Positions 1 through 64,000 of a DNA stretch of 64,000 bases are shown piece by piece. Origin of the DNA: Sphingobacteriia bacterium. Lineage in GTDB: Bacteria; Bacteroidota; Bacteroidia; Bacteroidales; UBA7960. Under the pieces are notes generated by a model. That model did no database searches, was not told where the DNA came from, and saw only the letters and a list, made by a program, of their open reading frames with translations. The stretch's first letter is position 1. Every line of letters starts with the position of its first letter. The position numbers and the translations under genes are program-made. Where the stretch lies: NCBI GenBank assembly GCA_011390785.1, contig JAABRR010000020.1, positions 1 to 64,000 of the forward strand, given 5' to 3'.

Positions 1-1
1 G

Positions 2-700
2 GTTTTTATGAATTATGGCTACCAAAGTCTCGATGAAGCTGATAAACTTCAGCTTCTACCCGAAGATGAAAGCAATCGCTATTGTGCTCAACTATACGAT
101 TTTGTAGTAAGCAAAGTTGATATTAAAGACAAGGATGTTTTGGAAGTAGGCTCTGGCAGAGGCGGTGGAGCATCTCACATAACCAGATACCGTAAGCCCA
201 AATCATATACGGCTATGGATATCTCATCGGGTGTTATTGATTTCTGCAACAATTATCATAAGATAGACGGGTTAAAGTTTGTAAAAGGGGTTGCAGAGGA
301 GCCACCATTTGCAGATAAGTCTTTTGATATTGTCGTAAATGTAGAATCGGCACGTTGCTACAAAAGTATACAGACATTTTTTAACGAAGTACATCGAATG
401 TTGCGCCCTGGTGGTAACTTCTGCTTTGCTGACATGATCAAAAAAGGAGAAAAAGAAGAAATTGCAGAAATGCTTCTTGCCAGTGGACTTAAGATTGTTT
501 CAGAAACCAACATCTCATCCAATGTGGTGAAGGCACTCGATTTTGATCATGAAAGAAGACAGCAGATTATTGAAAAAAGAACACCCCAGTTTTTAAGAAA
601 AGCCTTTTTTCAATTTGCAGGCACCAAGGGTACCGAGCGTTATGAATCATTTGCCAACGGAAAAATGGAGTACTGGGCCTTTGTGCTGGAAAAGATTTAA
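2..700 (+). CDS. SAM-dependent methyltransferase, phthiotriol-methyltransferase-like (5' partial)
   Basis: Class I SAM-dependent methyltransferase. The glycine-rich SAM motif I (VLEVGSGRGGGAS) lies near residues 46-58 of the visible part, followed by the acidic loop of strand 2 (AMDISS) and the post-motif region LRPGGNFCFADM. The overall pattern (NRYCAQLY, GGGASHITR, LKFVKGVAEEPPFAD, NVESARCY) matches what I recall of mycobacterial phthiotriol/phenolphthiotriol dimycocerosate methyltransferases, although the substrate here cannot be mycolic-type lipid by analogy alone. An in-frame ATG lies at base 8, but the two codons before it are open and family members extend about 40-50 residues further upstream around an xNYGY-like motif. 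I therefore treat the gene as cut by the window edge. The acceptor is unknown, perhaps a lipid or polyketide-like hydroxyl. Confidence 0.8.
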   Translation, partial: VFMNYGYQSLDEADKLQLLPEDESNRYCAQLYDFVVSKVDIKDKDVLEVGSGRGGGASHITRYRKPKSYTAMDISSGVIDFCNNYHKIDGLKFVKGVAEEPPFADKSFDIVVNVESARCYKSIQTFFNEVHRMLRPGGNFCFADMIKKGEKEEIAEMLLASGLKIVSETNISSNVVKALDFDHERRQQIIEKRTPQFLRKAFFQFAGTKGTERYESFANGKMEYWAFVLEKI

Positions 701-832
701 AGCTGACCTTAAGCTACTTTGCCATCTTTAAACTAAGGTAATAGTAATGAAGAGTGTTACCCCAAAATTATATTTGTGATTATTGGCTAAAGCAATATTC
801 TCAATTAGCTAAAATACAATTAGTAACTATCC

Positions 833-862
833 AATCCCCTTGCAGGATATGGGGATTTTCCT
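833..862 (+). terminator. Possible intrinsic terminator after the methyltransferase
   Basis: A 7-bp stem AATCCCC / GGGGATT (833-839 with 851-857) is followed by the T-rich tract TTCCTTTTC. It lies 130 bases beyond the methyltransferase stop, so it could end that transcript. The loop is 11 bases and the stem is short, so confidence is moderate. Confidence 0.45.
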
Positions 863-983
863 TTTCGGGGTGAATAATATTTTGGAGAGCTCATACAAGG
901 TTTTGGGTAAAACCACCTTCAATCATTTTCCTTCTAATTGATTACTTTTGTTTTTTATAAAAAGTAAGAAAAATGATTATACT

Positions 984-3900
984 ATGATAAAATTCAGACT
1001 GTTTATAGTATCAATTTTAATCCTGGCCATTTACCTTCCGCTATCAGCCCAGGTTTTTGTGGAATGGGATTCGCAATGGCATTATCATAAAGGTCTCTCA
1101 GAACCTTCTCAACCCGGCACATTGTGGCTAACAGAAACATTCGACCTGTCGGGGTGGCCACAGGGCAATGCCCCTTTTCGTTATGGCGATGGCAATGGTG
1201 GCACAGTGCTTGACGATATGCAGTACAATTATTCCACCCTCTTTATCCGGCGGGAATTTACTGTGGAAGATCTGGATATGGTAGATGAATTAAGGATATC
1301 CGTTGATTATGACGATGGCTTTGTATTATGGATAAACGGAGAGATTTCGTTGCAACGAAATGCTCCCCAAAATCTTGCCTACAATGAATTTGCACCCAAC
1401 AACCATGAATCGGGCGAATACGAAGTATATACCATTACCAGGGATGATGTAAGCCTTGTAAACGGCACCAACATCATAGCCATACAAGGTTTTAATGTAT
1501 CCCTTACCAGCAGTGATTTTTTTATCGATACGCACATAGAAGGCATCAAAAGATTGCCTGAAACTGATCTTGTTACCAGCAATACATCCAGTGGTTTTTA
1601 TAATCAGCCTTTTACTGCAACCCTGAGTGGGACGCAACCAGGAGATACTATACGGTACACATTGGATGGCAGCGATCCACGTTACTCCGACACTTCCATC
1701 CAGGCAATATCTCCAGTTGATATAGCCATATACCCCGGCAGCACCTTGGGTGGACGAGGAGAAACCGGTGGTGTAGTTCTTAGAGCATCAAAATTTGCCG
1801 CAGGTTTTGATCCGGGTAAACCCGTCACCAGAACCTTTATTTTTATCAACGATGTAATTGCCCAAACGGCTCCGGGTGGAAACTGGCCTTCGGGCAATGT
1901 AAATGGACAGGTTCTGGATTATCCTATGGACACCCGGATCACATCAGACCCAAGATACTCAGATCTAATGGATGATGCCTTGCTCGACATTCCCACCATA
2001 TCTCTCACCACTGATCCTTATCACCTTTTTAATGCCCAAACGGGTATTTACGTAAATGCCAAATACCGCGGACGGGAATGGGAAAGACCTGTCAATATGG
2101 AGCTGATCAATCCTGATGGTAGTCCCGGGTTCAATATCGATGCGGGTATTCGTATCAGGGGAGGCTGGAGCAGACACCCCGAATTTGCCAAGCATGCTTT
2201 CCGGTTCTTTTTCAGATCAGAATATGGTGAAGGGAAACTGAACTTCCCGCTGTTTGGGAGTGAAGGCGCTGATGAGTTTGACAAAATAGACCTGCGCACC
2301 AGCCAGAATTATTCGTGGAGCAAAGGCGGTAGTGAGGGCAAACACAACACCATGAACCGGGATGTTTTTTCGCGCGAAACCCAAAGAGATATGGACCAAC
2401 CCTATAGTCGCAGCAGATATTACCATGTGTACATCAATGGGTTGTATTGGGGGGTGTTCCAGACACAGGAACGGTCAGAGGCACGATATGCCGAAACCTA
2501 TTTTGGTGGAAACAGGGATAATTATGATGTGATAAAGGTAGATGTAGGCGACGACTGGAATATATATGAAATTGAAGCTACTGACGGCAATACCGATGCC
2601 TGGCAGGAGATATGGAACAAAACCCAGCAGGGATTTTCTTCCAATACCAATTATTTTGCCTTGCAGGGCATGAATCCAGCCGGTGTTGCAGACTCTACAC
2701 TGAAAGTGATGGTTGACATCGATAACCTTATCGATTATATGCTGATCATTTTTTATGGAGGCAATTTCGATTCGCCCGTATCCAAGTTCAGCAACAACCA
2801 AAATCCTAATAATTTCTTTGCTATTTACGACAGAACCCAAACCAGGCAGGGCTTCCGGTTTATCATCCATGATGCCGAACATACCCTTCTTACAGATGCT
2901 GTAAATCCTGGAGTAGGTCTTGATGAGAACAGGGTAAATATTGGCAACATAGAATGGGGCCAAATGAATGTGACCCGTTTTGAAAAATTTCACCCCCAAT
3001 GGTTGCATCACCGACTTACAGAAAATCCAGAATACAGGTTGCGATTTGCCGACAGGGTATATCGCCATTTTTACCAAAACGGAGTATTTCATCCCGACTC
3101 TTCTGAAGCCCGATTTATGGAAACGGCAAATGAACTGCAACTAGCCATTATTGCCGAATCGGCCCGCTGGGGCGACATGGGCGTAAGCAATCCCCGAAAT
3201 AAATTGGACGATTGGGTGCCGGCCGTTAACAGGGTGATCAACGATTACTTTCCTTACCGTACCGATATTGTGAAAGATCAACTACTGGATGAAAACCTCT
3301 ATATTTCTTTGCAGCCACCCATCATAAAAAAAGATGGAGCTGTGGCAGCACAAACCACCATCCCCATTGCACAGGAAATTACCATCATAATGGAGAACCC
3401 AAACCCCAATGGCACTGTTTATTACACCATCAACGGCAACGACCCAAGGGTTGCAGGAGGAGCCTTTTCTGGTAATGCCAATGTTATAGCTGGAAATACT
3501 GCATCAATTGATGTTGCACCCGGCACTATTATAAAAGCACGCACACTTTACCAAAGCATCTGGAGTCCGCTACATGAAGTGTATTTTCAGGATACCGGCT
3601 TATTCAACAGTTTAAAAATTACGGAGTTGCATTATCACCCTGCTGATGTTGATACCATCGACGGGATAGACCTTGAATTCATTGAGTTGAAGAACACTGG
3701 TTTTACAACACTCGATTTATCGGGAATCGCTTTTACTGATGGTATTGAAATGACTTTTCCGGAAGGGAGTATTCTGGAACCACAGCAATTTGTAGTAATA
3801 GCATCCAATGATACGGTCTTTACAAGCTTCTATGGCCTGACACCCAGTTATGCCTATTCAGGTCAACTTTCCAATGGTGGAGAAAAGGTGGTTTTGGAAA

Positions 3901-4394
3901 CCGCCGATGGAGAAGAGATCATCTCTTTTACCTATTCTGACGAATACCCCTGGCCCCTTGAGGCCGATGGAGATGGTTATTCATTGGTTTCTATGGTGAT
4001 CAATCCAACAGGAGATCCTGATACGTATCAGTACTGGATGCTTTCAAAAAATATCAATGGTTCTCCCTTTGCCGATGATCCTTCATCTACGATCACATCA
4101 TTGCCTGCCACGGAAATGCAAAAGGATGGTTTTCATATTCAGCTATTTCCTAATCCTACCCGTAATGAGGTACAAATAAATTTCACCACAGAGGAAACCG
4201 AAAAAATAGAAATCGGATTGTATAATCTGGACGGAAGATTGGTTAATCAATTGGTTGATAAATACTTACCCGGTGGCACTTACCAGGAAGTTATTCAACT
4301 GGATGGAATGAATATTACACCGGGACTTTACCTTGTGGTGGCCCGCTCAAACTCATTTGTAAATACCCGGAAATTGATTTATCAACCCCAATAA
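984..4394 (+). CDS. Secreted CotH-kinase family protein with chitobiase-like, lamin-tail and T9SS sorting domains
   Basis: Large exported multidomain protein (1136 residues from the ATG at 984). That start puts a signal peptide at residues 1-23 (ending LPLSAQ); the upstream ATG at 948 would add a charged extension. In order: a jelly-roll-like N-terminal region with DDGFVLWINGE; a chitobiase/hexosaminidase C-terminal-like module (IRYTLDGSDPRYSD); a CotH kinase domain at about 340-740, with YHVYINGLYWGVF and FRFIIHDAEHTLL carrying the expected metal-binding acidic residues; a second chitobiase-like module (YYTINGNDPR); a lamin-tail-type domain (ITELHYHP ... LEFIELKNTG); and a C-terminal T9SS type A sorting domain (LFPNPTRNEVQINF ... 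GLYLV). CotH domains are atypical protein kinases in Bacillus spore coats; the role of secreted Bacteroidota versions is unknown. Predicted to be exported to the cell surface or medium by T9SS. Confidence 0.88.
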   Translation: MIKFRLFIVSILILAIYLPLSAQVFVEWDSQWHYHKGLSEPSQPGTLWLTETFDLSGWPQGNAPFRYGDGNGGTVLDDMQYNYSTLFIRREFTVEDLDMVDELRISVDYDDGFVLWINGEISLQRNAPQNLAYNEFAPNNHESGEYEVYTITRDDVSLVNGTNIIAIQGFNVSLTSSDFFIDTHIEGIKRLPETDLVTSNTSSGFYNQPFTATLSGTQPGDTIRYTLDGSDPRYSDTSIQAISPVDIAIYPGSTLGGRGETGGVVLRASKFAAGFDPGKPVTRTFIFINDVIAQTAPGGNWPSGNVNGQVLDYPMDTRITSDPRYSDLMDDALLDIPTISLTTDPYHLFNAQTGIYVNAKYRGREWERPVNMELINPDGSPGFNIDAGIRIRGGWSRHPEFAKHAFRFFFRSEYGEGKLNFPLFGSEGADEFDKIDLRTSQNYSWSKGGSEGKHNTMNRDVFSRETQRDMDQPYSRSRYYHVYINGLYWGVFQTQERSEARYAETYFGGNRDNYDVIKVDVGDDWNIYEIEATDGNTDAWQEIWNKTQQGFSSNTNYFALQGMNPAGVADSTLKVMVDIDNLIDYMLIIFYGGNFDSPVSKFSNNQNPNNFFAIYDRTQTRQGFRFIIHDAEHTLLTDAVNPGVGLDENRVNIGNIEWGQMNVTRFEKFHPQWLHHRLTENPEYRLRFADRVYRHFYQNGVFHPDSSEARFMETANELQLAIIAESARWGDMGVSNPRNKLDDWVPAVNRVINDYFPYRTDIVKDQLLDENLYISLQPPIIKKDGAVAAQTTIPIAQEITIIMENPNPNGTVYYTINGNDPRVAGGAFSGNANVIAGNTASIDVAPGTIIKARTLYQSIWSPLHEVYFQDTGLFNSLKITELHYHPADVDTIDGIDLEFIELKNTGFTTLDLSGIAFTDGIEMTFPEGSILEPQQFVVIASNDTVFTSFYGLTPSYAYSGQLSNGGEKVVLETADGEEIISFTYSDEYPWPLEADGDGYSLVSMVINPTGDPDTYQYWMLSKNINGSPFADDPSSTITSLPATEMQKDGFHIQLFPNPTRNEVQINFTTEETEKIEIGLYNLDGRLVNQLVDKYLPGGTYQEVIQLDGMNITPGLYLVVARSNSFVNTRKLIYQPQ

Positions 4395-4565
4395 TTGTAA
4401 TATTATTGCGGCGAGTTCTTTTTCTATAAAGTAGCCCGGCTTAAAAAAATTCTGATAGATTTGAATTTTGACGATTTGATCGCTAACCAAAGTTTAGTTA
4501 ACAACCTTCAGTAAAAAAACAAATAGTCAGTTGCAACGTATTCAAAGATTTTGCGGGGAAAGGCA

Positions 4566-6428
4566 TTAATTCTCCTCCATCAGATTGGTAGCAATTCTTT
4601 GATCGTACCCCCAGCTATCTTCTCTTCTTTCGGGGAATAACTCCCGTATCAGAGCATCAATTTCGCCGTCCCTGGGTTGGCGCGAATAGAGCTGCAGGGC
4701 TTCAAGCCTGTCAAATTCATATTCAGAATTTATTCCTTTCACAATCAGTTGTTTGAAATTCTGGCCTTCGTTAAGGTTAATCAGAACATTGGCTGTCATG
4801 TTTTGAATAAATAGTTCCGGATGTTGTAAATTGCTCTTAAATTCTTCCATAAGGCCTGCTGACAGAAGCTGATCACCAAAGATTGACATTGATTTAATGG
4901 CCCAAAATGCGATGGCCGGGTTGGCATCTTTGGTGTAAGCGTAAAGAGTTTCAAAATCATCAGCAGCTCCACGGGCACTCATTCGGGCCACTTCATGAAC
5001 CTTCATCAACGGGAAATCCCCACTTTTTATGGAGTCAAACATTGGCGCATTCTGATTGATCCTTTGCATAAGTGGTTCAGGAATTACATCCATGGGTTTA
5101 ATCTCTTCCAACCAACCATCAGTTGCAGCACTTAGTTCAGCCAGCACTGCTCCATATTCAGGATCATCTGCCAGGTTGTTGATGTTGTGGGGGTCGTTTA
5201 CAATGTCATACAGCTCTTCGTGGGGCTTGGTTTTCCAATAGACCGATTGAATCTCGTTGAGTTTTCCTTTTTTGTAAAGCCTTTCCCAATCTCTGACAGC
5301 CCTTGATCGCCACAAATAGTTGAGAAATTGGCCATACACCCTTTCAGGATAGTAGTTTCTGATATAACGATACTGGCTGTTACGTGCAGCATGCATCAGA
5401 TCATATTTTTCATCCATTCTGCCCCTGAACATAAAGGCATGATCCGGTGACTCAGGCACATCTTCACCCAGAAATGGCTGACCCTGCATATATGCAGGAA
5501 TCTCTGCACCCACCGCATTGAGAATGGTTGGGGCTAGATCAACAAAGCTCACTATACGATCAGAATGGGTACCAGGAGCTTCTGGCAATAAATGTCGGTA
5601 CATTTCAGGCACATGAACGATCATAGGAACTCTGGTGCCCGATTCAAAAAGGTACCTTTTACCACGCGGCAATACGCCACCATGATCACCATAGTAAAAT
5701 ACAATGGTACTGTCGTAAAGTCCCTGTTGTTTCAAATCATCCAGAAACTCACCGATCTGATCATCCAGTTGCTTTATGCGATGGTAATATTGTGCATAAT
5801 CGTGCCTGAAATCGGGAGTATTGGGATGGTAAGGATAAACCACCATCTCATCAGGATTAAAACTTAGTTCTTCATCTGGGATGGAATCAAACAAGCTGCT
5901 TTCATGGGTAATGGTATAATTCTGCACATGAAAAAATGGTTGTCCCTGCTCCCTGTTTTTATAACTGGCAGAATTGGACGATTCATTCCATGCCTTTGCG
6001 GCGAGCGAATCCATGGCAGCAGTATTATAATCCATTTTCTGGTTGTTGCTGGTGTAGTAACCTGCTTCACGCAAATACTCAGGGAAATACTTTAAAAAAT
6101 CAGGTGTTTTGTAATAGGAGCGCATCTGATGGTTTCCCAGAGAATTGGCATACATACCTGTTATGATGGTGTTGCGGGCCGGGGCACAAACCGGGGCATT
6201 GGCAAAGGCATGATTATAAACGATCCCTGTTTGGGCAAGCATATCAATATTAGGGGTCTGAGCAATCGTATCGCCATAAACACCCATATAAGGGCTGTTA
6301 TCTTCACTTACCAGCCAAAGGATATTGGGGGGTGGAGGGGTTTCTTTTTCTGCACAGCTGGTAGCCAAAGCAAGTGAGCCGTTGATTATCAAAAAGTAGC
6401 TAATATTTGTTTTGTTGAGATTTATCAT
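4566..6428 (-). CDS. Lipoprotein sulfatase (SGSH/arylsulfatase type)
   Basis: Type I sulfatase of the alkaline phosphatase superfamily, hydrolysing sulfate esters or sulfamates on glycans. A lipoprotein signal ends at LALATSC (Cys25), placing it on the membrane facing the periplasm or surface. The formylglycine signature CxPxR is present as CAPAR (Cys81-Arg85) and would need an anaerobic or FGE-type maturase, not found in this window. Metal ligands are expected at SEDN (42-44) and YYGDHGG. The pattern resembles heparan N-sulfatase (SGSH)-like bacterial sulfatases. A C-terminal extension of about 150 residues after the catalytic domain looks helical and HEAT-like (NPAIAFWAIKSM, NVLINLNEG). It stands alone, convergent with the CotH gene, with no polysaccharide utilisation locus around it. 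Substrate unknown. Confidence 0.85.
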   Translation of the reverse strand: MINLNKTNISYFLIINGSLALATSCAEKETPPPPNILWLVSEDNSPYMGVYGDTIAQTPNIDMLAQTGIVYNHAFANAPVCAPARNTIITGMYANSLGNHQMRSYYKTPDFLKYFPEYLREAGYYTSNNQKMDYNTAAMDSLAAKAWNESSNSASYKNREQGQPFFHVQNYTITHESSLFDSIPDEELSFNPDEMVVYPYHPNTPDFRHDYAQYYHRIKQLDDQIGEFLDDLKQQGLYDSTIVFYYGDHGGVLPRGKRYLFESGTRVPMIVHVPEMYRHLLPEAPGTHSDRIVSFVDLAPTILNAVGAEIPAYMQGQPFLGEDVPESPDHAFMFRGRMDEKYDLMHAARNSQYRYIRNYYPERVYGQFLNYLWRSRAVRDWERLYKKGKLNEIQSVYWKTKPHEELYDIVNDPHNINNLADDPEYGAVLAELSAATDGWLEEIKPMDVIPEPLMQRINQNAPMFDSIKSGDFPLMKVHEVARMSARGAADDFETLYAYTKDANPAIAFWAIKSMSIFGDQLLSAGLMEEFKSNLQHPELFIQNMTANVLINLNEGQNFKQLIVKGINSEYEFDRLEALQLYSRQPRDGEIDALIRELFPERREDSWGYDQRIATNLMEEN

Positions 6429-6451
6429 AATTGTATTTTTTTACGAAGTGC

Positions 6452-6459
6452 CAAATTTA
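6452..6459 (-). promoter_or_regulatory. Candidate -7 box for the sulfatase gene
   Basis: TAAATTTG on the minus strand matches the Bacteroidota -7 consensus TAnnTTTG and sits 24 bases before the sulfatase ATG. No convincing TTG -33 box is seen upstream, so this is tentative. Confidence 0.35.
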
Positions 6460-6709
6460 TTAAAAATACATTTGATTATGATGCGATAGCCTGATTTTTT
6501 ACACATTAATCCCGGATAACATTGTGGCAAAGTAGTAAGCGCAACATGACACAACAAAAGTGAGTGCAGCATGCTAAATATTTGGTCAAAATGGGTGGGG
6601 ACATGAATTGCCGACAAGACCCAATTAGTTGTGTTTCTACAATAAAGAAAGGAGCAATTTCTGGCATGACAGGCTCTAAACAAAAAAGTAACAACATTTT
6701 TATAACGAA

Positions 6710-6742
6710 TTGATTTAGTAATTTTAATAATTACTATTTTTG
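6710..6742 (+). promoter_or_regulatory. Candidate Bacteroidota promoter for the GntR-isomerase operon
   Basis: TTG at 6710-6712 and TATTTTTG at 6735-6742 (TAnnTTTG -7 consensus) are 22 bases apart, close to the usual 19-22. The -7 box ends 19 bases before the GntR start codon. Confidence 0.5.
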
Positions 6743-6761
6743 CCTAGTACTACCAAGAGCT

Positions 6762-7781
6762 ATGAAAATAAAAACAACACTTGACATACAATTTGAAGAC
6801 AATCTGTCTGTATCAAAATACAGGAAAATTATTGATGCAGTTGAAGAAAGCATATCCAAAGGGGAACTAAAAAAAGGGGATCAGCTTCCATCTCTCAAAT
6901 CACTTTGCCAACAATACAACCTGTCGCAGGATACCGTATTGATGGCCTATAACGAACTGAAATCAAAAGGAGTAATTACATCACAGGTAGGAAAGGGATA
7001 TTTTGTCATTGCCAGCAAAACCGGCTATAAGCACAATATTTTATTGCTTTTCGACAGGCTCACTGCTTACAAGGAAGATCTGCTCGAAGCATTTGAATCA
7101 GAACTAAAAGACAAAGCTCAAATTCAGATATTTTTCCACAATAATAATATCAAAGTGTTCCAATCAATAATTGAAAATAGCATTGGAGATTTCACTAAGT
7201 ATGTTGTTATGCCCTTCGATCACCCCGATGTAAAAGTATTAATCGGACAATTGCCATCAAACAAAATCTACATACTCGACCAGGGACGCAAACAATTCCA
7301 TTCAAAGTACCCTTATGTTTGTCAGGATTTTATGCGCGACATTTACGGGATTCTAAAACAAAATAAAACGCTGGTAAACAAATATGATCGTATTATACTG
7401 GTAATCAAGAATCAAAAATCCCACCTTAAGGATATTACAGTTGGTTTTCGCGACTATTGCAAACAACACACGATCAATTTCGTAATTGTATCCGATATCA
7501 GATCTTTCAGTATAAAGGCCAACGATGCATTTATTGTTGTTGATGACCGGGATTTGGAATATCTTGTTCGTTATGCTCAATCAGAAAATCTTGAATTGGG
7601 AAGCACAATGGGTATTATTTCCTATAACGAAACCCCGTTGAAAGGTATAATAGCATCAGGGATAACCACCATCTCGACTAACTTTTCAATAATGGGGAGA
7701 ACCATGGCGCAAATGATCCTGAATAATAAAAAGCTGAAAGTGGATAATCCCTTTGAGATCAACATAAGAAATTCATTTTAA
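6762..7781 (+). CDS. GntR-family transcriptional regulator with LacI-like sensor domain
   Basis: Repressor-type DNA-binding protein of 339 residues. The GntR winged helix-turn-helix is at about residues 15-85, with the typical GELKKGDQLPSLKSL, LSQDTVLMAYNEL and GKGYFV segments. The rest, about 95-339, looks like a periplasmic-binding-protein/LacI-type ligand domain (GIIASGITTISTNFSIMGRTMAQMIL is typical of its C-terminal half). This arrangement is common in Bacteroidota regulators that sense sugars. It lies 21 bases upstream of the cupin phosphoglucose isomerase and is probably cotranscribed with and controlling the isomerase genes, with a sugar or sugar phosphate as effector. The effector is inferred from context only. 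Confidence 0.85.
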   Translation: MKIKTTLDIQFEDNLSVSKYRKIIDAVEESISKGELKKGDQLPSLKSLCQQYNLSQDTVLMAYNELKSKGVITSQVGKGYFVIASKTGYKHNILLLFDRLTAYKEDLLEAFESELKDKAQIQIFFHNNNIKVFQSIIENSIGDFTKYVVMPFDHPDVKVLIGQLPSNKIYILDQGRKQFHSKYPYVCQDFMRDIYGILKQNKTLVNKYDRIILVIKNQKSHLKDITVGFRDYCKQHTINFVIVSDIRSFSIKANDAFIVVDDRDLEYLVRYAQSENLELGSTMGIISYNETPLKGIIASGITTISTNFSIMGRTMAQMILNNKKLKVDNPFEINIRNSF

Positions 7782-7802
7782 CAATCAAATAAATGTAAGT
7801 GT

Positions 7803-8366
7803 ATGCATTTAGAAATCACACAAAGTCCTGTAACAATAAAAACCCCGATGCATTTGATGGGAGAGCCTGTAATCAATCAGGTAAGAAAGCTGAAAGATAT
7901 AGCAGGTATATATCTTCAGGTTGATGGCTTCGATGCTATGGATGGTGAGCAAACTGCTTATTCAGTGCAGGCCTGGATGCCTGTTGATGAAGGCACTCCG
8001 GGCGGTTTGTTCTTTGGGGCTTCTACAATTTACCCCGGAAAAGTTGGTAACGAATATTTCATGACAAAAGGGCATTTCCATTCCCAGTCAGATCGTGCCG
8101 AATTTTACTGGGGCATTGAAGGGCAAGGGATGCTGATCATGATGGATCGGGATCGGAATACCTGGGCCGAAGAAGTGTTTCCCGGAAGTCTGCATTACAT
8201 TGGTGGTGAAGTTGCCCACCGGCTGGCCAATACCGGAAATGACAAACTGATTGTTGGTGCCTGCTGGCCATCGGATGCCGGTCATGATTACGAAGAAATT
8301 GCCCAGAATGGGTTTTCAGCGCGTTTGATTGAAAAAGATGGAAAACCCCGATTGCAAGCCATGTAA
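7803..8366 (+). CDS. Cupin-type glucose-6-phosphate isomerase
   Basis: Interconverts glucose 6-phosphate and fructose 6-phosphate using a metal in a cupin barrel. It is the type first known from Pyrococcus and other archaea and unrelated to the usual Pgi. At 187 residues the length matches the archaeal enzyme. Metal ligands can be read as His91, His93, Glu100 (GHFHSQSDRAEFYWG) and His139 (GGEVAHR), with nearly the same numbering as the Pyrococcus protein. The YPGKVGNEYFMTKGH stretch is typical of the active site. Second gene of the GntR-led run. Downstream lies a repeat element (8402-8575) before the next isomerase gene, so readthrough into it is uncertain. A different hexose phosphate substrate is possible. 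Confidence 0.85.
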   Translation: MHLEITQSPVTIKTPMHLMGEPVINQVRKLKDIAGIYLQVDGFDAMDGEQTAYSVQAWMPVDEGTPGGLFFGASTIYPGKVGNEYFMTKGHFHSQSDRAEFYWGIEGQGMLIMMDRDRNTWAEEVFPGSLHYIGGEVAHRLANTGNDKLIVGACWPSDAGHDYEEIAQNGFSARLIEKDGKPRLQAM

Positions 8367-8401
8367 ACATATCGGAGCAGATTATTTAGTACGCTCGAAC
8401 G

Positions 8402-8575
8402 ATGAACCGAACCAAGACATAAATTTTAACACACACGGATGATTATAAATCGCAGTATGGTAAAACATGAAGTCAGAGTATTGTTGGCGATTTTTCCCGC
8501 TTTTCGCGGGAGCTCTCTCGTTGAAAAAACGAGACAGGCTATCTGACCACTTTAATCAAATTATACACAGATGAA
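8402..8575 (-). repeat. Interspersed intergenic repeat, copy 1 (long form, 174 bp)
   Basis: Reverse-oriented copy of a repeat also found at 29897-30073, 36381-36510 and 61628-61721. Read on the minus strand it starts TTCATCTG and ends GGTTCAT. This long form carries two adjacent hairpins: CCCGC/GCGGG (8496-8500 with 8506-8510) and TCTCGTT/AACGAGA (8516-8522 with 8528-8534). It closely matches the second long copy along its whole length. It sits between two isomerase genes that otherwise look like one operon, so its hairpins may affect transcription or mRNA stability. It has no coding capacity; it looks like a MITE/REP-type non-autonomous element. Confidence 0.85.
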
Positions 8576-8616
8576 TAAATAAAAAATCATTAAAAAACGA
8601 ACAACAAATTAAAATT

Positions 8617-10395
8617 ATGGCAAAAAAATATTTGGATAAGCCTTCGAAATTTAACAACACCCCAATTGTTGAGGTAAGAAATGATGCTTACCATGTAATT
8701 AACGGTTGGGAAAATATTGTTGTTGAGCTGAATAAGGAGATTCAAAATCTGAAGGGTAAAAAAAAACTGGTGGTTGTGGAAACTTATCAGGGAGTGATTC
8801 ACGAGGAAGTAATGCAGCACCTGGAATCCGGATTGCAATACGACCTGTTTGTCCGGGCCGAGGAATTGATGTTGTCGGAAAATGATCTAAAAATACTAAT
8901 TTACCCGGATGTAACCGACGACCGGATTTTTGGTTATTTAACCCGGCTGGAAATCGACGCCTTTTATGATTCCGAAAAAGTGGAGCAATTACAACAAGAA
9001 CTTGCCGGATTGCAAGAAGGAACTGTGCTAATTTACGGAACCGGTGCGGCACATGTTTGTCCGGAACCCGACCTTTTGGTATATGCCGATATGGCCCGCT
9101 GGGAAATCCAGTTGCGGATGCGAAAACACCTCGTAGATAATATCGGAGTGAATAACCGCAACACCCCCGATTGGATGCTCCTTTACAAGCAAGGTTACTT
9201 TGTAGATTGGCGCGTTTGCGATCGGTTGAAAAAGCAACTTTTCGACAAATGGGATTATGTGCTAGATACCAACAAAGCTGGCTCACCCAAGTTGGTATCA
9301 GGTAAAGCGGTTCTGGAAGGACTAAAAGAAGCTGCGAACCGTCCGTTCAGCGTGGTTCCATTCTTCGATCCCGGCCCATGGGGCGGCCAATGGATGAAGG
9401 AAGTGTGCAATCTTGATCCTTCTGCCGAAAACTACGCATGGTGCTTCAATTGTGTGCCCGAAGAAAACAGCCTGCTGCTGAAGTTTGGTCATGATGTGAT
9501 TGAGCTCCCTTCTATCAACCTGGTTTTTCGCTATCCGCGCGAATTGCTTGGAGACCCTGTCCATGGTCGGTTTGGCGATGAGTTCCCCATCCGCTTTGAT
9601 TTTCTGGATACCATGGATGGTGGCCATCTGAGCCTTCAGGTGCATCCGCTTACTGAATACATCCAGCAGAAATTTGGCCTGAATTACACCCAGGATGAAA
9701 GCTATTATATGATGGATGTGGAGGATGATGCCATTGTGTATCTGGGTTTAAAAGAAGGAATTAAACCCAATGAGATGCTGTCTGAAATGGAAGAAGCGCA
9801 ATCCGGGGGCAAACCTTTTGATGCCGAAAAACACGTGCAAACCTGGCCGGTAAAAAAACACGATCATGTCTTGATTCCAGCCGGTACAGTCCATTGCTCA
9901 GGTAAAAACAGTATGGTGTTGGAAATCAGTGCTACGCCCTACATCTTCACCTTTAAGCTTTGGGACTGGGGCCGCCTCGGATTGGATGGCAAACCGCGAC
10001 CGATTAATATTGAGCATGGCAAAAAGGTAATTCAATGGGATCGTACCACTGAATGGACCCGCCAAAACCTGGTAAATCGTGTTGAAACAGTTGCCGAAGG
10101 CGATGGCTGGGTAGAAGAACGCACCGGCCTGCACGAACGGGAATTTATCGAAACCCGGCGGCATTGGTTTACTAAAAAAGTGGAGCACCATACCAACGGC
10201 GGAGTGAATGTAATTTGCCTGGTGGAAGGGGATGAAATTGTTGTGGAAAGCCCTTCCGCTGCATTTGAACCATTTGTGGTGCATTATGCCGAAGTATTTA
10301 TTGTTCCGGCGCAGGTGGGTGAATACACCATTCGCCCCAGCGAAAACGCCGTTGGGCAAAAATTTGCAACATTAAAGGGATATGTAAGATTTTAA
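8617..10395 (+). CDS. Class I mannose-6-phosphate isomerase-like protein with extra N-terminal domain
   Basis: Predicted metal-dependent phosphosugar isomerase. The C-terminal part, about residues 300-592, has the class I phosphomannose isomerase marks: LQVHP with His343, GIKPNEM near 381-387 and IPAGTVHCSG with His426, all expected zinc ligands or neighbours. Classical enzymes are about 310-390 residues, so this 592-residue protein carries about 250 extra N-terminal residues. That part has a VVVETYQGV strand and a GTGAAHV ... LLVYADMARWEIQ segment recalling a P-loop kinase-like fold, but no GxxxxGK motif, so kinase activity is not supported. Third member of the isomerase cluster, followed 11 bases later by another GPI-family cupin. 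Base composition is visibly richer in G+C than its surroundings. The exact substrate is unknown. Confidence 0.8.
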   Translation: MAKKYLDKPSKFNNTPIVEVRNDAYHVINGWENIVVELNKEIQNLKGKKKLVVVETYQGVIHEEVMQHLESGLQYDLFVRAEELMLSENDLKILIYPDVTDDRIFGYLTRLEIDAFYDSEKVEQLQQELAGLQEGTVLIYGTGAAHVCPEPDLLVYADMARWEIQLRMRKHLVDNIGVNNRNTPDWMLLYKQGYFVDWRVCDRLKKQLFDKWDYVLDTNKAGSPKLVSGKAVLEGLKEAANRPFSVVPFFDPGPWGGQWMKEVCNLDPSAENYAWCFNCVPEENSLLLKFGHDVIELPSINLVFRYPRELLGDPVHGRFGDEFPIRFDFLDTMDGGHLSLQVHPLTEYIQQKFGLNYTQDESYYMMDVEDDAIVYLGLKEGIKPNEMLSEMEEAQSGGKPFDAEKHVQTWPVKKHDHVLIPAGTVHCSGKNSMVLEISATPYIFTFKLWDWGRLGLDGKPRPINIEHGKKVIQWDRTTEWTRQNLVNRVETVAEGDGWVEERTGLHEREFIETRRHWFTKKVEHHTNGGVNVICLVEGDEIVVESPSAAFEPFVVHYAEVFIVPAQVGEYTIRPSENAVGQKFATLKGYVRF

Positions 10396-10406
10396 AAAAA
10401 ACAAAT

Positions 10407-11186
10407 ATGAATTTCAATCCCGGCTTCAATATACGCCCCACCTCCCACCCTATGGGATTCCAATATGGCCCTGATGTTTTTGGACCACAGGTTGAAAACC
10501 GAACACTGGATTCTATTCGGAAAAGTCTGCGCAATCCGCATTGTTCCGGCCCCGATCCTGTTTATTCCATTGCCATGGATGTGGGAAAAAAGGAACATCT
10601 CCACCTACTAAAGCAACATCACTTATTGTATGGTGCGGTAACTTATGCTGCCGGAAAACTGGGCGATGAACCGGTGCGCAGCCAGGGTCACATTCACAAG
10701 GTTTCATTACTTTCGAAATGGTCAACACCCGAAGTTTACGAAATATGGTCGGGCAAGGCCATCATTTACATGCAGGAAACCGCGCAGGAAAATCCGGGCC
10801 GTTGCTTTGCCGTGACGGCTCAACCTGGCGATGTGGTGATTGTACCCCCCAACTGGGCCCATGCAACCATCAGCGCCGACCCATTGAAACCCCTTACCTT
10901 TGGCGCGTGGTGCGACCGCGACTATGGTTTTGAATATGATGATGTAAGGGCACACAAAGGCCTGGCGTGGTTCCCCATTTTAAATTCATCAGGAAAGATA
11001 GAATGGCAAAGAAACCCAAGTTATCAAACCGAAAACCTGATCGAAAAATCTCCTGAAATCTATTCCCAACTTAACATCGCACCCGGCAAGCCCATCTATA
11101 CGCAGTTTGAAGAGCATCCTGAAAAATTCCTTTTTGTACCACAACCACAATTGGTGAAAGTATTATGGCAATACTTTTTACCATAA
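10407..11186 (+). CDS. Glucose-6-phosphate isomerase-family cupin protein
   Basis: Second cupin of the GPI family in this cluster (259 residues), only distantly similar to the one at 7803. Metal ligands are readable as His95 and His97 (GHIHKVS), Glu109 (TPEVYEIWSG) and His152 (PPNWAHATI). The fold is an N-terminal strand region, a cupin core at about 80-185 and a C-terminal extension. The start follows the upstream isomerase by 11 bases, so the two are very likely cotranscribed. Family knowledge suggests aldose-ketose isomerisation of a hexose 6-phosphate. Two GPI-type cupins plus a mannose-6-phosphate isomerase together suggest either different sugar substrates or sequential steps of one conversion; the sequence does not say which. 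Confidence 0.8.
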   Translation: MNFNPGFNIRPTSHPMGFQYGPDVFGPQVENRTLDSIRKSLRNPHCSGPDPVYSIAMDVGKKEHLHLLKQHHLLYGAVTYAAGKLGDEPVRSQGHIHKVSLLSKWSTPEVYEIWSGKAIIYMQETAQENPGRCFAVTAQPGDVVIVPPNWAHATISADPLKPLTFGAWCDRDYGFEYDDVRAHKGLAWFPILNSSGKIEWQRNPSYQTENLIEKSPEIYSQLNIAPGKPIYTQFEEHPEKFLFVPQPQLVKVLWQYFLP

Positions 11187-11626
11187 TAACTATCCACCCA
11201 AACTAAACTGACTGCATGGCTGGAGTATCGATAGGACTATCAGTGGTTTTGATTTTTGCTTGTCTACTAAATCTATTGTCAATTAATTTGTAAATTCGCA
11301 TTTCATAAAGACAACCAGTTTTCACTCATGCAAATTGTCAATCCACTATATGATACTGCCTTTTTGTGCCTGATGCAAAATCAGAAGTACGCCAAAAAGG
11401 TTTTGTCTGTCATTCTGTATGTGGATGTTGTTGATGTTTATCTGGGACAACAGGAAACATATTTTATTGATGTGAGAAATGGTTTTATCTGATGACGAAT
11501 TCAATCAATCGAAGTAAAATGCAATTCTAACGTTTAAGCAATCTGGCGAGTATGATTCGTTAAACATTAATCGGGTGGAAATCATCATGCGAGTTCCATC
11601 AAACCTTTAAAACAAAATTTTTAAGA
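11187..11626 (+). other. Gap of 440 bases holding a nuclease-gene remnant
   Basis: Apart from the truncated PD-(D/E)XK reading frame at 11328-11492, annotated separately, nothing coding is seen. The sequence just before 11627 should hold the promoter of the DUF1080 gene, but no clear consensus box was found. Confidence 0.4.
11328..11492 (+). pseudogene. Truncated Rpn/PD-(D/E)XK nuclease-family transposase-like gene
   Basis: An ATG-initiated frame of 54 residues begins MQIVNPLYDTAFLCLMQNQK and continues YAKKVLSVIL, VDVYLGQQET. This is the characteristic N-terminus of the Rpn/PD-(D/E)XK nuclease transposase-like proteins common in Bacteroidota (typically about 250-320 residues, starting INPLYDxAFKxLMExxxxAKKxLSxIL). 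It ends in TGA just after the YFIDVRNGFI segment, before most of the nuclease core, and the rest of the protein is not found downstream. I infer a decayed remnant. The match is from memory of the family, so confidence is moderate. Confidence 0.6.
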
Positions 11627-12994
11627 ATGAAAAAAACAATCTTAGCAATCCTGTTTGTAGCAGGTATTTTAACAATTCAGGCTCAGGAAAACTGGCAAAA
11701 TCTCTTTAACGGCCAAAATTTCAATGGCTGGGAAAAGCTCAATGGCGATGCGGAGTATATTATTGAAGAAGGTGGTATCATAACTGGTATTTCCCGTTTA
11801 AACACCCCCAACACATTTTTGGCAACAGAACAAAACTACGCAGATTTTATCCTGGAATACGAAGTAAAGGTAGACAACGAACTCAATTCAGGGGTACAGA
11901 TTCGAAGTAACAGTTTTGATTCGTACAATTCCGGGCGCGTACACGGTTACCAGGTGGAGCTCGACCCGGGCTCGAGGGCCTACAGTGGCGGTATCTTTGA
12001 TGAAGCACGCCGCGGCTGGATGTATCCACTGGCAGACAATGAAGCAGGCCGCCAGGCTTTTGTGCAGGGGCAGTGGAATCATTTCAGGGTAGAAGCCATT
12101 GGCAATACCATTCGAACCTGGATAAACGGACAAATGTGCGCCAATCTTGTTGACGATATGACCAGTGAAGGATTCATTGCTCTTCAGGTGCATAGCATCC
12201 GAAACCAGGAACAGGTTGATAAACGTGTAAGCTGGAAAAACATCAGAATAGCAACAAACAGCCTGCAGGAAGCCCGCTGGCCTGTTGATCCAAACGTACG
12301 CGAGATCAGCTACCTGGTAAACGAACTCTCAGAAAATGAAATCCGTAAAGGGTGGAGACTACTCTGGGATGGTGAAACCAGCAACGGATGGATTGGTGCC
12401 AAACTAGATCATTTTCCTGAAAAGGGCTGGGAAATCAATGATGGAGTGCTCACTATTCTTGCCACTGACGGAGCCGAATCAACCGGCCCTGGCGACATCA
12501 TTACCGAAGATGTCTTCGCCAATTTTGAACTGGAACTTGAGTTTAATTTTACCGAGGGTGCCAATAGCGGAATCAAATATTTCGTTGACCCCGAACTTAA
12601 CAAAGGCCCGGGATCTGCCATTGGTTGCGAATTTCAGATATTGGATGATCAAAGACATCCAGATGCCAAAAATGGTGTAAACGGTAATCGTACCCTCTCA
12701 TCTCTTTATGACCTGATGACAGGAGAGATTCTTACCGCTGGTAACAGGGTAAACAAAAGCACCGATACATGGCATAAGGCCCGGATTGTTTCCAAAGATG
12801 GTAAGGTTGAACATTGGCTAAACAATGAGAAAATGATTGAATACGATCGTTTCTCACAAATGTTCAGGGCACTGGTTGCTTACAGCAAGTATGCACAATG
12901 GGAAAAATTTGGCCAGTGGGAACAAGGACATATCCTGCTTCAGGATCATGGCGACACGGTTCATTACAGAAGTATTAAGATACGTGAGTTTTAG
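11627..12994 (+). CDS. Secreted tandem DUF1080 (3-keto-disaccharide hydrolase-type) protein
   Basis: Exported protein of 455 residues with a signal peptide (residues 1-20, ending TIQAQ). Two DUF1080 concanavalin-like domains follow. The first, about 22-205, starts NWQNLFNGQNFNGWEKL and contains LNSGVQIRSN. The second, about 240-455, starts WRLLWDGETSNGWIG and contains GANSGIKYFV and EFQILDD. Such domains are annotated as 3-keto-disaccharide hydrolases after work on Bacteroides glycoside processing through 3-keto sugars. Substrate binding or hydrolysis of a carbohydrate in the periplasm is likely, but unproven here. It lies downstream of the isomerase cluster on the same strand with a 440-base gap, so it is probably a separate transcript. 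A strong terminator follows at 13024. Confidence 0.82.
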   Translation: MKKTILAILFVAGILTIQAQENWQNLFNGQNFNGWEKLNGDAEYIIEEGGIITGISRLNTPNTFLATEQNYADFILEYEVKVDNELNSGVQIRSNSFDSYNSGRVHGYQVELDPGSRAYSGGIFDEARRGWMYPLADNEAGRQAFVQGQWNHFRVEAIGNTIRTWINGQMCANLVDDMTSEGFIALQVHSIRNQEQVDKRVSWKNIRIATNSLQEARWPVDPNVREISYLVNELSENEIRKGWRLLWDGETSNGWIGAKLDHFPEKGWEINDGVLTILATDGAESTGPGDIITEDVFANFELELEFNFTEGANSGIKYFVDPELNKGPGSAIGCEFQILDDQRHPDAKNGVNGNRTLSSLYDLMTGEILTAGNRVNKSTDTWHKARIVSKDGKVEHWLNNEKMIEYDRFSQMFRALVAYSKYAQWEKFGQWEQGHILLQDHGDTVHYRSIKIREF

Positions 12995-13023
12995 AATCGC
13001 TAAAAAATAGAAACCAATTTCAG

Positions 13024-13072
13024 AGATCCGCTATCAGAGAAGTATTCATTTTCTGATATCGGATCTTTTCCT
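13024..13072 (+). terminator. Intrinsic terminator after the DUF1080 gene
   Basis: A long stem GATCCG-C-TATCAGA (13025-13038) pairs with TCTGATA-T-CGGATC (13052-13065) with one internal mismatch, followed by TTTTCCTTTT. It lies 30 bases after the DUF1080 stop codon. Confidence 0.8.
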
Positions 13073-13262
13073 TTTGATGGAAGTCCAATAGGAGACCCAC
13101 TCTATCTGAAATTTTGACAGCAGACACCCCGTTTGAATGCCATTATGTCTTAATAATGAGCTTGTTCGGCCTTGGTTTGTTCTTTGATGAATTGTGTTTG
13201 ACCAATCAATTTTTATCTGCACCTGAAAACAAAACCCTTTCAAAAAAGTAAAACCAGAATAT

Positions 13263-15857
13263 ATGAACTCAGAAAATTTCACCTTAAAATCGCAGGAAAC
13301 GCTGCAAAAAGCCCAGGAAATTGCCATGGGCTATCAACATCAGGCGGTAGAAAATGGGCATCTACTCAAAGCCATCCTTACTGTTGATGAAAATGTTGCA
13401 CCCTACCTCTTAAAAAAATGCAATGTAAACCTGCAAAATTTCAACCAGGTACTGGAACGCATCATTGAATCCTATCCACGTGTGAGTGGTGGAAGTACCT
13501 ACCTTTCTGCAAGTGCCAACAAGGTATTACAGGATGCCCTGAAACAATTAAAAGACTTTGGTGATGAGTACATCAGCATTGAACACCTTTTGCTTGCATT
13601 GCTAAAAGGAAACGATAGTATCGCCAACCTAATGAAAGATAGTGGCTTAAGCGAAAAAGACCTAAAGGCAGCCATACAGGAATTAAGAAAAGGAAGCAAA
13701 GTAAACACTCCATCAGCCGAAGATAGCTTCAATGCCCTGGGGCGCTATGCCAGAAACCTGAACCAGGATGCTCTATCAGGTAAAATGGACCCCGTGATTG
13801 GGCGCGACGAAGAAATCAGGCGCATTTTGCAGATCTTGTCACGTCGCACCAAAAATAATCCCATCCTTATTGGTGAACCCGGAGTAGGGAAAACGGCGAT
13901 TGCCGAAGGACTTGCCCATAGAATTATAAATGGTGATGTGCCTGAAAACCTGAAGTCGAAAAAAATATTCAGTCTCGACATGGGATCACTCATTGCAGGA
14001 GCCAAATACAAGGGTGAATTTGAAGAGCGATTAAAGGCTGTAATCAAGGAAGTGACTTCGTCTGATGGTGAGGTGGTTCTCTTTATTGACGAAATTCACA
14101 CCCTGGTGGGTGCCGGTGGAAGCAGCGAAGGAGCCATGGATGCAGCCAACATCCTTAAACCTGCTCTGGCACGTGGAGAATTAAGAGCTATTGGGGCGAC
14201 AACCTTGAAAGAATACCAACGATATTTTGAGAAAGACAAAGCCCTGGAAAGAAGATTCCAGACGGTAATGGTTGATGAACCCGACCGTGTAGATGCCATA
14301 TCTATCCTTCGTGGTTTAAAAGAACGCTACGAAACACACCACCAGGTAAGGATCAAAGACGAAGCCATTGTAGCTGCTGTTGATCTCTCTCAAAGGTATA
14401 TTTCCGACAGATTTCTGCCCGATAAAGCCATCGACCTTATAGATGAAGCTGCTTCAAAACTCAGGTTGGAAATAAACTCTGTTCCCGAAGAACTGGATGA
14501 AGCCGAAAGAAAAATCCGACAGCTGGAAATTGAAAAAGAAGCCATTAAAAGAGAAAAAGATGAAGTGAAACTTGCTGAGCTCAACGAGTTGCTCGCAAAT
14601 CTTTACGAACAGAAAAACCTGATCAAAGCTCGTTGGGAAAGCGAAAAAGAAGTTGTGAATGGCATTCAGCTTACCAAAAAAACCATAGAACAGCTAAAAC
14701 TGGAAGCAGAACAGGCAGAAAGAAACGGAGACTTTGGCCGGGTAGCCGAAATTCGATATGGCAAATTAAAGGAAGAAGAGCAAAAACTGGAAAAATATAA
14801 CGAAAAACTTGTTGAGATGCAGGGCAATTCAGCTCTTATCAAAGAAGAAGTTTCGTCAGAAGATATTGCCGATGTGGTTTCACGTTGGACGGGAATACCC
14901 GTTAGTCGCATGCTGCAAAGTGAAAGAGAAAAGCTGCTTACCCTTGAGAACCACCTACATAAAAGAGTTGTAGGACAACAGGAAGCTATAGAAGCCGTTT
15001 CTGATGCCATTCGAAGAAGTCGGGCCGGTTTGCAGGACAACAAACGCCCCATAGGGTCATTTATCTTTTTGGGCACCACCGGGGTTGGAAAAACAGAGCT
15101 GGCAAGAGCCCTTGCAGAGTTTCTCTTTAATGATGAAAACTCCATGATCCGGATTGATATGTCGGAATACCAGGAAAGACATACTGTAAGCCGCTTAATT
15201 GGCGCACCTCCCGGCTATGTAGGCTATGAAGAAAGCGGACAGCTAACCGAATCGGTAAGGAGAAAGCCATACTCAGTAGTTTTGCTCGATGAGATTGAAA
15301 AAGCACACCCTGATGTATTTAATATTCTGCTCCAGGTTCTTGATGAAGGCAGGCTTACAGATAACAAAGGCCGAACTGCTGATTTTAAAAATACGATCAT
15401 CATCATGACTTCAAACCTGGGATCATCGTTGATACAGGAAAACTTTGAAAAAACAAATAATTCCAATCAGAATGAAATACTGGAACAAACACGTTTGCAG
15501 GTAACCACCCTGCTAAAGAAAACCATAAGACCAGAATTTCTGAATAGAATCGACGAGATCATCATGTTTAAACCATTAGAGTTTAATGAATTGAGAGAAA
15601 TTGTGGGTATTCAGATTAAGAATATTTCGCATATGCTATCTGAAAATGGCATTGATCTTCAGGTTTCCGAACCTGCTATTAGCTGGCTGGCGCAGGCAGG
15701 ATTTGATCCACAATATGGTGCCCGCCCACTAAAAAGAGCTATTCAGAAAAATATTCTGAACATTCTTTCCAGAGAAATTCTCGCAGGAATAATTACCCGT
15801 GATTCGAAAATTATGATCAGGGTAAAAGACAATGAGCTGGAATTTGTTAATGAATAA
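13263..15857 (+). CDS. clpB: ATP-dependent disaggregase ClpB
   Basis: Hexameric AAA+ chaperone that rescues aggregated proteins together with DnaK. It has 864 residues, the normal ClpB length. Order: Clp N-domain (1-145; [14 protein letters not shown]); AAA1 with Walker [10 protein letters not shown] from residue 204 and Walker [11 protein letters not shown]; coiled-coil middle domain at about 400-520, which separates ClpB from ClpA and ClpC; AAA2 with Walker [10 protein letters not shown] from residue 604, the pore loop GYVGYEE and Walker [12 protein letters not shown]; and the C-terminal small domain ([15 protein letters not shown]). Single gene between terminators. No clear heat-shock operator (CIRCE) was seen upstream. 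Confidence 0.97.
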
Positions 15858-15863
15858 CCATAA

Positions 15864-15903
15864 GGTGCAAAGATCAACATGCAAAATCGTTGATCTTTGC
15901 ATA
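15864..15903 (+). terminator. Hairpin downstream of clpB
   Basis: Perfect 13-bp stem TGCAAAGATCAAC (15866-15878) with GTTGATCTTTGCA (15889-15901), loop of 10, starting 8 bases after the clpB stop. No T run follows, so it may act as a 3'-end stabiliser or a weak terminator. Confidence 0.6.
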
Positions 15904-15999
15904 CAATCGTGGTTTTGACTCTTCGCTTTTATATAATGCTGTAAAATATTTCCTATTTTTGCAAGGTCTAAAAAAATGAAGAACTAAAAACCTGCCCTT

Positions 16000-17214
16000 T
16001 TGAATACCCCCTTTTTTATAGCCCGCCGAATGGGGAAAGAGAAAAAGAACCTGACAGGTTTGGTAAAACTCATTGCCGTTTTATCCATAGCCTTAGGTAT
16101 TACTGTTATGGTAATAGCTGTTTCGGTGGTTACAGGTTTTCAAAATGAGATTAAGAATAAGGTAATTGGCTTTGGCTCTCACATCCAAATAAGCAACTTC
16201 GACTACAATCTTTCTTACGAAGCCAAACCCATTAGCAAAAGTCAGGACTTTTACCAATACATCCCTACCCTGCCTAATGTAGAAAATATCCACGTTTTCG
16301 CCACCAAACCGGGGATTATAAAAACAGATAACGAAATTCACGGTGTAATTTTCAAAGGTGTGGGTTCTGATTACGACTGGAAATTTTTCAACAGCAATCT
16401 TATTGATGGCCAGGTGCTTGCCATTAATGATTCGGTAAGAACCGACCAGATTCTTATCTCATCTTACATTTCAAAGCTGCTCCAGCTCAATACGGGTGAC
16501 GATGTACTGATATATTTTATTCAAGACCCACCCAGGGTAAGAAAATTGAATATTGCAGGAATTTATGAAACAGGTATGGAAGAGCTCGATCAGATATTTA
16601 TTATCGGTGAGCTTCAGCTTTTACAGCGGCTTAACAACTGGGATGCTGATCAGGTTGGTGGATTCGGAATCGTATTGGAAGATTACAACCAGCTTTATTC
16701 AACCTATCTTTCCATTTTGGATATGTTGCCTTACGATGTGGATGCTCGCACCATAGATGAAATTTACCCGCAGATATTTGACTGGCTGGCCTTGCTCGAT
16801 ATGAATGTTTACGTAATCATAATCATTATGATATTGGTTGCCGGCATCAATATGATTACTACTTTGTTGATATCGGTGCTGGAAAAAACCAATATGATCG
16901 GAATCCTGAAGGCATTGGGGGCGAGCAACCGTTTGGTAAGAAAGGTCTTTCTTTACCATGCAGGTTTTTTAATTGCAAGAGGAATGATATGGGGCAATAT
17001 ATTAGGCATAGGCTTATCGCTTTTGCAACAAAGCTTTGGAGTTGTAAAACTATCTCAGGAATCCTATTTTGTGGATGTGGTTCCCATTAATTTCGACATC
17101 ATAAACATTCTGTTCATCAATGCCGGAACCTTTGCCATTTGCATGATTATGCTGATAGTTCCCAGCTACATCATCTCAAAGGTATCACCCGTAAAAGCCA
17201 TTACATTCCGATAA
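16000..17214 (+). CDS. ABC transporter permease, LolC/LolE-like (FtsX family)
   Basis: Inner-membrane permease of 404 residues resembling lipoprotein-releasing LolC/LolE. It has an N-terminal TM helix at about 22-45 (LIAVLSIALGITVMVIAVSVVTGF), a large periplasmic domain at about 50-265, and three C-terminal TM helices (from about 270, 325 and 365) containing the FtsX segment NMITTLLISVLEKTNMIGILKALGAS. The protein begins MNTPFFIARR, matching the family start, and this requires a TTG initiation codon at 16000. No in-frame ATG fits; an out-of-frame mini reading frame ATGAAGAACTAA lies just upstream. The ATPase partner (LolD) is not adjacent, as is usual in Bacteroidota. Lipoprotein export is the likely role. 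Confidence 0.85.
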   Translation: MNTPFFIARRMGKEKKNLTGLVKLIAVLSIALGITVMVIAVSVVTGFQNEIKNKVIGFGSHIQISNFDYNLSYEAKPISKSQDFYQYIPTLPNVENIHVFATKPGIIKTDNEIHGVIFKGVGSDYDWKFFNSNLIDGQVLAINDSVRTDQILISSYISKLLQLNTGDDVLIYFIQDPPRVRKLNIAGIYETGMEELDQIFIIGELQLLQRLNNWDADQVGGFGIVLEDYNQLYSTYLSILDMLPYDVDARTIDEIYPQIFDWLALLDMNVYVIIIIMILVAGINMITTLLISVLEKTNMIGILKALGASNRLVRKVFLYHAGFLIARGMIWGNILGIGLSLLQQSFGVVKLSQESYFVDVVPINFDIINILFINAGTFAICMIMLIVPSYIISKVSPVKAITFR

Positions 17215-17250
17215 AAAAAGCCACCCAAAATTCATTTCGGGTGGCTTATG
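17213..17250. terminator. Bidirectional terminator between convergent genes
   Basis: AAGCCACCC (17218-17226) pairs with GGGTGGCTT (17239-17247). It is flanked by an A run on the left and T-containing sequence on the right, so it can serve both the permease gene and the opposing barrel gene. Confidence 0.8.
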
Positions 17251-17274
17251 TATTTAAAAACTTATTTTGTAATA

Positions 17275-17901
17275 TTAGAAGAGGAGCAATCCTACACTAA
17301 AGACAATTTGACGAGGACGGGTGTCAAACTCATAGGTATTATCTCCAAGTTGTATTCCATTACCCAGATTACTTAGTCCGAATTGATACTTGAGGTCCAG
17401 GGCAATATTTCCAAGAGTAACACCTGCTCCCAGCTGAAAGCCATAAGTAGCAGAGTTGAATCTTTCTTTGAAAGCGAAATCTTCAGACATGTTAGAGTCA
17501 GAATTGATCATGATGGTTGCAACCGGACCCAAACCTGCTCTAATAGGCCCAATTTTGGTTCCTACCATAACAGGAATATCTAATTGGGAGAATTTCTGAA
17601 TTACATCGGTCCTTGTATCGCCCTGTTCTACAACCAGGTAATTACCCGAATTTACAAATAACAATTCGGGCATAATGAAGAGACCCAGCAGAGATACTTC
17701 TCCCATCAAACCAACATGAAATCCTGTGTATGAATCAGATATGGTTTTAACTTCAGATTGTACATTCTCTATGGAAGTAAAGGAAACAGACTCAGATGGG
17801 AGTCTTGAAAAATTAAGTCCGCCTCTCAAACCAAACGATACTTGTGCCTGCGATACTTGTATGGCAAACAACATCATTAAAAATAGGGCTGTTTTTTTCA
17901 T
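17275..17901 (-). CDS. Outer-membrane beta-barrel protein (PorT-like family)
   Basis: Small exported porin-like protein of 208 residues. A signal peptide (MKKTALFLMMLFAIQVSQAQ) is followed by VSFGLRGGLNFSRL, a typical first strand of the Bacteroidota outer-membrane beta-barrel families. Alternating strands follow (FHVGLMGEVSLLGLFIMPELLFV, YGFQLGAGVTLGNIALDLKYQFGLS), and it ends in an aromatic-terminated strand (IVFSVGLLLF), the usual barrel-assembly signal. No specific function can be assigned. It is convergent with the LolC/E-like gene and shares the terminator hairpin. It is separated from the upstream DUF349 gene by 76 bases and may have its own promoter. Confidence 0.8.
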   Translation of the reverse strand: MKKTALFLMMLFAIQVSQAQVSFGLRGGLNFSRLPSESVSFTSIENVQSEVKTISDSYTGFHVGLMGEVSLLGLFIMPELLFVNSGNYLVVEQGDTRTDVIQKFSQLDIPVMVGTKIGPIRAGLGPVATIMINSDSNMSEDFAFKERFNSATYGFQLGAGVTLGNIALDLKYQFGLSNLGNGIQLGDNTYEFDTRPRQIVFSVGLLLF

Positions 17902-17977
17902 GATTTTACAGTTTTAAAATTTTAGGGTTAGAATCACAAATCATACCATTATTATAATTATTTACAATTTACTCGTT

Positions 17978-20335
17978 TTAGGAAGCATTAAGAATCTTGA
18001 GTTTTTCTTCCAAAATAGCAATATCTGTCCGGGCTTTTTCAATTTTCTTCTCAAACTCCATTTTCAAAACATCAGCCTTTTTCGATGATGCAAAAAAGCC
18101 AATATTATTTTCCCACAGTTTTATATCATTTTGCAGAGTACTTATTTTGCTAATTAAATAGTTCTTTTCTTTGTAAAGAATATTGTCCGCATTGGGCGAT
18201 CCTTTTATGTTCTCGATCTTATTCTTAAAGCCCACGGTAGTCTTGGCTTTCCGACTAATATTGAGTTTATCGAACTGTTCGTTGATCAGATTTCTAAACT
18301 CATTTTGTATCTTGTCTTTTTCTTTAATCGGGACATGCCCAATATCCATCCATTGACGCTGAAAATCTTTTAGAACATTCAGGTTTTCATTATTATCAGC
18401 TGAATATTCATAGTTTTTAATCGATTCGATAAGCGCTTTCTTTTTCTGAAGATTCTCATCCTGTTTCTCTCCTATATTAGAAAAATAGGCCGACTTTCTG
18501 TTAAAAAATTCGTCGCAAGCCGATCTGAAGCGTTTCCAAACCTTATCAGAAAACTTTCTTGGTACCGGCCCAATTTTTTTCCATTGTTGCTGTAAGGCAA
18601 TCAATTCATCAGTTGTACGTTTCCAGTCTTCACTGTCTTTAAGGGCTTCTGCCTGCAAACAAAGATTGAGTTTCTGATTATAGTTTTCTGTTTGATCGTC
18701 TTTGTATTTAAAGAAAAAGTCTTTTTTATTTTTGTAGAAACTATCGAGCGCTGTTCTAAACCGAACCCATACTTCGTCATTTAATTTTTTAGGAGCAAAA
18801 CCAACTGATTTCCAAACCTTAAAGAGTTCATTAATTTTATCAGTAGCATCCTGCCATTTACGGGGTGAGTCGGATGTAAAATCAACAAACTGCTCTGCCT
18901 TTTCACATAACAATACTTTGGCTGCCAGATTTTTGGTTTGCTCTTCGCGCAATGTGTCATAATAAGCTTGTTTTCTGTCATTCAGAGCGTCTGAGGCTGC
19001 TTTAAATCTATCCCAAATATCATCTTTATTATCTTTGGGAACTGGGCCGGTTTCCTTCCATGCGTCATGCAACTTTTGCAATTTCTGAAAAGACTTATTC
19101 ACCGATGTTTCCAATAATAGTTCTTCGGCTTTTTCGCAAAGTTCAGTTTTAAGCTCAAGGTTTTTTCTCAGATCCAGATCTCGAAGTTCCTTATTGATTT
19201 TTACTTTGTCGAAAAACTTTTCAACAAGAAAATGATAATTGTTCCAAAGTGTATTTTTTGAATTTTGAGGTACTGGCCCCACCTCGCGCCATTTTTCCTG
19301 AAGATCTTTGAAAACATCATACGTTTTCTTAAGTTCTTCTTCTGACTCTATCAGACTTCTTATTTCTTCCAGGATAGCTTCCTTGGCAAGCAGGTTATCT
19401 TGTTTTTGCTTTTCGAAAGCCTGATCAAAAAGACTCTTTTTTTCGCGATAAACAGCAAAAGCCTTGTCAAATCTCTCAGCTAGTTCATCAACAGGTTTTT
19501 CTTCAGCAGAGCTATCCTCCTCTTTCATTGATTTTTCATACTCATCAACACTGTGCTCCTTAAGGTAATTCCGGAAGGCTACCTTTATATGACTTATATG
19601 CTTACGAATATGGGCAATATCTTCATGTTCAACAAGTGCTTCAATGGCTTCAACCAATTCAGCTTTTTGCAACTTATTATAACGGGCTGTGAGGTCTTCC
19701 TTTTCCTGATCACTGTCATCTTCGTGTTCGTGTTCGTGTGATTCATCATGATCTTCAGAATCATCAACACTTTCTGCCTCATTCAAAACACTTGCTTCAC
19801 CATCTTTCTTTTCATTTTCTTTGGCAATAATCTTCTCTTCGGTTTCATCAGGTTTGCTTTCTTCCGCTTCTTTTACCTCTGTAGGTTTTTCTTCACCACC
19901 AACTTCCGAAACAGTTATCTCTGACTTAGTATCTTCTGTATCTTCAGGTTTTTCTTCATCAACAACTTCAGAAACAGTAACATCTGACTTAATCTCTTCT
20001 TTATCTTCAGGTTTTGCTTCTTCAGCTGATTTCTCATCCTGAATTTCATTAGAATTGTTAACATCATCTGATGCTTTAGAAGATTCTACCTCAGAAGGAA
20101 AAACTTCACTTTTGGTTTCAGCAGAGCTTTCTTCTGATTTTTGTGTGGGTTGTTTAACCTGGTATTTCGAAGTTTGAGCCTGATCAGAATTCGACTTTTC
20201 AGAAGTGGATTCATCAATCGGGTTATCATTCTTTTCTGTTTCAGATGACTCATCAGTTGTGTTCAGATTCTCTACCCCACCATCCTTTTTATTTTTATCA
20301 GATTCGGGGTTAAGCAGCTCGTGGTTTTCCATCAA
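17978..20335 (-). CDS. DUF349 repeat protein with long acidic N-terminus
   Basis: Cytoplasmic protein of 785 residues with no signal peptide. Residues 1-260 are extremely rich in Glu, Asp, Ser and Lys and low in complexity. They include a duplicated unit (SDVTVSEVVDEEKPEDTED then SEITVSEVGGEEKP) and a His/Glu/Asp-rich patch (DHDESHEHEHEDDSD). Residues 290-700 contain five DUF349 repeats marked by WREVGPVPQ, WKETGPVPK, WKSVGFAPK, WKKIGPVPR and WMDIGHVPI. The C-terminus is a coiled coil. DUF349 proteins are widespread in Bacteroidota and of poorly defined function; some RNA-binding or stress links have been proposed for members elsewhere. The acidic tail is probably disordered. Confidence 0.85.
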   Translation of the reverse strand: MMENHELLNPESDKNKKDGGVENLNTTDESSETEKNDNPIDESTSEKSNSDQAQTSKYQVKQPTQKSEESSAETKSEVFPSEVESSKASDDVNNSNEIQDEKSAEEAKPEDKEEIKSDVTVSEVVDEEKPEDTEDTKSEITVSEVGGEEKPTEVKEAEESKPDETEEKIIAKENEKKDGEASVLNEAESVDDSEDHDESHEHEHEDDSDQEKEDLTARYNKLQKAELVEAIEALVEHEDIAHIRKHISHIKVAFRNYLKEHSVDEYEKSMKEEDSSAEEKPVDELAERFDKAFAVYREKKSLFDQAFEKQKQDNLLAKEAILEEIRSLIESEEELKKTYDVFKDLQEKWREVGPVPQNSKNTLWNNYHFLVEKFFDKVKINKELRDLDLRKNLELKTELCEKAEELLLETSVNKSFQKLQKLHDAWKETGPVPKDNKDDIWDRFKAASDALNDRKQAYYDTLREEQTKNLAAKVLLCEKAEQFVDFTSDSPRKWQDATDKINELFKVWKSVGFAPKKLNDEVWVRFRTALDSFYKNKKDFFFKYKDDQTENYNQKLNLCLQAEALKDSEDWKRTTDELIALQQQWKKIGPVPRKFSDKVWKRFRSACDEFFNRKSAYFSNIGEKQDENLQKKKALIESIKNYEYSADNNENLNVLKDFQRQWMDIGHVPIKEKDKIQNEFRNLINEQFDKLNISRKAKTTVGFKNKIENIKGSPNADNILYKEKNYLISKISTLQNDIKLWENNIGFFASSKKADVLKMEFEKKIEKARTDIAILEEKLKILNAS

Positions 20336-20499
20336 ATTAAAATTAAAGTTACTAACTAAGTGTTAAGGAAGAATGCATTAACAAATTATCTTAAAAGGAT
20401 CTATCTTTTTTAATATTTGTTTGATTTTCTTAAAGTTTTAAAAAATGAGCACAAAAGTACAAATATAAATGAAACCTGTTGCAGGATTAACTCTTTAAC

Positions 20500-21681
20500 T
20501 CAGATTTTACGCATTGCCTGATCGAGATCATTAATAATATCTTCAATATTTTCGATACCTACTGATAATCTGACCAGCCCATCAGAAATGCCGGAACTGA
20601 TTCTTGCTGCCCTGTTGATTTTGGCATGTGTCATAGAAGCGGGATGCTGTATCAGTGTTTCAACACCGCCCAAAGATACTGCCAGTATAGCCAGTTTAAC
20701 ATTATTCATCAACACTTTTCCGGCTTCAAATCCATCTTTCAGTTCAAAACTGATAACACCGCCTGAGCCACTCATCTGTTTATTTGCCAATTCGTGCTGA
20801 GGGTGGGAAACCAATCCGGGATAGGCAACCCATTTAACTTTGGGATGATTCTCGAGAAACTCAGCTATTTTACGAGCATTATCCTGCGACCGGTCCATTC
20901 GCAGAGAAAGTGTTTTTAATCCTCTGATAACCAAATAAGCCTGATGTGGATCCATATTACAACCCAGCATAACCATCATAGAACGGAGCTTATCGTAAAC
21001 CGATTTTTTGCGGGCAACAATAAGTCCGCCAACCACATCGGCATGCCCATTTAAAAACTTGGTAACAGAATGAAAAACAACATCAAATCCCAGATTAATG
21101 GGCTTTTGCAAATAAGGGCTACAAAAGGTATTATCTGCTACTGTAATAATATTGTTTTCCTTTGCAAGATTTGCTACTGCTTCAAGATCAGTAATTTTCA
21201 TGGTAGGGTTGGAAGGGCTTTCAATAAAAATCATCTTTGTGTATGGCCTGATGGCACTTTTTAAAGATTCAATATCCGTAGTATCCAGGTAGGATGCTTC
21301 CACACCAAATCGTGAATAATGATTTTCCATAACTACCCGCGAAGGCCCATAAACTGCTGCAGTGCTAATTATATGAGAGCCCTGCTCCAAAAGAGCCATA
21401 TAAATGGTATTAACTGCAGCCATTCCGGAGCTGCATGCAATTCCTCGGTAGCCATTTTCGAGTTCTGCTATACTCTCTTCCAGAGCGTTTAGAGTTGGGT
21501 TATTAATTCGGGTATAAATATAACCTTCATCGTTATCAGCAAAACAGGCTGCGCCATGATCTGCGTCCCTAAATTTAAATGTAGATGTTTGATAAATGGG
21601 CACAGTTACACTTCCAAATTGATCTTTAATTGCTCCTGAGTGTATCAGTTGGGTATTAAAACCTAAATTTTTTGTTTCCAT
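20500..21681 (-). CDS. PLP-dependent trans-sulfuration enzyme (methionine gamma-lyase / cystathionine gamma-lyase type)
   Basis: Cys/Met-metabolism PLP enzyme, 393 residues, full length. The Schiff-base lysine is Lys208 in SVTKFLNGHADVVGG. Phosphate and PLP contacts include YTRINNPT (Tyr56, Arg58), SSGMAAV (84-90) and Tyr111. Family members cleave or form C-S bonds in cystathionine, methionine or O-acyl homoserine. The active-site Cys typical of Pseudomonas methionine gamma-lyase (YGCT) is replaced by Pro113 (YGPSR). I therefore keep the call at family level, although many Bacteroidota relatives are annotated as methionine gamma-lyase. It lies upstream of, and on the same strand as, the DUF349 gene. 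No SAM riboswitch was recognised ahead of it. Confidence 0.85.
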   Translation of the reverse strand: METKNLGFNTQLIHSGAIKDQFGSVTVPIYQTSTFKFRDADHGAACFADNDEGYIYTRINNPTLNALEESIAELENGYRGIACSSGMAAVNTIYMALLEQGSHIISTAAVYGPSRVVMENHYSRFGVEASYLDTTDIESLKSAIRPYTKMIFIESPSNPTMKITDLEAVANLAKENNIITVADNTFCSPYLQKPINLGFDVVFHSVTKFLNGHADVVGGLIVARKKSVYDKLRSMMVMLGCNMDPHQAYLVIRGLKTLSLRMDRSQDNARKIAEFLENHPKVKWVAYPGLVSHPQHELANKQMSGSGGVISFELKDGFEAGKVLMNNVKLAILAVSLGGVETLIQHPASMTHAKINRAARISSGISDGLVRLSVGIENIEDIINDLDQAMRKI

Positions 21682-21759
21682 GAATTTTATACAATAAATT
21701 ATAATTACCTGTAAGAGAGAGATTATAATCCTGGAACAGGAATTATCGGTTTGATTTTG

Positions 21760-22122
21760 TTAATAATCTCCTGAGTCGAGCATTACAAGTGTGCAATCTT
21801 CTACAACATCGATACCTGCTTGTAATGCAAGCTTTTCAAGTTTGGAATTGTAACTTCCGGGGTTAAAAATTATTCTTTTGGGAGATAGTTTAATTATATA
21901 GTCGAGATAAGGTTCTTGTCTAGATGGGTTTAAATACATGGTTACAGTATGAAGGTTGAAAATATCCGGCATATCTGTGACAATTTTCACTTCATCAATT
22001 TCGGATTCCATTTTTCCTATAGCCACAACTTCGTGGCCATAAGAAAGCAATCTTTTTACCGCTTTATAGGCATATCTAACAGGTGTGGGACTAGCTCCCA
22101 AAACTAAAGTCTTCTTACTCAT
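21760..22122 (-). CDS. CoA-binding (Rossmann) domain protein
   Basis: Small stand-alone CoA_binding_2 protein, 120 residues. The nucleotide-binding motif is at the N-terminus (TLVLGASPTPVRYAYKAVKRLLSYGHEV), followed by alternating strands and helices ending VVEDCTLVML. Related proteins are annotated as CoA-binding proteins (YccU type) of unknown physiological role. It lies 78 bases upstream of the trans-sulfuration gene and 86 bases downstream of the thioesterase on the same strand, so the three may form a loose operon. Confidence 0.8.
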   Translation of the reverse strand: MSKKTLVLGASPTPVRYAYKAVKRLLSYGHEVVAIGKMESEIDEVKIVTDMPDIFNLHTVTMYLNPSRQEPYLDYIIKLSPKRIIFNPGSYNSKLEKLALQAGIDVVEDCTLVMLDSGDY

Positions 22123-22208
22123 AGAATTACAAATTTACAATTTTATTTGCAGGTGATAAGGGCCTAAAAAGGTTTTTATGTTTATCCGGGGGACGACAAT
22201 TCAACGAA

Positions 22209-22622
22209 TTATTTGCTCTTCCATTTTTTTTTAAGGGCATCGATAAACCATTGCGGTGGTTGACAAGGCCTGAAAGTTTTCATACTTACGAATGCAAGTA
22301 TGGTTTCTCCGTTATTCAAAATTTTATTACTCTCATTAAACACTTCATAAAAAAAATGCATGCGCGATGTTGGCATTTCTTTAATAGTGGTTTTTACTGT
22401 AAGCAAATCATCGTAATAAGCCGGACGAATGTATTTTATTTGCATAAAAGCAATAGGCATCATTATACCATCTTCTTCCATTTGCTTATAAGTCATGCCA
22501 AGTTCGCGCATTGCCTCTGCCCTGCCAACTTCATAATAAGCCGGGTAGTTACCATAGTAAACATACCCCATTTTATCGGTTTCAGAGTATCTTACCCGAA
22601 TTTTGGTTTCACTGATATACAT
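22209..22622 (-). CDS. Acyl-CoA thioesterase (4HBT, YbgC-like)
   Basis: Hotdog-fold thioesterase of about 137 residues. The catalytic region SETDKMGYVYYGNYPAYYEVGR carries the Asp-x-x-Gly/His-type motif of 4-hydroxybenzoyl-CoA thioesterases, and LTVKTTIKEMPTSRMHFFYEVF forms the second half of the fold. The start is taken at the ATG at 22622 (MYISETKIRVRY); an in-frame TTG 15 bases further upstream would add MQEKR. Substrate is probably a short or medium acyl-CoA. Same strand as the CoA-binding gene; a terminator-like hairpin of the DUF1573 gene lies about 85 bases upstream of its start. Confidence 0.85.
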   Translation of the reverse strand: MYISETKIRVRYSETDKMGYVYYGNYPAYYEVGRAEAMRELGMTYKQMEEDGIMMPIAFMQIKYIRPAYYDDLLTVKTTIKEMPTSRMHFFYEVFNESNKILNNGETILAFVSMKTFRPCQPPQWFIDALKKKWKSK

Positions 22623-22707
22623 GCGTTTTTCTTGCAAACGTAATGATTTTTTCTTTTAATAAGTAGTTCATTTTTTCAGGCCGAGTCATCCATTCGTAAT
22701 TACAACT

Positions 22708-22748
22708 GAAAAAAAAGCCCGGATAGCTTATACCTGCTAACCGGGCCC
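22708..22748 (-). terminator. Intrinsic terminator after the DUF1573 gene
   Basis: On the minus strand GCCCGG (22746-22741) pairs with CCGGGC (22722-22717) and is followed by a run of at least six T. It starts 27 bases beyond the DUF1573 stop. Confidence 0.8.
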
Positions 22749-22772
22749 AATAAAAACAATTGTTATATTTTT

Positions 22773-23186
22773 CTAACTCTGGGGAACAACTTCTCCCTTG
22801 ATACGAAGAATAACCTGCTTATTATCGGCATTGGAATATACAATAACCGCTTTATTAATTACATTAGGTCGGGTAACAGTAGTGTAGCGAACTTTTATAA
22901 CACCTTCTTCACCAGGTAAAACAGGTTCTTTAGTCCACTCAGGCACTGTGCAACCACATGAAGCTTTTACATTGCTAAGGATTAAAGGTTCTTTACCGGT
23001 GTTGGTAAATTTAAATTCGCAGGAGGCATTGCTGTTAACTACAATCTGACCAAAATCATGCAAAGTTGATTCAAAATCGATATGGGCTTTCTGCTCATCT
23101 GTTTCCTGCGTTTGAGAGGAAGCATTCTGTGCAGTTAACAATGTTGTTGCAAACAACATAATGGCGAAAAGAAATACATTTTTCAT
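22773..23186 (-). CDS. DUF1573 domain exported protein
   Basis: Exported protein of 137 residues with a signal peptide (MKNVFLFAIMLFATTLLTAQ). One DUF1573 domain follows at about residues 36-130, with the hallmark HDFGQI, CEFKFTNTGKEPLILSNVKASCGCTVPEWTKEPVLPGEEGVI. DUF1573 is an immunoglobulin-like beta-sandwich very common in Bacteroidota surface or periplasmic proteins; its function is not established. The CGC cysteines (about 82 and 84) are conserved in the family. It has its own promoter candidate (23291-23320) and terminator, so it is probably a single-gene transcript. Confidence 0.85.
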   Translation of the reverse strand: MKNVFLFAIMLFATTLLTAQNASSQTQETDEQKAHIDFESTLHDFGQIVVNSNASCEFKFTNTGKEPLILSNVKASCGCTVPEWTKEPVLPGEEGVIKVRYTTVTRPNVINKAVIVYSNADNKQVILRIKGEVVPQS

Positions 23187-23513
23187 TACTTAATTATTTA
23201 AATGAATAAATTAATGTTTTATCGGATTTTAAAAGTTAATAAGAATTTGGATTTTCTGTTAAGAGTAAATCAATTTTTTCTGAGTGATTGCAAAAGTAAA
23301 AACAAATAATCAACGTACAAAATAAATGCCAATTAATATCAGGATAAATTCAGATAATCTCACGATATTATTAAATTTTTTCAGGACAAAACATTTTAAA
23401 ACAAATCATCCTTTCTATTTAAGGTTTGGTATGTTAAATACGTTGTTTTGTATAACAAATAAATGTTTTTTAATTAGATTAAACACAATTAAAATCAACA
23501 GAATATACGCCAA
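23187..23513. other. AT-rich intergenic region between DUF1573 and ZIP genes
   Basis: 327 bases without a convincing gene. It contains the promoter candidate of the DUF1573 gene. A plus-strand frame (23326-23586) runs antisense into the ZIP transporter gene, is low-complexity and AT-driven, and is not called. Confidence 0.5.
23291..23320 (-). promoter_or_regulatory. Candidate Bacteroidota promoter for the DUF1573 gene
   Basis: On the minus strand TTG (23320-23318) and TACTTTTG (23298-23291) are separated by 19 bases, a textbook fit to the TTG / TAnnTTTG pattern. The untranslated leader would be about 95 bases. Confidence 0.55.
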
Positions 23514-24338
23514 TTATAGAATTATCAAACTAATAGCCATAACAGCCATTCCTGTCATTAGCCCGTATAAGGATAGGTGGGGTTGATCATATTCTCTGGC
23601 AGCAGGTAATAATTCATCAATCGATATAAAAATCATAATACCTGCCACTGAAGCAAAAATAAAACCGAATAGAATATCATTCATAAAAGGGATAAGAATG
23701 AGAAACCCAAACAAGGCTCCCAAAGGTTCTGCTAATCCGGAAAGAAAGCTATGTTTAAAAGCTTTTCTGCGGCTACCTGTTGCATAGTAAATGGGCACTG
23801 AAACGGCAATACCTTCAGGAATGTTGTGTATAGCGATAGCAATGGCAATTGGCAAACCCAAAGTTATATCCTTGTAGGCAACAATAAAGGTGGCCAATCC
23901 TTCCGGGAAATTATGAATGCCAATGGCCAGGGCAGACATCATTCCCATTCTATACAATTTTCTTTTCTTAAACTTCTCTTCTTCCATATCTTCTACAAAT
24001 CTTATTTCATGGGGGTTTTCAAAGGAAGGAACCAATTTATCGATAATAGCAATAACCATCATACCCACAAAAAATGCCAATACTCCCATACTTTGCGCAG
24101 CGGTAATGCTCAAATCAGTGTTCATGATTTCAATACTTTTGGGAAGTATTTCCATAAAGGAGACATAAATCATTACCCCTGCAGAAAACCCAAGAGAAAC
24201 TGAGAGAAATTTTGTATTGGTGGTTTTAGCTAAAAAAGCTATAGTACTGCCAATTCCAGTAGAAAGACCGGCCAAAAGGGTAAGGCTAAAAGCAAGAATA
24301 AAGGTCTGGTGCTGATAATAAAAGTCGGTGATAACCAT
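23514..24338 (-). CDS. zupT: ZIP-family divalent metal transporter (ZupT-like)
   Basis: Inner-membrane metal importer, 274 residues with about eight TM helices, of the ZIP family that takes up zinc and sometimes iron or manganese. The signature helices 4 and 5 carry the metal-binding motifs: IGIHNFPEGLATF and IAIAIAIHNIPEGIAVSVPIYYATGS, both with His-Asn-x-Pro-Glu-Gly. The cytosolic loop between helices 3 and 4 (DMEEEKFKKRKL) is short and charged. It lies 58 bases downstream of dxs on the same strand, so the two are probably cotranscribed, with no obvious functional link. ZupT versus another ZIP subgroup is inferred from the HNFPEG/HNIPEG pattern. Confidence 0.88.
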   Translation of the reverse strand: MVITDFYYQHQTFILAFSLTLLAGLSTGIGSTIAFLAKTTNTKFLSVSLGFSAGVMIYVSFMEILPKSIEIMNTDLSITAAQSMGVLAFFVGMMVIAIIDKLVPSFENPHEIRFVEDMEEEKFKKRKLYRMGMMSALAIGIHNFPEGLATFIVAYKDITLGLPIAIAIAIHNIPEGIAVSVPIYYATGSRRKAFKHSFLSGLAEPLGALFGFLILIPFMNDILFGFIFASVAGIMIFISIDELLPAAREYDQPHLSLYGLMTGMAVMAISLIIL

Positions 24339-24396
24339 TAATTTTTAACAATATTGACAAAATTATTTATTTCCCTGTAACATCTTCTTAGTATTT

Positions 24397-26325
24397 TTAT
24401 CCTGCAGACAAGGCAAAACTCGACTGGCATATATTTACAATCTGGCTTAATATAGAATCATAATCGAATCCGCATTCACGATGGAGTTCATTGATTGTGC
24501 CATGTTGCACAAAATAATCCGGTATCCCTAATCTTTTTACTTTGGCATTATAATTATTGTCTGCCATAAATTCGATAACAGCACTTCCCATACCTCCTGC
24601 AATTGCATTATCTTCTATTGTGATGATCTTTTCAAATTTTTTAAAAACATCATGGAGTAGGTTCTTATCAATTGGTTTTAAAAAGCGTAAATCGTAAACT
24701 GCGGCATTAATATTCATTTCTTTCTGAATAGCCTCAGCAGCCCTCAAGGCTTCATTTCCAACAGGACCAATGGTAATGATGGCTAAATCTTTACCATCTT
24801 TAAGCTTTTGTCCTTTAGCGGGTTCAAGGGTTTCAAAGGGTGTTTTCCAGTTTCTCATCACACCATTTCCACGGGGATATCTGATTACCCAGGGCCCCTT
24901 TGGATTTTGCTGAGCTGTAAACATAAGATTTCTTAACTCCTGCTCGTTAAGTGGAGAAGCAATGGTTATACCAGGAATGCATCTGAGAAAAGACAAATCA
25001 AACACCCCATGATGAGTGGCTCCATCTTCGCCTACCAGCCCCCCCCTGTCGAGACAAAAAATAACCGGGAGGTTTTGCAGGGCAACATCATGGATTGCCT
25101 GGTCATAGGCTCTCTGAAAAAAAGACGAGTAAATATTACAAAATGGGATAAGCCCCTGTGCAGCCAACCCTGCTGAAAAGGTTACGGCATGTTGCTCTGC
25201 TATGCCTACATCAAAAGTTCTTTCGGGCATGGCGCTCATCATAATATTAAGCGAACTACCCGTAGGCATAGCCGGAGTTATTCCTACAATTTTGGGGTTT
25301 TCGCGTGCCAGTTCCAATAATGTTTGCCCAAATACGACCTGAAATTTTGGTGGTTTATTTTTTTCGCATGGGGCTATCTTAAGCTCGCCTGTTTTTCTGT
25401 TAAAAAAACCTGGTGCATGAAATCGGGTTTGGTTATTCTCAGCATGGGTATAGCCTTTCCCTTTTACTGTGAGCAGATGAAGAATTTTAGGTCCCTTGAT
25501 ATGTTTGAGATCTTCAAGAACCTTTGAAAGATGTTGAACATCATGTCCATCAACAGGACCAAAATATCTGAAATTTAAAGATTCAAAAAAGTTACTTTGT
25601 TTTAACAATGTAGCTTTAATAGCATTTTCCAGCTTTTGTATCAACCCACGGGTATTTGGCCCATATCGGCTAATTGAACCCAGAATATTCCATACATCGT
25701 CTTTCAGTTTATTATAGGTGCGTGATGTGGTAATATCAGTTAAATACTCTTTGAGGGCACCAACATTTTTATCAATGGCAATGCCATTATCGTTTACGAC
25801 GATCAACAGATTGGAATTGGCTACACCGGCATGATTCAGAGCTTCAAATGCCATGCCTGCAGTAAGACTCCCATCTCCAATTATGGCGATATGATGCCTG
25901 TCTTTTTCATTTTGTAAATTTGAAGCAATAGCCATGCCCAGTGCGGCTGAGATACTTGTGCTGGAATGGCCCGTTCCAAAGGCATCAAAAGGACTCTCGG
26001 AAATTTTTGGAAAACCACTTACTCCATTATACTTTCTATTGGTATGAAATATTTCGCGCCGGTCAGTTAATATCTTATGGGCATATGCCTGATGGCCAAC
26101 ATCCCATATCAATTTATCGTATGGTGTATTAAAAACCCTATGCAGAGCAACAGTTAGTTCAACTACCCCAAGACTGGCACCAAAATGCCCCGGATTGATA
26201 CATGCAGCATCAATTATAAACTCACGAAGCTCTTCGCATAGTTGGATAAGTTGATCCGGATGTAATTTTTTTAAGTCTTCGGGAGAATTTATAGTTGACA
26301 ATAATTCTCCTGCCTGTAAAGTCAT
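24397..26325 (-). CDS. dxs: 1-deoxy-D-xylulose-5-phosphate synthase
   Basis: Thiamine-diphosphate enzyme that condenses pyruvate and glyceraldehyde 3-phosphate, the entry step of the MEP isoprenoid pathway. Full length at 642 residues. Visible marks: WDVGHQAYAHKILTDRR; GTGHSSTSISAALGMA; the ThDP/Mg motif GDGSLTAGMAFEALNHAG ... NDN; YFGPVDGHDV; the transketolase pyrimidine-domain segment DVGIAEQHAVTFSAGLAAQGL with the catalytic Glu; and DRGGLVGEDGATHHG. The C-terminal transketolase domain is intact. A -7 box TACTTTTG lies 31 bases before the start. The gene is followed by a ZIP transporter gene. Confidence 0.96.
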   Translation of the reverse strand: MTLQAGELLSTINSPEDLKKLHPDQLIQLCEELREFIIDAACINPGHFGASLGVVELTVALHRVFNTPYDKLIWDVGHQAYAHKILTDRREIFHTNRKYNGVSGFPKISESPFDAFGTGHSSTSISAALGMAIASNLQNEKDRHHIAIIGDGSLTAGMAFEALNHAGVANSNLLIVVNDNGIAIDKNVGALKEYLTDITTSRTYNKLKDDVWNILGSISRYGPNTRGLIQKLENAIKATLLKQSNFFESLNFRYFGPVDGHDVQHLSKVLEDLKHIKGPKILHLLTVKGKGYTHAENNQTRFHAPGFFNRKTGELKIAPCEKNKPPKFQVVFGQTLLELARENPKIVGITPAMPTGSSLNIMMSAMPERTFDVGIAEQHAVTFSAGLAAQGLIPFCNIYSSFFQRAYDQAIHDVALQNLPVIFCLDRGGLVGEDGATHHGVFDLSFLRCIPGITIASPLNEQELRNLMFTAQQNPKGPWVIRYPRGNGVMRNWKTPFETLEPAKGQKLKDGKDLAIITIGPVGNEALRAAEAIQKEMNINAAVYDLRFLKPIDKNLLHDVFKKFEKIITIEDNAIAGGMGSAVIEFMADNNYNAKVKRLGIPDYFVQHGTINELHRECGFDYDSILSQIVNICQSSFALSAG

Positions 26326-26355
26326 TTGCGTGTTCTTTGATTGAGCAATTTTCTA

Positions 26356-26363
26356 CAAAAGTA
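26356..26363 (-). promoter_or_regulatory. Candidate -7 box for dxs
   Basis: TACTTTTG on the minus strand fits TAnnTTTG and would give a leader of about 25 bases before the dxs ATG. The upstream -33 region (ATGTTTA) is a poor match. Confidence 0.4.
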
Positions 26364-26487
26364 TGAAATAAAATAAACATAATAAATCGTCATTTTCTCG
26401 CAAAACTGCATCTTAGATTTGCTATTTATCCCATCCCCAAAATTAGGGATTTTACTACCAGGCAAAATCTATGGCAAAAATTTTATC

Positions 26488-26495
26488 TAAATTTG
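26488..26495 (+). promoter_or_regulatory. Candidate -7 box for feoAB
   Basis: TAAATTTG fits TAnnTTTG, but lies 166 bases before the start codon and lacks a clear -33 box. Low confidence. Confidence 0.3.
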
Positions 26496-26661
26496 CATAC
26501 TCAATTTATATTAAGTCTAAATAAAAGTAATATGTGATATTTAAGATAAAAAAAACCATATATGCTAATCTTTGAAATTTGAAACAATTTTAAAAGAATC
26601 AAACCAATAACACTCTTGCTTTAAGAAAAAATATAATCACCTGAATCACAACACGCTAAAA

Positions 26662-29181
26662 ATGAACTTACTCGATTTACAAAACGGAGAAAAGGGAATA
26701 ATTCTAAAAGTAAGAGGACGGGGAGCCTTTAGGCGCAGAATAATTGAGATGGGATTTGTAACGGGTAAAACGGTTGAAGTAGTGAAAAAAGCTCCCCTAA
26801 AAGACCCCATTGAATACAATATAATGGGATATAATGTTTCATTAAGGGGCAGTGAGGCTCAATTAATTAATATCTCCCCGATAACAGACACATCCGTACC
26901 AAAAGACTCCGACTTTGAAGGCACGCTTGTAACAGACGGTTTTAAAATGGCACGGCATAATGGCAGGATTATCAATGTAGCCCTGGTAGGCAACCCTAAT
27001 AGTGGGAAAACGAGCTTCTTCAATCATGCATCCGGTTCGAGAGAGAGAGTGGGTAATTATTCAGGAGTAACAGTAGACGCCAAAAATGCACAATTAAAGC
27101 TAAAAGGATATAAGTTTAATATTACCGATTTACCCGGCACTTATTCATTATCGGCTTACACCCCTGAAGAAATTTACGTTAGAGAGTTTATAACAGAACA
27201 ATTACCCGATGTTGTTATTAATGTAGTGGATGCTTCATCGCTGGAGAGAAACATGTACCTTACTACCCAGCTTATAGACATGGATATTAAAGTAGTAATG
27301 GTGCTTAACATGTATGATGAACTTCAGAAAAATGGAGATAAGCTCGATTATGAGGCACTGGGGAAACTTATCGGAATTCCTGTTATACCTGCCGTTAGCT
27401 CAAAAGGGACCGGTATTAAAAATGTTTTTGATAAAGTAATAGAAGTATTTGAAGATAAAGATGAAACCCAGCGTCATATCCATATAAATTATGGAGAAAC
27501 GGTTGAAAAGTCAATAAAAAACATTCAGGAAAAGATAAAAATTCCTGATAATCAAAATTTCACAGATATTGTCTCATCACGATATCTTTCTATCAAGCTA
27601 ATTGAAAAAGATAATGTTATAGCCAAAAATATCAAGAAAAATTGTTATAACTACGAAGAAATTTTTGATGTTGCTGCGCAAGAAATCCAGGAAATTGAAA
27701 TTTCTTATAATGATACAACTGATACTGTTGTTACAGACCTTAAATATGGTTTTATTAGCGGTGCGCTTAAAGAAACCATGCAACCGGCTCTTATAGAAAG
27801 AAGGAAAAAAAGTGAATTAATAGATACCTTTCTTACTGATAAACTTTTTGGTTTTCCATTGTTTCTGTTTTTTATGTGGCTAATGTTTTCTACCACTTTT
27901 AAACTCGGAAGCTATCCAATGGAGTGGATCGAATATGGGGTAGAGTTTTTAAGTAATATGCTTGATAATACGATGCAGTCAGGGCCATTAAAGGATTTAT
28001 TAATAAACGGAGTAATAAGTGGAGTTGGTGGTGTAATCGTGTTTTTACCCAACATTGTTTTACTTTTCTTCTTCATCAGTATTATGGAAGATACAGGTTA
28101 TATGTCGAGAGCTGTATTTATCATGGATAAGATCATGCATAAGATAGGCCTTCATGGTAAATCATTCATTCCGCTTTTGATGGGTTTTGGATGCAATGTG
28201 CCGGCAATCATGGCAACCCGAACGCTTGCCAACCGAAACGACAGATTGTTAACAATGATCATCAATCCCTTCATGTCGTGCAGTGCCAGATTACCGGTTT
28301 ACGTTTTATTTATTACTGCTTTTTTTCCCAATTTCCAGGGCACATTATTATTTCTCATTTATGCTATGGGAATAGGAATGGCTATTTTAGCTGCCCTTAT
28401 ATTCAAACGAACCATTCTGAAAGGCGAAGGCGTGCCTTTTGTAATGGAATTGCCTCCCTACCGCATTCCCACATTTAAATCCACAGTACGACATATGTGG
28501 AGTAAGGCGGTTCATTATCTGAAAAAGATTAGCGGAATTATTCTTATTGCTTCCATCATAATATGGGTTTTAGGTTATTTTCCCTACGGTTATCAGCTAA
28601 ATAAAGAACTTGATGAAAAAACCAGGCAAATCAATGAAAAGTATGAAAGCCTGGTAGGTGAAACATCAGACACTATAAGCCCTGTTGCGATTGAAGCACT
28701 TAAGGATCAGGAAATTGAGCTAGTTGAGAATAAAATTTTGCAAATACGACAGGAAAACAGTCTTATCGGTAGCCTTGGCAAATTCGTTGAGCCGGTAATG
28801 CGGCCCCTGGGATTCGACTGGAAAATGAGTATAAGTCTTTTATCAGGGCTTGCAGCAAAAGAAATAGTTGTGAGCACACTGGGAGTGCTTTATCAGGCAG
28901 ATGAAAACGTACAGACCCAAAGTGCTTCATTGGCTGAAAAGCTACAAAACCAGACACACACGGAAGGCCCTAAGAAAGGAGAAAATGTTTTTACACCGCT
29001 TGTTGCTTTGTCTTTTATGATTTTTGTTCTTCTGTATTTCCCTTGTATTGGTGTACTTTCAGCAATTATCAAAGAGTCTGGCCATTGGAAATGGGGTGTA
29101 TTTACCGTATTCTACACTACTGCTGTGGCGTGGGTAATGGCATTTATTGTTTACCAGTTAGGTTCGTTAATGGGCTTCTAA
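26662..29181 (+). CDS. feoB: Ferrous iron transporter, FeoA-FeoB fusion
   Basis: Ferrous iron uptake GTPase-permease of 839 residues. Residues 1-75 form a FeoA SH3-like domain (LLDLQNGEKGIILKVRG ... GYNVSLRGSEAQLI), fused through a short linker to FeoB. The G domain has G1 GNPNSGKT (110-117), G2 YSGVTVD, G3 DLPGTYSLSAYTPEE and G4 NMYD. The membrane part contains the Gate motifs GFGCNVPAIMATRTL and NPFMSCSARLPVYVLF with conserved cysteines, and the second gate half with LLSGLAAKEIVVSTLGVLY. The FeoA-FeoB fusion is common in Bacteroidota. It is followed 19 bases later by a Cys-rich small membrane protein gene, forming a feoAB-partner operon. Confidence 0.95.
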   Translation: MNLLDLQNGEKGIILKVRGRGAFRRRIIEMGFVTGKTVEVVKKAPLKDPIEYNIMGYNVSLRGSEAQLINISPITDTSVPKDSDFEGTLVTDGFKMARHNGRIINVALVGNPNSGKTSFFNHASGSRERVGNYSGVTVDAKNAQLKLKGYKFNITDLPGTYSLSAYTPEEIYVREFITEQLPDVVINVVDASSLERNMYLTTQLIDMDIKVVMVLNMYDELQKNGDKLDYEALGKLIGIPVIPAVSSKGTGIKNVFDKVIEVFEDKDETQRHIHINYGETVEKSIKNIQEKIKIPDNQNFTDIVSSRYLSIKLIEKDNVIAKNIKKNCYNYEEIFDVAAQEIQEIEISYNDTTDTVVTDLKYGFISGALKETMQPALIERRKKSELIDTFLTDKLFGFPLFLFFMWLMFSTTFKLGSYPMEWIEYGVEFLSNMLDNTMQSGPLKDLLINGVISGVGGVIVFLPNIVLLFFFISIMEDTGYMSRAVFIMDKIMHKIGLHGKSFIPLLMGFGCNVPAIMATRTLANRNDRLLTMIINPFMSCSARLPVYVLFITAFFPNFQGTLLFLIYAMGIGMAILAALIFKRTILKGEGVPFVMELPPYRIPTFKSTVRHMWSKAVHYLKKISGIILIASIIIWVLGYFPYGYQLNKELDEKTRQINEKYESLVGETSDTISPVAIEALKDQEIELVENKILQIRQENSLIGSLGKFVEPVMRPLGFDWKMSISLLSGLAAKEIVVSTLGVLYQADENVQTQSASLAEKLQNQTHTEGPKKGENVFTPLVALSFMIFVLLYFPCIGVLSAIIKESGHWKWGVFTVFYTTAVAWVMAFIVYQLGSLMGF

Positions 29182-29200
29182 TAAAAAGAGGAAAACTATT

Positions 29201-29389
29201 ATGACACAAATTATAATTACATCCATAATTGTTTTAGCTGCAATATCTTGCGCGGTCTATTTATTGGTTAAGCGATTCAGGAAGCCTGCTAAAAATACAT
29301 CAAAAGATTGCGCAGGATGTTCATCAGATTGCTCCGACTGCCCCCTGGCCGATCTGAGTTCTTTAAATTCCTTGAAAAATAATCCTTAG
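29201..29389 (+). CDS. FeoB-associated Cys-rich membrane protein
   Basis: Sixty-two-residue protein with one N-terminal TM helix (about 3-23) and a cytosolic CxxCxxxCxxC cluster (Cys37, 40, 44, 47; KDCAGCSSDCSDCPL). This matches the FeoB-associated Cys-rich membrane protein family, thought to play a FeoC-like role, possibly binding iron or an Fe-S cluster. It begins 19 bases after feoAB and overlaps the convergent gene by four bases at the 3' end. Confidence 0.85.
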   Translation: MTQIIITSIIVLAAISCAVYLLVKRFRKPAKNTSKDCAGCSSDCSDCPLADLSSLNSLKNNP

Positions 29390-29802
29390 TCAATTCTAAG
29401 ATCGATCTCCAGCACCCGCACATCGTAACAACGATACTCGCACATCTGATATGAAATAACATCAACCCGGCCGCCATCAACAGCAATTATAGAGTCATTT
29501 CCACTTTTATAATATGCGATGAAAGATAATTCCTTTTCAACATCAAGGTATTCATTAATTGATGATATAGCAAAATCATCTTCCCAGAAAAAGTCTCTGT
29601 TTTCGTAATCTCCAAAGTAACACTCAACATGCACTTCAGGGTTTTCTTCATTAATGGTGAGCAAAATATTTACCAACCCTGCCACCGGACGATCGGTAAT
29701 GCAATCATTATAATCCTGTTGAGTACAATCTTCATATTTGCTTCTGCAACTTTGCACAAAAGACAGAATAAAAACAAGAATTAATAAGATAGGAAGTTTC
29801 AT
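29386..29802 (-). CDS. Hypothetical lipoprotein
   Basis: Protein of 138 residues that I do not recognise. A lipoprotein signal (MKLPILLILVFILSFVQSC) gives a lipidated Cys19. The mature part has seven further Cys, with pairs such as DCTQQDYNDC near the N-terminus and MCEYRC near the C-terminus, suggesting disulfides outside the cytoplasm. It is acidic and has no repeats. It overlaps the stop of the FeoB-associated gene by four bases (convergent), and its upstream region runs into repeat copy 2. Confidence 0.7.
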   Translation of the reverse strand: MKLPILLILVFILSFVQSCRSKYEDCTQQDYNDCITDRPVAGLVNILLTINEENPEVHVECYFGDYENRDFFWEDDFAISSINEYLDVEKELSFIAYYKSGNDSIIAVDGGRVDVISYQMCEYRCYDVRVLEIDLRID

Positions 29803-29896
29803 TTTATAAACTATTTATATTTTACTGACCAACGATTCAGGAAAAAGCATTGATCACAATTTGTTATTGTTTAAGACCTTATAGGACTACAAATAT

Positions 29897-30073
29897 TTCA
29901 TTTGTTTGTAATTTGATTAATTCGGTCAGATAGCCTGTCTCGTTTTTTCAACGAGAGAGCTCCCGCGAAAAGCGGGATAAATCACCAAAAATACTCTAAC
30001 TTCTTGTTTTACCATGCTGCAAATTAATAATCATCCGCGTGTGTGTCAAAATTTTTGTCATGGCTCGGTTCAT
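29897..30073 (+). repeat. Interspersed intergenic repeat, copy 2 (long form, 177 bp)
   Basis: Forward copy beginning TTCATTTG and ending GGTTCAT. It shares the central block GGTCAGATAGCCTGTCTCG, both hairpins (GTCTCGTT...AACGAGAG and CCCGCGAAAAGCGGG) and the right part ATAATCATCCG, GTGTGTCAAAATTTTTGTC with copy 1. Its last bases overlap the 3' end of the ankyrin gene: the TGA stop (30072-30070, minus strand) lies inside the conserved ATGAACC terminus of the element. Confidence 0.85.
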
Positions 30074-31593
30074 CTTAAAACCGGACGATACTTATTGGCC
30101 GGTAGGCTAAAAAAGGGAAACCTGTAAACCAAAGACACTCTGAAACGATTAGGCCCGATATCTTTCTGATCAGTATCCCAGTATTGATAACTACCCATAA
30201 GGGAAAAATTCCCGGAATGAACATATAGGCCTGCTACCGGAACCAAAGAAAATCCTCCGGGAGGAATTGTTCCGGTTCCCCGATAAGAACCATATGTAAA
30301 GCCTGTTTCAATACCAGGCAAAAACCCTGCTTTAAAAAATTTACCACCATTTATCATCATAAACTCCCGGTAAAACCCAAGTGAAAAAATATTTCTCTTT
30401 TCATGATATTGAAAAATTGTATTTTCATCTTCACGCACCCTTAACTTTTTATGCCCGATACGTGTACCATAATTCACTTGAAACCACAATTTGAATCGCG
30501 ACTCAAAAAAGCCTGCGGATGTAAAATACAATAAATCATCATTATTAAAATCAAAACCCTGATATAAAGAAAACTCTGAAAAGTAGAAACCCCTGGGCAT
30601 TACAACCGCTTTTAGTTTTTTCTGAAAAGTGAGATCCCGGTTAAAATAAGCATAGGCAAGGGGAGATAAATTTTTGGGTACATCAGGATTTTCAGGGTAG
30701 TTGTATCGCAACAAAAAATCAGTTATATCTTCATTTACCTTTGAGCTTGCCAGCCCCAGGGGAGTAAATCCCTTTTCATTGATTGCTGTTAACGATGCAC
30801 CACTTTCAGCCAAATACCATGTTGTTTCCAGTTGGTCTGCCATTATAGCAACCATAAGTGGCGTGTTTCCTTTGCTATCAGCAATATCAAGATTTGCCCC
30901 CCAATCGAGCAAAAGACCAATAATTTCATTATTGCCATACCATGCAGCCAAATGCATAGCAGTTGATTTATCTTTAGATTGCTCATTGATATCGGCTCCA
31001 TGAAAAGCAAGGAAGTCTACAGCAAAAAAATTGCCAAAAGCAGCCGCATGCATAAGTGGAGTGGTCCCCAAATCTGTTTTTTGATCAATTATAGCTCCGG
31101 CCTTTTGTAATGCTTCCAGAATTTCCAGGTCACCATTTTGAGCTGCATATACAAGGGCAGAATAACCAGACTGGTCCCTGTGATTTATATTAGAGAACCA
31201 TGGCATCATTTCCACAATAAACTCTTTCTGATTTGATAATATGGCATGCATTAGCACGGAAACTCCCGAATAATCAACAGCATTTATTTCAGCACCATTC
31301 AACAGTAAGGTATTGATAATACCCACATCGCCGGCAATAACTCCATACATAAGGGCAGTAAGACCCGGGTAATCACGGGCATTTACGTTGGCTCCCAAAG
31401 CAATTAATGAATCAACAACTTCAGATTGCTTGTTATAAACAGCTTCCAGCAAAGCCATGTTAACATATTCATGAACTACAATAATTTTCATTGACTTTTC
31501 TTCCGTCTTATCCTGCCCTTTCGCAACAGGAATAAAGAAAAAACTTTGAACAAGAATTATTGAGAATAATATTTTTTTTACAAAAACGTCCAT
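30070..31593 (-). CDS. Ankyrin-repeat protein with C-terminal outer-membrane barrel-like domain
   Basis: Exported protein of about 507 residues. The start at 31593 gives MDVFVKKILFSIILVQSFFFIPVAKGQ, a good signal peptide; ATGs at 31599 and 31677 would add a basic tail. About eight ankyrin repeats at residues 50-300 show the usual pattern (ALIALGANVNARDYPGLTALMYG-like units, TPLMHAAAFGN, TAMHLAAWYGN, TPLMVAIMAD, TPLGLASSK). The last 190 residues look like a beta barrel with alternating aromatic strands (FKLWFQVNYGTRIG, IFSLGFYREFMMINGGKFFKAGF, FRVSLVYRFPFFSL). Ankyrin repeats mediate protein binding, so the repeats would lie in the periplasm. The stop codon comes from the adjoining repeat element, so the native C-terminus may have been altered. 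Function unknown. Confidence 0.8.
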   Translation of the reverse strand: MDVFVKKILFSIILVQSFFFIPVAKGQDKTEEKSMKIIVVHEYVNMALLEAVYNKQSEVVDSLIALGANVNARDYPGLTALMYGVIAGDVGIINTLLLNGAEINAVDYSGVSVLMHAILSNQKEFIVEMMPWFSNINHRDQSGYSALVYAAQNGDLEILEALQKAGAIIDQKTDLGTTPLMHAAAFGNFFAVDFLAFHGADINEQSKDKSTAMHLAAWYGNNEIIGLLLDWGANLDIADSKGNTPLMVAIMADQLETTWYLAESGASLTAINEKGFTPLGLASSKVNEDITDFLLRYNYPENPDVPKNLSPLAYAYFNRDLTFQKKLKAVVMPRGFYFSEFSLYQGFDFNNDDLLYFTSAGFFESRFKLWFQVNYGTRIGHKKLRVREDENTIFQYHEKRNIFSLGFYREFMMINGGKFFKAGFLPGIETGFTYGSYRGTGTIPPGGFSLVPVAGLYVHSGNFSLMGSYQYWDTDQKDIGPNRFRVSLVYRFPFFSLPANKYRPVLR

Positions 31594-31854
31594 TGTCATT
31601 TTAATATAAAAAGCATAATTAACAGATACTTTCCAACGCTGGTTTTTACATTTAAAAGATTTCATCAACCTTTTCACTTATCGTTTTCTTAAACAGTGAG
31701 AACATCAAATTTCATTGCTAATTCTGTAAAAAAGCTATTAACATGTAATTTAACATCAAATAACCAAAAAGTCAAACAATTATATATTTTTTCAATAGTT
31801 AGACGAACTAAAATTAGTAAAATTGCACATGTCCAAAAATAAAGCCAATACACT

Positions 31855-33771
31855 TTGACACCCAGGGAGATTTTAAAAAAGTTTTGGGACTATGATGCCT
31901 TCCGGCCACTTCAGGAAGACATTATACAATCGGTACTTGATGGCAATGATACCCTTGCCCTGCTGCCCACCGGTGGAGGAAAATCTATCTGTTTTCAGGT
32001 TCCGGCCCTTGCCCGTGAGGGGGTTTGCATTGTGGTTTCTCCTCTTATAGCTCTTATGAAAGACCAGGTAGCCAACCTTGTAAAAAGGGGGATTAAAGCT
32101 GTGGCGGTTTTTTCCGGTCTTAGCCAGTCGGAAATTGATGTAGCCATAGATAATTGCATTTATGGCGATGTAAAGTTCCTGTATCTTTCTCCTGAGCGGC
32201 TTACCAGTGATATTATAAGGTCGCGCCTTGAGAAAATGAATGTTAATTTACTTGCAATTGATGAAGCGCATTGTATCTCGCAATGGGGTTACGATTTCAG
32301 GCCGCCGTACCTTAGGATTGCCGAAATACGACAAATGTTGCCACACACTCCCACCCTGGCATTAACGGCAACCGCAACTCCGGATGTTATGAATGATATT
32401 TGCCAAAAACTGGAATTGCAAAATGAAAAAATTTTCCTAAAAAGTTTTGAAAGAAAAAACCTAACGTATGCTGTTCTTCAGGAAGAGAACAAAATGGAAA
32501 GGCTCCTCCGCATCTGCACAAAAGTTCCGGGTACGGGGGTTGTTTACGTTAGAAACCGAAGAAAAACACGTGAAATAGCTGAATATCTCATAAAACATAA
32601 AATTTCGGCAGATTACTACCATGCCGGACTCGATGCAAAAATCCGCGATAAAAAACAACTAAACTGGACTAGCGAAAAAACCAGAGTTATTGTTTCAACC
32701 AATGCTTTCGGTATGGGCATTGATAAAGCAAATGTAAGATTTGTAGCTCATATGGATCTGCCCGATGCTCCGGAAGCTTATTTTCAGGAAGCAGGCAGAG
32801 CCGGACGAGACGAAAAAAAAGCTTATGCCGTATTACTTTTCAACAAATCAGACTTATTAGATCTTGACAAATTCTTAGAAAACTCTTATCCTGCTCCTGA
32901 TTATATCAAATCAGTTTACAACATGTTGGGAAACTATCTCCAGATTGCTATGGGTAGCGGACTAAACAAAAGCCACAACTTTTTTATTTCTCAATTTTGC
33001 GATCATTACAATTTGCAGCGCATAACAACTTTTAATGCACTGCGCTTTCTCGAAAAAGAAGGTTATATAACCCTTTCTGAAGCCTTTGCCAATCCTTCCA
33101 AAATTCTGATTCTGATTAATAACGAAGAACTTTATCGTTTCATCGTGGCCAATCAATCCTATAGTCTTTTAATAAAAACGTTGCTTAGATCATATACCGG
33201 ACTCTTTAGTGAATTTACCAGAATAGAAGAAAAAGAATTATCGGTAAGACTAAAAATAGACGAAGAATCAGTAAAAAAGGCACTTAAAAACTTACATCAA
33301 ATGAGGGTAATTCATTACGAACCTATAAGTTCTTTTCCTCGTATAACCTTTAATATTGAAAGGCTTAACGAGAAAGACCTTGTTATTTCGCACCAGAATT
33401 ATACCGAAAGAAAACAATTTGCCCGCCAAAGGGTAAACGCAATTAAAAACTATGTAACCAGCACCAAACAATGCAGAAGCAAAATGTTGCTGGAATATTT
33501 TGGAGAAAAGAATGCAGAAAATTGCGGGCAATGCGATATTTGTCTCGAAAGAAGAAAAAACAACATCACAAATGAAGAATTCGAAAGAATCATACAAATT
33601 ATAAAGCCTTTACTTATTAACAATTTAACCCTAAAGCAACTCATAAACAACCTTAAAACTGACATTTCTGAAAAGAAGATAATAAAGGCACTGCAGTGGA
33701 TGATAGATCAAAACAAAGTCATTTTACATGCTGAAAATGAAACTTTACAGTGGAATAAAAACGAAAATTAG
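31855..33771 (+). CDS. recQ: ATP-dependent DNA helicase RecQ
   Basis: 3'-5' superfamily 2 helicase for recombination and repair, 638 residues. It has FRPLQEDIIQSVLDG (Q/motif 0), Walker A LLPTGGGKS near 38-46, DEAH box LLAIDEAHCISQWGYDFRP, motif VI QEAGRAGRDEK and a zinc-binding RQC segment with four Cys (CRSKMLLEYFG ... CGQCDIC) near 560-580. A winged-helix region follows, but a recognisable HRDC domain is not seen. The family N-terminus (ILKKFWDYDAFRPLQ) requires the TTG at 31855 as start. An upstream nine-codon frame (ATG at 31829) ends in a TGA overlapping that TTG, so translational coupling is possible. Confidence 0.92.
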   Translation: MTPREILKKFWDYDAFRPLQEDIIQSVLDGNDTLALLPTGGGKSICFQVPALAREGVCIVVSPLIALMKDQVANLVKRGIKAVAVFSGLSQSEIDVAIDNCIYGDVKFLYLSPERLTSDIIRSRLEKMNVNLLAIDEAHCISQWGYDFRPPYLRIAEIRQMLPHTPTLALTATATPDVMNDICQKLELQNEKIFLKSFERKNLTYAVLQEENKMERLLRICTKVPGTGVVYVRNRRKTREIAEYLIKHKISADYYHAGLDAKIRDKKQLNWTSEKTRVIVSTNAFGMGIDKANVRFVAHMDLPDAPEAYFQEAGRAGRDEKKAYAVLLFNKSDLLDLDKFLENSYPAPDYIKSVYNMLGNYLQIAMGSGLNKSHNFFISQFCDHYNLQRITTFNALRFLEKEGYITLSEAFANPSKILILINNEELYRFIVANQSYSLLIKTLLRSYTGLFSEFTRIEEKELSVRLKIDEESVKKALKNLHQMRVIHYEPISSFPRITFNIERLNEKDLVISHQNYTERKQFARQRVNAIKNYVTSTKQCRSKMLLEYFGEKNAENCGQCDICLERRKNNITNEEFERIIQIIKPLLINNLTLKQLINNLKTDISEKKIIKALQWMIDQNKVILHAENETLQWNKNEN

Positions 33772-33832
33772 GCATAATCAAAAACCTCCATACTTATAAC
33801 TCTTAATATCATATATTTTCACAACAAATATA

Positions 33833-33867
33833 TTTGTAAATGCTTTAAAGAATATTTCCTACATTTG
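33833..33867 (+). promoter_or_regulatory. Candidate Bacteroidota promoter for the REC-kinase gene
   Basis: TTTG (33833-33836) and TACATTTG (33860-33867, matching TAnnTTTG) are 23 bases apart, slightly long. The leader would be about 25 bases to the ATG at 33898. Confidence 0.45.
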
Positions 33868-33897
33868 ACTGATTAAACATTTTTATTGACTGACTTA

Positions 33898-36333
33898 ATG
33901 ATGCAGAAAAACGACTCGATATCAATATTATATGTTGAAGACCAGGATGATGTTAGGCTCTTTTTATCCAAAATCTTATCAAGACATTACAGTAATGTTT
34001 TGTTGGCAGAAAATGGAAAAACAGGTCTTGAAATATATAAAGAATTTAAGCCAGACATAATAATTTCCGACATAAAGATGCCTGTTATGGATGGTTTATC
34101 CATGAGCAGTCGAATAAAAGAAATAGACCCTAAAGCGAAAATAATCCTTACCACTGCTCATAGTGATATGGAATATTTTATTCAAAGTATTGAAATTGGA
34201 ATAAATCAGTATATTTTAAAACCAATAGACAGGGAAAAGCTCTACAATGCTATCGATAACTGCAAAGAGCAGATACTTCTTGAACGCAAGGTAAAAAGGC
34301 AGAACCTTAAACTTATTGAAAACAATCAAATACTCGTAAAGCAGGAACAAGAGTTGCGCGAAAACCTGCAAAAGACTATTGCTTTAAAAGAAATCATTTC
34401 GAAAAGTGAGGAAAACCTAAGAAAAGTAGCAGAAAATATTCAGGATACTTTTTGGTTGATGGATGAAAAAAAAATAATTTTCGTAAACAATGTATTCGAA
34501 ATACTTTTCGAAACCCCTGTGAGAAAAATTTATGACAATCCGGAAATCTACAAAAGCTTTATTCATGAAGACGACCTTGATAATTTCATAAAAATTCTTT
34601 CTAAACATGAAGCCCATCCTGAAGGCAAGCTTGCTGCAGAATTCAAGATTGTTACTCCATCAGGAAAAGTAAAAAATATCTGGTTTCGCGATGTTTTCAT
34701 TAGTGGCAACAAGCCCAACGAAACACGTCGCATCAGAACACTTAGCGATATAAGCTGGAAAATAGAAAATGAAAGATTGCAGCAAGATCTATTGGTTGCT
34801 GAAAAAGCAACGTTGGTGAAGCAAAGACTCCTGGCAAATGTTAGCCATGAGTTAAGAACCCCTCTTAATGGTATTGTTGCAATGGCAGATATAATGGGAA
34901 CCACGGAGTTAAACAATGACCAATTAGAATACATGGCAACCATTAAACAATCTGCCAACGAGCTAATGGCCATTACCAGAAATTTATTGGATATTAATGA
35001 ATTGGATAATGAGGAAGCCATAATTGAAAAAAGAACTATTGAATCAGAAAAGTTTTTCATGTCCATACTCGAGCAATTTGCCCGGGATGCAGAAAACAAA
35101 AAATTAGAATTTACATACTCTTTCCATAAACTATTTCCTTTTTCATTTATCTCTGATCCCCAAAAAATTCAACAAATTTTAGAACAGTTTCTTGCCAATG
35201 CAATTAAATTTACCCCAAAAGGAAAAATAAATATATATTTTTCTGCTGAAGAAATAAACCAGTTTAGAAGCGAAATATCTATTTCTGTTACCGATACCGG
35301 AGTAGGGATAAGAGAAGAGTATCTCGATAGCGTCTTTCAAATGTTTTCTCAACAAGAAGAATCTGACAACCGAAATTATGAAGGATTAGGTTTGGGGCTT
35401 ACACTATGTAAAAAAATTACCCAACTTTTAGGAGGGAAAATACATGTAGAAAGTAGCCAGAATAAAGGCAGTACCTTCACGTTTATTCTTCCGGTTGAAA
35501 TAGCAGAAACAAATCCATCTGTTAAAGCATTGGATGTTAATGAGATACCCGACCTAAAGCTTAACGTGTTATATGTTGAAGATAAAGAAGTAAATCAAAA
35601 GATTATCTCTATTATGCTGGGTAATGCAGGCTGTACCGTGGATATTGCCAACAATGGACAGCAAGCGCTTGATCTTTACGAAAAAAACAAATACGATATT
35701 GTTTTAATGGATATTCAGATGCCCGTTATGGATGGTATTACGGCCACCAAAAAACTAAAAGATAAATACAATAATATGGCTCCCATTATTGGGGTTAGCG
35801 CCAATGCTTTAAGAGCCGATGCACAATACTATTTAACCCAGGGTTTGGATGATTATATTTCTAAACCAGTAATACCAGCCATACTTTACCAGAAGATTAA
35901 GGAATGGACCAGGAATTACAAAAAATCAGATGCTAATCAATTTGAAGAAAATATTGAAAATAACAATAATGCCAATTCTCTCATACCAGATATTGATTTT
36001 CAAACATTTGAAACATTCAAAGAACAAACTCATAACAACATAAGTGTTATCAATGATCTTTATGATACTTTTACAATTGAAGCCGACAACCTGATTCAAA
36101 AAATTGAAAATGCGACGGTAAATTCCAACGAAAAGCTATTATTGGAATCTACACATGCATTGAAAGGATTAAGTGCTACTATTGGGGCTTTAAAAGTATA
36201 TCATTGGGCTTGCGAAATGGACAAATTGCATAAAAAGAAAATTTTCAATCAGAGTAACATCTTGTTTACCAATCTTAAAAAGGATTATCTCATTGCCAAA
36301 AAGATCATTGAGGATTCAATTATTAAATCCTGA
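33898..36333 (+). CDS. Cytoplasmic hybrid sensor histidine kinase (REC-PAS-HK-REC-HPt)
   Basis: Soluble multi-step phosphorelay kinase of about 811 residues with no TM helix. Order: N-terminal receiver (ILYVEDQDDVR; phospho-acceptor Asp58 in IIISDIKMP); a coiled linker; a PAS domain at about 175-290; HisKA with His317 in NVSHELRTPLNG; HATPase (N box FLANAIKF, G boxes DTGVGI and GLGLGLTLCKKI); a second receiver (LNVLYVEDKEVN; Asp605 in LMDIQMPVMDG); and a C-terminal HPt with His753 in THALKGLSATIGA. All phosphorelay residues are present. Start is the ATG at 33898; a TTG at 33886 is also in frame. Input signal and output partner are unknown. Followed by repeat copy 3 and a second hybrid kinase. 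Confidence 0.88.
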   Translation: MMQKNDSISILYVEDQDDVRLFLSKILSRHYSNVLLAENGKTGLEIYKEFKPDIIISDIKMPVMDGLSMSSRIKEIDPKAKIILTTAHSDMEYFIQSIEIGINQYILKPIDREKLYNAIDNCKEQILLERKVKRQNLKLIENNQILVKQEQELRENLQKTIALKEIISKSEENLRKVAENIQDTFWLMDEKKIIFVNNVFEILFETPVRKIYDNPEIYKSFIHEDDLDNFIKILSKHEAHPEGKLAAEFKIVTPSGKVKNIWFRDVFISGNKPNETRRIRTLSDISWKIENERLQQDLLVAEKATLVKQRLLANVSHELRTPLNGIVAMADIMGTTELNNDQLEYMATIKQSANELMAITRNLLDINELDNEEAIIEKRTIESEKFFMSILEQFARDAENKKLEFTYSFHKLFPFSFISDPQKIQQILEQFLANAIKFTPKGKINIYFSAEEINQFRSEISISVTDTGVGIREEYLDSVFQMFSQQEESDNRNYEGLGLGLTLCKKITQLLGGKIHVESSQNKGSTFTFILPVEIAETNPSVKALDVNEIPDLKLNVLYVEDKEVNQKIISIMLGNAGCTVDIANNGQQALDLYEKNKYDIVLMDIQMPVMDGITATKKLKDKYNNMAPIIGVSANALRADAQYYLTQGLDDYISKPVIPAILYQKIKEWTRNYKKSDANQFEENIENNNNANSLIPDIDFQTFETFKEQTHNNISVINDLYDTFTIEADNLIQKIENATVNSNEKLLLESTHALKGLSATIGALKVYHWACEMDKLHKKKIFNQSNILFTNLKKDYLIAKKIIEDSIIKS

Positions 36334-36380
36334 TGAATTTATGATCTTAATATCATTTCTTTTTCATAAAAACAGATCAT

Positions 36381-36510
36381 TTCATCTGTTTATAATTTAT
36401 TAAATAGGTCAGATGGAGCTCACCAACAATATATTAACTGCATGTTTTGCCATGCTGCGAATTATAATCATCCGCGTGTGTGTCAATAATATTGTCATGG
36501 TTCGGTTCAT
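36381..36510 (+). repeat. Interspersed intergenic repeat, copy 3 (short form, 130 bp)
   Basis: Forward copy with intact ends (TTCATCTGTTTATAATTT ... GGTTCGGTTCAT). Compared with the long form it lacks the two hairpins: the sequence goes from GGTCAGAT straight to GGAGCTC. The right block (GTTTTGCCATGCTGCGAAT, ATAATCATCCGCGTGTGTGTC) is kept. It sits between two hybrid kinase genes, ending 26 bases before the start of the second. Confidence 0.85.
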
Positions 36511-36536
36511 TTTTTCAAATTCAAAATAACTCAGGC

Positions 36537-39500
36537 ATGAGGTTCATCCTATCAATTTTTATACTTTCTCTGGCCTGGTTACAAGCTTCTGCTTGCAGTC
36601 AGAATCAACCATCAAAAAATATTTTGGTATTACATAGTAATCAACCATCCTTTCAGCGGAATATGGAGATTAGTGGCAGTATTCAAAGCGTTTTTCAACA
36701 TAACAGCATCGATATAACAGGCTCAAAAGATATTGTCGCTCTCAAATATATGATAAGCCGGGGAATAAAAATCTCATCCAATGTTCCGGTAATTAACATT
36801 TTAATAAATTATTTCTTCTGTGATTACCAGATACTAAGAAAATATAATACTGATAAGGTCATACTGCTTCAAAACAGTATTATTATTAATAAATCCAAAA
36901 GCTTTTTACGGGAAAATATTAAAGTTTTGTTGGGGTTTTTAATCGTTGTAATTATATATACAGTTATTCTGATTATCAACACTTTTATCAGCAGAAAAGT
37001 AAAAAAGGTACTCCTCACTGAACTTCAATTCAGGCGCTCCTTTATCAATGCTTTACCCACTCCTGTTTTTTTAAGCAGCGACAATAGAAATATTGAAGAA
37101 TGGAACCTGGCTTTTGAAAAATTAACAGGCTTTACAAAAGATAAATTAAATACTGTTGGTGATTGGCCTTTTTATCCACTCCACATGGTAAAAGAGCATC
37201 AACAAATTAACAATGAAGTTCTTAAAACCAAAAACCCTGCTACTTACGAAGGACAAATCATAGCTTTTGATGGAAAAATAAGAGATGTAATATTTTATAA
37301 ATCTCATGTTTTTAATCCATTAAGCAAAAAATATGGCATAATAGAAACCATTGTAGATATTACAGATAAGAAACAGTATATTAAAAAATTACAGTTGAGT
37401 GAAGAAAGATATGCCCTTGCCACCAAGGCAACACGCGATGGAATTTGGGACTGGAATGTTAACACCAATAAGCTTTTCATTTCTCAAAGGTTAAAAGAAA
37501 TTATCGGATTGGATGATAATGATCTAATTGATACTTACCCTCAGCTACTGCAAATGGTTTTTCCATCAGATGTAAATTTGATAAACCATCAGCTTAAATT
37601 ACTCCAACAGGGAATAAAAGAAGCATTTTCGGCTGAAATAAGATTAAGAAACAAAGCAGAAGAATACGTCTGGATAGAGATCAATGCATTTGCTGTAACA
37701 AACCAGAAAAATGAAATTTATAGAGTTGTAGGTTCAGTAAATGATATACAGGCTAGAAAACTAACCGAAAATGACCTGAAAACATGGCGTGAGATCTTCA
37801 GAAATACACGAATGGGATTGGCTACATTTAGCAAAAATGTAGCTAAACCGATTCTCATAAACCCGGTTTTTGCCCAAATGCACGGTTATAGCGAAGAAGA
37901 AATGGCAAAACTCTCTCTGCCAGAACTATTTCCTGAAGAAAACCAACATGAAATAGAAATAATTCTGCAAATTGCTGATAAAAAAGGCTACCATGCATTA
38001 GAAACTGTTCATAAGAAAAAAGACACCACAACATTTTCGGTATTGATAGATATTACTGCTGTAAAGAATAATCAGAGCGAAACTCAATATTATATTATTA
38101 ACATTCAAGACATTACAGAGCGGAAAAAACAGGAAAATACCATCATCCAAATGTTGCAAAATGAGCAAACTATGAACGAATATCTACGTTCAAGTGAAGA
38201 AGAAGTAAAGCACAACCTCCTTCAAACAGTAAAGCTCAAAGAACTACTTGAAGAAAATCAAAACCAGTTTTTGCGTTTCATTGACGGTACAACAGATTTT
38301 GCCATTTTAAAAGATAAAGATTTCAAATATCTTATAGTAAATGAATCATTTGCTTCATTTCATAATTTAAGTCGATCAGAAATAATAGGCAAAACCGACG
38401 AAGAAATAGTACCCCTTTGGTTGGCTTATGAAGAAAAAAAGATAGATAAAGAAATACTCGAAAGCAAGAAACCCCTTATTTATGAAAGGGAAGTAAACGG
38501 CAAAATATTTGAAACACGAAAGTTCCCGGTTTATTACGAAAATAACAACACCGGAGTAGGAGCTTTTATTCGCGATATTACCCGGCAAAGAATCATAGAA
38601 AAACAGGTAACTGAAAATGAAAAACGGTTTAAAACCCTTCTTGAAAATAGTTTTGATATAATTACACTAACCGATAAAAATGGCATAATAAATTATTGTA
38701 CTGATGCCATAACAAAGATTACCGGCCATACCCCAAAAGAAGCCACCGGAAAAAGCTTTAGTATATTTTTACATCCTGACGACAAAGCAGAGTATGATGA
38801 AAAAATAAACAATATCATCGAAAATGGAAGCAAAGCAGAATATCTGCAGCATCAGATAACCAATATTGATGGCAATTTTACACAGATTGAAACAATCATT
38901 ACCAATCATCTTCAAAATCCGCTGATTGGTGCTATTGTATTTACCAGTAGAGATGTTTCAGTTGAATTGCAGAGTCGTGAATTGAAAAAAAATATCATTC
39001 TGGCGCAAAAATCTGCTGAGATAAAACAGCATTTTTTGGCCAACATGAGCCACGAAATCCGAACTCCAATGAATGGCATTGTAGGAATGATCGAATTTCT
39101 CATGAAAACAAATCTTGATAATTTGCAAACTGACTATATAAAAACTATCAAATCATCGGCAGATTCCCTGCTAAGTATTATTAATGATATTCTTGATTAT
39201 TCAAAAATTGAAGCAGGTATGCTCAGCATAAATCCTGCACCCGTTCATGTAAAGAAGTTTATTACCGAGTCACCCAAAATTTTTGGAGCGCTGGTAAAAC
39301 AAAAACAATTAAATTTTGAAGTTTTTATTGATGAATCCCTCCCAGAATATCTTAATTTCGATTCATTAAGGTTAAACCAGGTAATATCAAACCTGCTTTC
39401 CAATGCCATTAAGTTTACCCCTGAAGGAGAAATAAGTCTGCGTGTTTTTCCCGATAAAATTACTGTAGACGAAATAACCATCAGAATTGAAGTGCAGGAT

Positions 39501-40550
39501 TCGGGGATAGGACTTTCTGATAAAGAACAAAAAAAACTGTTTCAACCCTTTACACAAATAGATTCATCTTTTACCAGAAGCATTGAAGGCACAGGGTTAG
39601 GGCTTACAATTTGCCGCAGAATTGTAGAACTGATGGGAGGAGAAATTGGCGTTATCAGTAAACCGGGAAAAGGATCGATGTTCTGGTTTACTTTTGCTTC
39701 AACGGTTCCGGAACTTGAGAAATTAAAACTTTTAGCAACGGCACAGGAAGACTTCGAATCTGACCATTTAAATCTTGATATTCTTCTTGTAGAAGATAAA
39801 GCCGTTAACCAAAAAGTAATTAGGATAATGCTCAAAGCAATGGGTTGTAAAATCACCATTTGCTCAAATGGTCAGGAAGCTATCGATATACTTAAGAAAA
39901 GAAAATCAAAAAAAGCTACTCCATACGATATCATACTCATGGATATTCAAATGCCCGTTATGGATGGTATTACTGCCACAAAAATAATCAGAAATGAATA
40001 CCCCGAAAATAAAATAATAATTGGATTAAGTGCCAATGTTTTCACATCTGATGTGGAAGAGTTTCTGAAAAACGGACTCAATGATTATATTACCAAACCA
40101 GCTAAATCAGAAGATGTTTACAAAAAACTTTATTACTGGTCACAAAAAGAAAAACCGGACAAAAAAGATGGTGCTCCCGGAATTCTTGATCAACTTAATA
40201 ATGAAAAAATCCTTGATTTATGCATTATTGAAGTCATCAAACGAAGTACCCAGGGCGATTTAATTGCCCTAAATGAATTGTTTTCAAGCTTTAAAAACGA
40301 TGCCGAAGAACTTGCTAAAAACATAACAAGGGAAGAATCTTCAGATGGCAATGCGGCAATATTAACTTATATCCAAACGCTTAAACAAATGAGCCTTAGC
40401 ATGGGAGCAAAAAAATTAAGTAAGATTTGCCATATACTCGCAAACAATCAAAATAACGATAAGGTAACAATTCCCGGTTTAAACAGACTTTTAAAAACCG
40501 CAATCAATGAATATGTAGCCGAAGCCAGAAATAGAATAGGCCTGGATTAA
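36537..40550 (+). CDS. Membrane hybrid sensor histidine kinase with multiple PAS domains, shortened sensor and degenerate HPt
   Basis: Kinase of 1337 residues from the ATG at 36537 (signal-like MRFILSIFILSLAWLQASA); the longer frame from 36480 begins inside repeat copy 3. A periplasmic part of only about 105 residues opens NILVLHSNQPSFQ, like ABC-type substrate-binding sensor domains that normally run to about 280 residues. Then come a TM helix (about 129-152), about five PAS modules (170-830), HisKA with His839 (NMSHEIRTPMNG), HATPase (LLSNAIKF, GTGLGLTICRRI) and a receiver with Asp1136 (LMDIQMPVMDG). The C-terminal helical domain resembles HPt, but its phospho-His position is Gln1280 (QTLKQMSLSMGA instead of HxLKG), so it probably cannot take phosphate. 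Downstream output is unknown. Confidence 0.85.
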   Translation: MRFILSIFILSLAWLQASACSQNQPSKNILVLHSNQPSFQRNMEISGSIQSVFQHNSIDITGSKDIVALKYMISRGIKISSNVPVINILINYFFCDYQILRKYNTDKVILLQNSIIINKSKSFLRENIKVLLGFLIVVIIYTVILIINTFISRKVKKVLLTELQFRRSFINALPTPVFLSSDNRNIEEWNLAFEKLTGFTKDKLNTVGDWPFYPLHMVKEHQQINNEVLKTKNPATYEGQIIAFDGKIRDVIFYKSHVFNPLSKKYGIIETIVDITDKKQYIKKLQLSEERYALATKATRDGIWDWNVNTNKLFISQRLKEIIGLDDNDLIDTYPQLLQMVFPSDVNLINHQLKLLQQGIKEAFSAEIRLRNKAEEYVWIEINAFAVTNQKNEIYRVVGSVNDIQARKLTENDLKTWREIFRNTRMGLATFSKNVAKPILINPVFAQMHGYSEEEMAKLSLPELFPEENQHEIEIILQIADKKGYHALETVHKKKDTTTFSVLIDITAVKNNQSETQYYIINIQDITERKKQENTIIQMLQNEQTMNEYLRSSEEEVKHNLLQTVKLKELLEENQNQFLRFIDGTTDFAILKDKDFKYLIVNESFASFHNLSRSEIIGKTDEEIVPLWLAYEEKKIDKEILESKKPLIYEREVNGKIFETRKFPVYYENNNTGVGAFIRDITRQRIIEKQVTENEKRFKTLLENSFDIITLTDKNGIINYCTDAITKITGHTPKEATGKSFSIFLHPDDKAEYDEKINNIIENGSKAEYLQHQITNIDGNFTQIETIITNHLQNPLIGAIVFTSRDVSVELQSRELKKNIILAQKSAEIKQHFLANMSHEIRTPMNGIVGMIEFLMKTNLDNLQTDYIKTIKSSADSLLSIINDILDYSKIEAGMLSINPAPVHVKKFITESPKIFGALVKQKQLNFEVFIDESLPEYLNFDSLRLNQVISNLLSNAIKFTPEGEISLRVFPDKITVDEITIRIEVQDSGIGLSDKEQKKLFQPFTQIDSSFTRSIEGTGLGLTICRRIVELMGGEIGVISKPGKGSMFWFTFASTVPELEKLKLLATAQEDFESDHLNLDILLVEDKAVNQKVIRIMLKAMGCKITICSNGQEAIDILKKRKSKKATPYDIILMDIQMPVMDGITATKIIRNEYPENKIIIGLSANVFTSDVEEFLKNGLNDYITKPAKSEDVYKKLYYWSQKEKPDKKDGAPGILDQLNNEKILDLCIIEVIKRSTQGDLIALNELFSSFKNDAEELAKNITREESSDGNAAILTYIQTLKQMSLSMGAKKLSKICHILANNQNNDKVTIPGLNRLLKTAINEYVAEARNRIGLD

Positions 40551-40737
40551 TTTCATTTACTGATAAATCATATGCAATTATCCAGTAGGATGATAGAACA
40601 GAATAGAATCTATTTGATTAATACTTGTGCTACTGACTTCGAAAATAATATTTTCACATTGCACGAAAGTTTAGAATGCAAAAATAAGCCGATGAAGCAA
40701 TCTATCCAGATGGATTTACGGTAATGGCATTGGAGCT

Positions 40738-41895
40738 TTAATAGCCTAAACGTTTTAGGTTTTCCGTTTTTCTCACGTTGCCAGATAAACGATACCGCAA
40801 AGTTAAGTACCACGCATTGCCGTTAAATTCCTTACTGGAAGAATTATGATGATTAAGGACTGAAAAATACGGATACAGCCCTATAGCACTTTGATTTGGC
40901 AAAGTAAACTCCCAAAAAATACCAGGTTGTAAAAACCATGAGCCAAATGTTTTTCTTCGCGGATCTTGCTTGTCTTCAACAATATCAATTATATCATAAC
41001 CCCCGGTTACAGTAAAACCAATTCTCATTTTACCCCAACTATGCAAGCCTTGCACCCATTCCAGGCCACCATATCCACTTTGTTGGTTTCGGGTAGTAAC
41101 CATTGTATCCTGAACAGAAAAACTTACCGGTTTCAGTGTATTTCCAAATCTGATAGCAATAACTGCGTGTATAGATGAGCTTTTCTTAGTTATTCCGGCA
41201 TTAACCAAAAATGAAGGTTTCATACCTATTACATCTAAGTTACCCATGGGAAACCACAGCCCGGAAGCAATTCCTACGCTTAACTCTGGCTTCTGCTGAA
41301 AATACAGAACCCTGGCAAAATATTCTTCCGACAACCTGCTGTATATCAAACCGCCTTGCTTCAGATTTTGAAAGAACCAGTCGGTTTCTCCGGCATAAAA
41401 CGCCACAAATGCAGCTACTATCTCATCCTTAATCCCTGCTCTTTGAAGTTGTAATGCCAGTCTTTGGGTCTGGCGGTCGAAAGCCCCATTTATCGGTACA
41501 TAACCAAAATAATCAGGATACAATTCAAAATACTCGATTCTCTCCTGTTCACCAGCGTTTTCAATCAAATCATATCTCACGTCAAATGAAATGGCTCTTT
41601 CTAACAACCCGTCCAATTCACTCATTTCCATTTGATTATATCCACTGATAGCATCGAGAAGTAATTGGGCCCGAAAAACAGGTTCAGTTAACCCACAACT
41701 TTGTTCCCAGGTAGATAATGATTCTGAAGCCCTTGTAAAATCACCCTTTTGCAGTGCCACAGCAACACTGTCAGCATACATAGCAGCATCCTGTATACAC
41801 TTATTTGACCAGTCTCTGGGTTCATCCGAAGATAATCCTTTAAATGGCTCAAAAAGTAGTATCGAAATCAGGAAAATAAGGCTAGTATGCTTCAA
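40738..41895 (-). CDS. Exported protein with C-terminal beta-strand-rich region, unknown function
   Basis: Protein of 385 residues not assigned to a family. Signal peptide about 1-22 (MKHTSLIFLISILLFEPFKGLS). Residues 25-200 are helical and charged (CIQDAAMYADSVAVALQKGDF, reminiscent of TPR-like regions), and about 210-385 alternate hydrophobic and polar residues like an outer-membrane barrel (LSVGIASGLWFPMGNL, FLVNAGITKKSSSIHAVIAIRFGN, AWYLTLRYRL). The layout, helical N-terminus plus barrel, parallels the ankyrin/barrel protein at 30070. It stands alone between the kinase gene and ppc, divergent from ppc. Confidence 0.7.
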   Translation of the reverse strand: MKHTSLIFLISILLFEPFKGLSSDEPRDWSNKCIQDAAMYADSVAVALQKGDFTRASESLSTWEQSCGLTEPVFRAQLLLDAISGYNQMEMSELDGLLERAISFDVRYDLIENAGEQERIEYFELYPDYFGYVPINGAFDRQTQRLALQLQRAGIKDEIVAAFVAFYAGETDWFFQNLKQGGLIYSRLSEEYFARVLYFQQKPELSVGIASGLWFPMGNLDVIGMKPSFLVNAGITKKSSSIHAVIAIRFGNTLKPVSFSVQDTMVTTRNQQSGYGGLEWVQGLHSWGKMRIGFTVTGGYDIIDIVEDKQDPRRKTFGSWFLQPGIFWEFTLPNQSAIGLYPYFSVLNHHNSSSKEFNGNAWYLTLRYRLSGNVRKTENLKRLGY

Positions 41896-42059
41896 TTAAA
41901 TTGAATTATTTAAGGATGTTAGCAAACAGCAAATATAGCGATAACACCCTGCATGCCAAAAAATTTATTCATTTCAATATGAGATTTAAAAATTTCTGAA
42001 ATAAATTGTGAGAATAGGCAAATCAAACATGTGACCCAAAATTTTACCATATGTTTAAA

Positions 42060-42067
42060 TATCTTTG
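42060..42067 (+). promoter_or_regulatory. Candidate -7 box for ppc
   Basis: TATCTTTG fits TAnnTTTG, 92 bases before the ppc ATG. No good -33 TTG was found at the expected distance. Confidence 0.35.
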
Positions 42068-42159
42068 TAAGAGCAGAACAAAAGCCTGGTTAGTGCTTGC
42101 AGGAAAACGCGAATTGCTGCGTTGGGCTTGTCTTAAAAAAACATTTACGAAAAAAAATC

Positions 42160-44904
42160 ATGAACGAAGACCTTATAAAAAGCAGAAACATAATAGAGAA
42201 GCAGGGATTGCAGAAAATACACCGAGATTTGCGCACTATTCTTAATTTTTTCAAAGAAGTTCTCATAAGTCAAAATGAAGAATCGGTGGCAGAAGCCCTT
42301 AATGATATTGATGGATGTGCTAAAAATATTGGAAACATACCAGCCAATGGCAACGAAGAAAAGATAATACAGGCCCTTAGTATTTCTTTTCAGTTGATGA
42401 ACCTGGTGGAAGAAAATGCTACTGTGCAGTTCAGAAGAAAAGTAGAAAACAGCATTGGAATAGACGCAATTCGTGGTTCCTGGGGTGAAACTTTTAACAA
42501 GTTACTTAAACATGGATTAAATCAGAACCAGATAGCCGAAATTCTGCCCAGGGTAATGGTATGCCCCGTTTTAACGGCACATCCCACAGAAGCCAAAAGA
42601 ACATCTGTTCTTGAATTGCACCGTGAATTGTATCTTTTGCTGGTAAAAAAAGAAAACCAGGTTTGGTCAGAATCTGAAAAGCAGGTAATTGATGATGATA
42701 TTAAAGCATTGCTTGAAAGATGGTGGCGTACCCGCGAAGTACACCTTCAAAAACCCAACCTTGAGCAGGAAAGAAATAATGTAATGCACTATTTTACCAA
42801 AGTCTTCCCCATGGCGCTCGAAACATCAGACCAAAGACTGCAATACAGCTGGAAAGCCATGGGTTTTGATGAGAACCTTCTAAAAAATCCGGATCAATTT
42901 CCACGGTTACAGTTTGGTAGCTGGGTGGGCGGCGATCGCGACGGACATCCCTTTGTTACTGCGCAGGTTACCCGGGAAACACTTATGGTTCATCGCAAAG
43001 CAGCCTTACAAATCATTAAGGAAGCGATGATCCAGATCTCAGCTCGTACTACATTTTCTGATGGACAAAATCCTGTACCTGCTTTTTTCCATAATGCCAA
43101 AGGACAGATGGCAATTGCTCTGGGCGAAACAGGAAAAAATGCTCTAAACAGAAACCCCAGAGAACCCTGGCGACAGTTCATAAACCTTATGGTAGCCAAA
43201 ATTGACAATACCATTGCCCAAAAGGAAAACGAACCCGAAACCCATTACAGCAATGTTAAGGACTTACAGAAAGATATCGAGATACTAAGAAAAAGCCTGA
43301 AGGATATTGGAGCTCATAGAATTATTGATGATCTGCTTTTTCCTCTCGAAAGAAAGGTACAATGCTTTGGTTTTCATCTTGTTAAACTAGACATAAGGCA
43401 AAATAGCTCCTTCCATGAAAAAGCACTGGAGCAAATGCTTAAAGCAGCATCTTTTGCCGATTGGCAATACAGCACCTGGAATGAAACCCAACGAATGGAG
43501 TTTCTCAGTGAGGAATTAAAAAGTAACCGCCCGTTCGTGGTGGGTGGCGTGCCCATTGGCCCTGAAGCAGACAAAATAATCGATTGCTACCGTGCAGTAA
43601 GAGAGTATATTGAAACATACGGTCAGGAAGGCATCGGCTCATTTATTGTGAGTATGACACGAGAAGTTAGCGATCTCCTGGTAATATACCTGTTTTTAAG
43701 AGAATTGGGTATGCAGCACTTCCCAATACAAATTGTGCCCCTGTTTGAAACCATTGAAGACCTGCAGCGAGCCCATCAAATCCTTAATGATTTCCTTAAC
43801 CATCCTGCCACTCAAAAACTAAGATCAAAAGACACAGAAACTGTTCAGGAAGTAATGTTGGGTTACAGCGACAGCAACAAAGATGGTGGTATACTGGCCA
43901 GCCGATGGAATATCTATCAAACAGAACAGAAACTAGCCCTTGTTGCCGGAAAACATAAGATCAGGCTTCGATTTTTTCATGGTATTGGCGGCACCATTAG
44001 TCGTGGTGGCGGTAAATACCACCGTTTTCTTGATGGTATGCCACAGTTTGCCCTTAGCGGCGAAATGAAACTTACCGTACAAGGAGAAACCATTGCCCAG
44101 CAATTTGCCAACCTGCTAAATGCCACCTACAATCTCGAAATGCTTCTCTCAGGCGCTTCATTACAAACTGCCTTAACCAATTTTGTTACCCAAAAAAGAG
44201 AATATCCTTTTGAAGCTTTCGGAAAACTAGCCGATCTTTCAATGAAGAAATACCAGGAACTCATAACCCACGATAAATTCATTGAGTATTATAGCGAAGC
44301 TACTCCTATTGACCTGCTCGAAAAAAGCAGGATCGGCTCGCGACCGGCGCGCAGAACCGGTCAACGTACACTTGATGATCTGAGAGCTATCCCATGGGTT
44401 TTCAGCTGGAACCAATCGCGCTTCAACCTAACGGCCTGGTATGGCGCTGGGTGGGCATTGAAACAGCTCAGGCAAGATTTTCCTGAGCATTATCAGCACT
44501 TACAGGAATATGTTCATAAATGGCCCTTTTTGCGATATACCCTTATTCATATCGAAACCAATCTTTTCAATGCCGAAGAAGCACTGATGAATAAATATGC
44601 ATCACTGGTAAAAAACAAAGTAACCAAAGATGAATTTTCTTCACTTATTCTTAACGAATACAAGCTTACTAAGGAACAAGTGGTAGCTTTACCCGGCGAT
44701 GAAGCCGCGAACAGAAGACAAAGCCTTTTAGACAATATCCAAAGGCGAAGAAAAGCCCTTCACAAACTTCACGATTTACATGTGCAACATCTTGAAGAAT
44801 GGAGAGCTCTGCCCGATGAAGAAAAAGATACCAACGACTACCTGCTCGACCGACTGCTGATGATTACCACGGCACTTTCAGGTGGTTTGAAAAGTACGGG
44901 GTGA
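42160..44904 (+). CDS. ppc: Phosphoenolpyruvate carboxylase
   Basis: Carboxylates PEP to oxaloacetate, replenishing the TCA cycle. From the ATG at 42160 (MNEDLIKSRNII) the protein has 914 residues, normal for bacterial enzymes; the ATG at 42097 adds an unlikely Cys-rich leader. Active-site marks: VLTAHPTEAKRTSVLE with His141, GGDRDGHPFVT, GYSDSNKDGGILASRW with the second catalytic region, FFHGIGGTISRGGG, and GSRPARRTGQRTLDDLRAIPWVFSWNQSR. The C-terminus is SGGLKSTG rather than the usual ...RNTG. Convergent with the TonB-receptor pseudogene; the stops are three bases apart. Confidence 0.95.
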   Translation: MNEDLIKSRNIIEKQGLQKIHRDLRTILNFFKEVLISQNEESVAEALNDIDGCAKNIGNIPANGNEEKIIQALSISFQLMNLVEENATVQFRRKVENSIGIDAIRGSWGETFNKLLKHGLNQNQIAEILPRVMVCPVLTAHPTEAKRTSVLELHRELYLLLVKKENQVWSESEKQVIDDDIKALLERWWRTREVHLQKPNLEQERNNVMHYFTKVFPMALETSDQRLQYSWKAMGFDENLLKNPDQFPRLQFGSWVGGDRDGHPFVTAQVTRETLMVHRKAALQIIKEAMIQISARTTFSDGQNPVPAFFHNAKGQMAIALGETGKNALNRNPREPWRQFINLMVAKIDNTIAQKENEPETHYSNVKDLQKDIEILRKSLKDIGAHRIIDDLLFPLERKVQCFGFHLVKLDIRQNSSFHEKALEQMLKAASFADWQYSTWNETQRMEFLSEELKSNRPFVVGGVPIGPEADKIIDCYRAVREYIETYGQEGIGSFIVSMTREVSDLLVIYLFLRELGMQHFPIQIVPLFETIEDLQRAHQILNDFLNHPATQKLRSKDTETVQEVMLGYSDSNKDGGILASRWNIYQTEQKLALVAGKHKIRLRFFHGIGGTISRGGGKYHRFLDGMPQFALSGEMKLTVQGETIAQQFANLLNATYNLEMLLSGASLQTALTNFVTQKREYPFEAFGKLADLSMKKYQELITHDKFIEYYSEATPIDLLEKSRIGSRPARRTGQRTLDDLRAIPWVFSWNQSRFNLTAWYGAGWALKQLRQDFPEHYQHLQEYVHKWPFLRYTLIHIETNLFNAEEALMNKYASLVKNKVTKDEFSSLILNEYKLTKEQVVALPGDEAANRRQSLLDNIQRRRKALHKLHDLHVQHLEEWRALPDEEKDTNDYLLDRLLMITTALSGGLKSTG

Positions 44905-44907
44905 TCT

Positions 44908-47372
44908 TCAAAAATTATAATTTACACCTACTGAAATAAACCGGGGCATTCCAACTCTTATACCCTGCGGACGACGGGTAGAGATATACCGTTCATTGGT
45001 AACGTTTTTTACACCTATATTGAATCCCAGGCCTGAAGAGGCATGATTGTACCAGGCAGAAATATTGGTAACCAAAAACACATCCAGGTTGCCTATCCGG
45101 CCATTGGCAGTAGCTTGGGTATATGAATATTGCGTATCAGCATTCTCTTGTTCAATCCATTCGTAAACATTGGTAGTATTCAGGGCATCGGTAAATTGCG
45201 CTCCCGTATAATTGGCCCATAGTCTCAGACCCCATCCTGAAGCATTTTCAACAGTAATGGCAGAGGCCATGGTAAAGTCTGGTGCATAAGGCGTTTTGTT
45301 ACCTTTAACGTTTTCATATTCATTGGATAAACCATCAGCAATGGCAGTTTTTTTCAGCACATATCTGTTTTCAGAAAAAACGGAATTTACCCAGGTGCCG
45401 GTCATGCTAAATTGCAAACCCCATGTATCGGGCAAAAATCTGTCGAAAGGCAACAGTAACGATGCTTCCATCCCTTCATGCAGGGTTGCACCGCCATTAA
45501 TATAACCTGTCCCCAGTCCGCCAGATGATTCAGACACAGGAATAACCTGGTTGGAAAAATCCATTCGGAACAAAGTGTATTCAAGTTCTATTTTCCCGAT
45601 GTTGACACGGGCACCAACTTCTGAATTCCAACTCTTCTCTGCATCCAACTGCAAATCTTCACCATCGTTACTTATGGCATCCTTGGTGCGCGGAGGGGCA
45701 AATCCACGGTGGATTCCTGCAAAAACACCCAGAAAGGAATTGAAATTATAGTTTACCCCTGCACCCGGTATCACAGCAAAAACCTGCGAATTGGCTACAA
45801 TCAGGGTATCGGTATAGTTTAACCTCATAATCTCACTGCCATACCAAATATTCTCGTTTCTGACACCGGCGGTAAAGGTTAGCTTTTCACTAACCAGAAA
45901 TTTATTTTGTATAAATGCACTTGCTGTTTGTCCAAAGCGTATTTCATCCTCACGGATATTGCCTGATCGGAAACCGGCTACTGACCCTACAACTCTTTGC
46001 TCATAAGCCTTTTCATATAGGAACCGTACACCGGCATCGGTTTTGGTTTCTATACCCCCAAGAGTATATTGGTAAGATAGGCGCGGCTCAATTCCCATTA
46101 CTTCAAACTGACGGTTGCGATGCCCGGTGCTGTTTCGCAGATAAATGGCACCATCCACTTCATCTTCATACACATATCCTACCCCGGTAAGGTTGGAAGC
46201 TGATCCATTATATGTAAAATCCTGCCGGTTCCAGTTGCGGGCCGTTGAATAGCCAAAAGCAGTTGTATTGAGCTGAAGGCCTCCTACCGGACTGTATTTA
46301 TGACTGGCACTTAAAGAATAGCGTCGGATGTGAAGATTGTCATCTGGGGCGATTTGAAGGTCGTCCATTTGAGAAGATTGATACATCGGTTGGGTAAGAC
46401 CCACATAGGTAGAATTCGAGTTTTCATCATATATTCCCATTTTCATCGTTAAAACAGAAACCGGAGAAAACCGGGTTAGAAACTTGGTGTTGAAATCGTG
46501 AAAAATAAACGATGTTGGTCTAAAATTTCGGCCTGCTTGCGCTGAAAATCTACCTTGAAACCAAAATTATCAATGGTATTACCCACCGAAAAACGGGCAT
46601 TGTAAAATCCTTCTTCACCGGCCTGTATGGATGCCATACCCTGAAAATCAGCAGGTGGGTCGGCAGTTAAAAAGTTGATTACCCCACCTATGGTTTGTGG
46701 GCCAAACAAGATAGACCCATTGCCTTTGAGCACTTCAATACCACTCATCCGGTCAATGCTGGGAGTAAAGTACATCTCAGGTTCACCATAGGGGGCAAGT
46801 GCTACAGGAATGCCATCTTCCAGAATAAGTACATTCCGGCTTTTGTCAGGATCAATACCGCGAATCCCAATATTGGCACGCAAGCCGGCACCTTCTTCTT
46901 CTACCACATGTAGCCCCGCAATATTTCGCAATACCTCATTGCCACTTAACGGGATACTGGCCCGAAGGTCTGCCTGCGTAACGATACTCGCTGAACCCGG
47001 CAAATATCGCAAAAGACCAATGCGACTGCCCGATACCAACACCTGATCCAACAAAAATAAATCTTCTTCTATTTCTATTACCTGCTGTTTATCAAATCTA
47101 TCTTCTGAAATAGTGTGGAAACTGGTTTTGTAACCAAGACCTTTTACACCTAATACTATTTCTTCAGATGCTTCAACAGAAATTTGAAAATTACCATCTT
47201 TATCGGTTGATACTCCCGTGCTGGTACCTTTTATATATACCGCTAAATGGGGCACCCCTTTATCATTACCTATTACCTGTCCGGTAATCTGTGTTGTCTT
47301 ATTTGATGCATAAAGATGGATAAATTGGAATATAAATAATAATGTGGCGAAAACTTTACCTAATCTTTTCAT
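44908..47372 (-). pseudogene. FecA-like TonB-dependent receptor, frameshifted
   Basis: Outer-membrane receptor for an iron chelate or similar ligand. The first part (47372-46476) has a signal peptide, a carboxypeptidase-regulatory-like domain ([21 protein letters not shown]) and a plug with [41 protein letters not shown]- and [18 protein letters not shown]-type motifs, close to the FecA subgroup. The barrel continues in another frame (to 44908), ending GVNYNF. Reading past the first stop, the correct sequence resumes as [23 protein letters not shown], placing the lesion at the AAA run at 46528-46526: one missing A restores GAA AAT TTT. Whole receptor would be about 820 residues. It may be a true pseudogene or a homopolymer sequencing error. 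No siderophore or SusD gene is adjacent. Confidence 0.85.
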
Positions 47373-47741
47373 AAGTAATCCTTTAAATCATTAATATTTT
47401 AGTAACTGTTATTAATTAATCGTTCAATTTAAGCTTATTCAGGTACCATTTTACCCGTTTTCTTTCTCAAAAAAACACTCTCTTTTAACCATATTGGCAT
47501 CATCATCGAGGGCAATAGATATTAAAAAAGAGTGCTTTTAAAGAATTAACGAATGAAATTTGAATACTTACTAAATTAGAACGATTTTGTTGTTACAAAA
47601 ATAAGACCATCGAAAGTAATGGTCAATCCCCATAAATAGTGATTTTTATTTTTTCTCGTAGATATTTGGGGTGCGATTTTCCTTCTTCTTCTTCAAACAT
47701 AAATTTATAAGTAACTTCGGTAAATCATAAAACAATAAACT
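47373..47741. other. Divergent region between TonB receptor and aldo/keto reductase
   Basis: 369 bases without a gene. The only good signal is the minus-strand promoter at 47596-47626 facing the receptor. No Fur-type palindrome or riboswitch was recognised. Confidence 0.4.
47596..47626 (-). promoter_or_regulatory. Candidate Bacteroidota promoter for the TonB receptor
   Basis: On the minus strand TTG (47626-47624) and TATTTTTG (47603-47596) are 20 bases apart, a good consensus fit. The leader to the receptor ATG would be about 215 bases, which is long. Confidence 0.45.
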
Positions 47742-48680
47742 ATGGACAGTAAGAAAAGTATCAATCGGCGCGAATTTATAACCAGAAGCGCAAAATACAG
47801 TGCTGCAACTATGTTAATAGGATTTGGTGCATCACGACTGATGGCCGGGATGAATACGGCATATTCCGCTGTTGCAATTCCTAAGACAACACTCAACAAT
47901 AAACTTGCTATGCCTATGCTTGGTTTTGGCACCAATACCCTGAATGGGGATGTGTGTGTAAAATGCGTATCTGAAGCTATTTCGGTGGGATATCGGCTAA
48001 TTGATACCGCCCACATTTACCGAAATGAAGAGTTCGTTGGACAGGGAATAAAACAAAGTGGAATCAATAGAGAAGATCTGTTTATAACATCGAAACTTTG
48101 GGTGGATGATTCGGGGTATGAAAGTTCAAAACGGGCATTCGAAACATCCATCTCAAAACTGGGTACCAACTATCTGGATCTGTATCTTATTCATCGGCCA
48201 AGAGGTGACGTTAAAGGCTCATGGAAAGCTATGGAAGAACTTTACGGGGAAGGTAGGATTAAAGCCATCGGGGTTAGTAATTTTGAGCCATCGCAACTCG
48301 ATGAGTTAATGGAATATGCTACCGTTAAACCAGCCATTAACCAGATTGAAGCCCATGTATTCTTTCAACAGTTTGCAGCCCAGCAATATCTTCAGAATAA
48401 CAATATCCAAATGCAGGGCTGGTCGCCGTTTGCAGCAGCCCGTAACGGAATTTTTGAAAACTCCGTATTGACTGAAATTGGCAGAAAGCACAACAAAACC
48501 ATTGCCCAGGTATGCTTGAGATGGCTTCACCAAAGAGGCATTGTCGTTATACCACGAACAACGAAAAAAGCTCATATGATAGAAAATCTTAATATTTTCG
48601 ATTTTGAGCTTGATGCATCCGACTTTCAAACCATTGCAAAACTTGATTTGAATACCACACAATTTCCAGAGTGGGAATAG
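47742..48680 (+). CDS. Tat-exported aldo/keto reductase
   Basis: NAD(P)H-dependent oxidoreductase, 312 residues. The catalytic tetrad is complete: Asp88, Tyr93, Lys118 and His151 (LIDTAHIYRNEE, FITSKLW, LYLIHRP). Cofactor segments GVSNFEP and the C-terminal PRTTKKAHMIENL (phosphate-binding) are present. The N-terminus carries a twin-arginine signal (INRREFITRSAKYS, then a hydrophobic stretch ending near MAG), so it is probably exported folded to the periplasm, unusual for this mostly cytoplasmic family but seen in Bacteroidota. Substrate unknown. Single gene with a hairpin 27 bases beyond the stop. Confidence 0.88.
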   Translation: MDSKKSINRREFITRSAKYSAATMLIGFGASRLMAGMNTAYSAVAIPKTTLNNKLAMPMLGFGTNTLNGDVCVKCVSEAISVGYRLIDTAHIYRNEEFVGQGIKQSGINREDLFITSKLWVDDSGYESSKRAFETSISKLGTNYLDLYLIHRPRGDVKGSWKAMEELYGEGRIKAIGVSNFEPSQLDELMEYATVKPAINQIEAHVFFQQFAAQQYLQNNNIQMQGWSPFAAARNGIFENSVLTEIGRKHNKTIAQVCLRWLHQRGIVVIPRTTKKAHMIENLNIFDFELDASDFQTIAKLDLNTTQFPEWE

Positions 48681-49035
48681 CGAAACTATTTATGTAAAAC
48701 TTTTCTAAAATACGGTTATAATACCGTTACTGTATTTTATACCTGAAAGGGAGATTAACAAAACAGAACTCCATAAAACACACAATTAACGGATTAATTA
48801 CCACGTCTCAAAGGGGATTAATATTTCCAATAATATTCCAGAAATACTTCAATCAGGTAAAAAAGTATTTTAAAACGAATTATTAGGACTTTAAAAAAAC
48901 AATTAGCCAATTTTCTAATAATTTCGAATTAATTTTGATTAGCTTTTTAAAAACTACTTAAGAAACCCGTTATCTCCGGTTCGATTGAGCCTTAAATCAA
49001 TGTAAAATTTAAAACAACAAACTAAACAACAAACT
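48681..49035. other. Intergenic region between aldo/keto reductase and lipocalin-like lipoprotein
   Basis: 355 AT-rich bases without coding signal. A terminator hairpin lies at its left end. TAATTTTG at 48930-48937 fits the TAnnTTTG -7 box and could serve the lipoprotein gene, but no -33 box is clear. Confidence 0.4.
48707..48740 (+). terminator. Possible terminator after the aldo/keto reductase
   Basis: AAAATAC (48707-48713) can pair with GTATTTT (48732-48738), and CGGT with ACCG inside. The structure is AT-rich and ends in TTTT. Confidence 0.45.
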
Positions 49036-49536
49036 TTGATTGTGAAAAATAATATACCAGTAAACGGGGCAAGTAACAGCCTGCAGAATTCATCTTTAAA
49101 ACCTTTTAAATACATCAAATCATGGGTTTTAAGTAAAAACTATATTCTTCTGATGCTTATTGCATCTGCAGCATTACTCTCAGCCTGCACTGCTCAAAGC
49201 AGATTATTATCAAGATTAAAAACCGAATGGAATATAGTAGAGTATGAAGTAAGGAACAATGATGGATCGGGCACTACTATTGAAAATGCAGGCACTATAA
49301 CTTTTAACAGCAACGGCCAGGGTTCACAATCCTTTACTACATCAATAACCCATACCGGACAAACCGCTGATTCACAGTTTAACTGGGAAAATACTGCCAA
49401 TACCGTAACTATCAGAACCACTGACAACCAACAGCCCAGAGTTTGGATTGTTGTCAACTCAAGCAGAACATCGCAAGAATGGTACTCTACCGATAGCGCA
49501 GGTAATGTGCAGGTAATGAAACTTGAACGAAAGTAG
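49036..49536 (+). CDS. Lipocalin-like lipoprotein
   Basis: Small lipoprotein with a lipobox ALLSAC (Cys51 counted from the TTG at 49036). The mature part of about 115 residues resembles lipocalin-like domains of Bacteroidota lipoproteins: LKTEWNIVEYE at the start, a GTITFNSNGQG strand, and TANTVTIRTTDN and VMKLERK at the end. Start uncertain: no ATG precedes the signal peptide, so TTG 49036 or GTG 49042 gives a long, polar n-region, whereas the ATG at 49153 would cut the signal core short. Function unknown. Followed by a very strong terminator. Confidence 0.65.
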   Translation: MIVKNNIPVNGASNSLQNSSLKPFKYIKSWVLSKNYILLMLIASAALLSACTAQSRLLSRLKTEWNIVEYEVRNNDGSGTTIENAGTITFNSNGQGSQSFTTSITHTGQTADSQFNWENTANTVTIRTTDNQQPRVWIVVNSSRTSQEWYSTDSAGNVQVMKLERK

Positions 49537-49566
49537 CAAATTATTTCAGTTCTGTTTTTTTACTAT

Positions 49567-49610
49567 TTGACAAAAGCCCGGTTATTAATATAAAACCGGG
49601 CTTTTGTCAA
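49567..49610 (+). terminator. Strong intrinsic terminator
   Basis: Perfect 17-bp inverted repeat TTGACAAAAGCCCGGTT (49567-49583) and its complement (49594-49610) around a 10-base AT loop. The T run lies within the right arm (CTTTTG). It is 31 bases after the lipoprotein stop and, being symmetrical, may work both ways. Confidence 0.85.
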
Positions 49611-49770
49611 TAAAATTTATAAGATTTTCTAAAGTAAGAAATCATGTAAATCAAAAATAAAAGAAAGATTGAAATCCATGGTATTAATATCAGTAAAAAT
49701 TTTGCCAAATAATTACTGGTTTCTACAATAAAACTTAAATGTAAATATATTAATTAAACTGCATAAAAAC

Positions 49771-50466
49771 ATGAAAAATACAATTTGTACTTTTACTTTT
49801 ATACTATTAAACATTCTGCTAATCAGTTCAGTATCAAACGCACAAGGTTTTCGCTTAGGGCTAAAAGCATCTCCATCTTTAGCTTGGATGAACCCAAAAA
49901 CTGACGAATTTACATCAGAAGGAAATAGTACAGGGTTTACTTACGGATTAATAACGGAATATTTTTTCACAGAACAATATGGTTTTTCCAGTGGTTTGGA
50001 AGTTTCCTACCTTGGGGGCAAACTGAATTACCCGGTTGATGAAGTTATAGATGATGTATCTTTTGATGAGTTGGAAAGGGTCTATCGATTGCAGGTTATG
50101 GAATTACCTCTTGCATTAAAAATGAAATCTCGTGATATTTTAGGTATTAGTTATTTCGGAAAATTTGGCTTGGGAATGGGTATTGTTTTAAGTGCAAAAG
50201 CCGATGATTACTTTTCTGCGTCTCAGGGTAACTCGAAAGAAACACAGGCAGATAAAAAAATAATGGGAGACATATCTTTTGGCCGGATATCTTTGATATT
50301 AGGCGGTGGAGCAGAATATGAAATTGGAGGTGGGGTTTCGATCATCGGGGGCATCAACTTCAACAATGGCTTTACCAATATTCTTCTAAATAATAATGAA
50401 GTAACAGGCAAAAGGAATAATGCCCGAACCAATTATCTTGAATTGTCATTAGGAGTAATGTTTTAA
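49771..50466 (+). CDS. Outer-membrane beta-barrel protein (PorT-like)
   Basis: Exported barrel protein of 231 residues. Signal peptide about 1-24 (ending VSNAQ), first strand FRLGLKASPSLAWMNP, then strands with the porin-like pattern (YGLITEYFFTEQYGFSSGLEVSYLGGKL; FGRISLILGGGAEYEIGGGVSIIGGINFNNGF) and an aromatic-ended last strand (NYLELSLGVMF). Same general family as the product of 17275. It begins the run of envelope and stress genes extending to treY. No specific ligand or role can be given. Confidence 0.8.
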   Translation: MKNTICTFTFILLNILLISSVSNAQGFRLGLKASPSLAWMNPKTDEFTSEGNSTGFTYGLITEYFFTEQYGFSSGLEVSYLGGKLNYPVDEVIDDVSFDELERVYRLQVMELPLALKMKSRDILGISYFGKFGLGMGIVLSAKADDYFSASQGNSKETQADKKIMGDISFGRISLILGGGAEYEIGGGVSIIGGINFNNGFTNILLNNNEVTGKRNNARTNYLELSLGVMF

Positions 50467-50620
50467 TAAGAACCAGCATTGGTATTGCCATAACAGAACT
50501 TGCCAGTCTTACTTGTTGAAATATTAATTCAACAAATAGCAATCAACATATTTCCCTGGTGATACCTGAGGGATACTTGCCATCAGATCTTCAATGTTTT
50601 CATTTCGAAAAATAAAGTAA

Positions 50621-51397
50621 ATGAAAAATCTAGTCTTAACGGTAATCTTTTCAGGAATGCTCGTCCAAACTCTCGGGCAGTTTAGCCTGGACATATCAGG
50701 CGGATTGGCTGCCCAAAGCTATAATAAGGTTCAGGTTCCAGGCGAGCAGGGAACTGCTTTTGATTTGTATAAGGATTTCGAAATTCAGGGACCTGCATTG
50801 TACTTTACCGTTAAACCTGGCTATTGTTTTAAGGAAAAAAACCACTTCTTTTTATTGTATGCACCCCTGAGTGTAAATTATGAGGGTGCTGCGCCTTTTG
50901 ATATCAGTTATCAGAATACAACTTTTCTTCAGGGCCAAAATATAGAAGCGTACTATAAATTTAACAGCTATAGATTAACCTACAGAAGAGATGTTTATAG
51001 CTCTGCGAAATGGCTTTTGGGAGTTGGTTTTACTGCCAAAATCAGGGATGCCGAAATTCGCTTAACATCTGGCAATGTAAGTGATTATAAAGATGATTTA
51101 GGTTTTGTACCCTTGCTTAATTTGTATGCTGAATACAATTTCAATAATTGGTCTACATTTTTTGAAGGTGACGGACTGGCCGGTGGTCCCGGAAGAGCTT
51201 TCGACCTGTACCTGGGAGGGAAAATATCAGTTAATGATTATCTGCAAATAAAGGCAGCATACAGAATGGTTGAAGGCGGAGCCGATGTAAGTTCTGTTTA
51301 CAACTTCACCATGCTGCATTTTGCCAATTTGGGTTTGATTATTAATTTTAACGATTATCCCAACCTGGAGGTTTGCCGGGTCGGAGTCCCGAAATAG
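50621..51397 (+). CDS. Exported protein, probable outer-membrane barrel, unknown function
   Basis: Protein of 258 residues with a signal peptide (MKNLVLTVIFSGMLVQTLGQ). The mature part is strand-rich with regularly spaced aromatic residues (PALYFTVKPGYCFKEKNHFFLLYAPLSV, YRLTYRRDVYSSAKWLLGVGFTAKIRDAEIRL, NWSTFFEGDGLAGGPGRAFDLYLGGKI). The GDGLAGGPGRAFD motif looks like a conserved loop. It lies 154 bases downstream of the previous barrel gene on the same strand. I do not recognise a named family. Confidence 0.7.
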   Translation: MKNLVLTVIFSGMLVQTLGQFSLDISGGLAAQSYNKVQVPGEQGTAFDLYKDFEIQGPALYFTVKPGYCFKEKNHFFLLYAPLSVNYEGAAPFDISYQNTTFLQGQNIEAYYKFNSYRLTYRRDVYSSAKWLLGVGFTAKIRDAEIRLTSGNVSDYKDDLGFVPLLNLYAEYNFNNWSTFFEGDGLAGGPGRAFDLYLGGKISVNDYLQIKAAYRMVEGGADVSSVYNFTMLHFANLGLIINFNDYPNLEVCRVGVPK

Positions 51398-51571
51398 CCA
51401 TTTTAGCCAGTATAGTAGTTATAAGAACAATGATCAGCTATTTCCTTGAAAAAGAGATTGAGAAATTCAATGCAAAAGAATGATTATAGTGAGTACAATT
51501 TTTAAAATCGGGGCCAATGCCGGCTCAAAAACTGGCAACATGGTAATATTAATCTTTAAATTTTTAAAACT

Positions 51572-51847
51572 ATGAATAGAAAAGAAAAAGTAAAAAAACA
51601 AATTGACGAAATGGATGACCAAATCAAAGTCTGGGAAACCAAATTTGAAAACATTAAAGCTGAAACCAAAGTCCAGTAAAATGAGAAACTGGCTGCTTTG
51701 AAAGCCAAAAGAGATGAAGTTAAGGTCAGGTACGACGAACTTGCTGATGCATCAGAAGAAAAATGGGCAGAAGCAAAAGGCGTATTTTCTTCCGCTTCTG
51801 AATCTTTCAATGAAGGATTTAACAAGCTTAAATCTCTATTTGATTAA
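51572..51847 (+). pseudogene. Small coiled-coil protein gene interrupted by an in-frame stop
   Basis: A single frame of 91 codons starting MNRKEKVKKQIDEMDDQIKV contains one in-frame TAA at 51677-51679 (codon 36) and then continues NEKLAALKAKRDEVKVRY ... SSASESFNEGFNKLKSLFD. Before and after the stop the heptad-like, Lys/Glu-rich composition is continuous, as in the small coiled-coil proteins often found near stress genes in Bacteroidota and Proteobacteria. The stop replaces what was probably Gln, Glu or Lys. A nonsense mutation or a base error would both explain it. Confidence 0.65.
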
Positions 51848-51966
51848 AGAGGTAAATGTAAATTTTGCAGGATGCATTTTTTACAGCCTGTAAATTTCTT
51901 TATTAAACCTGCGAAAACTAAAATTTGATTTTGAAAAACACAATCTTTCACCAAAATCCAATGATC

Positions 51967-52812
51967 ATGAAAACCTTACATATTTTATGCGTTTTATTTA
52001 TTTTAACAAGCCTTTCGGGCTGCAAATACAAAAATGAAGCTCTTGAACTTCAAAAACAAAATGAGGACTTAGCTATTCAATTGACTAAAAGCGATTCTTT
52101 GTCCAATGCTTATCGTTCAACACTTAGGGAGATTGAGGCAGCCTTTGACAGTATCATGCCAGTAGATGCATCATTAGATGCAACTTCAGAAGGAAGGAAA
52201 TTAACAACAAGACTAACCAACAAACTGAATGAAATAAATGAACTATTTATTGAAAAAGAAAAAAATTACAATGCACTAAATAGCAGGCTTATCAATTCAA
52301 ATAAAATGATTGCGGATATGTCTGTAAAGACTGAAGAACTAAACCGCAAGATAAGTGAAAAAGACAGTGTCAATGGTTCATTAAACAAGGAAATAGCTGG
52401 GCTTGAAAAACAGATTGCCGATCAATTATCACAAATGGATTCGGTTATTCAGGAAAAGCGAAAATTAAATGAAGCATTTGAAAAGAAAACCAATACAGCC
52501 TTTTTTATTGCTGATAGTGAAAGAGAACTAAGAGATAAGGATATAATTGAAAAAACGGGTGGTTTTCTTGGCTTCCTGGGCCGAGTGAATACGTTAAATC
52601 CAAAACTTGATAAAAGTCAATTAGAAATGATTGATATAAGAGAGAAAACGACCTTTACCCTGAATGCAGAAAGCAAACAAATTGAATTTGTTACCAAACA
52701 TCATTCTGCAAGTTATGAGTTGACTGATTCAGGCACAGGAAAATCCTTGCTCACGGTTAAGGATCCGGCAGAATTCTGGATGTATTCAAAATACCTTGTA
52801 ATTACATATTGA
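51967..52812 (+). CDS. Coiled-coil lipoprotein
   Basis: Lipoprotein of 281 residues, lipidated at Cys19 (LTSLSGC), with the start at the ATG at 51967; ATG 51961 and TTG 51925 are also in frame. A long coiled coil occupies about residues 22-180 (LELQKQNEDLAIQL, LNRKISEKDSVNGSLNKEIAGLEKQI), followed by a globular C-terminal part of about 95 residues (FFIADSERELRDKDIIEKTGG ... FWMYSKYLVITY). Similar lipoproteins occur in Bacteroidota but have no established function. It may be an envelope-spanning or septal protein. It lies 119 bases after the broken coiled-coil gene. Confidence 0.75.
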   Translation: MKTLHILCVLFILTSLSGCKYKNEALELQKQNEDLAIQLTKSDSLSNAYRSTLREIEAAFDSIMPVDASLDATSEGRKLTTRLTNKLNEINELFIEKEKNYNALNSRLINSNKMIADMSVKTEELNRKISEKDSVNGSLNKEIAGLEKQIADQLSQMDSVIQEKRKLNEAFEKKTNTAFFIADSERELRDKDIIEKTGGFLGFLGRVNTLNPKLDKSQLEMIDIREKTTFTLNAESKQIEFVTKHHSASYELTDSGTGKSLLTVKDPAEFWMYSKYLVITY

Positions 52813-53012
52813 TCGCAGCATGACAGTCTAAAGCGCCTCATTCATATACGATACAACCTGAAAATGAGAACCTTATTCTGAAAAAGCATTTAAAGTCGGG
52901 TATCTTTTTTAGTATTAAAACTGAAATGGAGTGGTTTCATTAAATTAAAAAAATGAAAGAGGCTTGCCATGTAAGTTCCATCTTACCATTAATTTAACTA
53001 AATTTCATTTTT

Positions 53013-53252
53013 ATGAAAACTTTGAAAACGATTTTGCTGATCATTCTTGTTATTATTGCTTTATTTTTTGCATTTCAGAATTTTCAAACTGTAGATATTT
53101 CATTTTATAAATGGAGTGCTAAAATGCCTTTGTCATTGGCAATTCTCGGCATATATATTTTTGGAGCACTATCCGGCGGTGTTTTATTCTCTTTGTTGAA
53201 AAAAATAATTACTTTGGATAAAAAAACCGATAAAATTAAAAATCACTCCTGA
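53013..53252 (+). CDS. LapA-like (DUF1049) membrane protein
   Basis: Small membrane protein of 79 residues with two TM helices (about 4-24 and 39-62). FAFQNFQTVDISFYKWSAKMPLSLAILGIYIFGALSG is the typical DUF1049/LapA pattern. In enterobacteria LapA works with LapB to regulate LPS synthesis; whether that holds here is unknown. It sits within the envelope/stress run, 201 bases after the coiled-coil lipoprotein and 87 bases before the DUF2254 gene. Confidence 0.82.
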   Translation: MKTLKTILLIILVIIALFFAFQNFQTVDISFYKWSAKMPLSLAILGIYIFGALSGGVLFSLLKKIITLDKKTDKIKNHS

Positions 53253-53339
53253 CAATAACCTGCTACATTTAGATATCACTGGTATTAAAAATGTGTAAGA
53301 TATACCAGATACATTGTGGCAAAAATCATTTATGAAGCA

Positions 53340-54659
53340 ATGAAAAAACTGCAACATATATGGGAAGAACTCAATGCAAGCTTTTGGTTTATACCCATAC
53401 TTATGATTTTGATTACCATGGGCTCAGCCATAGGGTTTATCTATCTGGATAGTGAAATCGGGTATACTCAGGAAGGAATTTTAAAATACCTTCTACCGGT
53501 CAGTGTTGATTCAGCAAGAAGCATACTTACCATCATTGCCGGTGCTATGATTGGAATTGCCGGTACCGTTTTTTCCATTACCCTTGTGGTGCTTACCCTG
53601 GCATCTTCTCAACTGGGTTCGCGACTGGTCCGGAATTTTATGTACGATAAACTCAATCAGGTTGTTTTGGGCACCTATGTCTCATCTTTTGTGTATTGCC
53701 TGATCATCCTTAGTTCTCTAAAAGAAAATGAAAATTTTGAATTTATCCCGGCCATTTCCGTTTTAGCAGCTCTTGCATCGGCTATTGCAGGAATTATATT
53801 GCTCGTTGTTTTTATTCATCATGTTTCCATGAGTATACAATCCGACAAGGTGATCTCCGATATTTCTGACGCCATGTCGAAAAGTATCAAAAAACTCTTT
53901 CCTGATGATATAGGCCATGAAGAGGATGAAAAACCGATTCCCGATATCGACATGCTGAAACAAAAATATGCTTTCAAACTTGAGATCAGGAGTAAAAAAA
54001 ATGGTTATTTGCAATCAGTTGATGGTGACGGATTGCTAAACATTGCGCACGAAAACGACGGCATAATTATTTTGCATCATCGGCCTGGTGACTTTTTGGT
54101 ACAGGAAATGATTGTTTGCGAAATAATTTCCAATAAAGAGTTGGATAAAGACTTGGATGAGAAAATCCATGATGATTTCATTATCGGTAAAGTGCGCACA
54201 CCCCTTCAGGATGCTGAGTTTTCAATCCACCAGATGGTTGAAGTGGCATCAAAGGCATTATCGCCGGGGGTGAACGATCCCTATACTGCCATTGCCTGTA
54301 TTGACAACCTGACCTCTGTAATGTGCTATCTTACCGGAGTTAAATACCCAACCCCTTATCGTTATGATTCAGAAGATAAACTAAGAGTAATTGCTGATAA
54401 TCATTCATTTGCCGGTATGCTTGATGCAGCGTTTAACCAGATCAGGCAATTTGCAGAAGGAAGTCCATCCGTAATGATAAGGTTGCTCGAAGCAATGATT
54501 TCCATCAACCAGTTTACCCGCAACAGCAATCAAAAGAAACAAGTCTTGCAGCATGCCGAAATGGTTATGAACGCTGCCAAAAGAACCTTTCATGAACCAC
54601 GCGACCTGAAAGACATGAAGAAAAGATACAAAAGCATAAGTCAAATGCACTCAGGTTAA
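53340..54659 (+). CDS. DUF2254 membrane protein
   Basis: Predicted inner-membrane protein of about 439 residues with four N-terminal TM helices (FWFIPILMILITMGSAIGFIYL; a long second segment TIIAGAMIGIAGTVFSITLVVLTLASSQLGSRL; VLGTYVSSFVYCLIIL; and AISVLAALASAIAGIILLVVFIHHV), then a cytosolic region. Conserved motifs include SSQLGSRLVRNFM and EVASKALSPGVNDPYTAIACIDNL. DUF2254 has no established function; the helix-plus-soluble-domain layout suggests a channel- or sensor-like role. The ATG at 53340 is preferred; a GTG at 53316 would add eight residues. Followed by PPK2 after 62 bases. Confidence 0.82.
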   Translation: MKKLQHIWEELNASFWFIPILMILITMGSAIGFIYLDSEIGYTQEGILKYLLPVSVDSARSILTIIAGAMIGIAGTVFSITLVVLTLASSQLGSRLVRNFMYDKLNQVVLGTYVSSFVYCLIILSSLKENENFEFIPAISVLAALASAIAGIILLVVFIHHVSMSIQSDKVISDISDAMSKSIKKLFPDDIGHEEDEKPIPDIDMLKQKYAFKLEIRSKKNGYLQSVDGDGLLNIAHENDGIIILHHRPGDFLVQEMIVCEIISNKELDKDLDEKIHDDFIIGKVRTPLQDAEFSIHQMVEVASKALSPGVNDPYTAIACIDNLTSVMCYLTGVKYPTPYRYDSEDKLRVIADNHSFAGMLDAAFNQIRQFAEGSPSVMIRLLEAMISINQFTRNSNQKKQVLQHAEMVMNAAKRTFHEPRDLKDMKKRYKSISQMHSG

Positions 54660-54721
54660 ACACGAAACGAATCACAGAATACAAGTTCTCAAGGTAGATT
54701 CACTAAAAAGCTTTTCATACT

Positions 54722-55606
54722 ATGAAAGAATTAAAAGCCAACGATTTTATCGTTACAAAATCCGTTAAACTAAATGAAATACCAACCGTATTGGAAACGG
54801 ACGAATCAAAAAAGCATAAGAAAAAAGCCCTTAAAAAGGTTGGAAAAAAGCTTGCCAAATTACAGAATACGATGTATGCACACAACCGTCATGGAGTGCT
54901 TGTTTGTTTGCAAGGCATGGATACATCAGGAAAAGACAGTCTTATCAGAGAAGTATTCAGCAAACTCAACCCACGCGGAATAGTGGTTCATAGCTTTAAG
55001 TCGCCTACAAATAAAGAGCTCCAGCACGACTATTTGTGGCGGCATTATGTTGCTTTGCCTGAAAAAGGAAAGTATTCGATCTTTAACCGCAGCCATTATG
55101 AAAATGTACTGGTAACAAGAGTAAATCCCGAATATTTGCTTTTCGAGAATATCCCACACCTAAAGAAAGTTGAAGATATACCCACTGATTTTTGGGAAAA
55201 GAGGCTTAACCAAATCAGAAACTTTGAAGAACATATTGCGCAGAATGGAATCGTTGTATTTAAATTCTTTTTGCACCTGAGCAAAGAAGAACAAAGACTG
55301 CGATTGCTTAGAAGACTGGATAAAAAAGACAAAAACTGGAAATTTGCCCCCAGCGATTTAAGCGAAAGAGAACTATGGGATGAGTACATTCATTATTACG
55401 AAGAAGCCATTAACAAGACATCACTGCCCCACGCACCCTGGTACATTATACCTGCCGATGATAAGCCAATGGCCAGATACCTGGTAGCGAAAATTATTTA
55501 TGAAAAAATGGCACAATATACCAATATCATCGAACCCCTTGCAGATGCTAATCTTTTACAAAATATTGATATGTACAAAGAAATGCTTTCCAGAAAAGAT
55601 GATTAA
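54722..55606 (+). CDS. Polyphosphate:nucleotide phosphotransferase (PPK2 family)
   Basis: Transfers phosphate between polyphosphate and nucleotides (nucleoside mono- or diphosphates). 294 residues, one PPK2 domain. Walker A is GMDTSGKD (residues 65-72), and the Walker B-like/lid region is YSIFNRSHYENVLVTRV, followed by the catalytic-lid stretch LRLLRRLDKKDKNWKFAPSDLSERELWDEY and the terminal APWYIIPADDKPMARYLVAKII. These motifs fit the short single-domain PPK2 enzymes. It precedes treZ by six bases between stop and GTG, so the two are certainly cotranscribed; phosphate-energy reserve and compatible-solute genes grouped together suggest a stress or starvation operon. Confidence 0.9.
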   Translation: MKELKANDFIVTKSVKLNEIPTVLETDESKKHKKKALKKVGKKLAKLQNTMYAHNRHGVLVCLQGMDTSGKDSLIREVFSKLNPRGIVVHSFKSPTNKELQHDYLWRHYVALPEKGKYSIFNRSHYENVLVTRVNPEYLLFENIPHLKKVEDIPTDFWEKRLNQIRNFEEHIAQNGIVVFKFFLHLSKEEQRLRLLRRLDKKDKNWKFAPSDLSERELWDEYIHYYEEAINKTSLPHAPWYIIPADDKPMARYLVAKIIYEKMAQYTNIIEPLADANLLQNIDMYKEMLSRKDD

Positions 55607-55612
55607 ATAATT

Positions 55613-57469
55613 GTGAAAACTATTTTATCCGAACAACGCAGTATAGGTGTTAACTTCCAACCAGGGCAAGAACCCATCGTAAAAGTGTGGGCACCTCATG
55701 CAAAAAGAATATCACTGCAAGTAGAAGGTAAAACCAATATTATCCTTCATCTGGAGCAATATGGTTATTGGCAGGCAAAGTGCCCGGGGTTAAAACCAGG
55801 CGATCGTTACCTGATCAGTGTCAACGATGAAAATACTTATCCTGACCCGGCATCACTTTCCCAACCTGACGGTGTGCATGAATCTTCAGAATGCATAGAC
55901 CTGAATGAGATCAGAAAAATACGTGATGACCTCTGGACCGGAGTTTCTACACGCGATCTTATCATATACGAGTTACATGTAGGCACATTCACACCCGAGG
56001 GTACTTTTATGGCCCTTCAACAAAAGCTTGATTATTTAAAAGATCTTGGTGTAAATGCCATTGAAATCATGCCTGTAGCAGCTTTTCCCGGTTCGCGAAA
56101 CTGGGGCTATGATTGTGTTTATCCTTTTGCTGTGCAACAATCTTACGGCGGTGCCATTGAATTTGCCAACCTGATCAAAGCATGTCATCAGAAAGGAATT
56201 GCCGTGATACTTGATGTTGTTTACAACCACCTTGGCCCCGAGGGCAATTATCTGAGTGCATTGGGGCCATATTTTACTGACAAATACAAAACCCCCTGGG
56301 GCAATGCCATTAACTTTGACGATGCCTGGTGCGATGGTGTAAGGCATTATTTTCTTGAAAACGCCATGATGTGGCTGCGTGATTTCCATATTGACGGGCT
56401 GCGGCTGGATGCCGTTCATGCCATAAAAGACCTTAGTCCAAAACATTTTTTACTGGAATTAAATGAAATTGTTTTGCAACTGAACCATAAAACCGACGCA
56501 AAGCACTTTCTCATTGCCGAGTGCGATCTAAACGATATCCGGTTCATTGACACTCCAAAACAGGGAGGTTTTGGGCTGGATGCCCAATGGTGCGACGAAT
56601 GGCATCATGCTATTCACGCGCTTATGACGGCTGACCGTCAGGGTTATTATGCCGATTTTGGTAGTTTGCAGCAAGTTGTTAAAACATTCAACCATGCCTG
56701 GGTGTATGACGGCAGTTTTTCTCCCCACCGCAAAAAAAAGTTTGGAACATCTACGGTAGGACAGCCCGGGAATCGCTTTGTAATCTTTACCCAAAACCAC
56801 GATCAGGTGGGTAACCGCATGAAAGGCGACAGACTCAGTTCAATGCTCGATTTTGAAAGCCTGAAACTGGCATGTGGGGCTATGTTTGCAAGCCCTTTTA
56901 TCCCCATGCTGTTTATGGGAGAAGAATATGCCGAGAGCAGTCCATTCCAATATTTTATCAGTCATGGAGATAAAGAGTTGATATCGCTGGTGCGCGAAGG
57001 CCGCAAAAATGAGTTACGCGAATTTATAAAAGATGCCGAACCACCCGATCCCGCATCCGAAGATACCTTTCAAAACTCTAAACTTAAATGGGACTATCTT
57101 AACCATGAGACAAAAAGAAAAATGCTTGCTTATTATAAGCAAATGATTGCCTTGCGTAAAGAACAACCCCTGTTAAAACCCGGCAACCGGGATCATATAA
57201 ATGCTTATGAAATACCTGATAAGGAAGCCATTGTAATTATATACAAAAATGAGAAAGAAAGCCTTGTTGCATTGATGAATTTTGGTGAAAGAAACATAAC
57301 GGTAGAATTACCATCAATAAAAGCAACATCTGCCAATATATTAATTTACTCAGCTCACAATCAATGGGGCGGCACTGTAAATGATCATGAAAATCCGTTA
57401 ATTATTACAGAAAACCAACTTACTGTCAATACAACAAGAAAATCATTTGTTCTGTTTCAGACAACTTAA
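55613..57469 (+). CDS. treZ: Malto-oligosyltrehalose trehalohydrolase
   Basis: GH13 enzyme that releases trehalose from maltooligosyl trehalose, the second step of the TreY-TreZ pathway. 618 residues; starts with GTG. An N-terminal carbohydrate-binding E-set domain (1-100; VKVWAPHAKRISLQVEG) precedes the TIM barrel. The catalytic residues Asp266 (GLRLDAVHAI), Glu303 (FLIAECDLND) and Asp397 (QNHDQVGNRMKGDRL) are present, with VYNHLGPEGNYL upstream. The reading frame is open and complete. The partner treY immediately downstream is broken, so the usual substrate may no longer be made by this strain. Confidence 0.92.
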   Translation: MKTILSEQRSIGVNFQPGQEPIVKVWAPHAKRISLQVEGKTNIILHLEQYGYWQAKCPGLKPGDRYLISVNDENTYPDPASLSQPDGVHESSECIDLNEIRKIRDDLWTGVSTRDLIIYELHVGTFTPEGTFMALQQKLDYLKDLGVNAIEIMPVAAFPGSRNWGYDCVYPFAVQQSYGGAIEFANLIKACHQKGIAVILDVVYNHLGPEGNYLSALGPYFTDKYKTPWGNAINFDDAWCDGVRHYFLENAMMWLRDFHIDGLRLDAVHAIKDLSPKHFLLELNEIVLQLNHKTDAKHFLIAECDLNDIRFIDTPKQGGFGLDAQWCDEWHHAIHALMTADRQGYYADFGSLQQVVKTFNHAWVYDGSFSPHRKKKFGTSTVGQPGNRFVIFTQNHDQVGNRMKGDRLSSMLDFESLKLACGAMFASPFIPMLFMGEEYAESSPFQYFISHGDKELISLVREGRKNELREFIKDAEPPDPASEDTFQNSKLKWDYLNHETKRKMLAYYKQMIALRKEQPLLKPGNRDHINAYEIPDKEAIVIIYKNEKESLVALMNFGERNITVELPSIKATSANILIYSAHNQWGGTVNDHENPLIITENQLTVNTTRKSFVLFQTT

Positions 57470-57479
57470 CTCCAAAAAG

Positions 57480-59875
57480 ATGTATAATCCAATTTCTACT
57501 TACCGCATACAATTCAACAAGGATTTCGGCCTGAAAGAGCTGGAAAAGCAAATTGAATACCTGGCTTTACTTGGGATTGGAACCCTATATGCTTCACCCC
57601 TCTTTAAAGCCACTCCAGGCAGTGGGCACGGATACGATGTGGTCAATCCCCTGGAGTTCAATCCAGAAATAACCAATCCGGAAGAATTTAAAACAGTTAC
57701 ATCAAAACTTAAAAAATACAATATTGGCTGGTTGCAGGATATCGTTCCAAACCATATGGCATTTGATATACAGAATACCTGGCTTATGGATGTGCTTGAA
57801 AAAGGAATGGCTTCATTATATCATAAAGTATTTGACCTTGAAGACGGGGTGCCAAATACCGAAAACCGCCTTATGGTGCCCTTTCTTGGTGTAAGCCTTG
57901 ATGAAGCCATACATAATAAGGATTTGCTATTAGGCTGGAAAAAGGGAACCTTTTGGATTTAATACCACGAGAATGAATATCCATGTAATTTTGAAAGTTT
58001 TCGCGATATATTGCAGAATGAGCTCCCCGATGCTCCGGCTTTATTTTTGGAGCATTGGCAAAACCATAATCTGGATAATAATCAACCATCGTCAGAGTTT
58101 TTAAATACGGTATGGGAAACATCAAAAGAAAAGCTGGAACATCTTATAGAAAGCGATAAAAACAGCAAAAGATTCATTGACAACATCCTGGCAGGTTACT
58201 ATTCTGATGAACAACTGATAAAGCAAGCGCTGGAAAAACAACATTACGAACTTTGCCATTGGCAGGAAACGGAAAAACGCATCAACTACCGCCGCTTTTT
58301 TACTGTGAACAGTCTTATATGCCTGCGAATGGAAGATACCAGGGTATTTGAAAAATACCACAGTTTCATAAAGCAATCGATTGGGGAAGAACTCTTTCAA
58401 GGCTTACGGATCGACCATATTGATGGTCTGAACGATCCCAGTAACTACCTCTTAAACCTTCGGAAACTCCTGGGAGAGAATATATTTATTGTGGCTGAAA
58501 AAATTCTGGAACACAACGAAGACCTGCCTGATTTCTGGCCCATCCAGGGAACTACCGGCTACGATTTTCTGGCCACCGTTACCAATCTGCTTACCAACAC
58601 CAAAAATTACGATATTCTCAAAAGCCTTTACAAAGAAGTAACCAACCTGCATGAAAAGCCATCTGAGCTGGTCTACCAAAACAAAAAAATGATACTCACC
58701 ACTTGTATGCATGGAGAGTGGGACAACATCTTTAGCTTATTTGACAAGTTAAATTTTATCGACTACCAAAAAGAAAAAATCAGCAGAGAAATTATTAAAA
58801 AGGCCATTGGTGAGTTTATGCTTGCCTGTCCTGTTTACAGGTTATACCCGCGCAAATTTCCTCTGCAAAACCAAAGCAAAAAAATTGTAGAAGAAATATT
58901 GGAAAAAGCAAAGAAAAGAAATCCTGCTGTAACTCCTGCTCTGGAGCGGCTTGCTTCTGTTCTGCTTTCCGAAAACGCTCAATCTGTTGATGAAAACAAT
59001 AAACTAAAGAAATTCTTTACCCGCCTGATGCAGTTTACCGGGCCTTTAATGGCCAAAGGTGTGGAAGACACCTATGTATCAGTACAATTCCTTTATTGCG
59101 CACAACGGTGTAGGCGATGCCATCAATGCAAAGGCTAGAAGCCAAGCACAAAGTGAGCTGGCGCGATCCGGATGAAACCTACGAGACTGCTGTTTGCAGT
59201 TTTGCCCGTAAATTGTTGGATACTAAAAACGACTTCCTGAAAGCGTTTATTCCTTTTCAACAGAAAGTAGCCTGGTGTGGCATTGTTAATTCCCTGACAC
59301 AATTGACCCTTAAGTGCACCAGCCCAGGCATTCAAGACATATATCAGGGTACTGAGCTTTGGGATTTGACCCTGGTGGATCCTGATAACCGCCAGCCCGT
59401 TGATTACGAGGAAAGACATCGGCTTCTTACAACCATGATTGCAGAAAATAAAGCCAATGCCAAAGAAATGCTACACAAATTGTCTCAAAACCCGTTCGAC
59501 GGAAAAATTAAACTTTGGCTAACTTACACCCTGCTTAATCTCCGAAAGAAAAACCATGAATTATTTTTACAAGGAAACTATATACCATTGAATACCGAAG
59601 GTGAACTTAAAAACAACCTTATGGCTTATGCCCGTATTTTCAAAGAAAAGGGGCTTTTGGTTGTTGTACCTCTCGTTACGGCTGATCTTTCATACAAACC
59701 CTACGGCGAATATCTGAAAGACCTGGATTGGGAAAGTACCCGGATCATTTTACCCGAAAATGCAAAAGGGGATTGTAACAATATACTCACCGGAGAAAAA
59801 CATATTACCAATGGTTCATTAAAGGCTTCAGAAGTATTCAGGGATATTAGCGTGGGTTTAATGGTTAACTGGTAA
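57480..59875 (+). pseudogene. treY: Malto-oligosyltrehalose synthase (treY), multiply disrupted
   Basis: Ten bases after treZ, a GH13 TreY reading frame begins MYNPISTYRIQFNKDFGLKE and shows LYASPLFKATPGSGHGYDVV, GWLQDIVPNHMAF, the nucleophile region LRIDHIDGLNDP and acid/base region VAEKILEHNE. Three lesions: an in-frame TAA at 57960 (FWI*YHENEYP); a shift near 59073-59076 where ACC-TAT-ATG has become ACCTATG (two bases lost), after which EDT continues as MYQYNSFIAHNGVGDAIN in another frame; and a second junction near 59130 into EAKHKVSWRDPDETYE. At that junction roughly 50-60 residues usual in the family are missing, including the conserved THDTKR region that carries the third catalytic Asp. 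The C-terminal part (GIQDIYQGTELWDLTLVDPDNRQPVD) is intact. Non-functional. Confidence 0.85.
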
Positions 59876-59944
59876 AGATTGCAATACGAAAGTTTAATTA
59901 AATAAATAATAATTACACATAATTCAATGTCATTTAGTTAAGAT

Positions 59945-59973
59945 TATTCGACCCCGAATGGGGTCGAATATTT
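59945..59973 (+). terminator. Intrinsic terminator after treY
   Basis: Perfect 11-bp stem TATTCGACCCC (59945-59955) with GGGGTCGAATA (59960-59970) and a GAAT loop, followed by TTTAT. It lies 70 bases after the treY stop. Confidence 0.85.
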
Positions 59974-60055
59974 ATAGAAAACAATAGCTTGTATGACCTG
60001 CAAAAACACTCAACAGGGTATGCAACATCTTTTTATTCATGGTAATATTATAAAA

Positions 60056-60063
60056 TAAATTTG
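60056..60063 (+). promoter_or_regulatory. Candidate -7 box for the AraC regulator
   Basis: TAAATTTG fits TAnnTTTG and lies 57 bases before the AraC ATG. The -33 region (TTTTTA) is weak. Confidence 0.35.
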
Positions 60064-60119
60064 GCATCTTTGTTCCTAATTTTCAATGAACACCCACTAT
60101 TGAATTAATCAGATAAGAG

Positions 60120-61121
60120 ATGTTAATAAAAGTAGAAAATAGCAATCCTGAAGGAATTCACAATGCCCTTAGTTCGAAATTAAATATAAAATACCGTAAA
60201 AGTGGATATGAACATCAAAGCAATTTCCCCTTAAAACAAGGCAATCTAATTCTTAAAAGTTTTCATTTTAACGATGGGTTCGATTTTAATATTCTAAGCG
60301 GAGATATTTCAACTTTTATCCAACTTGAGTTTACTGAAGATGAAAATAACTATTTAAGATACTTTTTTATCAAAAAAGGGGAATTAATACATACTATTAC
60401 CCCTAATATGCGATACCGCCTAACAGATAATTACTCCTGCATGGTAATGGCGAGAGGCGAAAATAATCAGTTATTTACCTTTCCGATACAAAACGATGTT
60501 AAAATACTTTTTCTCCAAATAGAAACGAAAAGATTTTCTATTGATTTAAAATCAGACTTTCTCAGCCTGCCTCCGGTAATAGGTAATTCTTTAATGAATT
60601 ACCAATCAGGCAGTCATTTTATTTACCACAGCAATTATACTTTAAGCATTTCTGATACCATAAATGAAATTTTAAATACTCAAAAAGAAGGCATTATTAA
60701 ACGGTTCTTTTTAGAATCAAAAGCATTAGAATTATTGTGGCTTCAAACTGAACTATATAACAAGGAACTAAAGCTTGGTTATAACCAAAAATTAATCAGA
60801 CAACATGATGTAATAATAATTACTAAAGCAAAAGACTATATACATAATAATCTCAATAAAAATATCACTATCAGTTCTTTATCCAGAGAAGTTGGAACAA
60901 ATGAAACGAAATTAAAAACCGGTTTCAAAAAATTATATGGCAAAACATTCTCAGATATTCTTAGAACTGAAAGATTAAATAAAGCAAAGGTACTGGTAGA
61001 AGAAGGGCAGATGAGTATTAAAGAAATTGCAAATTCTTGCGGATATACGAGCATTTCAATGTTTATTGCCCGATTCAAAGAACGCTTTGGAGATACTCCA
61101 GGCAGATACATGAAATCTTGA
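60120..61121 (+). CDS. AraC-family transcriptional regulator
   Basis: DNA-binding regulator of 333 residues. The C-terminal AraC/XylS double HTH is at about 235-333: ITISSLSREVGTNETKLKTGFKKLYGKTFSDILRTERL, then KAKVLVEEGQMSIKEIANSCGYTSISMFIARFKERFGDTPGRYM, the standard motif. The N-terminal 230 residues look like a cupin-like or other ligand domain with many strands and no clear family. It resembles FecR-independent siderophore/PchR-type AraC regulators of Bacteroidota in overall pattern, but this is weak. It stands alone after the trehalose operon terminator; target unknown. Confidence 0.85.
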   Translation: MLIKVENSNPEGIHNALSSKLNIKYRKSGYEHQSNFPLKQGNLILKSFHFNDGFDFNILSGDISTFIQLEFTEDENNYLRYFFIKKGELIHTITPNMRYRLTDNYSCMVMARGENNQLFTFPIQNDVKILFLQIETKRFSIDLKSDFLSLPPVIGNSLMNYQSGSHFIYHSNYTLSISDTINEILNTQKEGIIKRFFLESKALELLWLQTELYNKELKLGYNQKLIRQHDVIIITKAKDYIHNNLNKNITISSLSREVGTNETKLKTGFKKLYGKTFSDILRTERLNKAKVLVEEGQMSIKEIANSCGYTSISMFIARFKERFGDTPGRYMKS

Positions 61122-61176
61122 AAAGATATTTTCCATATTAAATAGATATAAAGTTTACATTCTTTGCCGTATGCAA

Positions 61177-61632
61177 TCAATATATCGATATTAAATCTGC
61201 TGAAATTCCATGACAACTATTGCAGGCACCGTTTGTAATTTTTGACAACATGATTTTTTCTTCACCATTCGTCCCATAAACTCCAACATACAAACCGTTG
61301 CCAAAGTCAATATTTTCGGTAGTAAAATAATTACCCTTACTGTCTATTTCAATGTCTTTTATAATTGTTCCTGAATTATTGAATTCAGCAAAAAGTTTTA
61401 CATTACCATTAGGATAACCATTAACTTTTGTTTGATCATACAATGAACCTGCAAGGGTAAACCAACCTTCACCATCGCCCCCCTGCACATGGCAATTCAT
61501 GCAGTTTTGACCCAACTTGTGGCTTTCATCAGTATTATTTCTACTGATTACTTTCTCATTTCCATCTTCCTTTTCACAGCCTGATAAAAGCCCTAAAAGA
61601 ATTAATGCGGTTATTAACAACGATTTTTTCAT
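61177..61632 (-). CDS. Di-heme cytochrome c-like lipoprotein
   Basis: Lipoprotein of 151 residues, lipidated at Cys19 (LLGLLSGC). Two heme-attachment motifs are present: CMNCH (Cys44-His48) and CNSCH (Cys137-His141). Between them, residues 50-130 are strand-rich (LAGSLYDQTKVNGYPNG, IKDIEIDSKGNYFTTENIDFGNGLYVGVYG), not the compact helical cytochrome c fold, so it may be an extended di-heme or carbohydrate-binding-like redox protein. It is probably periplasmic electron transfer. Its ATG (61632-61630) lies inside the left end of repeat copy 4, so the 5' untranslated region is made of repeat DNA. Confidence 0.75.
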   Translation of the reverse strand: MKKSLLITALILLGLLSGCEKEDGNEKVISRNNTDESHKLGQNCMNCHVQGGDGEGWFTLAGSLYDQTKVNGYPNGNVKLFAEFNNSGTIIKDIEIDSKGNYFTTENIDFGNGLYVGVYGTNGEEKIMLSKITNGACNSCHGISADLISIY

Positions 61633-61721
61633 CAGTTTATAATTTGATTAAGTCGGTCAGATGGAGCTCGCCACATAATCATCCGCTTGTGTGTCAAAAT
61701 TTTTGTCATGGCTCGGTTCAT
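61628..61721 (+). repeat. Interspersed intergenic repeat, copy 4 (shortest form, 94 bp)
   Basis: Forward copy starting TTCATCAGTTTATAATTTGA and ending GGCTCGGTTCAT. The middle is reduced to GGTCAGATGGAGCTCGCCAC, followed directly by ATAATCATCCGC, so the hairpins and most of the centre are deleted while both ends are kept. The left end covers the start codon of the di-heme lipoprotein gene on the minus strand. Confidence 0.85.
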
Positions 61722-61792
61722 AAAAATAAAATTTCTTGAAAAACTTAGAATAAATAAGGCAAATATGGCTTTTATGAAATTAGCGGGCAATG

Positions 61793-63403
61793 TTATTGTT
61801 TAATCAATTTTTCTGTTACATAATATTTATCATCAAAAATCACGGTTAAGAATAGGTACTCGGGAAACGATTTATTATTCAATGTAATTTTTAGGGTATT
61901 TTCTCCTGTTGCAAAAGATTTTGCTTCAGAATTCAGTAGTATTTGCCCATTGCTGTTGGTAATGAAATAGCTTACTTTCACCGGGTTATCTGTATAAAAT
62001 TTTGCAACAAATTCATTTTCAAAAGGATTGGGAAAAACGGTTATATCATACGGATTATCTCCATCAATTTCAAACTCATTTGTCGAGAGTGGATTAACGG
62101 TCAACCAAACCTCGTAAATATTGCTGCTGGCGGATGTCATCAAATCAGTTTGATTATCAGAAAATGGGTTTAAGGATAAACTGCCAATACCGCCAAGAAC
62201 ATGCCCGATCATAAAATGATCCTGATTAATTACTGATAGTTTAAAAACATCATTTGGGTAATGAACCAGATTTAGGTTCGGAATAAACTCAGAACTGGCA
62301 CCTTCTAAATCAGGCATTTCAACAGGAAGCTGGTATTCAGTAAGATTTCCATTGGTGTCTCTGGTAACACGACTAATGGTTTTTACAAAAGGCGCCAGAT
62401 CATCCTGTATTAAATTTCCATCCTGATAATAATACTGACTCATTCCACCGAAGAAAATGGAATGCATATTATTGTTGATGCTATCGTATAAACAGGCAAC
62501 TGCACTGTGATAATTGCTTAAATACTGATTAAAGGATGTAATGGGAGTATAATTATCTTCCCTTATATCTACAGGATAAAGAAAAGGCAAATTAGCATTT
62601 ATTTGAAATACACCCGATGAAATGGTAAAACCCTGCTCTCCATCAGGAAAAATCTGAGGCAACAGATTATAGTCCCTTCTTCTTAGATGAACAGGGTCCG
62701 TAATAGCAGAATAATTGTCAAAAGATAATTGAGTACTACTATTATCAATTGAAAATTTTCTTATCTGGTTGGTATATTCCTGGGTAAATGTAGGATTATT
62801 CACTGGATTATATCTACCATCAAAACGATGCCCTCCCACCAAATAAAAAATCCCACCCAATTTTTCAAGATGTCCTCCGGTAACTGCGAAAATACTGTCT
62901 TCAATTTGTTTAAAATAGGGTGCAATGGATTCATTACTTTCTACTGCCTGCATAAGTCCCGGAACATCGACACTCGTAAGAAACGGATAAGTAACATAAA
63001 CGTTTGATGTACCGGAAGAACCATACCCACCAATTATATAAAGTGTATCATCATCCTGATGAAAATTCATATTGGTAGATTGCAGCTGGTTTTTGATGTT
63101 TACTGGCAAATCATTAACTGATGATGACCAGAATTGGTTATTCTCTACATTAACAACAAAAATATCTGTATTATTTTGTGTTGCAGGAAATGAATTAAAA
63201 GGCTGCCTGGCATGAAGCCCATCTTTACGACCTCCTATAATAAGCCATTTGCCATCATTCTGAGCGAAAGCATAGGAATGCAATCCAGGCAAATCAGTAA
63301 CTGTAACCGGAACCAGAGAAACTTCATAATTAAAATCGCTTTGACCCAGAACGCTCAAACTAAATATAAGCAAAAGAATTGCAGACACTAATTTATTATT
63401 CAT
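61793..63403 (-). CDS. Secreted kelch-like protein with T9SS type A sorting domain
   Basis: Exported protein of 536 residues. Signal peptide about 1-21 (MNNKLVSAILLLIFSLSVLGQ). A central region of about 35-400 has repeated kelch-like units (GKWLIIGGRKDG, DTLYIIGGYGSSG, GIFYLVGGHRFDGR, NNMHSIFFGGMSQY), suggesting a beta-propeller. The C-terminus, about 455-536, is a T9SS type A sorting domain (ITVFPNPFENEFVAKFY ... LNNKSFPEYLFLTVIFDDKYYVTEKLIKQ). It is therefore a surface or extracellular propeller protein, target unknown. It is separated from the di-heme lipoprotein by repeat copy 4. Confidence 0.85.
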   Translation of the reverse strand: MNNKLVSAILLLIFSLSVLGQSDFNYEVSLVPVTVTDLPGLHSYAFAQNDGKWLIIGGRKDGLHARQPFNSFPATQNNTDIFVVNVENNQFWSSSVNDLPVNIKNQLQSTNMNFHQDDDTLYIIGGYGSSGTSNVYVTYPFLTSVDVPGLMQAVESNESIAPYFKQIEDSIFAVTGGHLEKLGGIFYLVGGHRFDGRYNPVNNPTFTQEYTNQIRKFSIDNSSTQLSFDNYSAITDPVHLRRRDYNLLPQIFPDGEQGFTISSGVFQINANLPFLYPVDIREDNYTPITSFNQYLSNYHSAVACLYDSINNNMHSIFFGGMSQYYYQDGNLIQDDLAPFVKTISRVTRDTNGNLTEYQLPVEMPDLEGASSEFIPNLNLVHYPNDVFKLSVINQDHFMIGHVLGGIGSLSLNPFSDNQTDLMTSASSNIYEVWLTVNPLSTNEFEIDGDNPYDITVFPNPFENEFVAKFYTDNPVKVSYFITNSNGQILLNSEAKSFATGENTLKITLNNKSFPEYLFLTVIFDDKYYVTEKLIKQ

Positions 63404-63719
63404 GTAATTAAATTTAATAATTAGTAACTGAAAATTTAGTTAATCCAATAACTCCAATTTTAAACCCCTGATTAAGGCGATGGACTTATTCTTTACAACA
63501 TTTTAAAAGTAGTAAAATTTAAGACCTCTTATACCTGTAATTACAATCTTAAATATATTTAAAAATCAACTCAAAAAGCTTGTAGCTAAAAAATCCATCT
63601 GTCTCTTATTATTAAATTAAAAATCATAAGACTATTTTGATTACGATAAAATATTTTTGTTACGATTAATGTTTTATAATATATTTTTCGTAATTTTATG
63701 CCGATTTAATAACATCGAA
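63404..63719. other. Divergent region before the TetR gene
   Basis: 316 AT-rich bases with no coding signal. The right half holds three TTACGA-type motifs described separately and a TATTTTTG -7-like box at 63652-63659 that could drive the TetR gene. Confidence 0.4.
63641..63693 (+). promoter_or_regulatory. Candidate operator with repeated TTACGA motifs upstream of TetR
   Basis: TTACGAT occurs at 63641-63647 and 63660-63666 (direct, 19 bases apart), and TTCGTAA, its inverted relative, at 63687-63693. They flank and follow the -7-like TATTTTTG (63652-63659) 27 bases before the TetR ATG, as expected for an autoregulatory site. This is inference from spacing only. Confidence 0.4.
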
Positions 63720-64000
63720 ATGAATAAAGTAAGAAATAAAAAAATTCGTCAGCTAATGGAAGTGGCCCGTGAACTCTTCTGGAAACACGGCCTGAAAAGG
63801 GTTTCCATTGAAGAAATTTGCCAAAAAGCCGGAGTAAGCAAAATGACTTTCTACCGACACTTTGACAATAAAACAGACCTTGCAAAAGCCATCTTCGAAA
63901 AAATTGTGGAACAGAGTGTACAACAATTCAAAGCCATAATGGCTGATAATTCCACTACATCAGAAGAGAAAATGGAGCAGATGATTCGTTTGAAACTGGA
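63720..64000 (+). CDS. TetR/AcrR-family transcriptional regulator (3' partial)
   Basis: The ATG at 63720 opens a frame running off the window (about 93 codons visible). The N-terminal TetR helix-turn-helix is complete at about residues 10-57: LMEVARELFWKHGLKRVSI, then EEICQKAGVSKMTFYRHFDNKTDL. The start of the ligand-binding helices follows (EKIVEQSVQQFKAIM). It probably represses itself or neighbours beyond the window; the effector cannot be told from this part. Confidence 0.85.
   Translation, partial: MNKVRNKKIRQLMEVARELFWKHGLKRVSIEEICQKAGVSKMTFYRHFDNKTDLAKAIFEKIVEQSVQQFKAIMADNSTTSEEKMEQMIRLKL

Follow-up and report, generated by a model that had tools for sequence, protein, structure and literature searches.

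MITEs are short non-autonomous dispersed repeats with terminal inverted repeats, and the attC core sites of integrons read RYYYAAC...GTTRRRY. Transposons of the IS200/IS605 type carry a TnpA gene and, in the excerpts of PMC6006769, are described as having subterminal hairpins, a short fixed target beside the left end and a comparable sequence that closes the right, with guides located 5′ of the hairpin foot at both ends. The same excerpts present REPs with TnpA-REP (RAYT) as species-specific, high-copy and mostly intergenic palindromic DNA of 21-65 nt, with a GT[AG]G foot, that is thought to be moved in trans. The PATEs of Haloquadratum walsbyi, according to excerpts of PMC3119063, have ends that match IS605-type transposons of the same organism, and some are regularly hit by small repeats (SMR-A) within their palindromes. 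A search of PMC, judged on titles and abstract openings and on excerpts of PMC3733652, PMC3119063 and PMC6006769, found no description of the repeat reported here.

Copies in the window, the genome and its relatives

The window analysed is a stretch of 64,000 nt from a Sphingobacteriia bacterium (GTDB UBA7960; GCA_011390785.1, contig JAABRR010000020.1, positions 1-64,000) in which the initial annotation had reported four repeats with common ends. All four were found at the positions first given and are confirmed as one element family: the right block ATAATCATCCGNGTGTGTC matched four times at up to three mismatches against 0.04 expected from shuffles, and all of the copies (4/4) have TTCAT at each end in direct orientation, as had been noted. 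The sequences originally given for the left end and the blocks were stricter than the copies themselves. Only the copies at 29897 and 61628 have CGGTCAGAT without a change, the other two reading TGGTCAGAT and AGGTCAGAT. At the left end, two copies read TTCATCTG and the others TTCATTTG and TTCATCAG; the left block alone matched 12 times at up to three mismatches against 6.3 expected, a count reached in 3 of 100 shuffles and not above chance.

Two copies are long with the double hairpin and two are short without it, in agreement with the earlier description. Copy 1 (8402-8575, minus strand, 174 bp) and copy 2 (29897-30073, plus strand, 177 bp) contain hairpins A and B, and their left-end ATGs lie 46 bp ahead of the start of the gene at 8617-10395 (+) and 99 bp ahead of the start of the gene at 29386-29802 (-), respectively. 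Copy 3 (36381-36510, plus strand, 130 bp) is an intermediate form without either hairpin, its left end turned towards the 3′ end of the gene at 33886-36333 (+). Copy 4 (61628-61721, plus strand, 94 bp) is the core, in the same form as found order-wide, to which the long copies add hairpins; its left TTCAT is the ATGAA start of the gene at 61177-61632 (-), which encodes 151 aa with a lipoprotein-like start (MKKSLLITALILLGLLSGC).

Long forms of this genus carry secondary hairpins, which are removable and occupy more than one site. In copy 2, hairpin A spans 29932-29957 (+; AGCCTGTCTCG...CGAGAG) and is missing from the short copies, while hairpin B spans 29963-29983 (+; CCGCGAAAAGCGGGATAAATC) and is present or absent independently of hairpin A. 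A related form of hairpin A, AGCTTGTCTCGT...ACGAGA, had 11 exact matches in the genome, all 11 of them within elements and none free. The initial annotation had missed this multiplicity of hairpin sites, the frequent position of the left end at start codons, and the identity of the short form as the widespread core.

In the 4.82-Mb source genome, BLAST returned 50 pieces, which amount to roughly 40 sites by reading of the match list, or ~0.6 sites per 64 kb. The high genome-wide density that had been extrapolated from four copies in 64 kb was an overestimate, and given the lower genome-wide figure the window is a local cluster of copies. The search of the whole genome and relatives, set beforehand as the test that could overturn the family, returned many copies in both and not only these four. 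Within the family, 33 of the 47 genomes had matches; across the order, 45 of 393 sampled genomes did, the best BLAST matches being taken as copies, so that the order-level sample is biased to conserved copies. In one distant genome 150 of 150 scored candidates matched, and in G230 copies from separate loci reach 98% identity. No match to the element turned up among phage or plasmid records or in IMG/VR. Nor did any Rfam family match the window or three loci with core copies (L230, L087, L242); a match to a known annotated RNA had been named beforehand as an outcome that would count against the family.

A conserved core fold and nearly constant ends

The core, about 92-98 bp in length, folds into a pair of adjacent stems, so that each end of the element has a subterminal hairpin: the left one is P1 (CATCTG/CAGATG), the right one P2 (GAACTCGCCA/TGGCTCGTTTC). 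In copy 4 the arms of P1 lie at 61630-61635 (+; CATCAG, one mismatch) and 61658-61663 (+; CAGATG), with the CAT at 61630-61632 forming the complement of the start codon of the gene at 61177-61632 (-). The arms of P2 lie at 61664-61673 (+; GAGCTCGCCA) and 61709-61718 (+; TGGCTCGGTT), the latter overlapping the right-end TTCAT at 61717-61721. Among 90 distinct copies, 91.9% of cells were paired and two-sided changes were seen at 11 of 14 base pairs (130 cells), a level reached in 0 of 500 shuffles, and the best slid control was 45.7% paired. In a set of 19 sequences, 92.1% of cells were paired and both partners had changed in 8 of 14 pairs, which none of 500 shuffles equalled. The 11 further pair types of this set were no more than the 11.3 found in shuffles (360 of 500 as high). 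Coupled arm variants include CATCTG/CAGATG, CATGTG/CACATG and CATCCG/CGGATG as well as GCCA/TGGC, GCAC/GTGC and CATCCACG/CGTGGATG; two P2 pairs are poorly preserved, pairing being absent from 26 of 87 and 22 of 90 cells.

The fold is most likely adopted by the core as DNA, presumably in single-stranded form. One G.T pair is constant (82 of 90 cells) and would fit an RNA of the plus strand; outside it, 18 G.T and 21 A.C cells were counted, and there is accordingly no strand bias. In DNA folding energy copy 4 does not stand out (z = 0.76 and -0.16), and only some of the other copies score well (down to -3.8). By eye, several copies show an inner palindrome close to the right end; since it did poorly in a crude stem test (mean 3.7 vs 2.9 bp, with at least 5 bp in 12 of 91 copies), it is not counted as part of the fold.

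TTCAT stands at the left end of most copies, with TCCAT, ATCAT and TTAAC as exceptions, the terminal 5 bp are nearly constant between sites, and tandem units have one TTCAT in common. No terminal inverted repeats were seen (left end TTCATCTGTTTATAA; right end read inwards ATGAACCGAGCCATG), nor was a GT[AG]G foot found 5′ of the hairpins at the aligned ends. Compared by eye with integron attC core sites, the element ends do not correspond, reading GTTTCAT or GTTCAT. Between the stems lies an internal ATG(G)AA that is complementary to both terminal TTCAT ends, in a position unlike that of known IS200/IS605 guides; the L318 and L342 variants show joint differences in the end and the internal arm, as judged by eye.

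Start codons and element-free orthologous sites

In many copies the left TTCAT, read on the other strand, is the ATGAA with which the neighbouring gene starts. Order-level copies lay at start codons in 34 of 41 cases against a 22% background (p = 3e-16). In the source genome the count was 18 of 35 against 29% (p = 0.005), or 17 of 34 (p = 0.009) when one unpaired left-end match was left out, and a stricter script placed only 12 of 29 copies at start codons. In G230, where 20 partial matches were found and 30 copies entered the start-codon count, 20 of the 30 were so placed against 36% (p = 5e-4). This enrichment exceeds what a bare ATGAA target combined with avoidance of coding sequence predicts, and therefore points to targeting or selection absent from that model. 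No common function emerged from a scan of 64 downstream proteins, SusD being the most frequent (4 of 64). A conserved reverse-strand ORF was considered and rejected, as a stop occurs in 72 of 74 copies.

Orthologous comparisons revealed sites with and without the element. It is present at rlmH in G000 and G039 and absent in G038 and G033, whose element-free copies retain ATGAA, and 1,318 bp upstream of rlmH align between G039 and G038, up to about 30 bp before the element. An AI-2E permease gene and a cytochrome operon provided further cases of this kind, and the same ferredoxin-like gene is preceded by the element in G012 (L054) and G036 (L346). The proposed search for empty sites in relatives was thus successful in part, element-free sites being found and none among the orthologous comparisons being base-perfect.

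Mobilisation, alternative explanations and relation to known systems

The elements are too short to hold a transposase gene. When left and right ends were paired in the fetched stretches, no pair was more than about 300 bp apart, and an autonomous element with the same ends, for which a search had been proposed, was not found; unpaired ends in the source genome, read by eye, looked decayed or truncated. Clustering of 516 ORFs from 151 loci produced no transposase-like common neighbour, as judged by eye. The surroundings of Y1 genes were inspected in 81 stretches (304 kb), namely 2 genes of the source genome, 29 further family loci (together 31 of the 59 family matches listed), 48 other loci and 2 late additions (L346 and L347) chosen since an element was listed within about 1 kb. 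The element was found in five of these stretches and on both sides of the Y1 gene in none: in L289 it lies ~0.9 kb away, L293 holds a left-end piece, in L318 it lies inside tnpA-like genes, and in L346 and L347 it lies at the start of another gene, not of the Y1 gene. Over 47 family genomes, Y1 genes occurred in 19 of 33 with and 7 of 14 without the element, showing no association (Fisher p = 0.75) in tables where at least one genome scored as lacking the element (G013) does match the core query. A Y1 transposase as partner was rejected on the absence of a flanking pair in the 81 stretches and of an association in the 47 genomes.

The best explanation, to which we assign a probability of about 0.6, is that these repeats are mobile DNA elements of a non-autonomous kind, similar to PATEs or REPs, that have hairpins at their ends and a target of 5 nt. 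The initial annotation had proposed a non-autonomous mobile or structural element of the MITE/REP kind. The constant ends, the dispersed and tandem copies, the element-free orthologous sites and the hairpins uphold the mobile part of that proposal, while the missing terminal inverted repeats and GT[AG]G foot depart from the types named; its other suggestion, a family of small structured RNAs, fits less well. The main rival is that the element is a cis-acting 5′ leader, transcribed with the gene, in which P1 ties up the start codon (CAU/AUG) and controls translation, with spread being secondary. The start-codon link, the ATG within P1 and the place kept before rlmH and the ferredoxin-like gene are consistent with this, and the element would then lie within a transcribed leader. 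We nevertheless consider it unlikely in view of the unrelated downstream proteins, the 17 of 35 source-genome and 10 of 30 G230 copies away from start codons, the tandem copies, the orthologous genes without the element, the lack of wobble bias outside one pair and the lack of an Rfam match. A translated leader or bypass element, with a reverse strand that begins ATGAA and is open to the gene start in some copies, is the least credible reading: in some copies the frame that opens at the right-end ATG comes within 4 nt of the gene start, and 2 of 74 are stop-free, but in the remainder many stops come early, and lengths vary by out-of-frame indels.

Also quite improbable, in our estimation, is an unusual REP paired with a domesticated TnpA-REP (RAYT). 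The cognate enzyme might belong to Bacteroidetes subclass 2.6, and according to the excerpts of Quentin et al. (2018) atypical secondary structures flank the genes of that subclass. A Y1 match was present in 20 of 20 genomes searched, a set made up of element-bearing genomes only, and subclass-2.6-like motifs (NHVH or NHIH, YIHxNP) were read in Y1 genes of G188, G048, G327 and G075. In G075 two tnpA-like genes with these motifs contain the element in their 5′ part. Against this, only one of 20 stretches around divergent Y1 genes (L318) has the element, within the gene and not flanking it, and family genomes show no Y1 association; the lack of a GT[AG]G foot counts for less, since subclass 2.6 reportedly has none either (PMC6006769, in excerpt). 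A classical MITE mobilised by a DDE transposase, with TTCAT as its 5-bp target duplication, would account for short, dispersed copies with direct 5-bp end repeats. This reading was already disfavoured and is very improbable given the absence of terminal inverted repeats and a 5-bp sequence that is nearly constant rather than site-dependent.

If the repeats are non-autonomous mobile elements, either of the two TTCAT copies between which the core lies could pair with the internal ATG(G)AA in the manner of IS200/IS605 guides. Insertion would occur beside TTCAT/ATGAA, the target being kept at the left and the element supplying its own TTCAT at the right. Because the element brings this right-end TTCAT, re-insertion at its own end would give tandems with one common TTCAT, and start codons would make up many of the tolerated sites, ATGAA (Met-Lys, Met-Asn) being a frequent way for genes to begin. 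The host gene would retain its ATG and gain the A/T-rich ...TTATAAACAG leader of the element. Mobilisation in trans, the single-strand nature of the element, the shared guide and any effect on expression are what we infer from these features. Carried further, and as a tentative and rather doubtful proposal, this would be a start-codon-homing mobile element. Its single internal ATG guide would serve both TTCAT ends and so direct it to ATGAA in single-stranded DNA, where it would leave the gene its ATG and bring a new leader; an enzyme that has yet to be recognised as its transposase would have spread it through a Bacteroidota order, along with its own smaller hairpin passengers. If so, a single family of mobile DNA is the source of the leaders found at many unrelated genes of these bacteria, the start-codon target is a clear case of an element avoiding harm by its landing site, and translation initiation of many genes could be altered at once. 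The family also offers a defined substrate (ends, fold and target) for finding its enzyme.

Among described systems, MITEs are alike in being short, non-autonomous and dispersed, and differ from this element in its lack of terminal inverted repeats and its nearly constant 5-nt target. The IS200/IS605 traits of subterminal hairpins, a fixed short target at the left end with a counterpart closing the right, and insertion beside the target with no variable target duplication (compared with excerpts of PMC6006769) are seen here, and a complementary internal sequence might act as a guide. The element differs in lacking a TnpA gene, a single internal ATG(G)AA might act for both ends in place of a guide at each, and no Y1 HUH transposase was linked to the same ends in the 81 stretches. 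REPs resemble it as high-copy, mostly intergenic palindromic DNA, whereas the element is about 95 bp long, footless, asymmetrical at its ends and recognisable across families, and no RAYT gene flanked by the same repeats was found at the Y1 loci inspected. With PATEs, as presented in excerpts of PMC3119063, it shares short length, absence of a transposase gene and of inverted terminal repeats, and palindromes near the ends, and its removable hairpins are reminiscent of the SMR-A repeats. Unlike PATEs it had no IS605-type partner at the Y1 loci inspected, and where PATEs belong to haloarchaea, with start codons unmentioned in those excerpts, the present element belongs to Bacteroidota and is often found at start codons.

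Core form, fold and accessory hairpins

The four repeats described in the initial annotation were confirmed at 8575-8402 (minus strand, 174 bp), 29897-30073 (plus strand, 177 bp), 36381-36510 (plus strand, 130 bp) and 61628-61721 (plus strand, 94 bp), and the last and shortest of these (copy 4) turned out to be the core form of the element. The right block matched four times at no more than three mismatches against 0.04 expected; the left block was seen in the copies but did not exceed chance on its own at that threshold, the block CGGTCAGAT was exact in two copies but inexact in the others, and the common left end was present, but with a variable left 8-mer.

From left to right, the core consists of TTCAT, CTG, a TTTATAATTTG loop, GGTCAGATG, GAACTCGCCA or a variant of it, a conserved loop (AATAATCATCCTCCTGTGTG at the order level, AATCATCCGCGTGTGTG in the source genus) and TGGCTCGTTTCAT. 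Stem P1 pairs CATCTG with CAGATG, and stem P2, which contains two mismatches, joins the GAACTCGCCA and TGGCTCGTTTC arms. Across 19 diverse copies, 92.1% of cells were paired and 8 of 14 pairs had changed on both sides, a result reached by 0 of 500 shuffles, while the count of further pair types did not exceed the shuffled controls, 360 of 500 of which scored as high. An alignment of 91 copies to the covariance model, which leans towards structure, gave 91.9% pairing and 11 of 14 two-sided pairs over 130 cells (0/500 shuffles as high), with two P2 pairs preserved in just three-quarters or so of the copies. Subtypes differ by whole matching arms (for example CCGAGCC/GGCTCGG, ACATCC/GGATGT and CATCCACG/CGTGGATG), and a P2 pair contingency in the source genus and family counted 32 G-C and 8 A-T against 6 A.C and 2 G.T (p = 3e-4, uncorrected for relatedness). 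With one constant G.T pair set aside, G.T and A.C were similarly frequent (18 and 21 cells), indicating no RNA-like preference, which we took as support for core pairing in DNA but not as proof, since the constant pair would fit plus-strand RNA. When single copies were folded as DNA, copy 4 was unremarkable and some other copies folded better than shuffles (z from 0.76 to -3.80, ten folds). The complement of the order-level loop AATCATCCTCCTGTGTG (for example at L230:1471-1563) holds AGGAGG followed by ATG, and this loop resembles the 3′ end of 16S rRNA.

The removable hairpins of the long copies, A (AGCTTGTCTCG...CGAGAG) and B (CCGCGAAAAGCGGGATAAATC), are each present or absent independently in the source genus, and hairpin A also occurs, inverted, at a second site close to the right end (loci L014, L015, L021, L027 and others). 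All 11 occurrences of the exact hairpin A pattern in G000, the genome of the window, fall inside elements, and relatives carry different hairpins at the same place. Between the ends of one copy (L143:2405-2689, contig C87 of G000) lies a palindromic repeat, CCCCCTAACCCCC...GGGGG.

Copy number, spread and loci lacking the element

The family is real, widespread and structured, and extends beyond the four copies. BLAST with the 177-bp copy returned 50 pieces at E <= 1 in G000 (4.82 Mb, 158 contigs), which we read as roughly 40 sites, and matches in 33 of 47 family-level genomes; the 94-bp core was matched in 45 of 393 sampled order-level genomes, with two candidates per genome scored, often at full length and 70-81% identity. 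The covariance-model search proposed earlier, run on 20 genomes picked because previous searches pointed to the element, gave matches in all 20 (E <= 0.01): 28 in G000, where long copies score low because the model suits the core form, 63 in G188, 83 in G277, 144 in G103, at least 150 in G230 (150 candidates scored), and few in G017 (1) and G326 (2). One G000 contig, C11, terminates within an element (L131:3709-3838), and copy numbers from draft genomes are therefore lower bounds. A strict pattern scan of named records found eight stretches, all from MAGs (Bacteroidetes, Bacteroidales or Sphingobacteriia by name); phage records, plasmid records and IMG/VR gave no matches. The window and three loci with core copies had no match in Rfam.

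In G000 and G039, the element runs right up to the start codon of rlmH, a gene that G038 and G033 have without the element; inspection by eye of upstream stretches from other genomes showed none (30 loci). The G039 and G038 loci share 1,318 bp of alignable sequence (74%) that stops roughly 30 bp short of the element, and are therefore orthologous; the stretch adjoining the gene cannot be aligned. An AI-2E permease gene carries the element in G000 but not in G039 (proteins 84% identical, upstream gene different), and a cytochrome operon with two tandem copies in G000 lacks the element in G017; there, ATGAA was found by eye at the matching place in the end of the upstream gene. Two genera of the family share a ferredoxin-like gene whose start codon abuts the element (L054, G012:C38; L346:3239-3371, G036:C364), which may have been inherited or inserted twice. 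Relatives supplied the orthologous loci lacking the element that had been sought, but none of those compared was a base-perfect empty site. These sites, together with G230 copies up to 98% identical at separate loci, support mobility, and the element is very probably a mobile DNA family.

Association with start codons

TTCAT stands at both ends of most copies, the opposite strand reading ATGAA, and tandem copies have a single TTCAT common to both units at the junction. In G000, 42 left-end rows minus five tandem-internal ones and two right-end-flank look-alikes left 35 copies, in 18 of which the left-end ATG opens an ORF of 148 codons or more, compared to 67 of 229 background ATGAA sites in the same loci (p = 0.005); omitting an unpaired left-end match in L021 gave 17/34 (p = 0.009). 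A stricter script put 12 of 29 copies at a start in this genome, 19 of 35 in the family and 34 of 43 in L229-L277, mostly order-level loci with a few from the family. After removal of two tandem-internal copies, the order-level figure was 34/41 against a background of 21/94 (p = 3e-16), these copies being best BLAST hits and hence biased towards conserved ones. In G230 (398 kb), 20 of 30 non-tandem copies were at a start; the background was 100 of 281 for ATGAA sites (p = 5e-4) and 48 of 115 for ATGAAA sites (p = 0.005).

The main rival to a mobile family is that the element acts in cis as the 5′ leader of the downstream gene. The position at start codons bears on this reading: insertion there may be targeted, may be tolerated, or may influence translation in a useful way. 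The downstream ORFs (64 of 65 scanned, one overlapping duplicate excluded) held 107 Pfam families in total, the most frequent, SusD, in 4 of 64. No description of the element's start-codon association was found in the literature searched. At L144:2449-3629 (contig C111 of G000), two direct-repeat elements, each adjoining a start codon, bracket one 272-codon gene in a cassette-like arrangement.

Candidate mobilisers and related elements

When left ends were matched with right ends across the examined stretches, no two stood far enough apart to enclose a gene. Among 81 stretches around genes for Y1 transposases, the HUH type of IS200/IS605 and TnpA-REP, the element was present in five, two of which were included because it was known nearby, and in none did a pair of elements flank the Y1 gene. 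Y1 genes were no commoner with the element (19 of 33 element-bearing family genomes vs 7 of 14 others), their absence being weak evidence in any one genome because drafts are incomplete; all 20 genomes of a further set had a Y1 match, but they had been selected mainly because they carry the element, and there was no control group. Two Y1 genes of G000 (L042, C99:31706-32050; L043, C11:109-432) have their own short palindromes (GGGGCGTAG... and AGACGTGC...), unrelated to the element.

In G230 and G075 variants, the element end and an internal arm appear by eye to be altered together. Three variants at L342:5172-6373 (G230:C16), which follow one another in tandem about every 550 bp, have ends TTAAC and TTCAG and an internal arm changed to match. 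At L318 (G075:C8), two copies with jointly altered P1 arms (2654-2746 and 5367-5459) are each contained in the 5′ portion of a tnpA-like gene; the motifs of these genes resemble TnpA-REP subclass 2.6 (NHVH, YIHHNP in one).

The best mechanistic parallel is single-strand transposition by Y1 HUH enzymes (PMC6006769), which the element matches in its hairpin-bearing ends, its short constant target and a complementary internal sequence that could act as guide; the results on stretches around Y1 genes and on Y1 presence in the family count against it. Among known kinds, the element is most like PATEs or atypical REPs, and its extra hairpins resemble small repeats that have inserted within the palindromes of Haloquadratum PATEs (PMC3119063).
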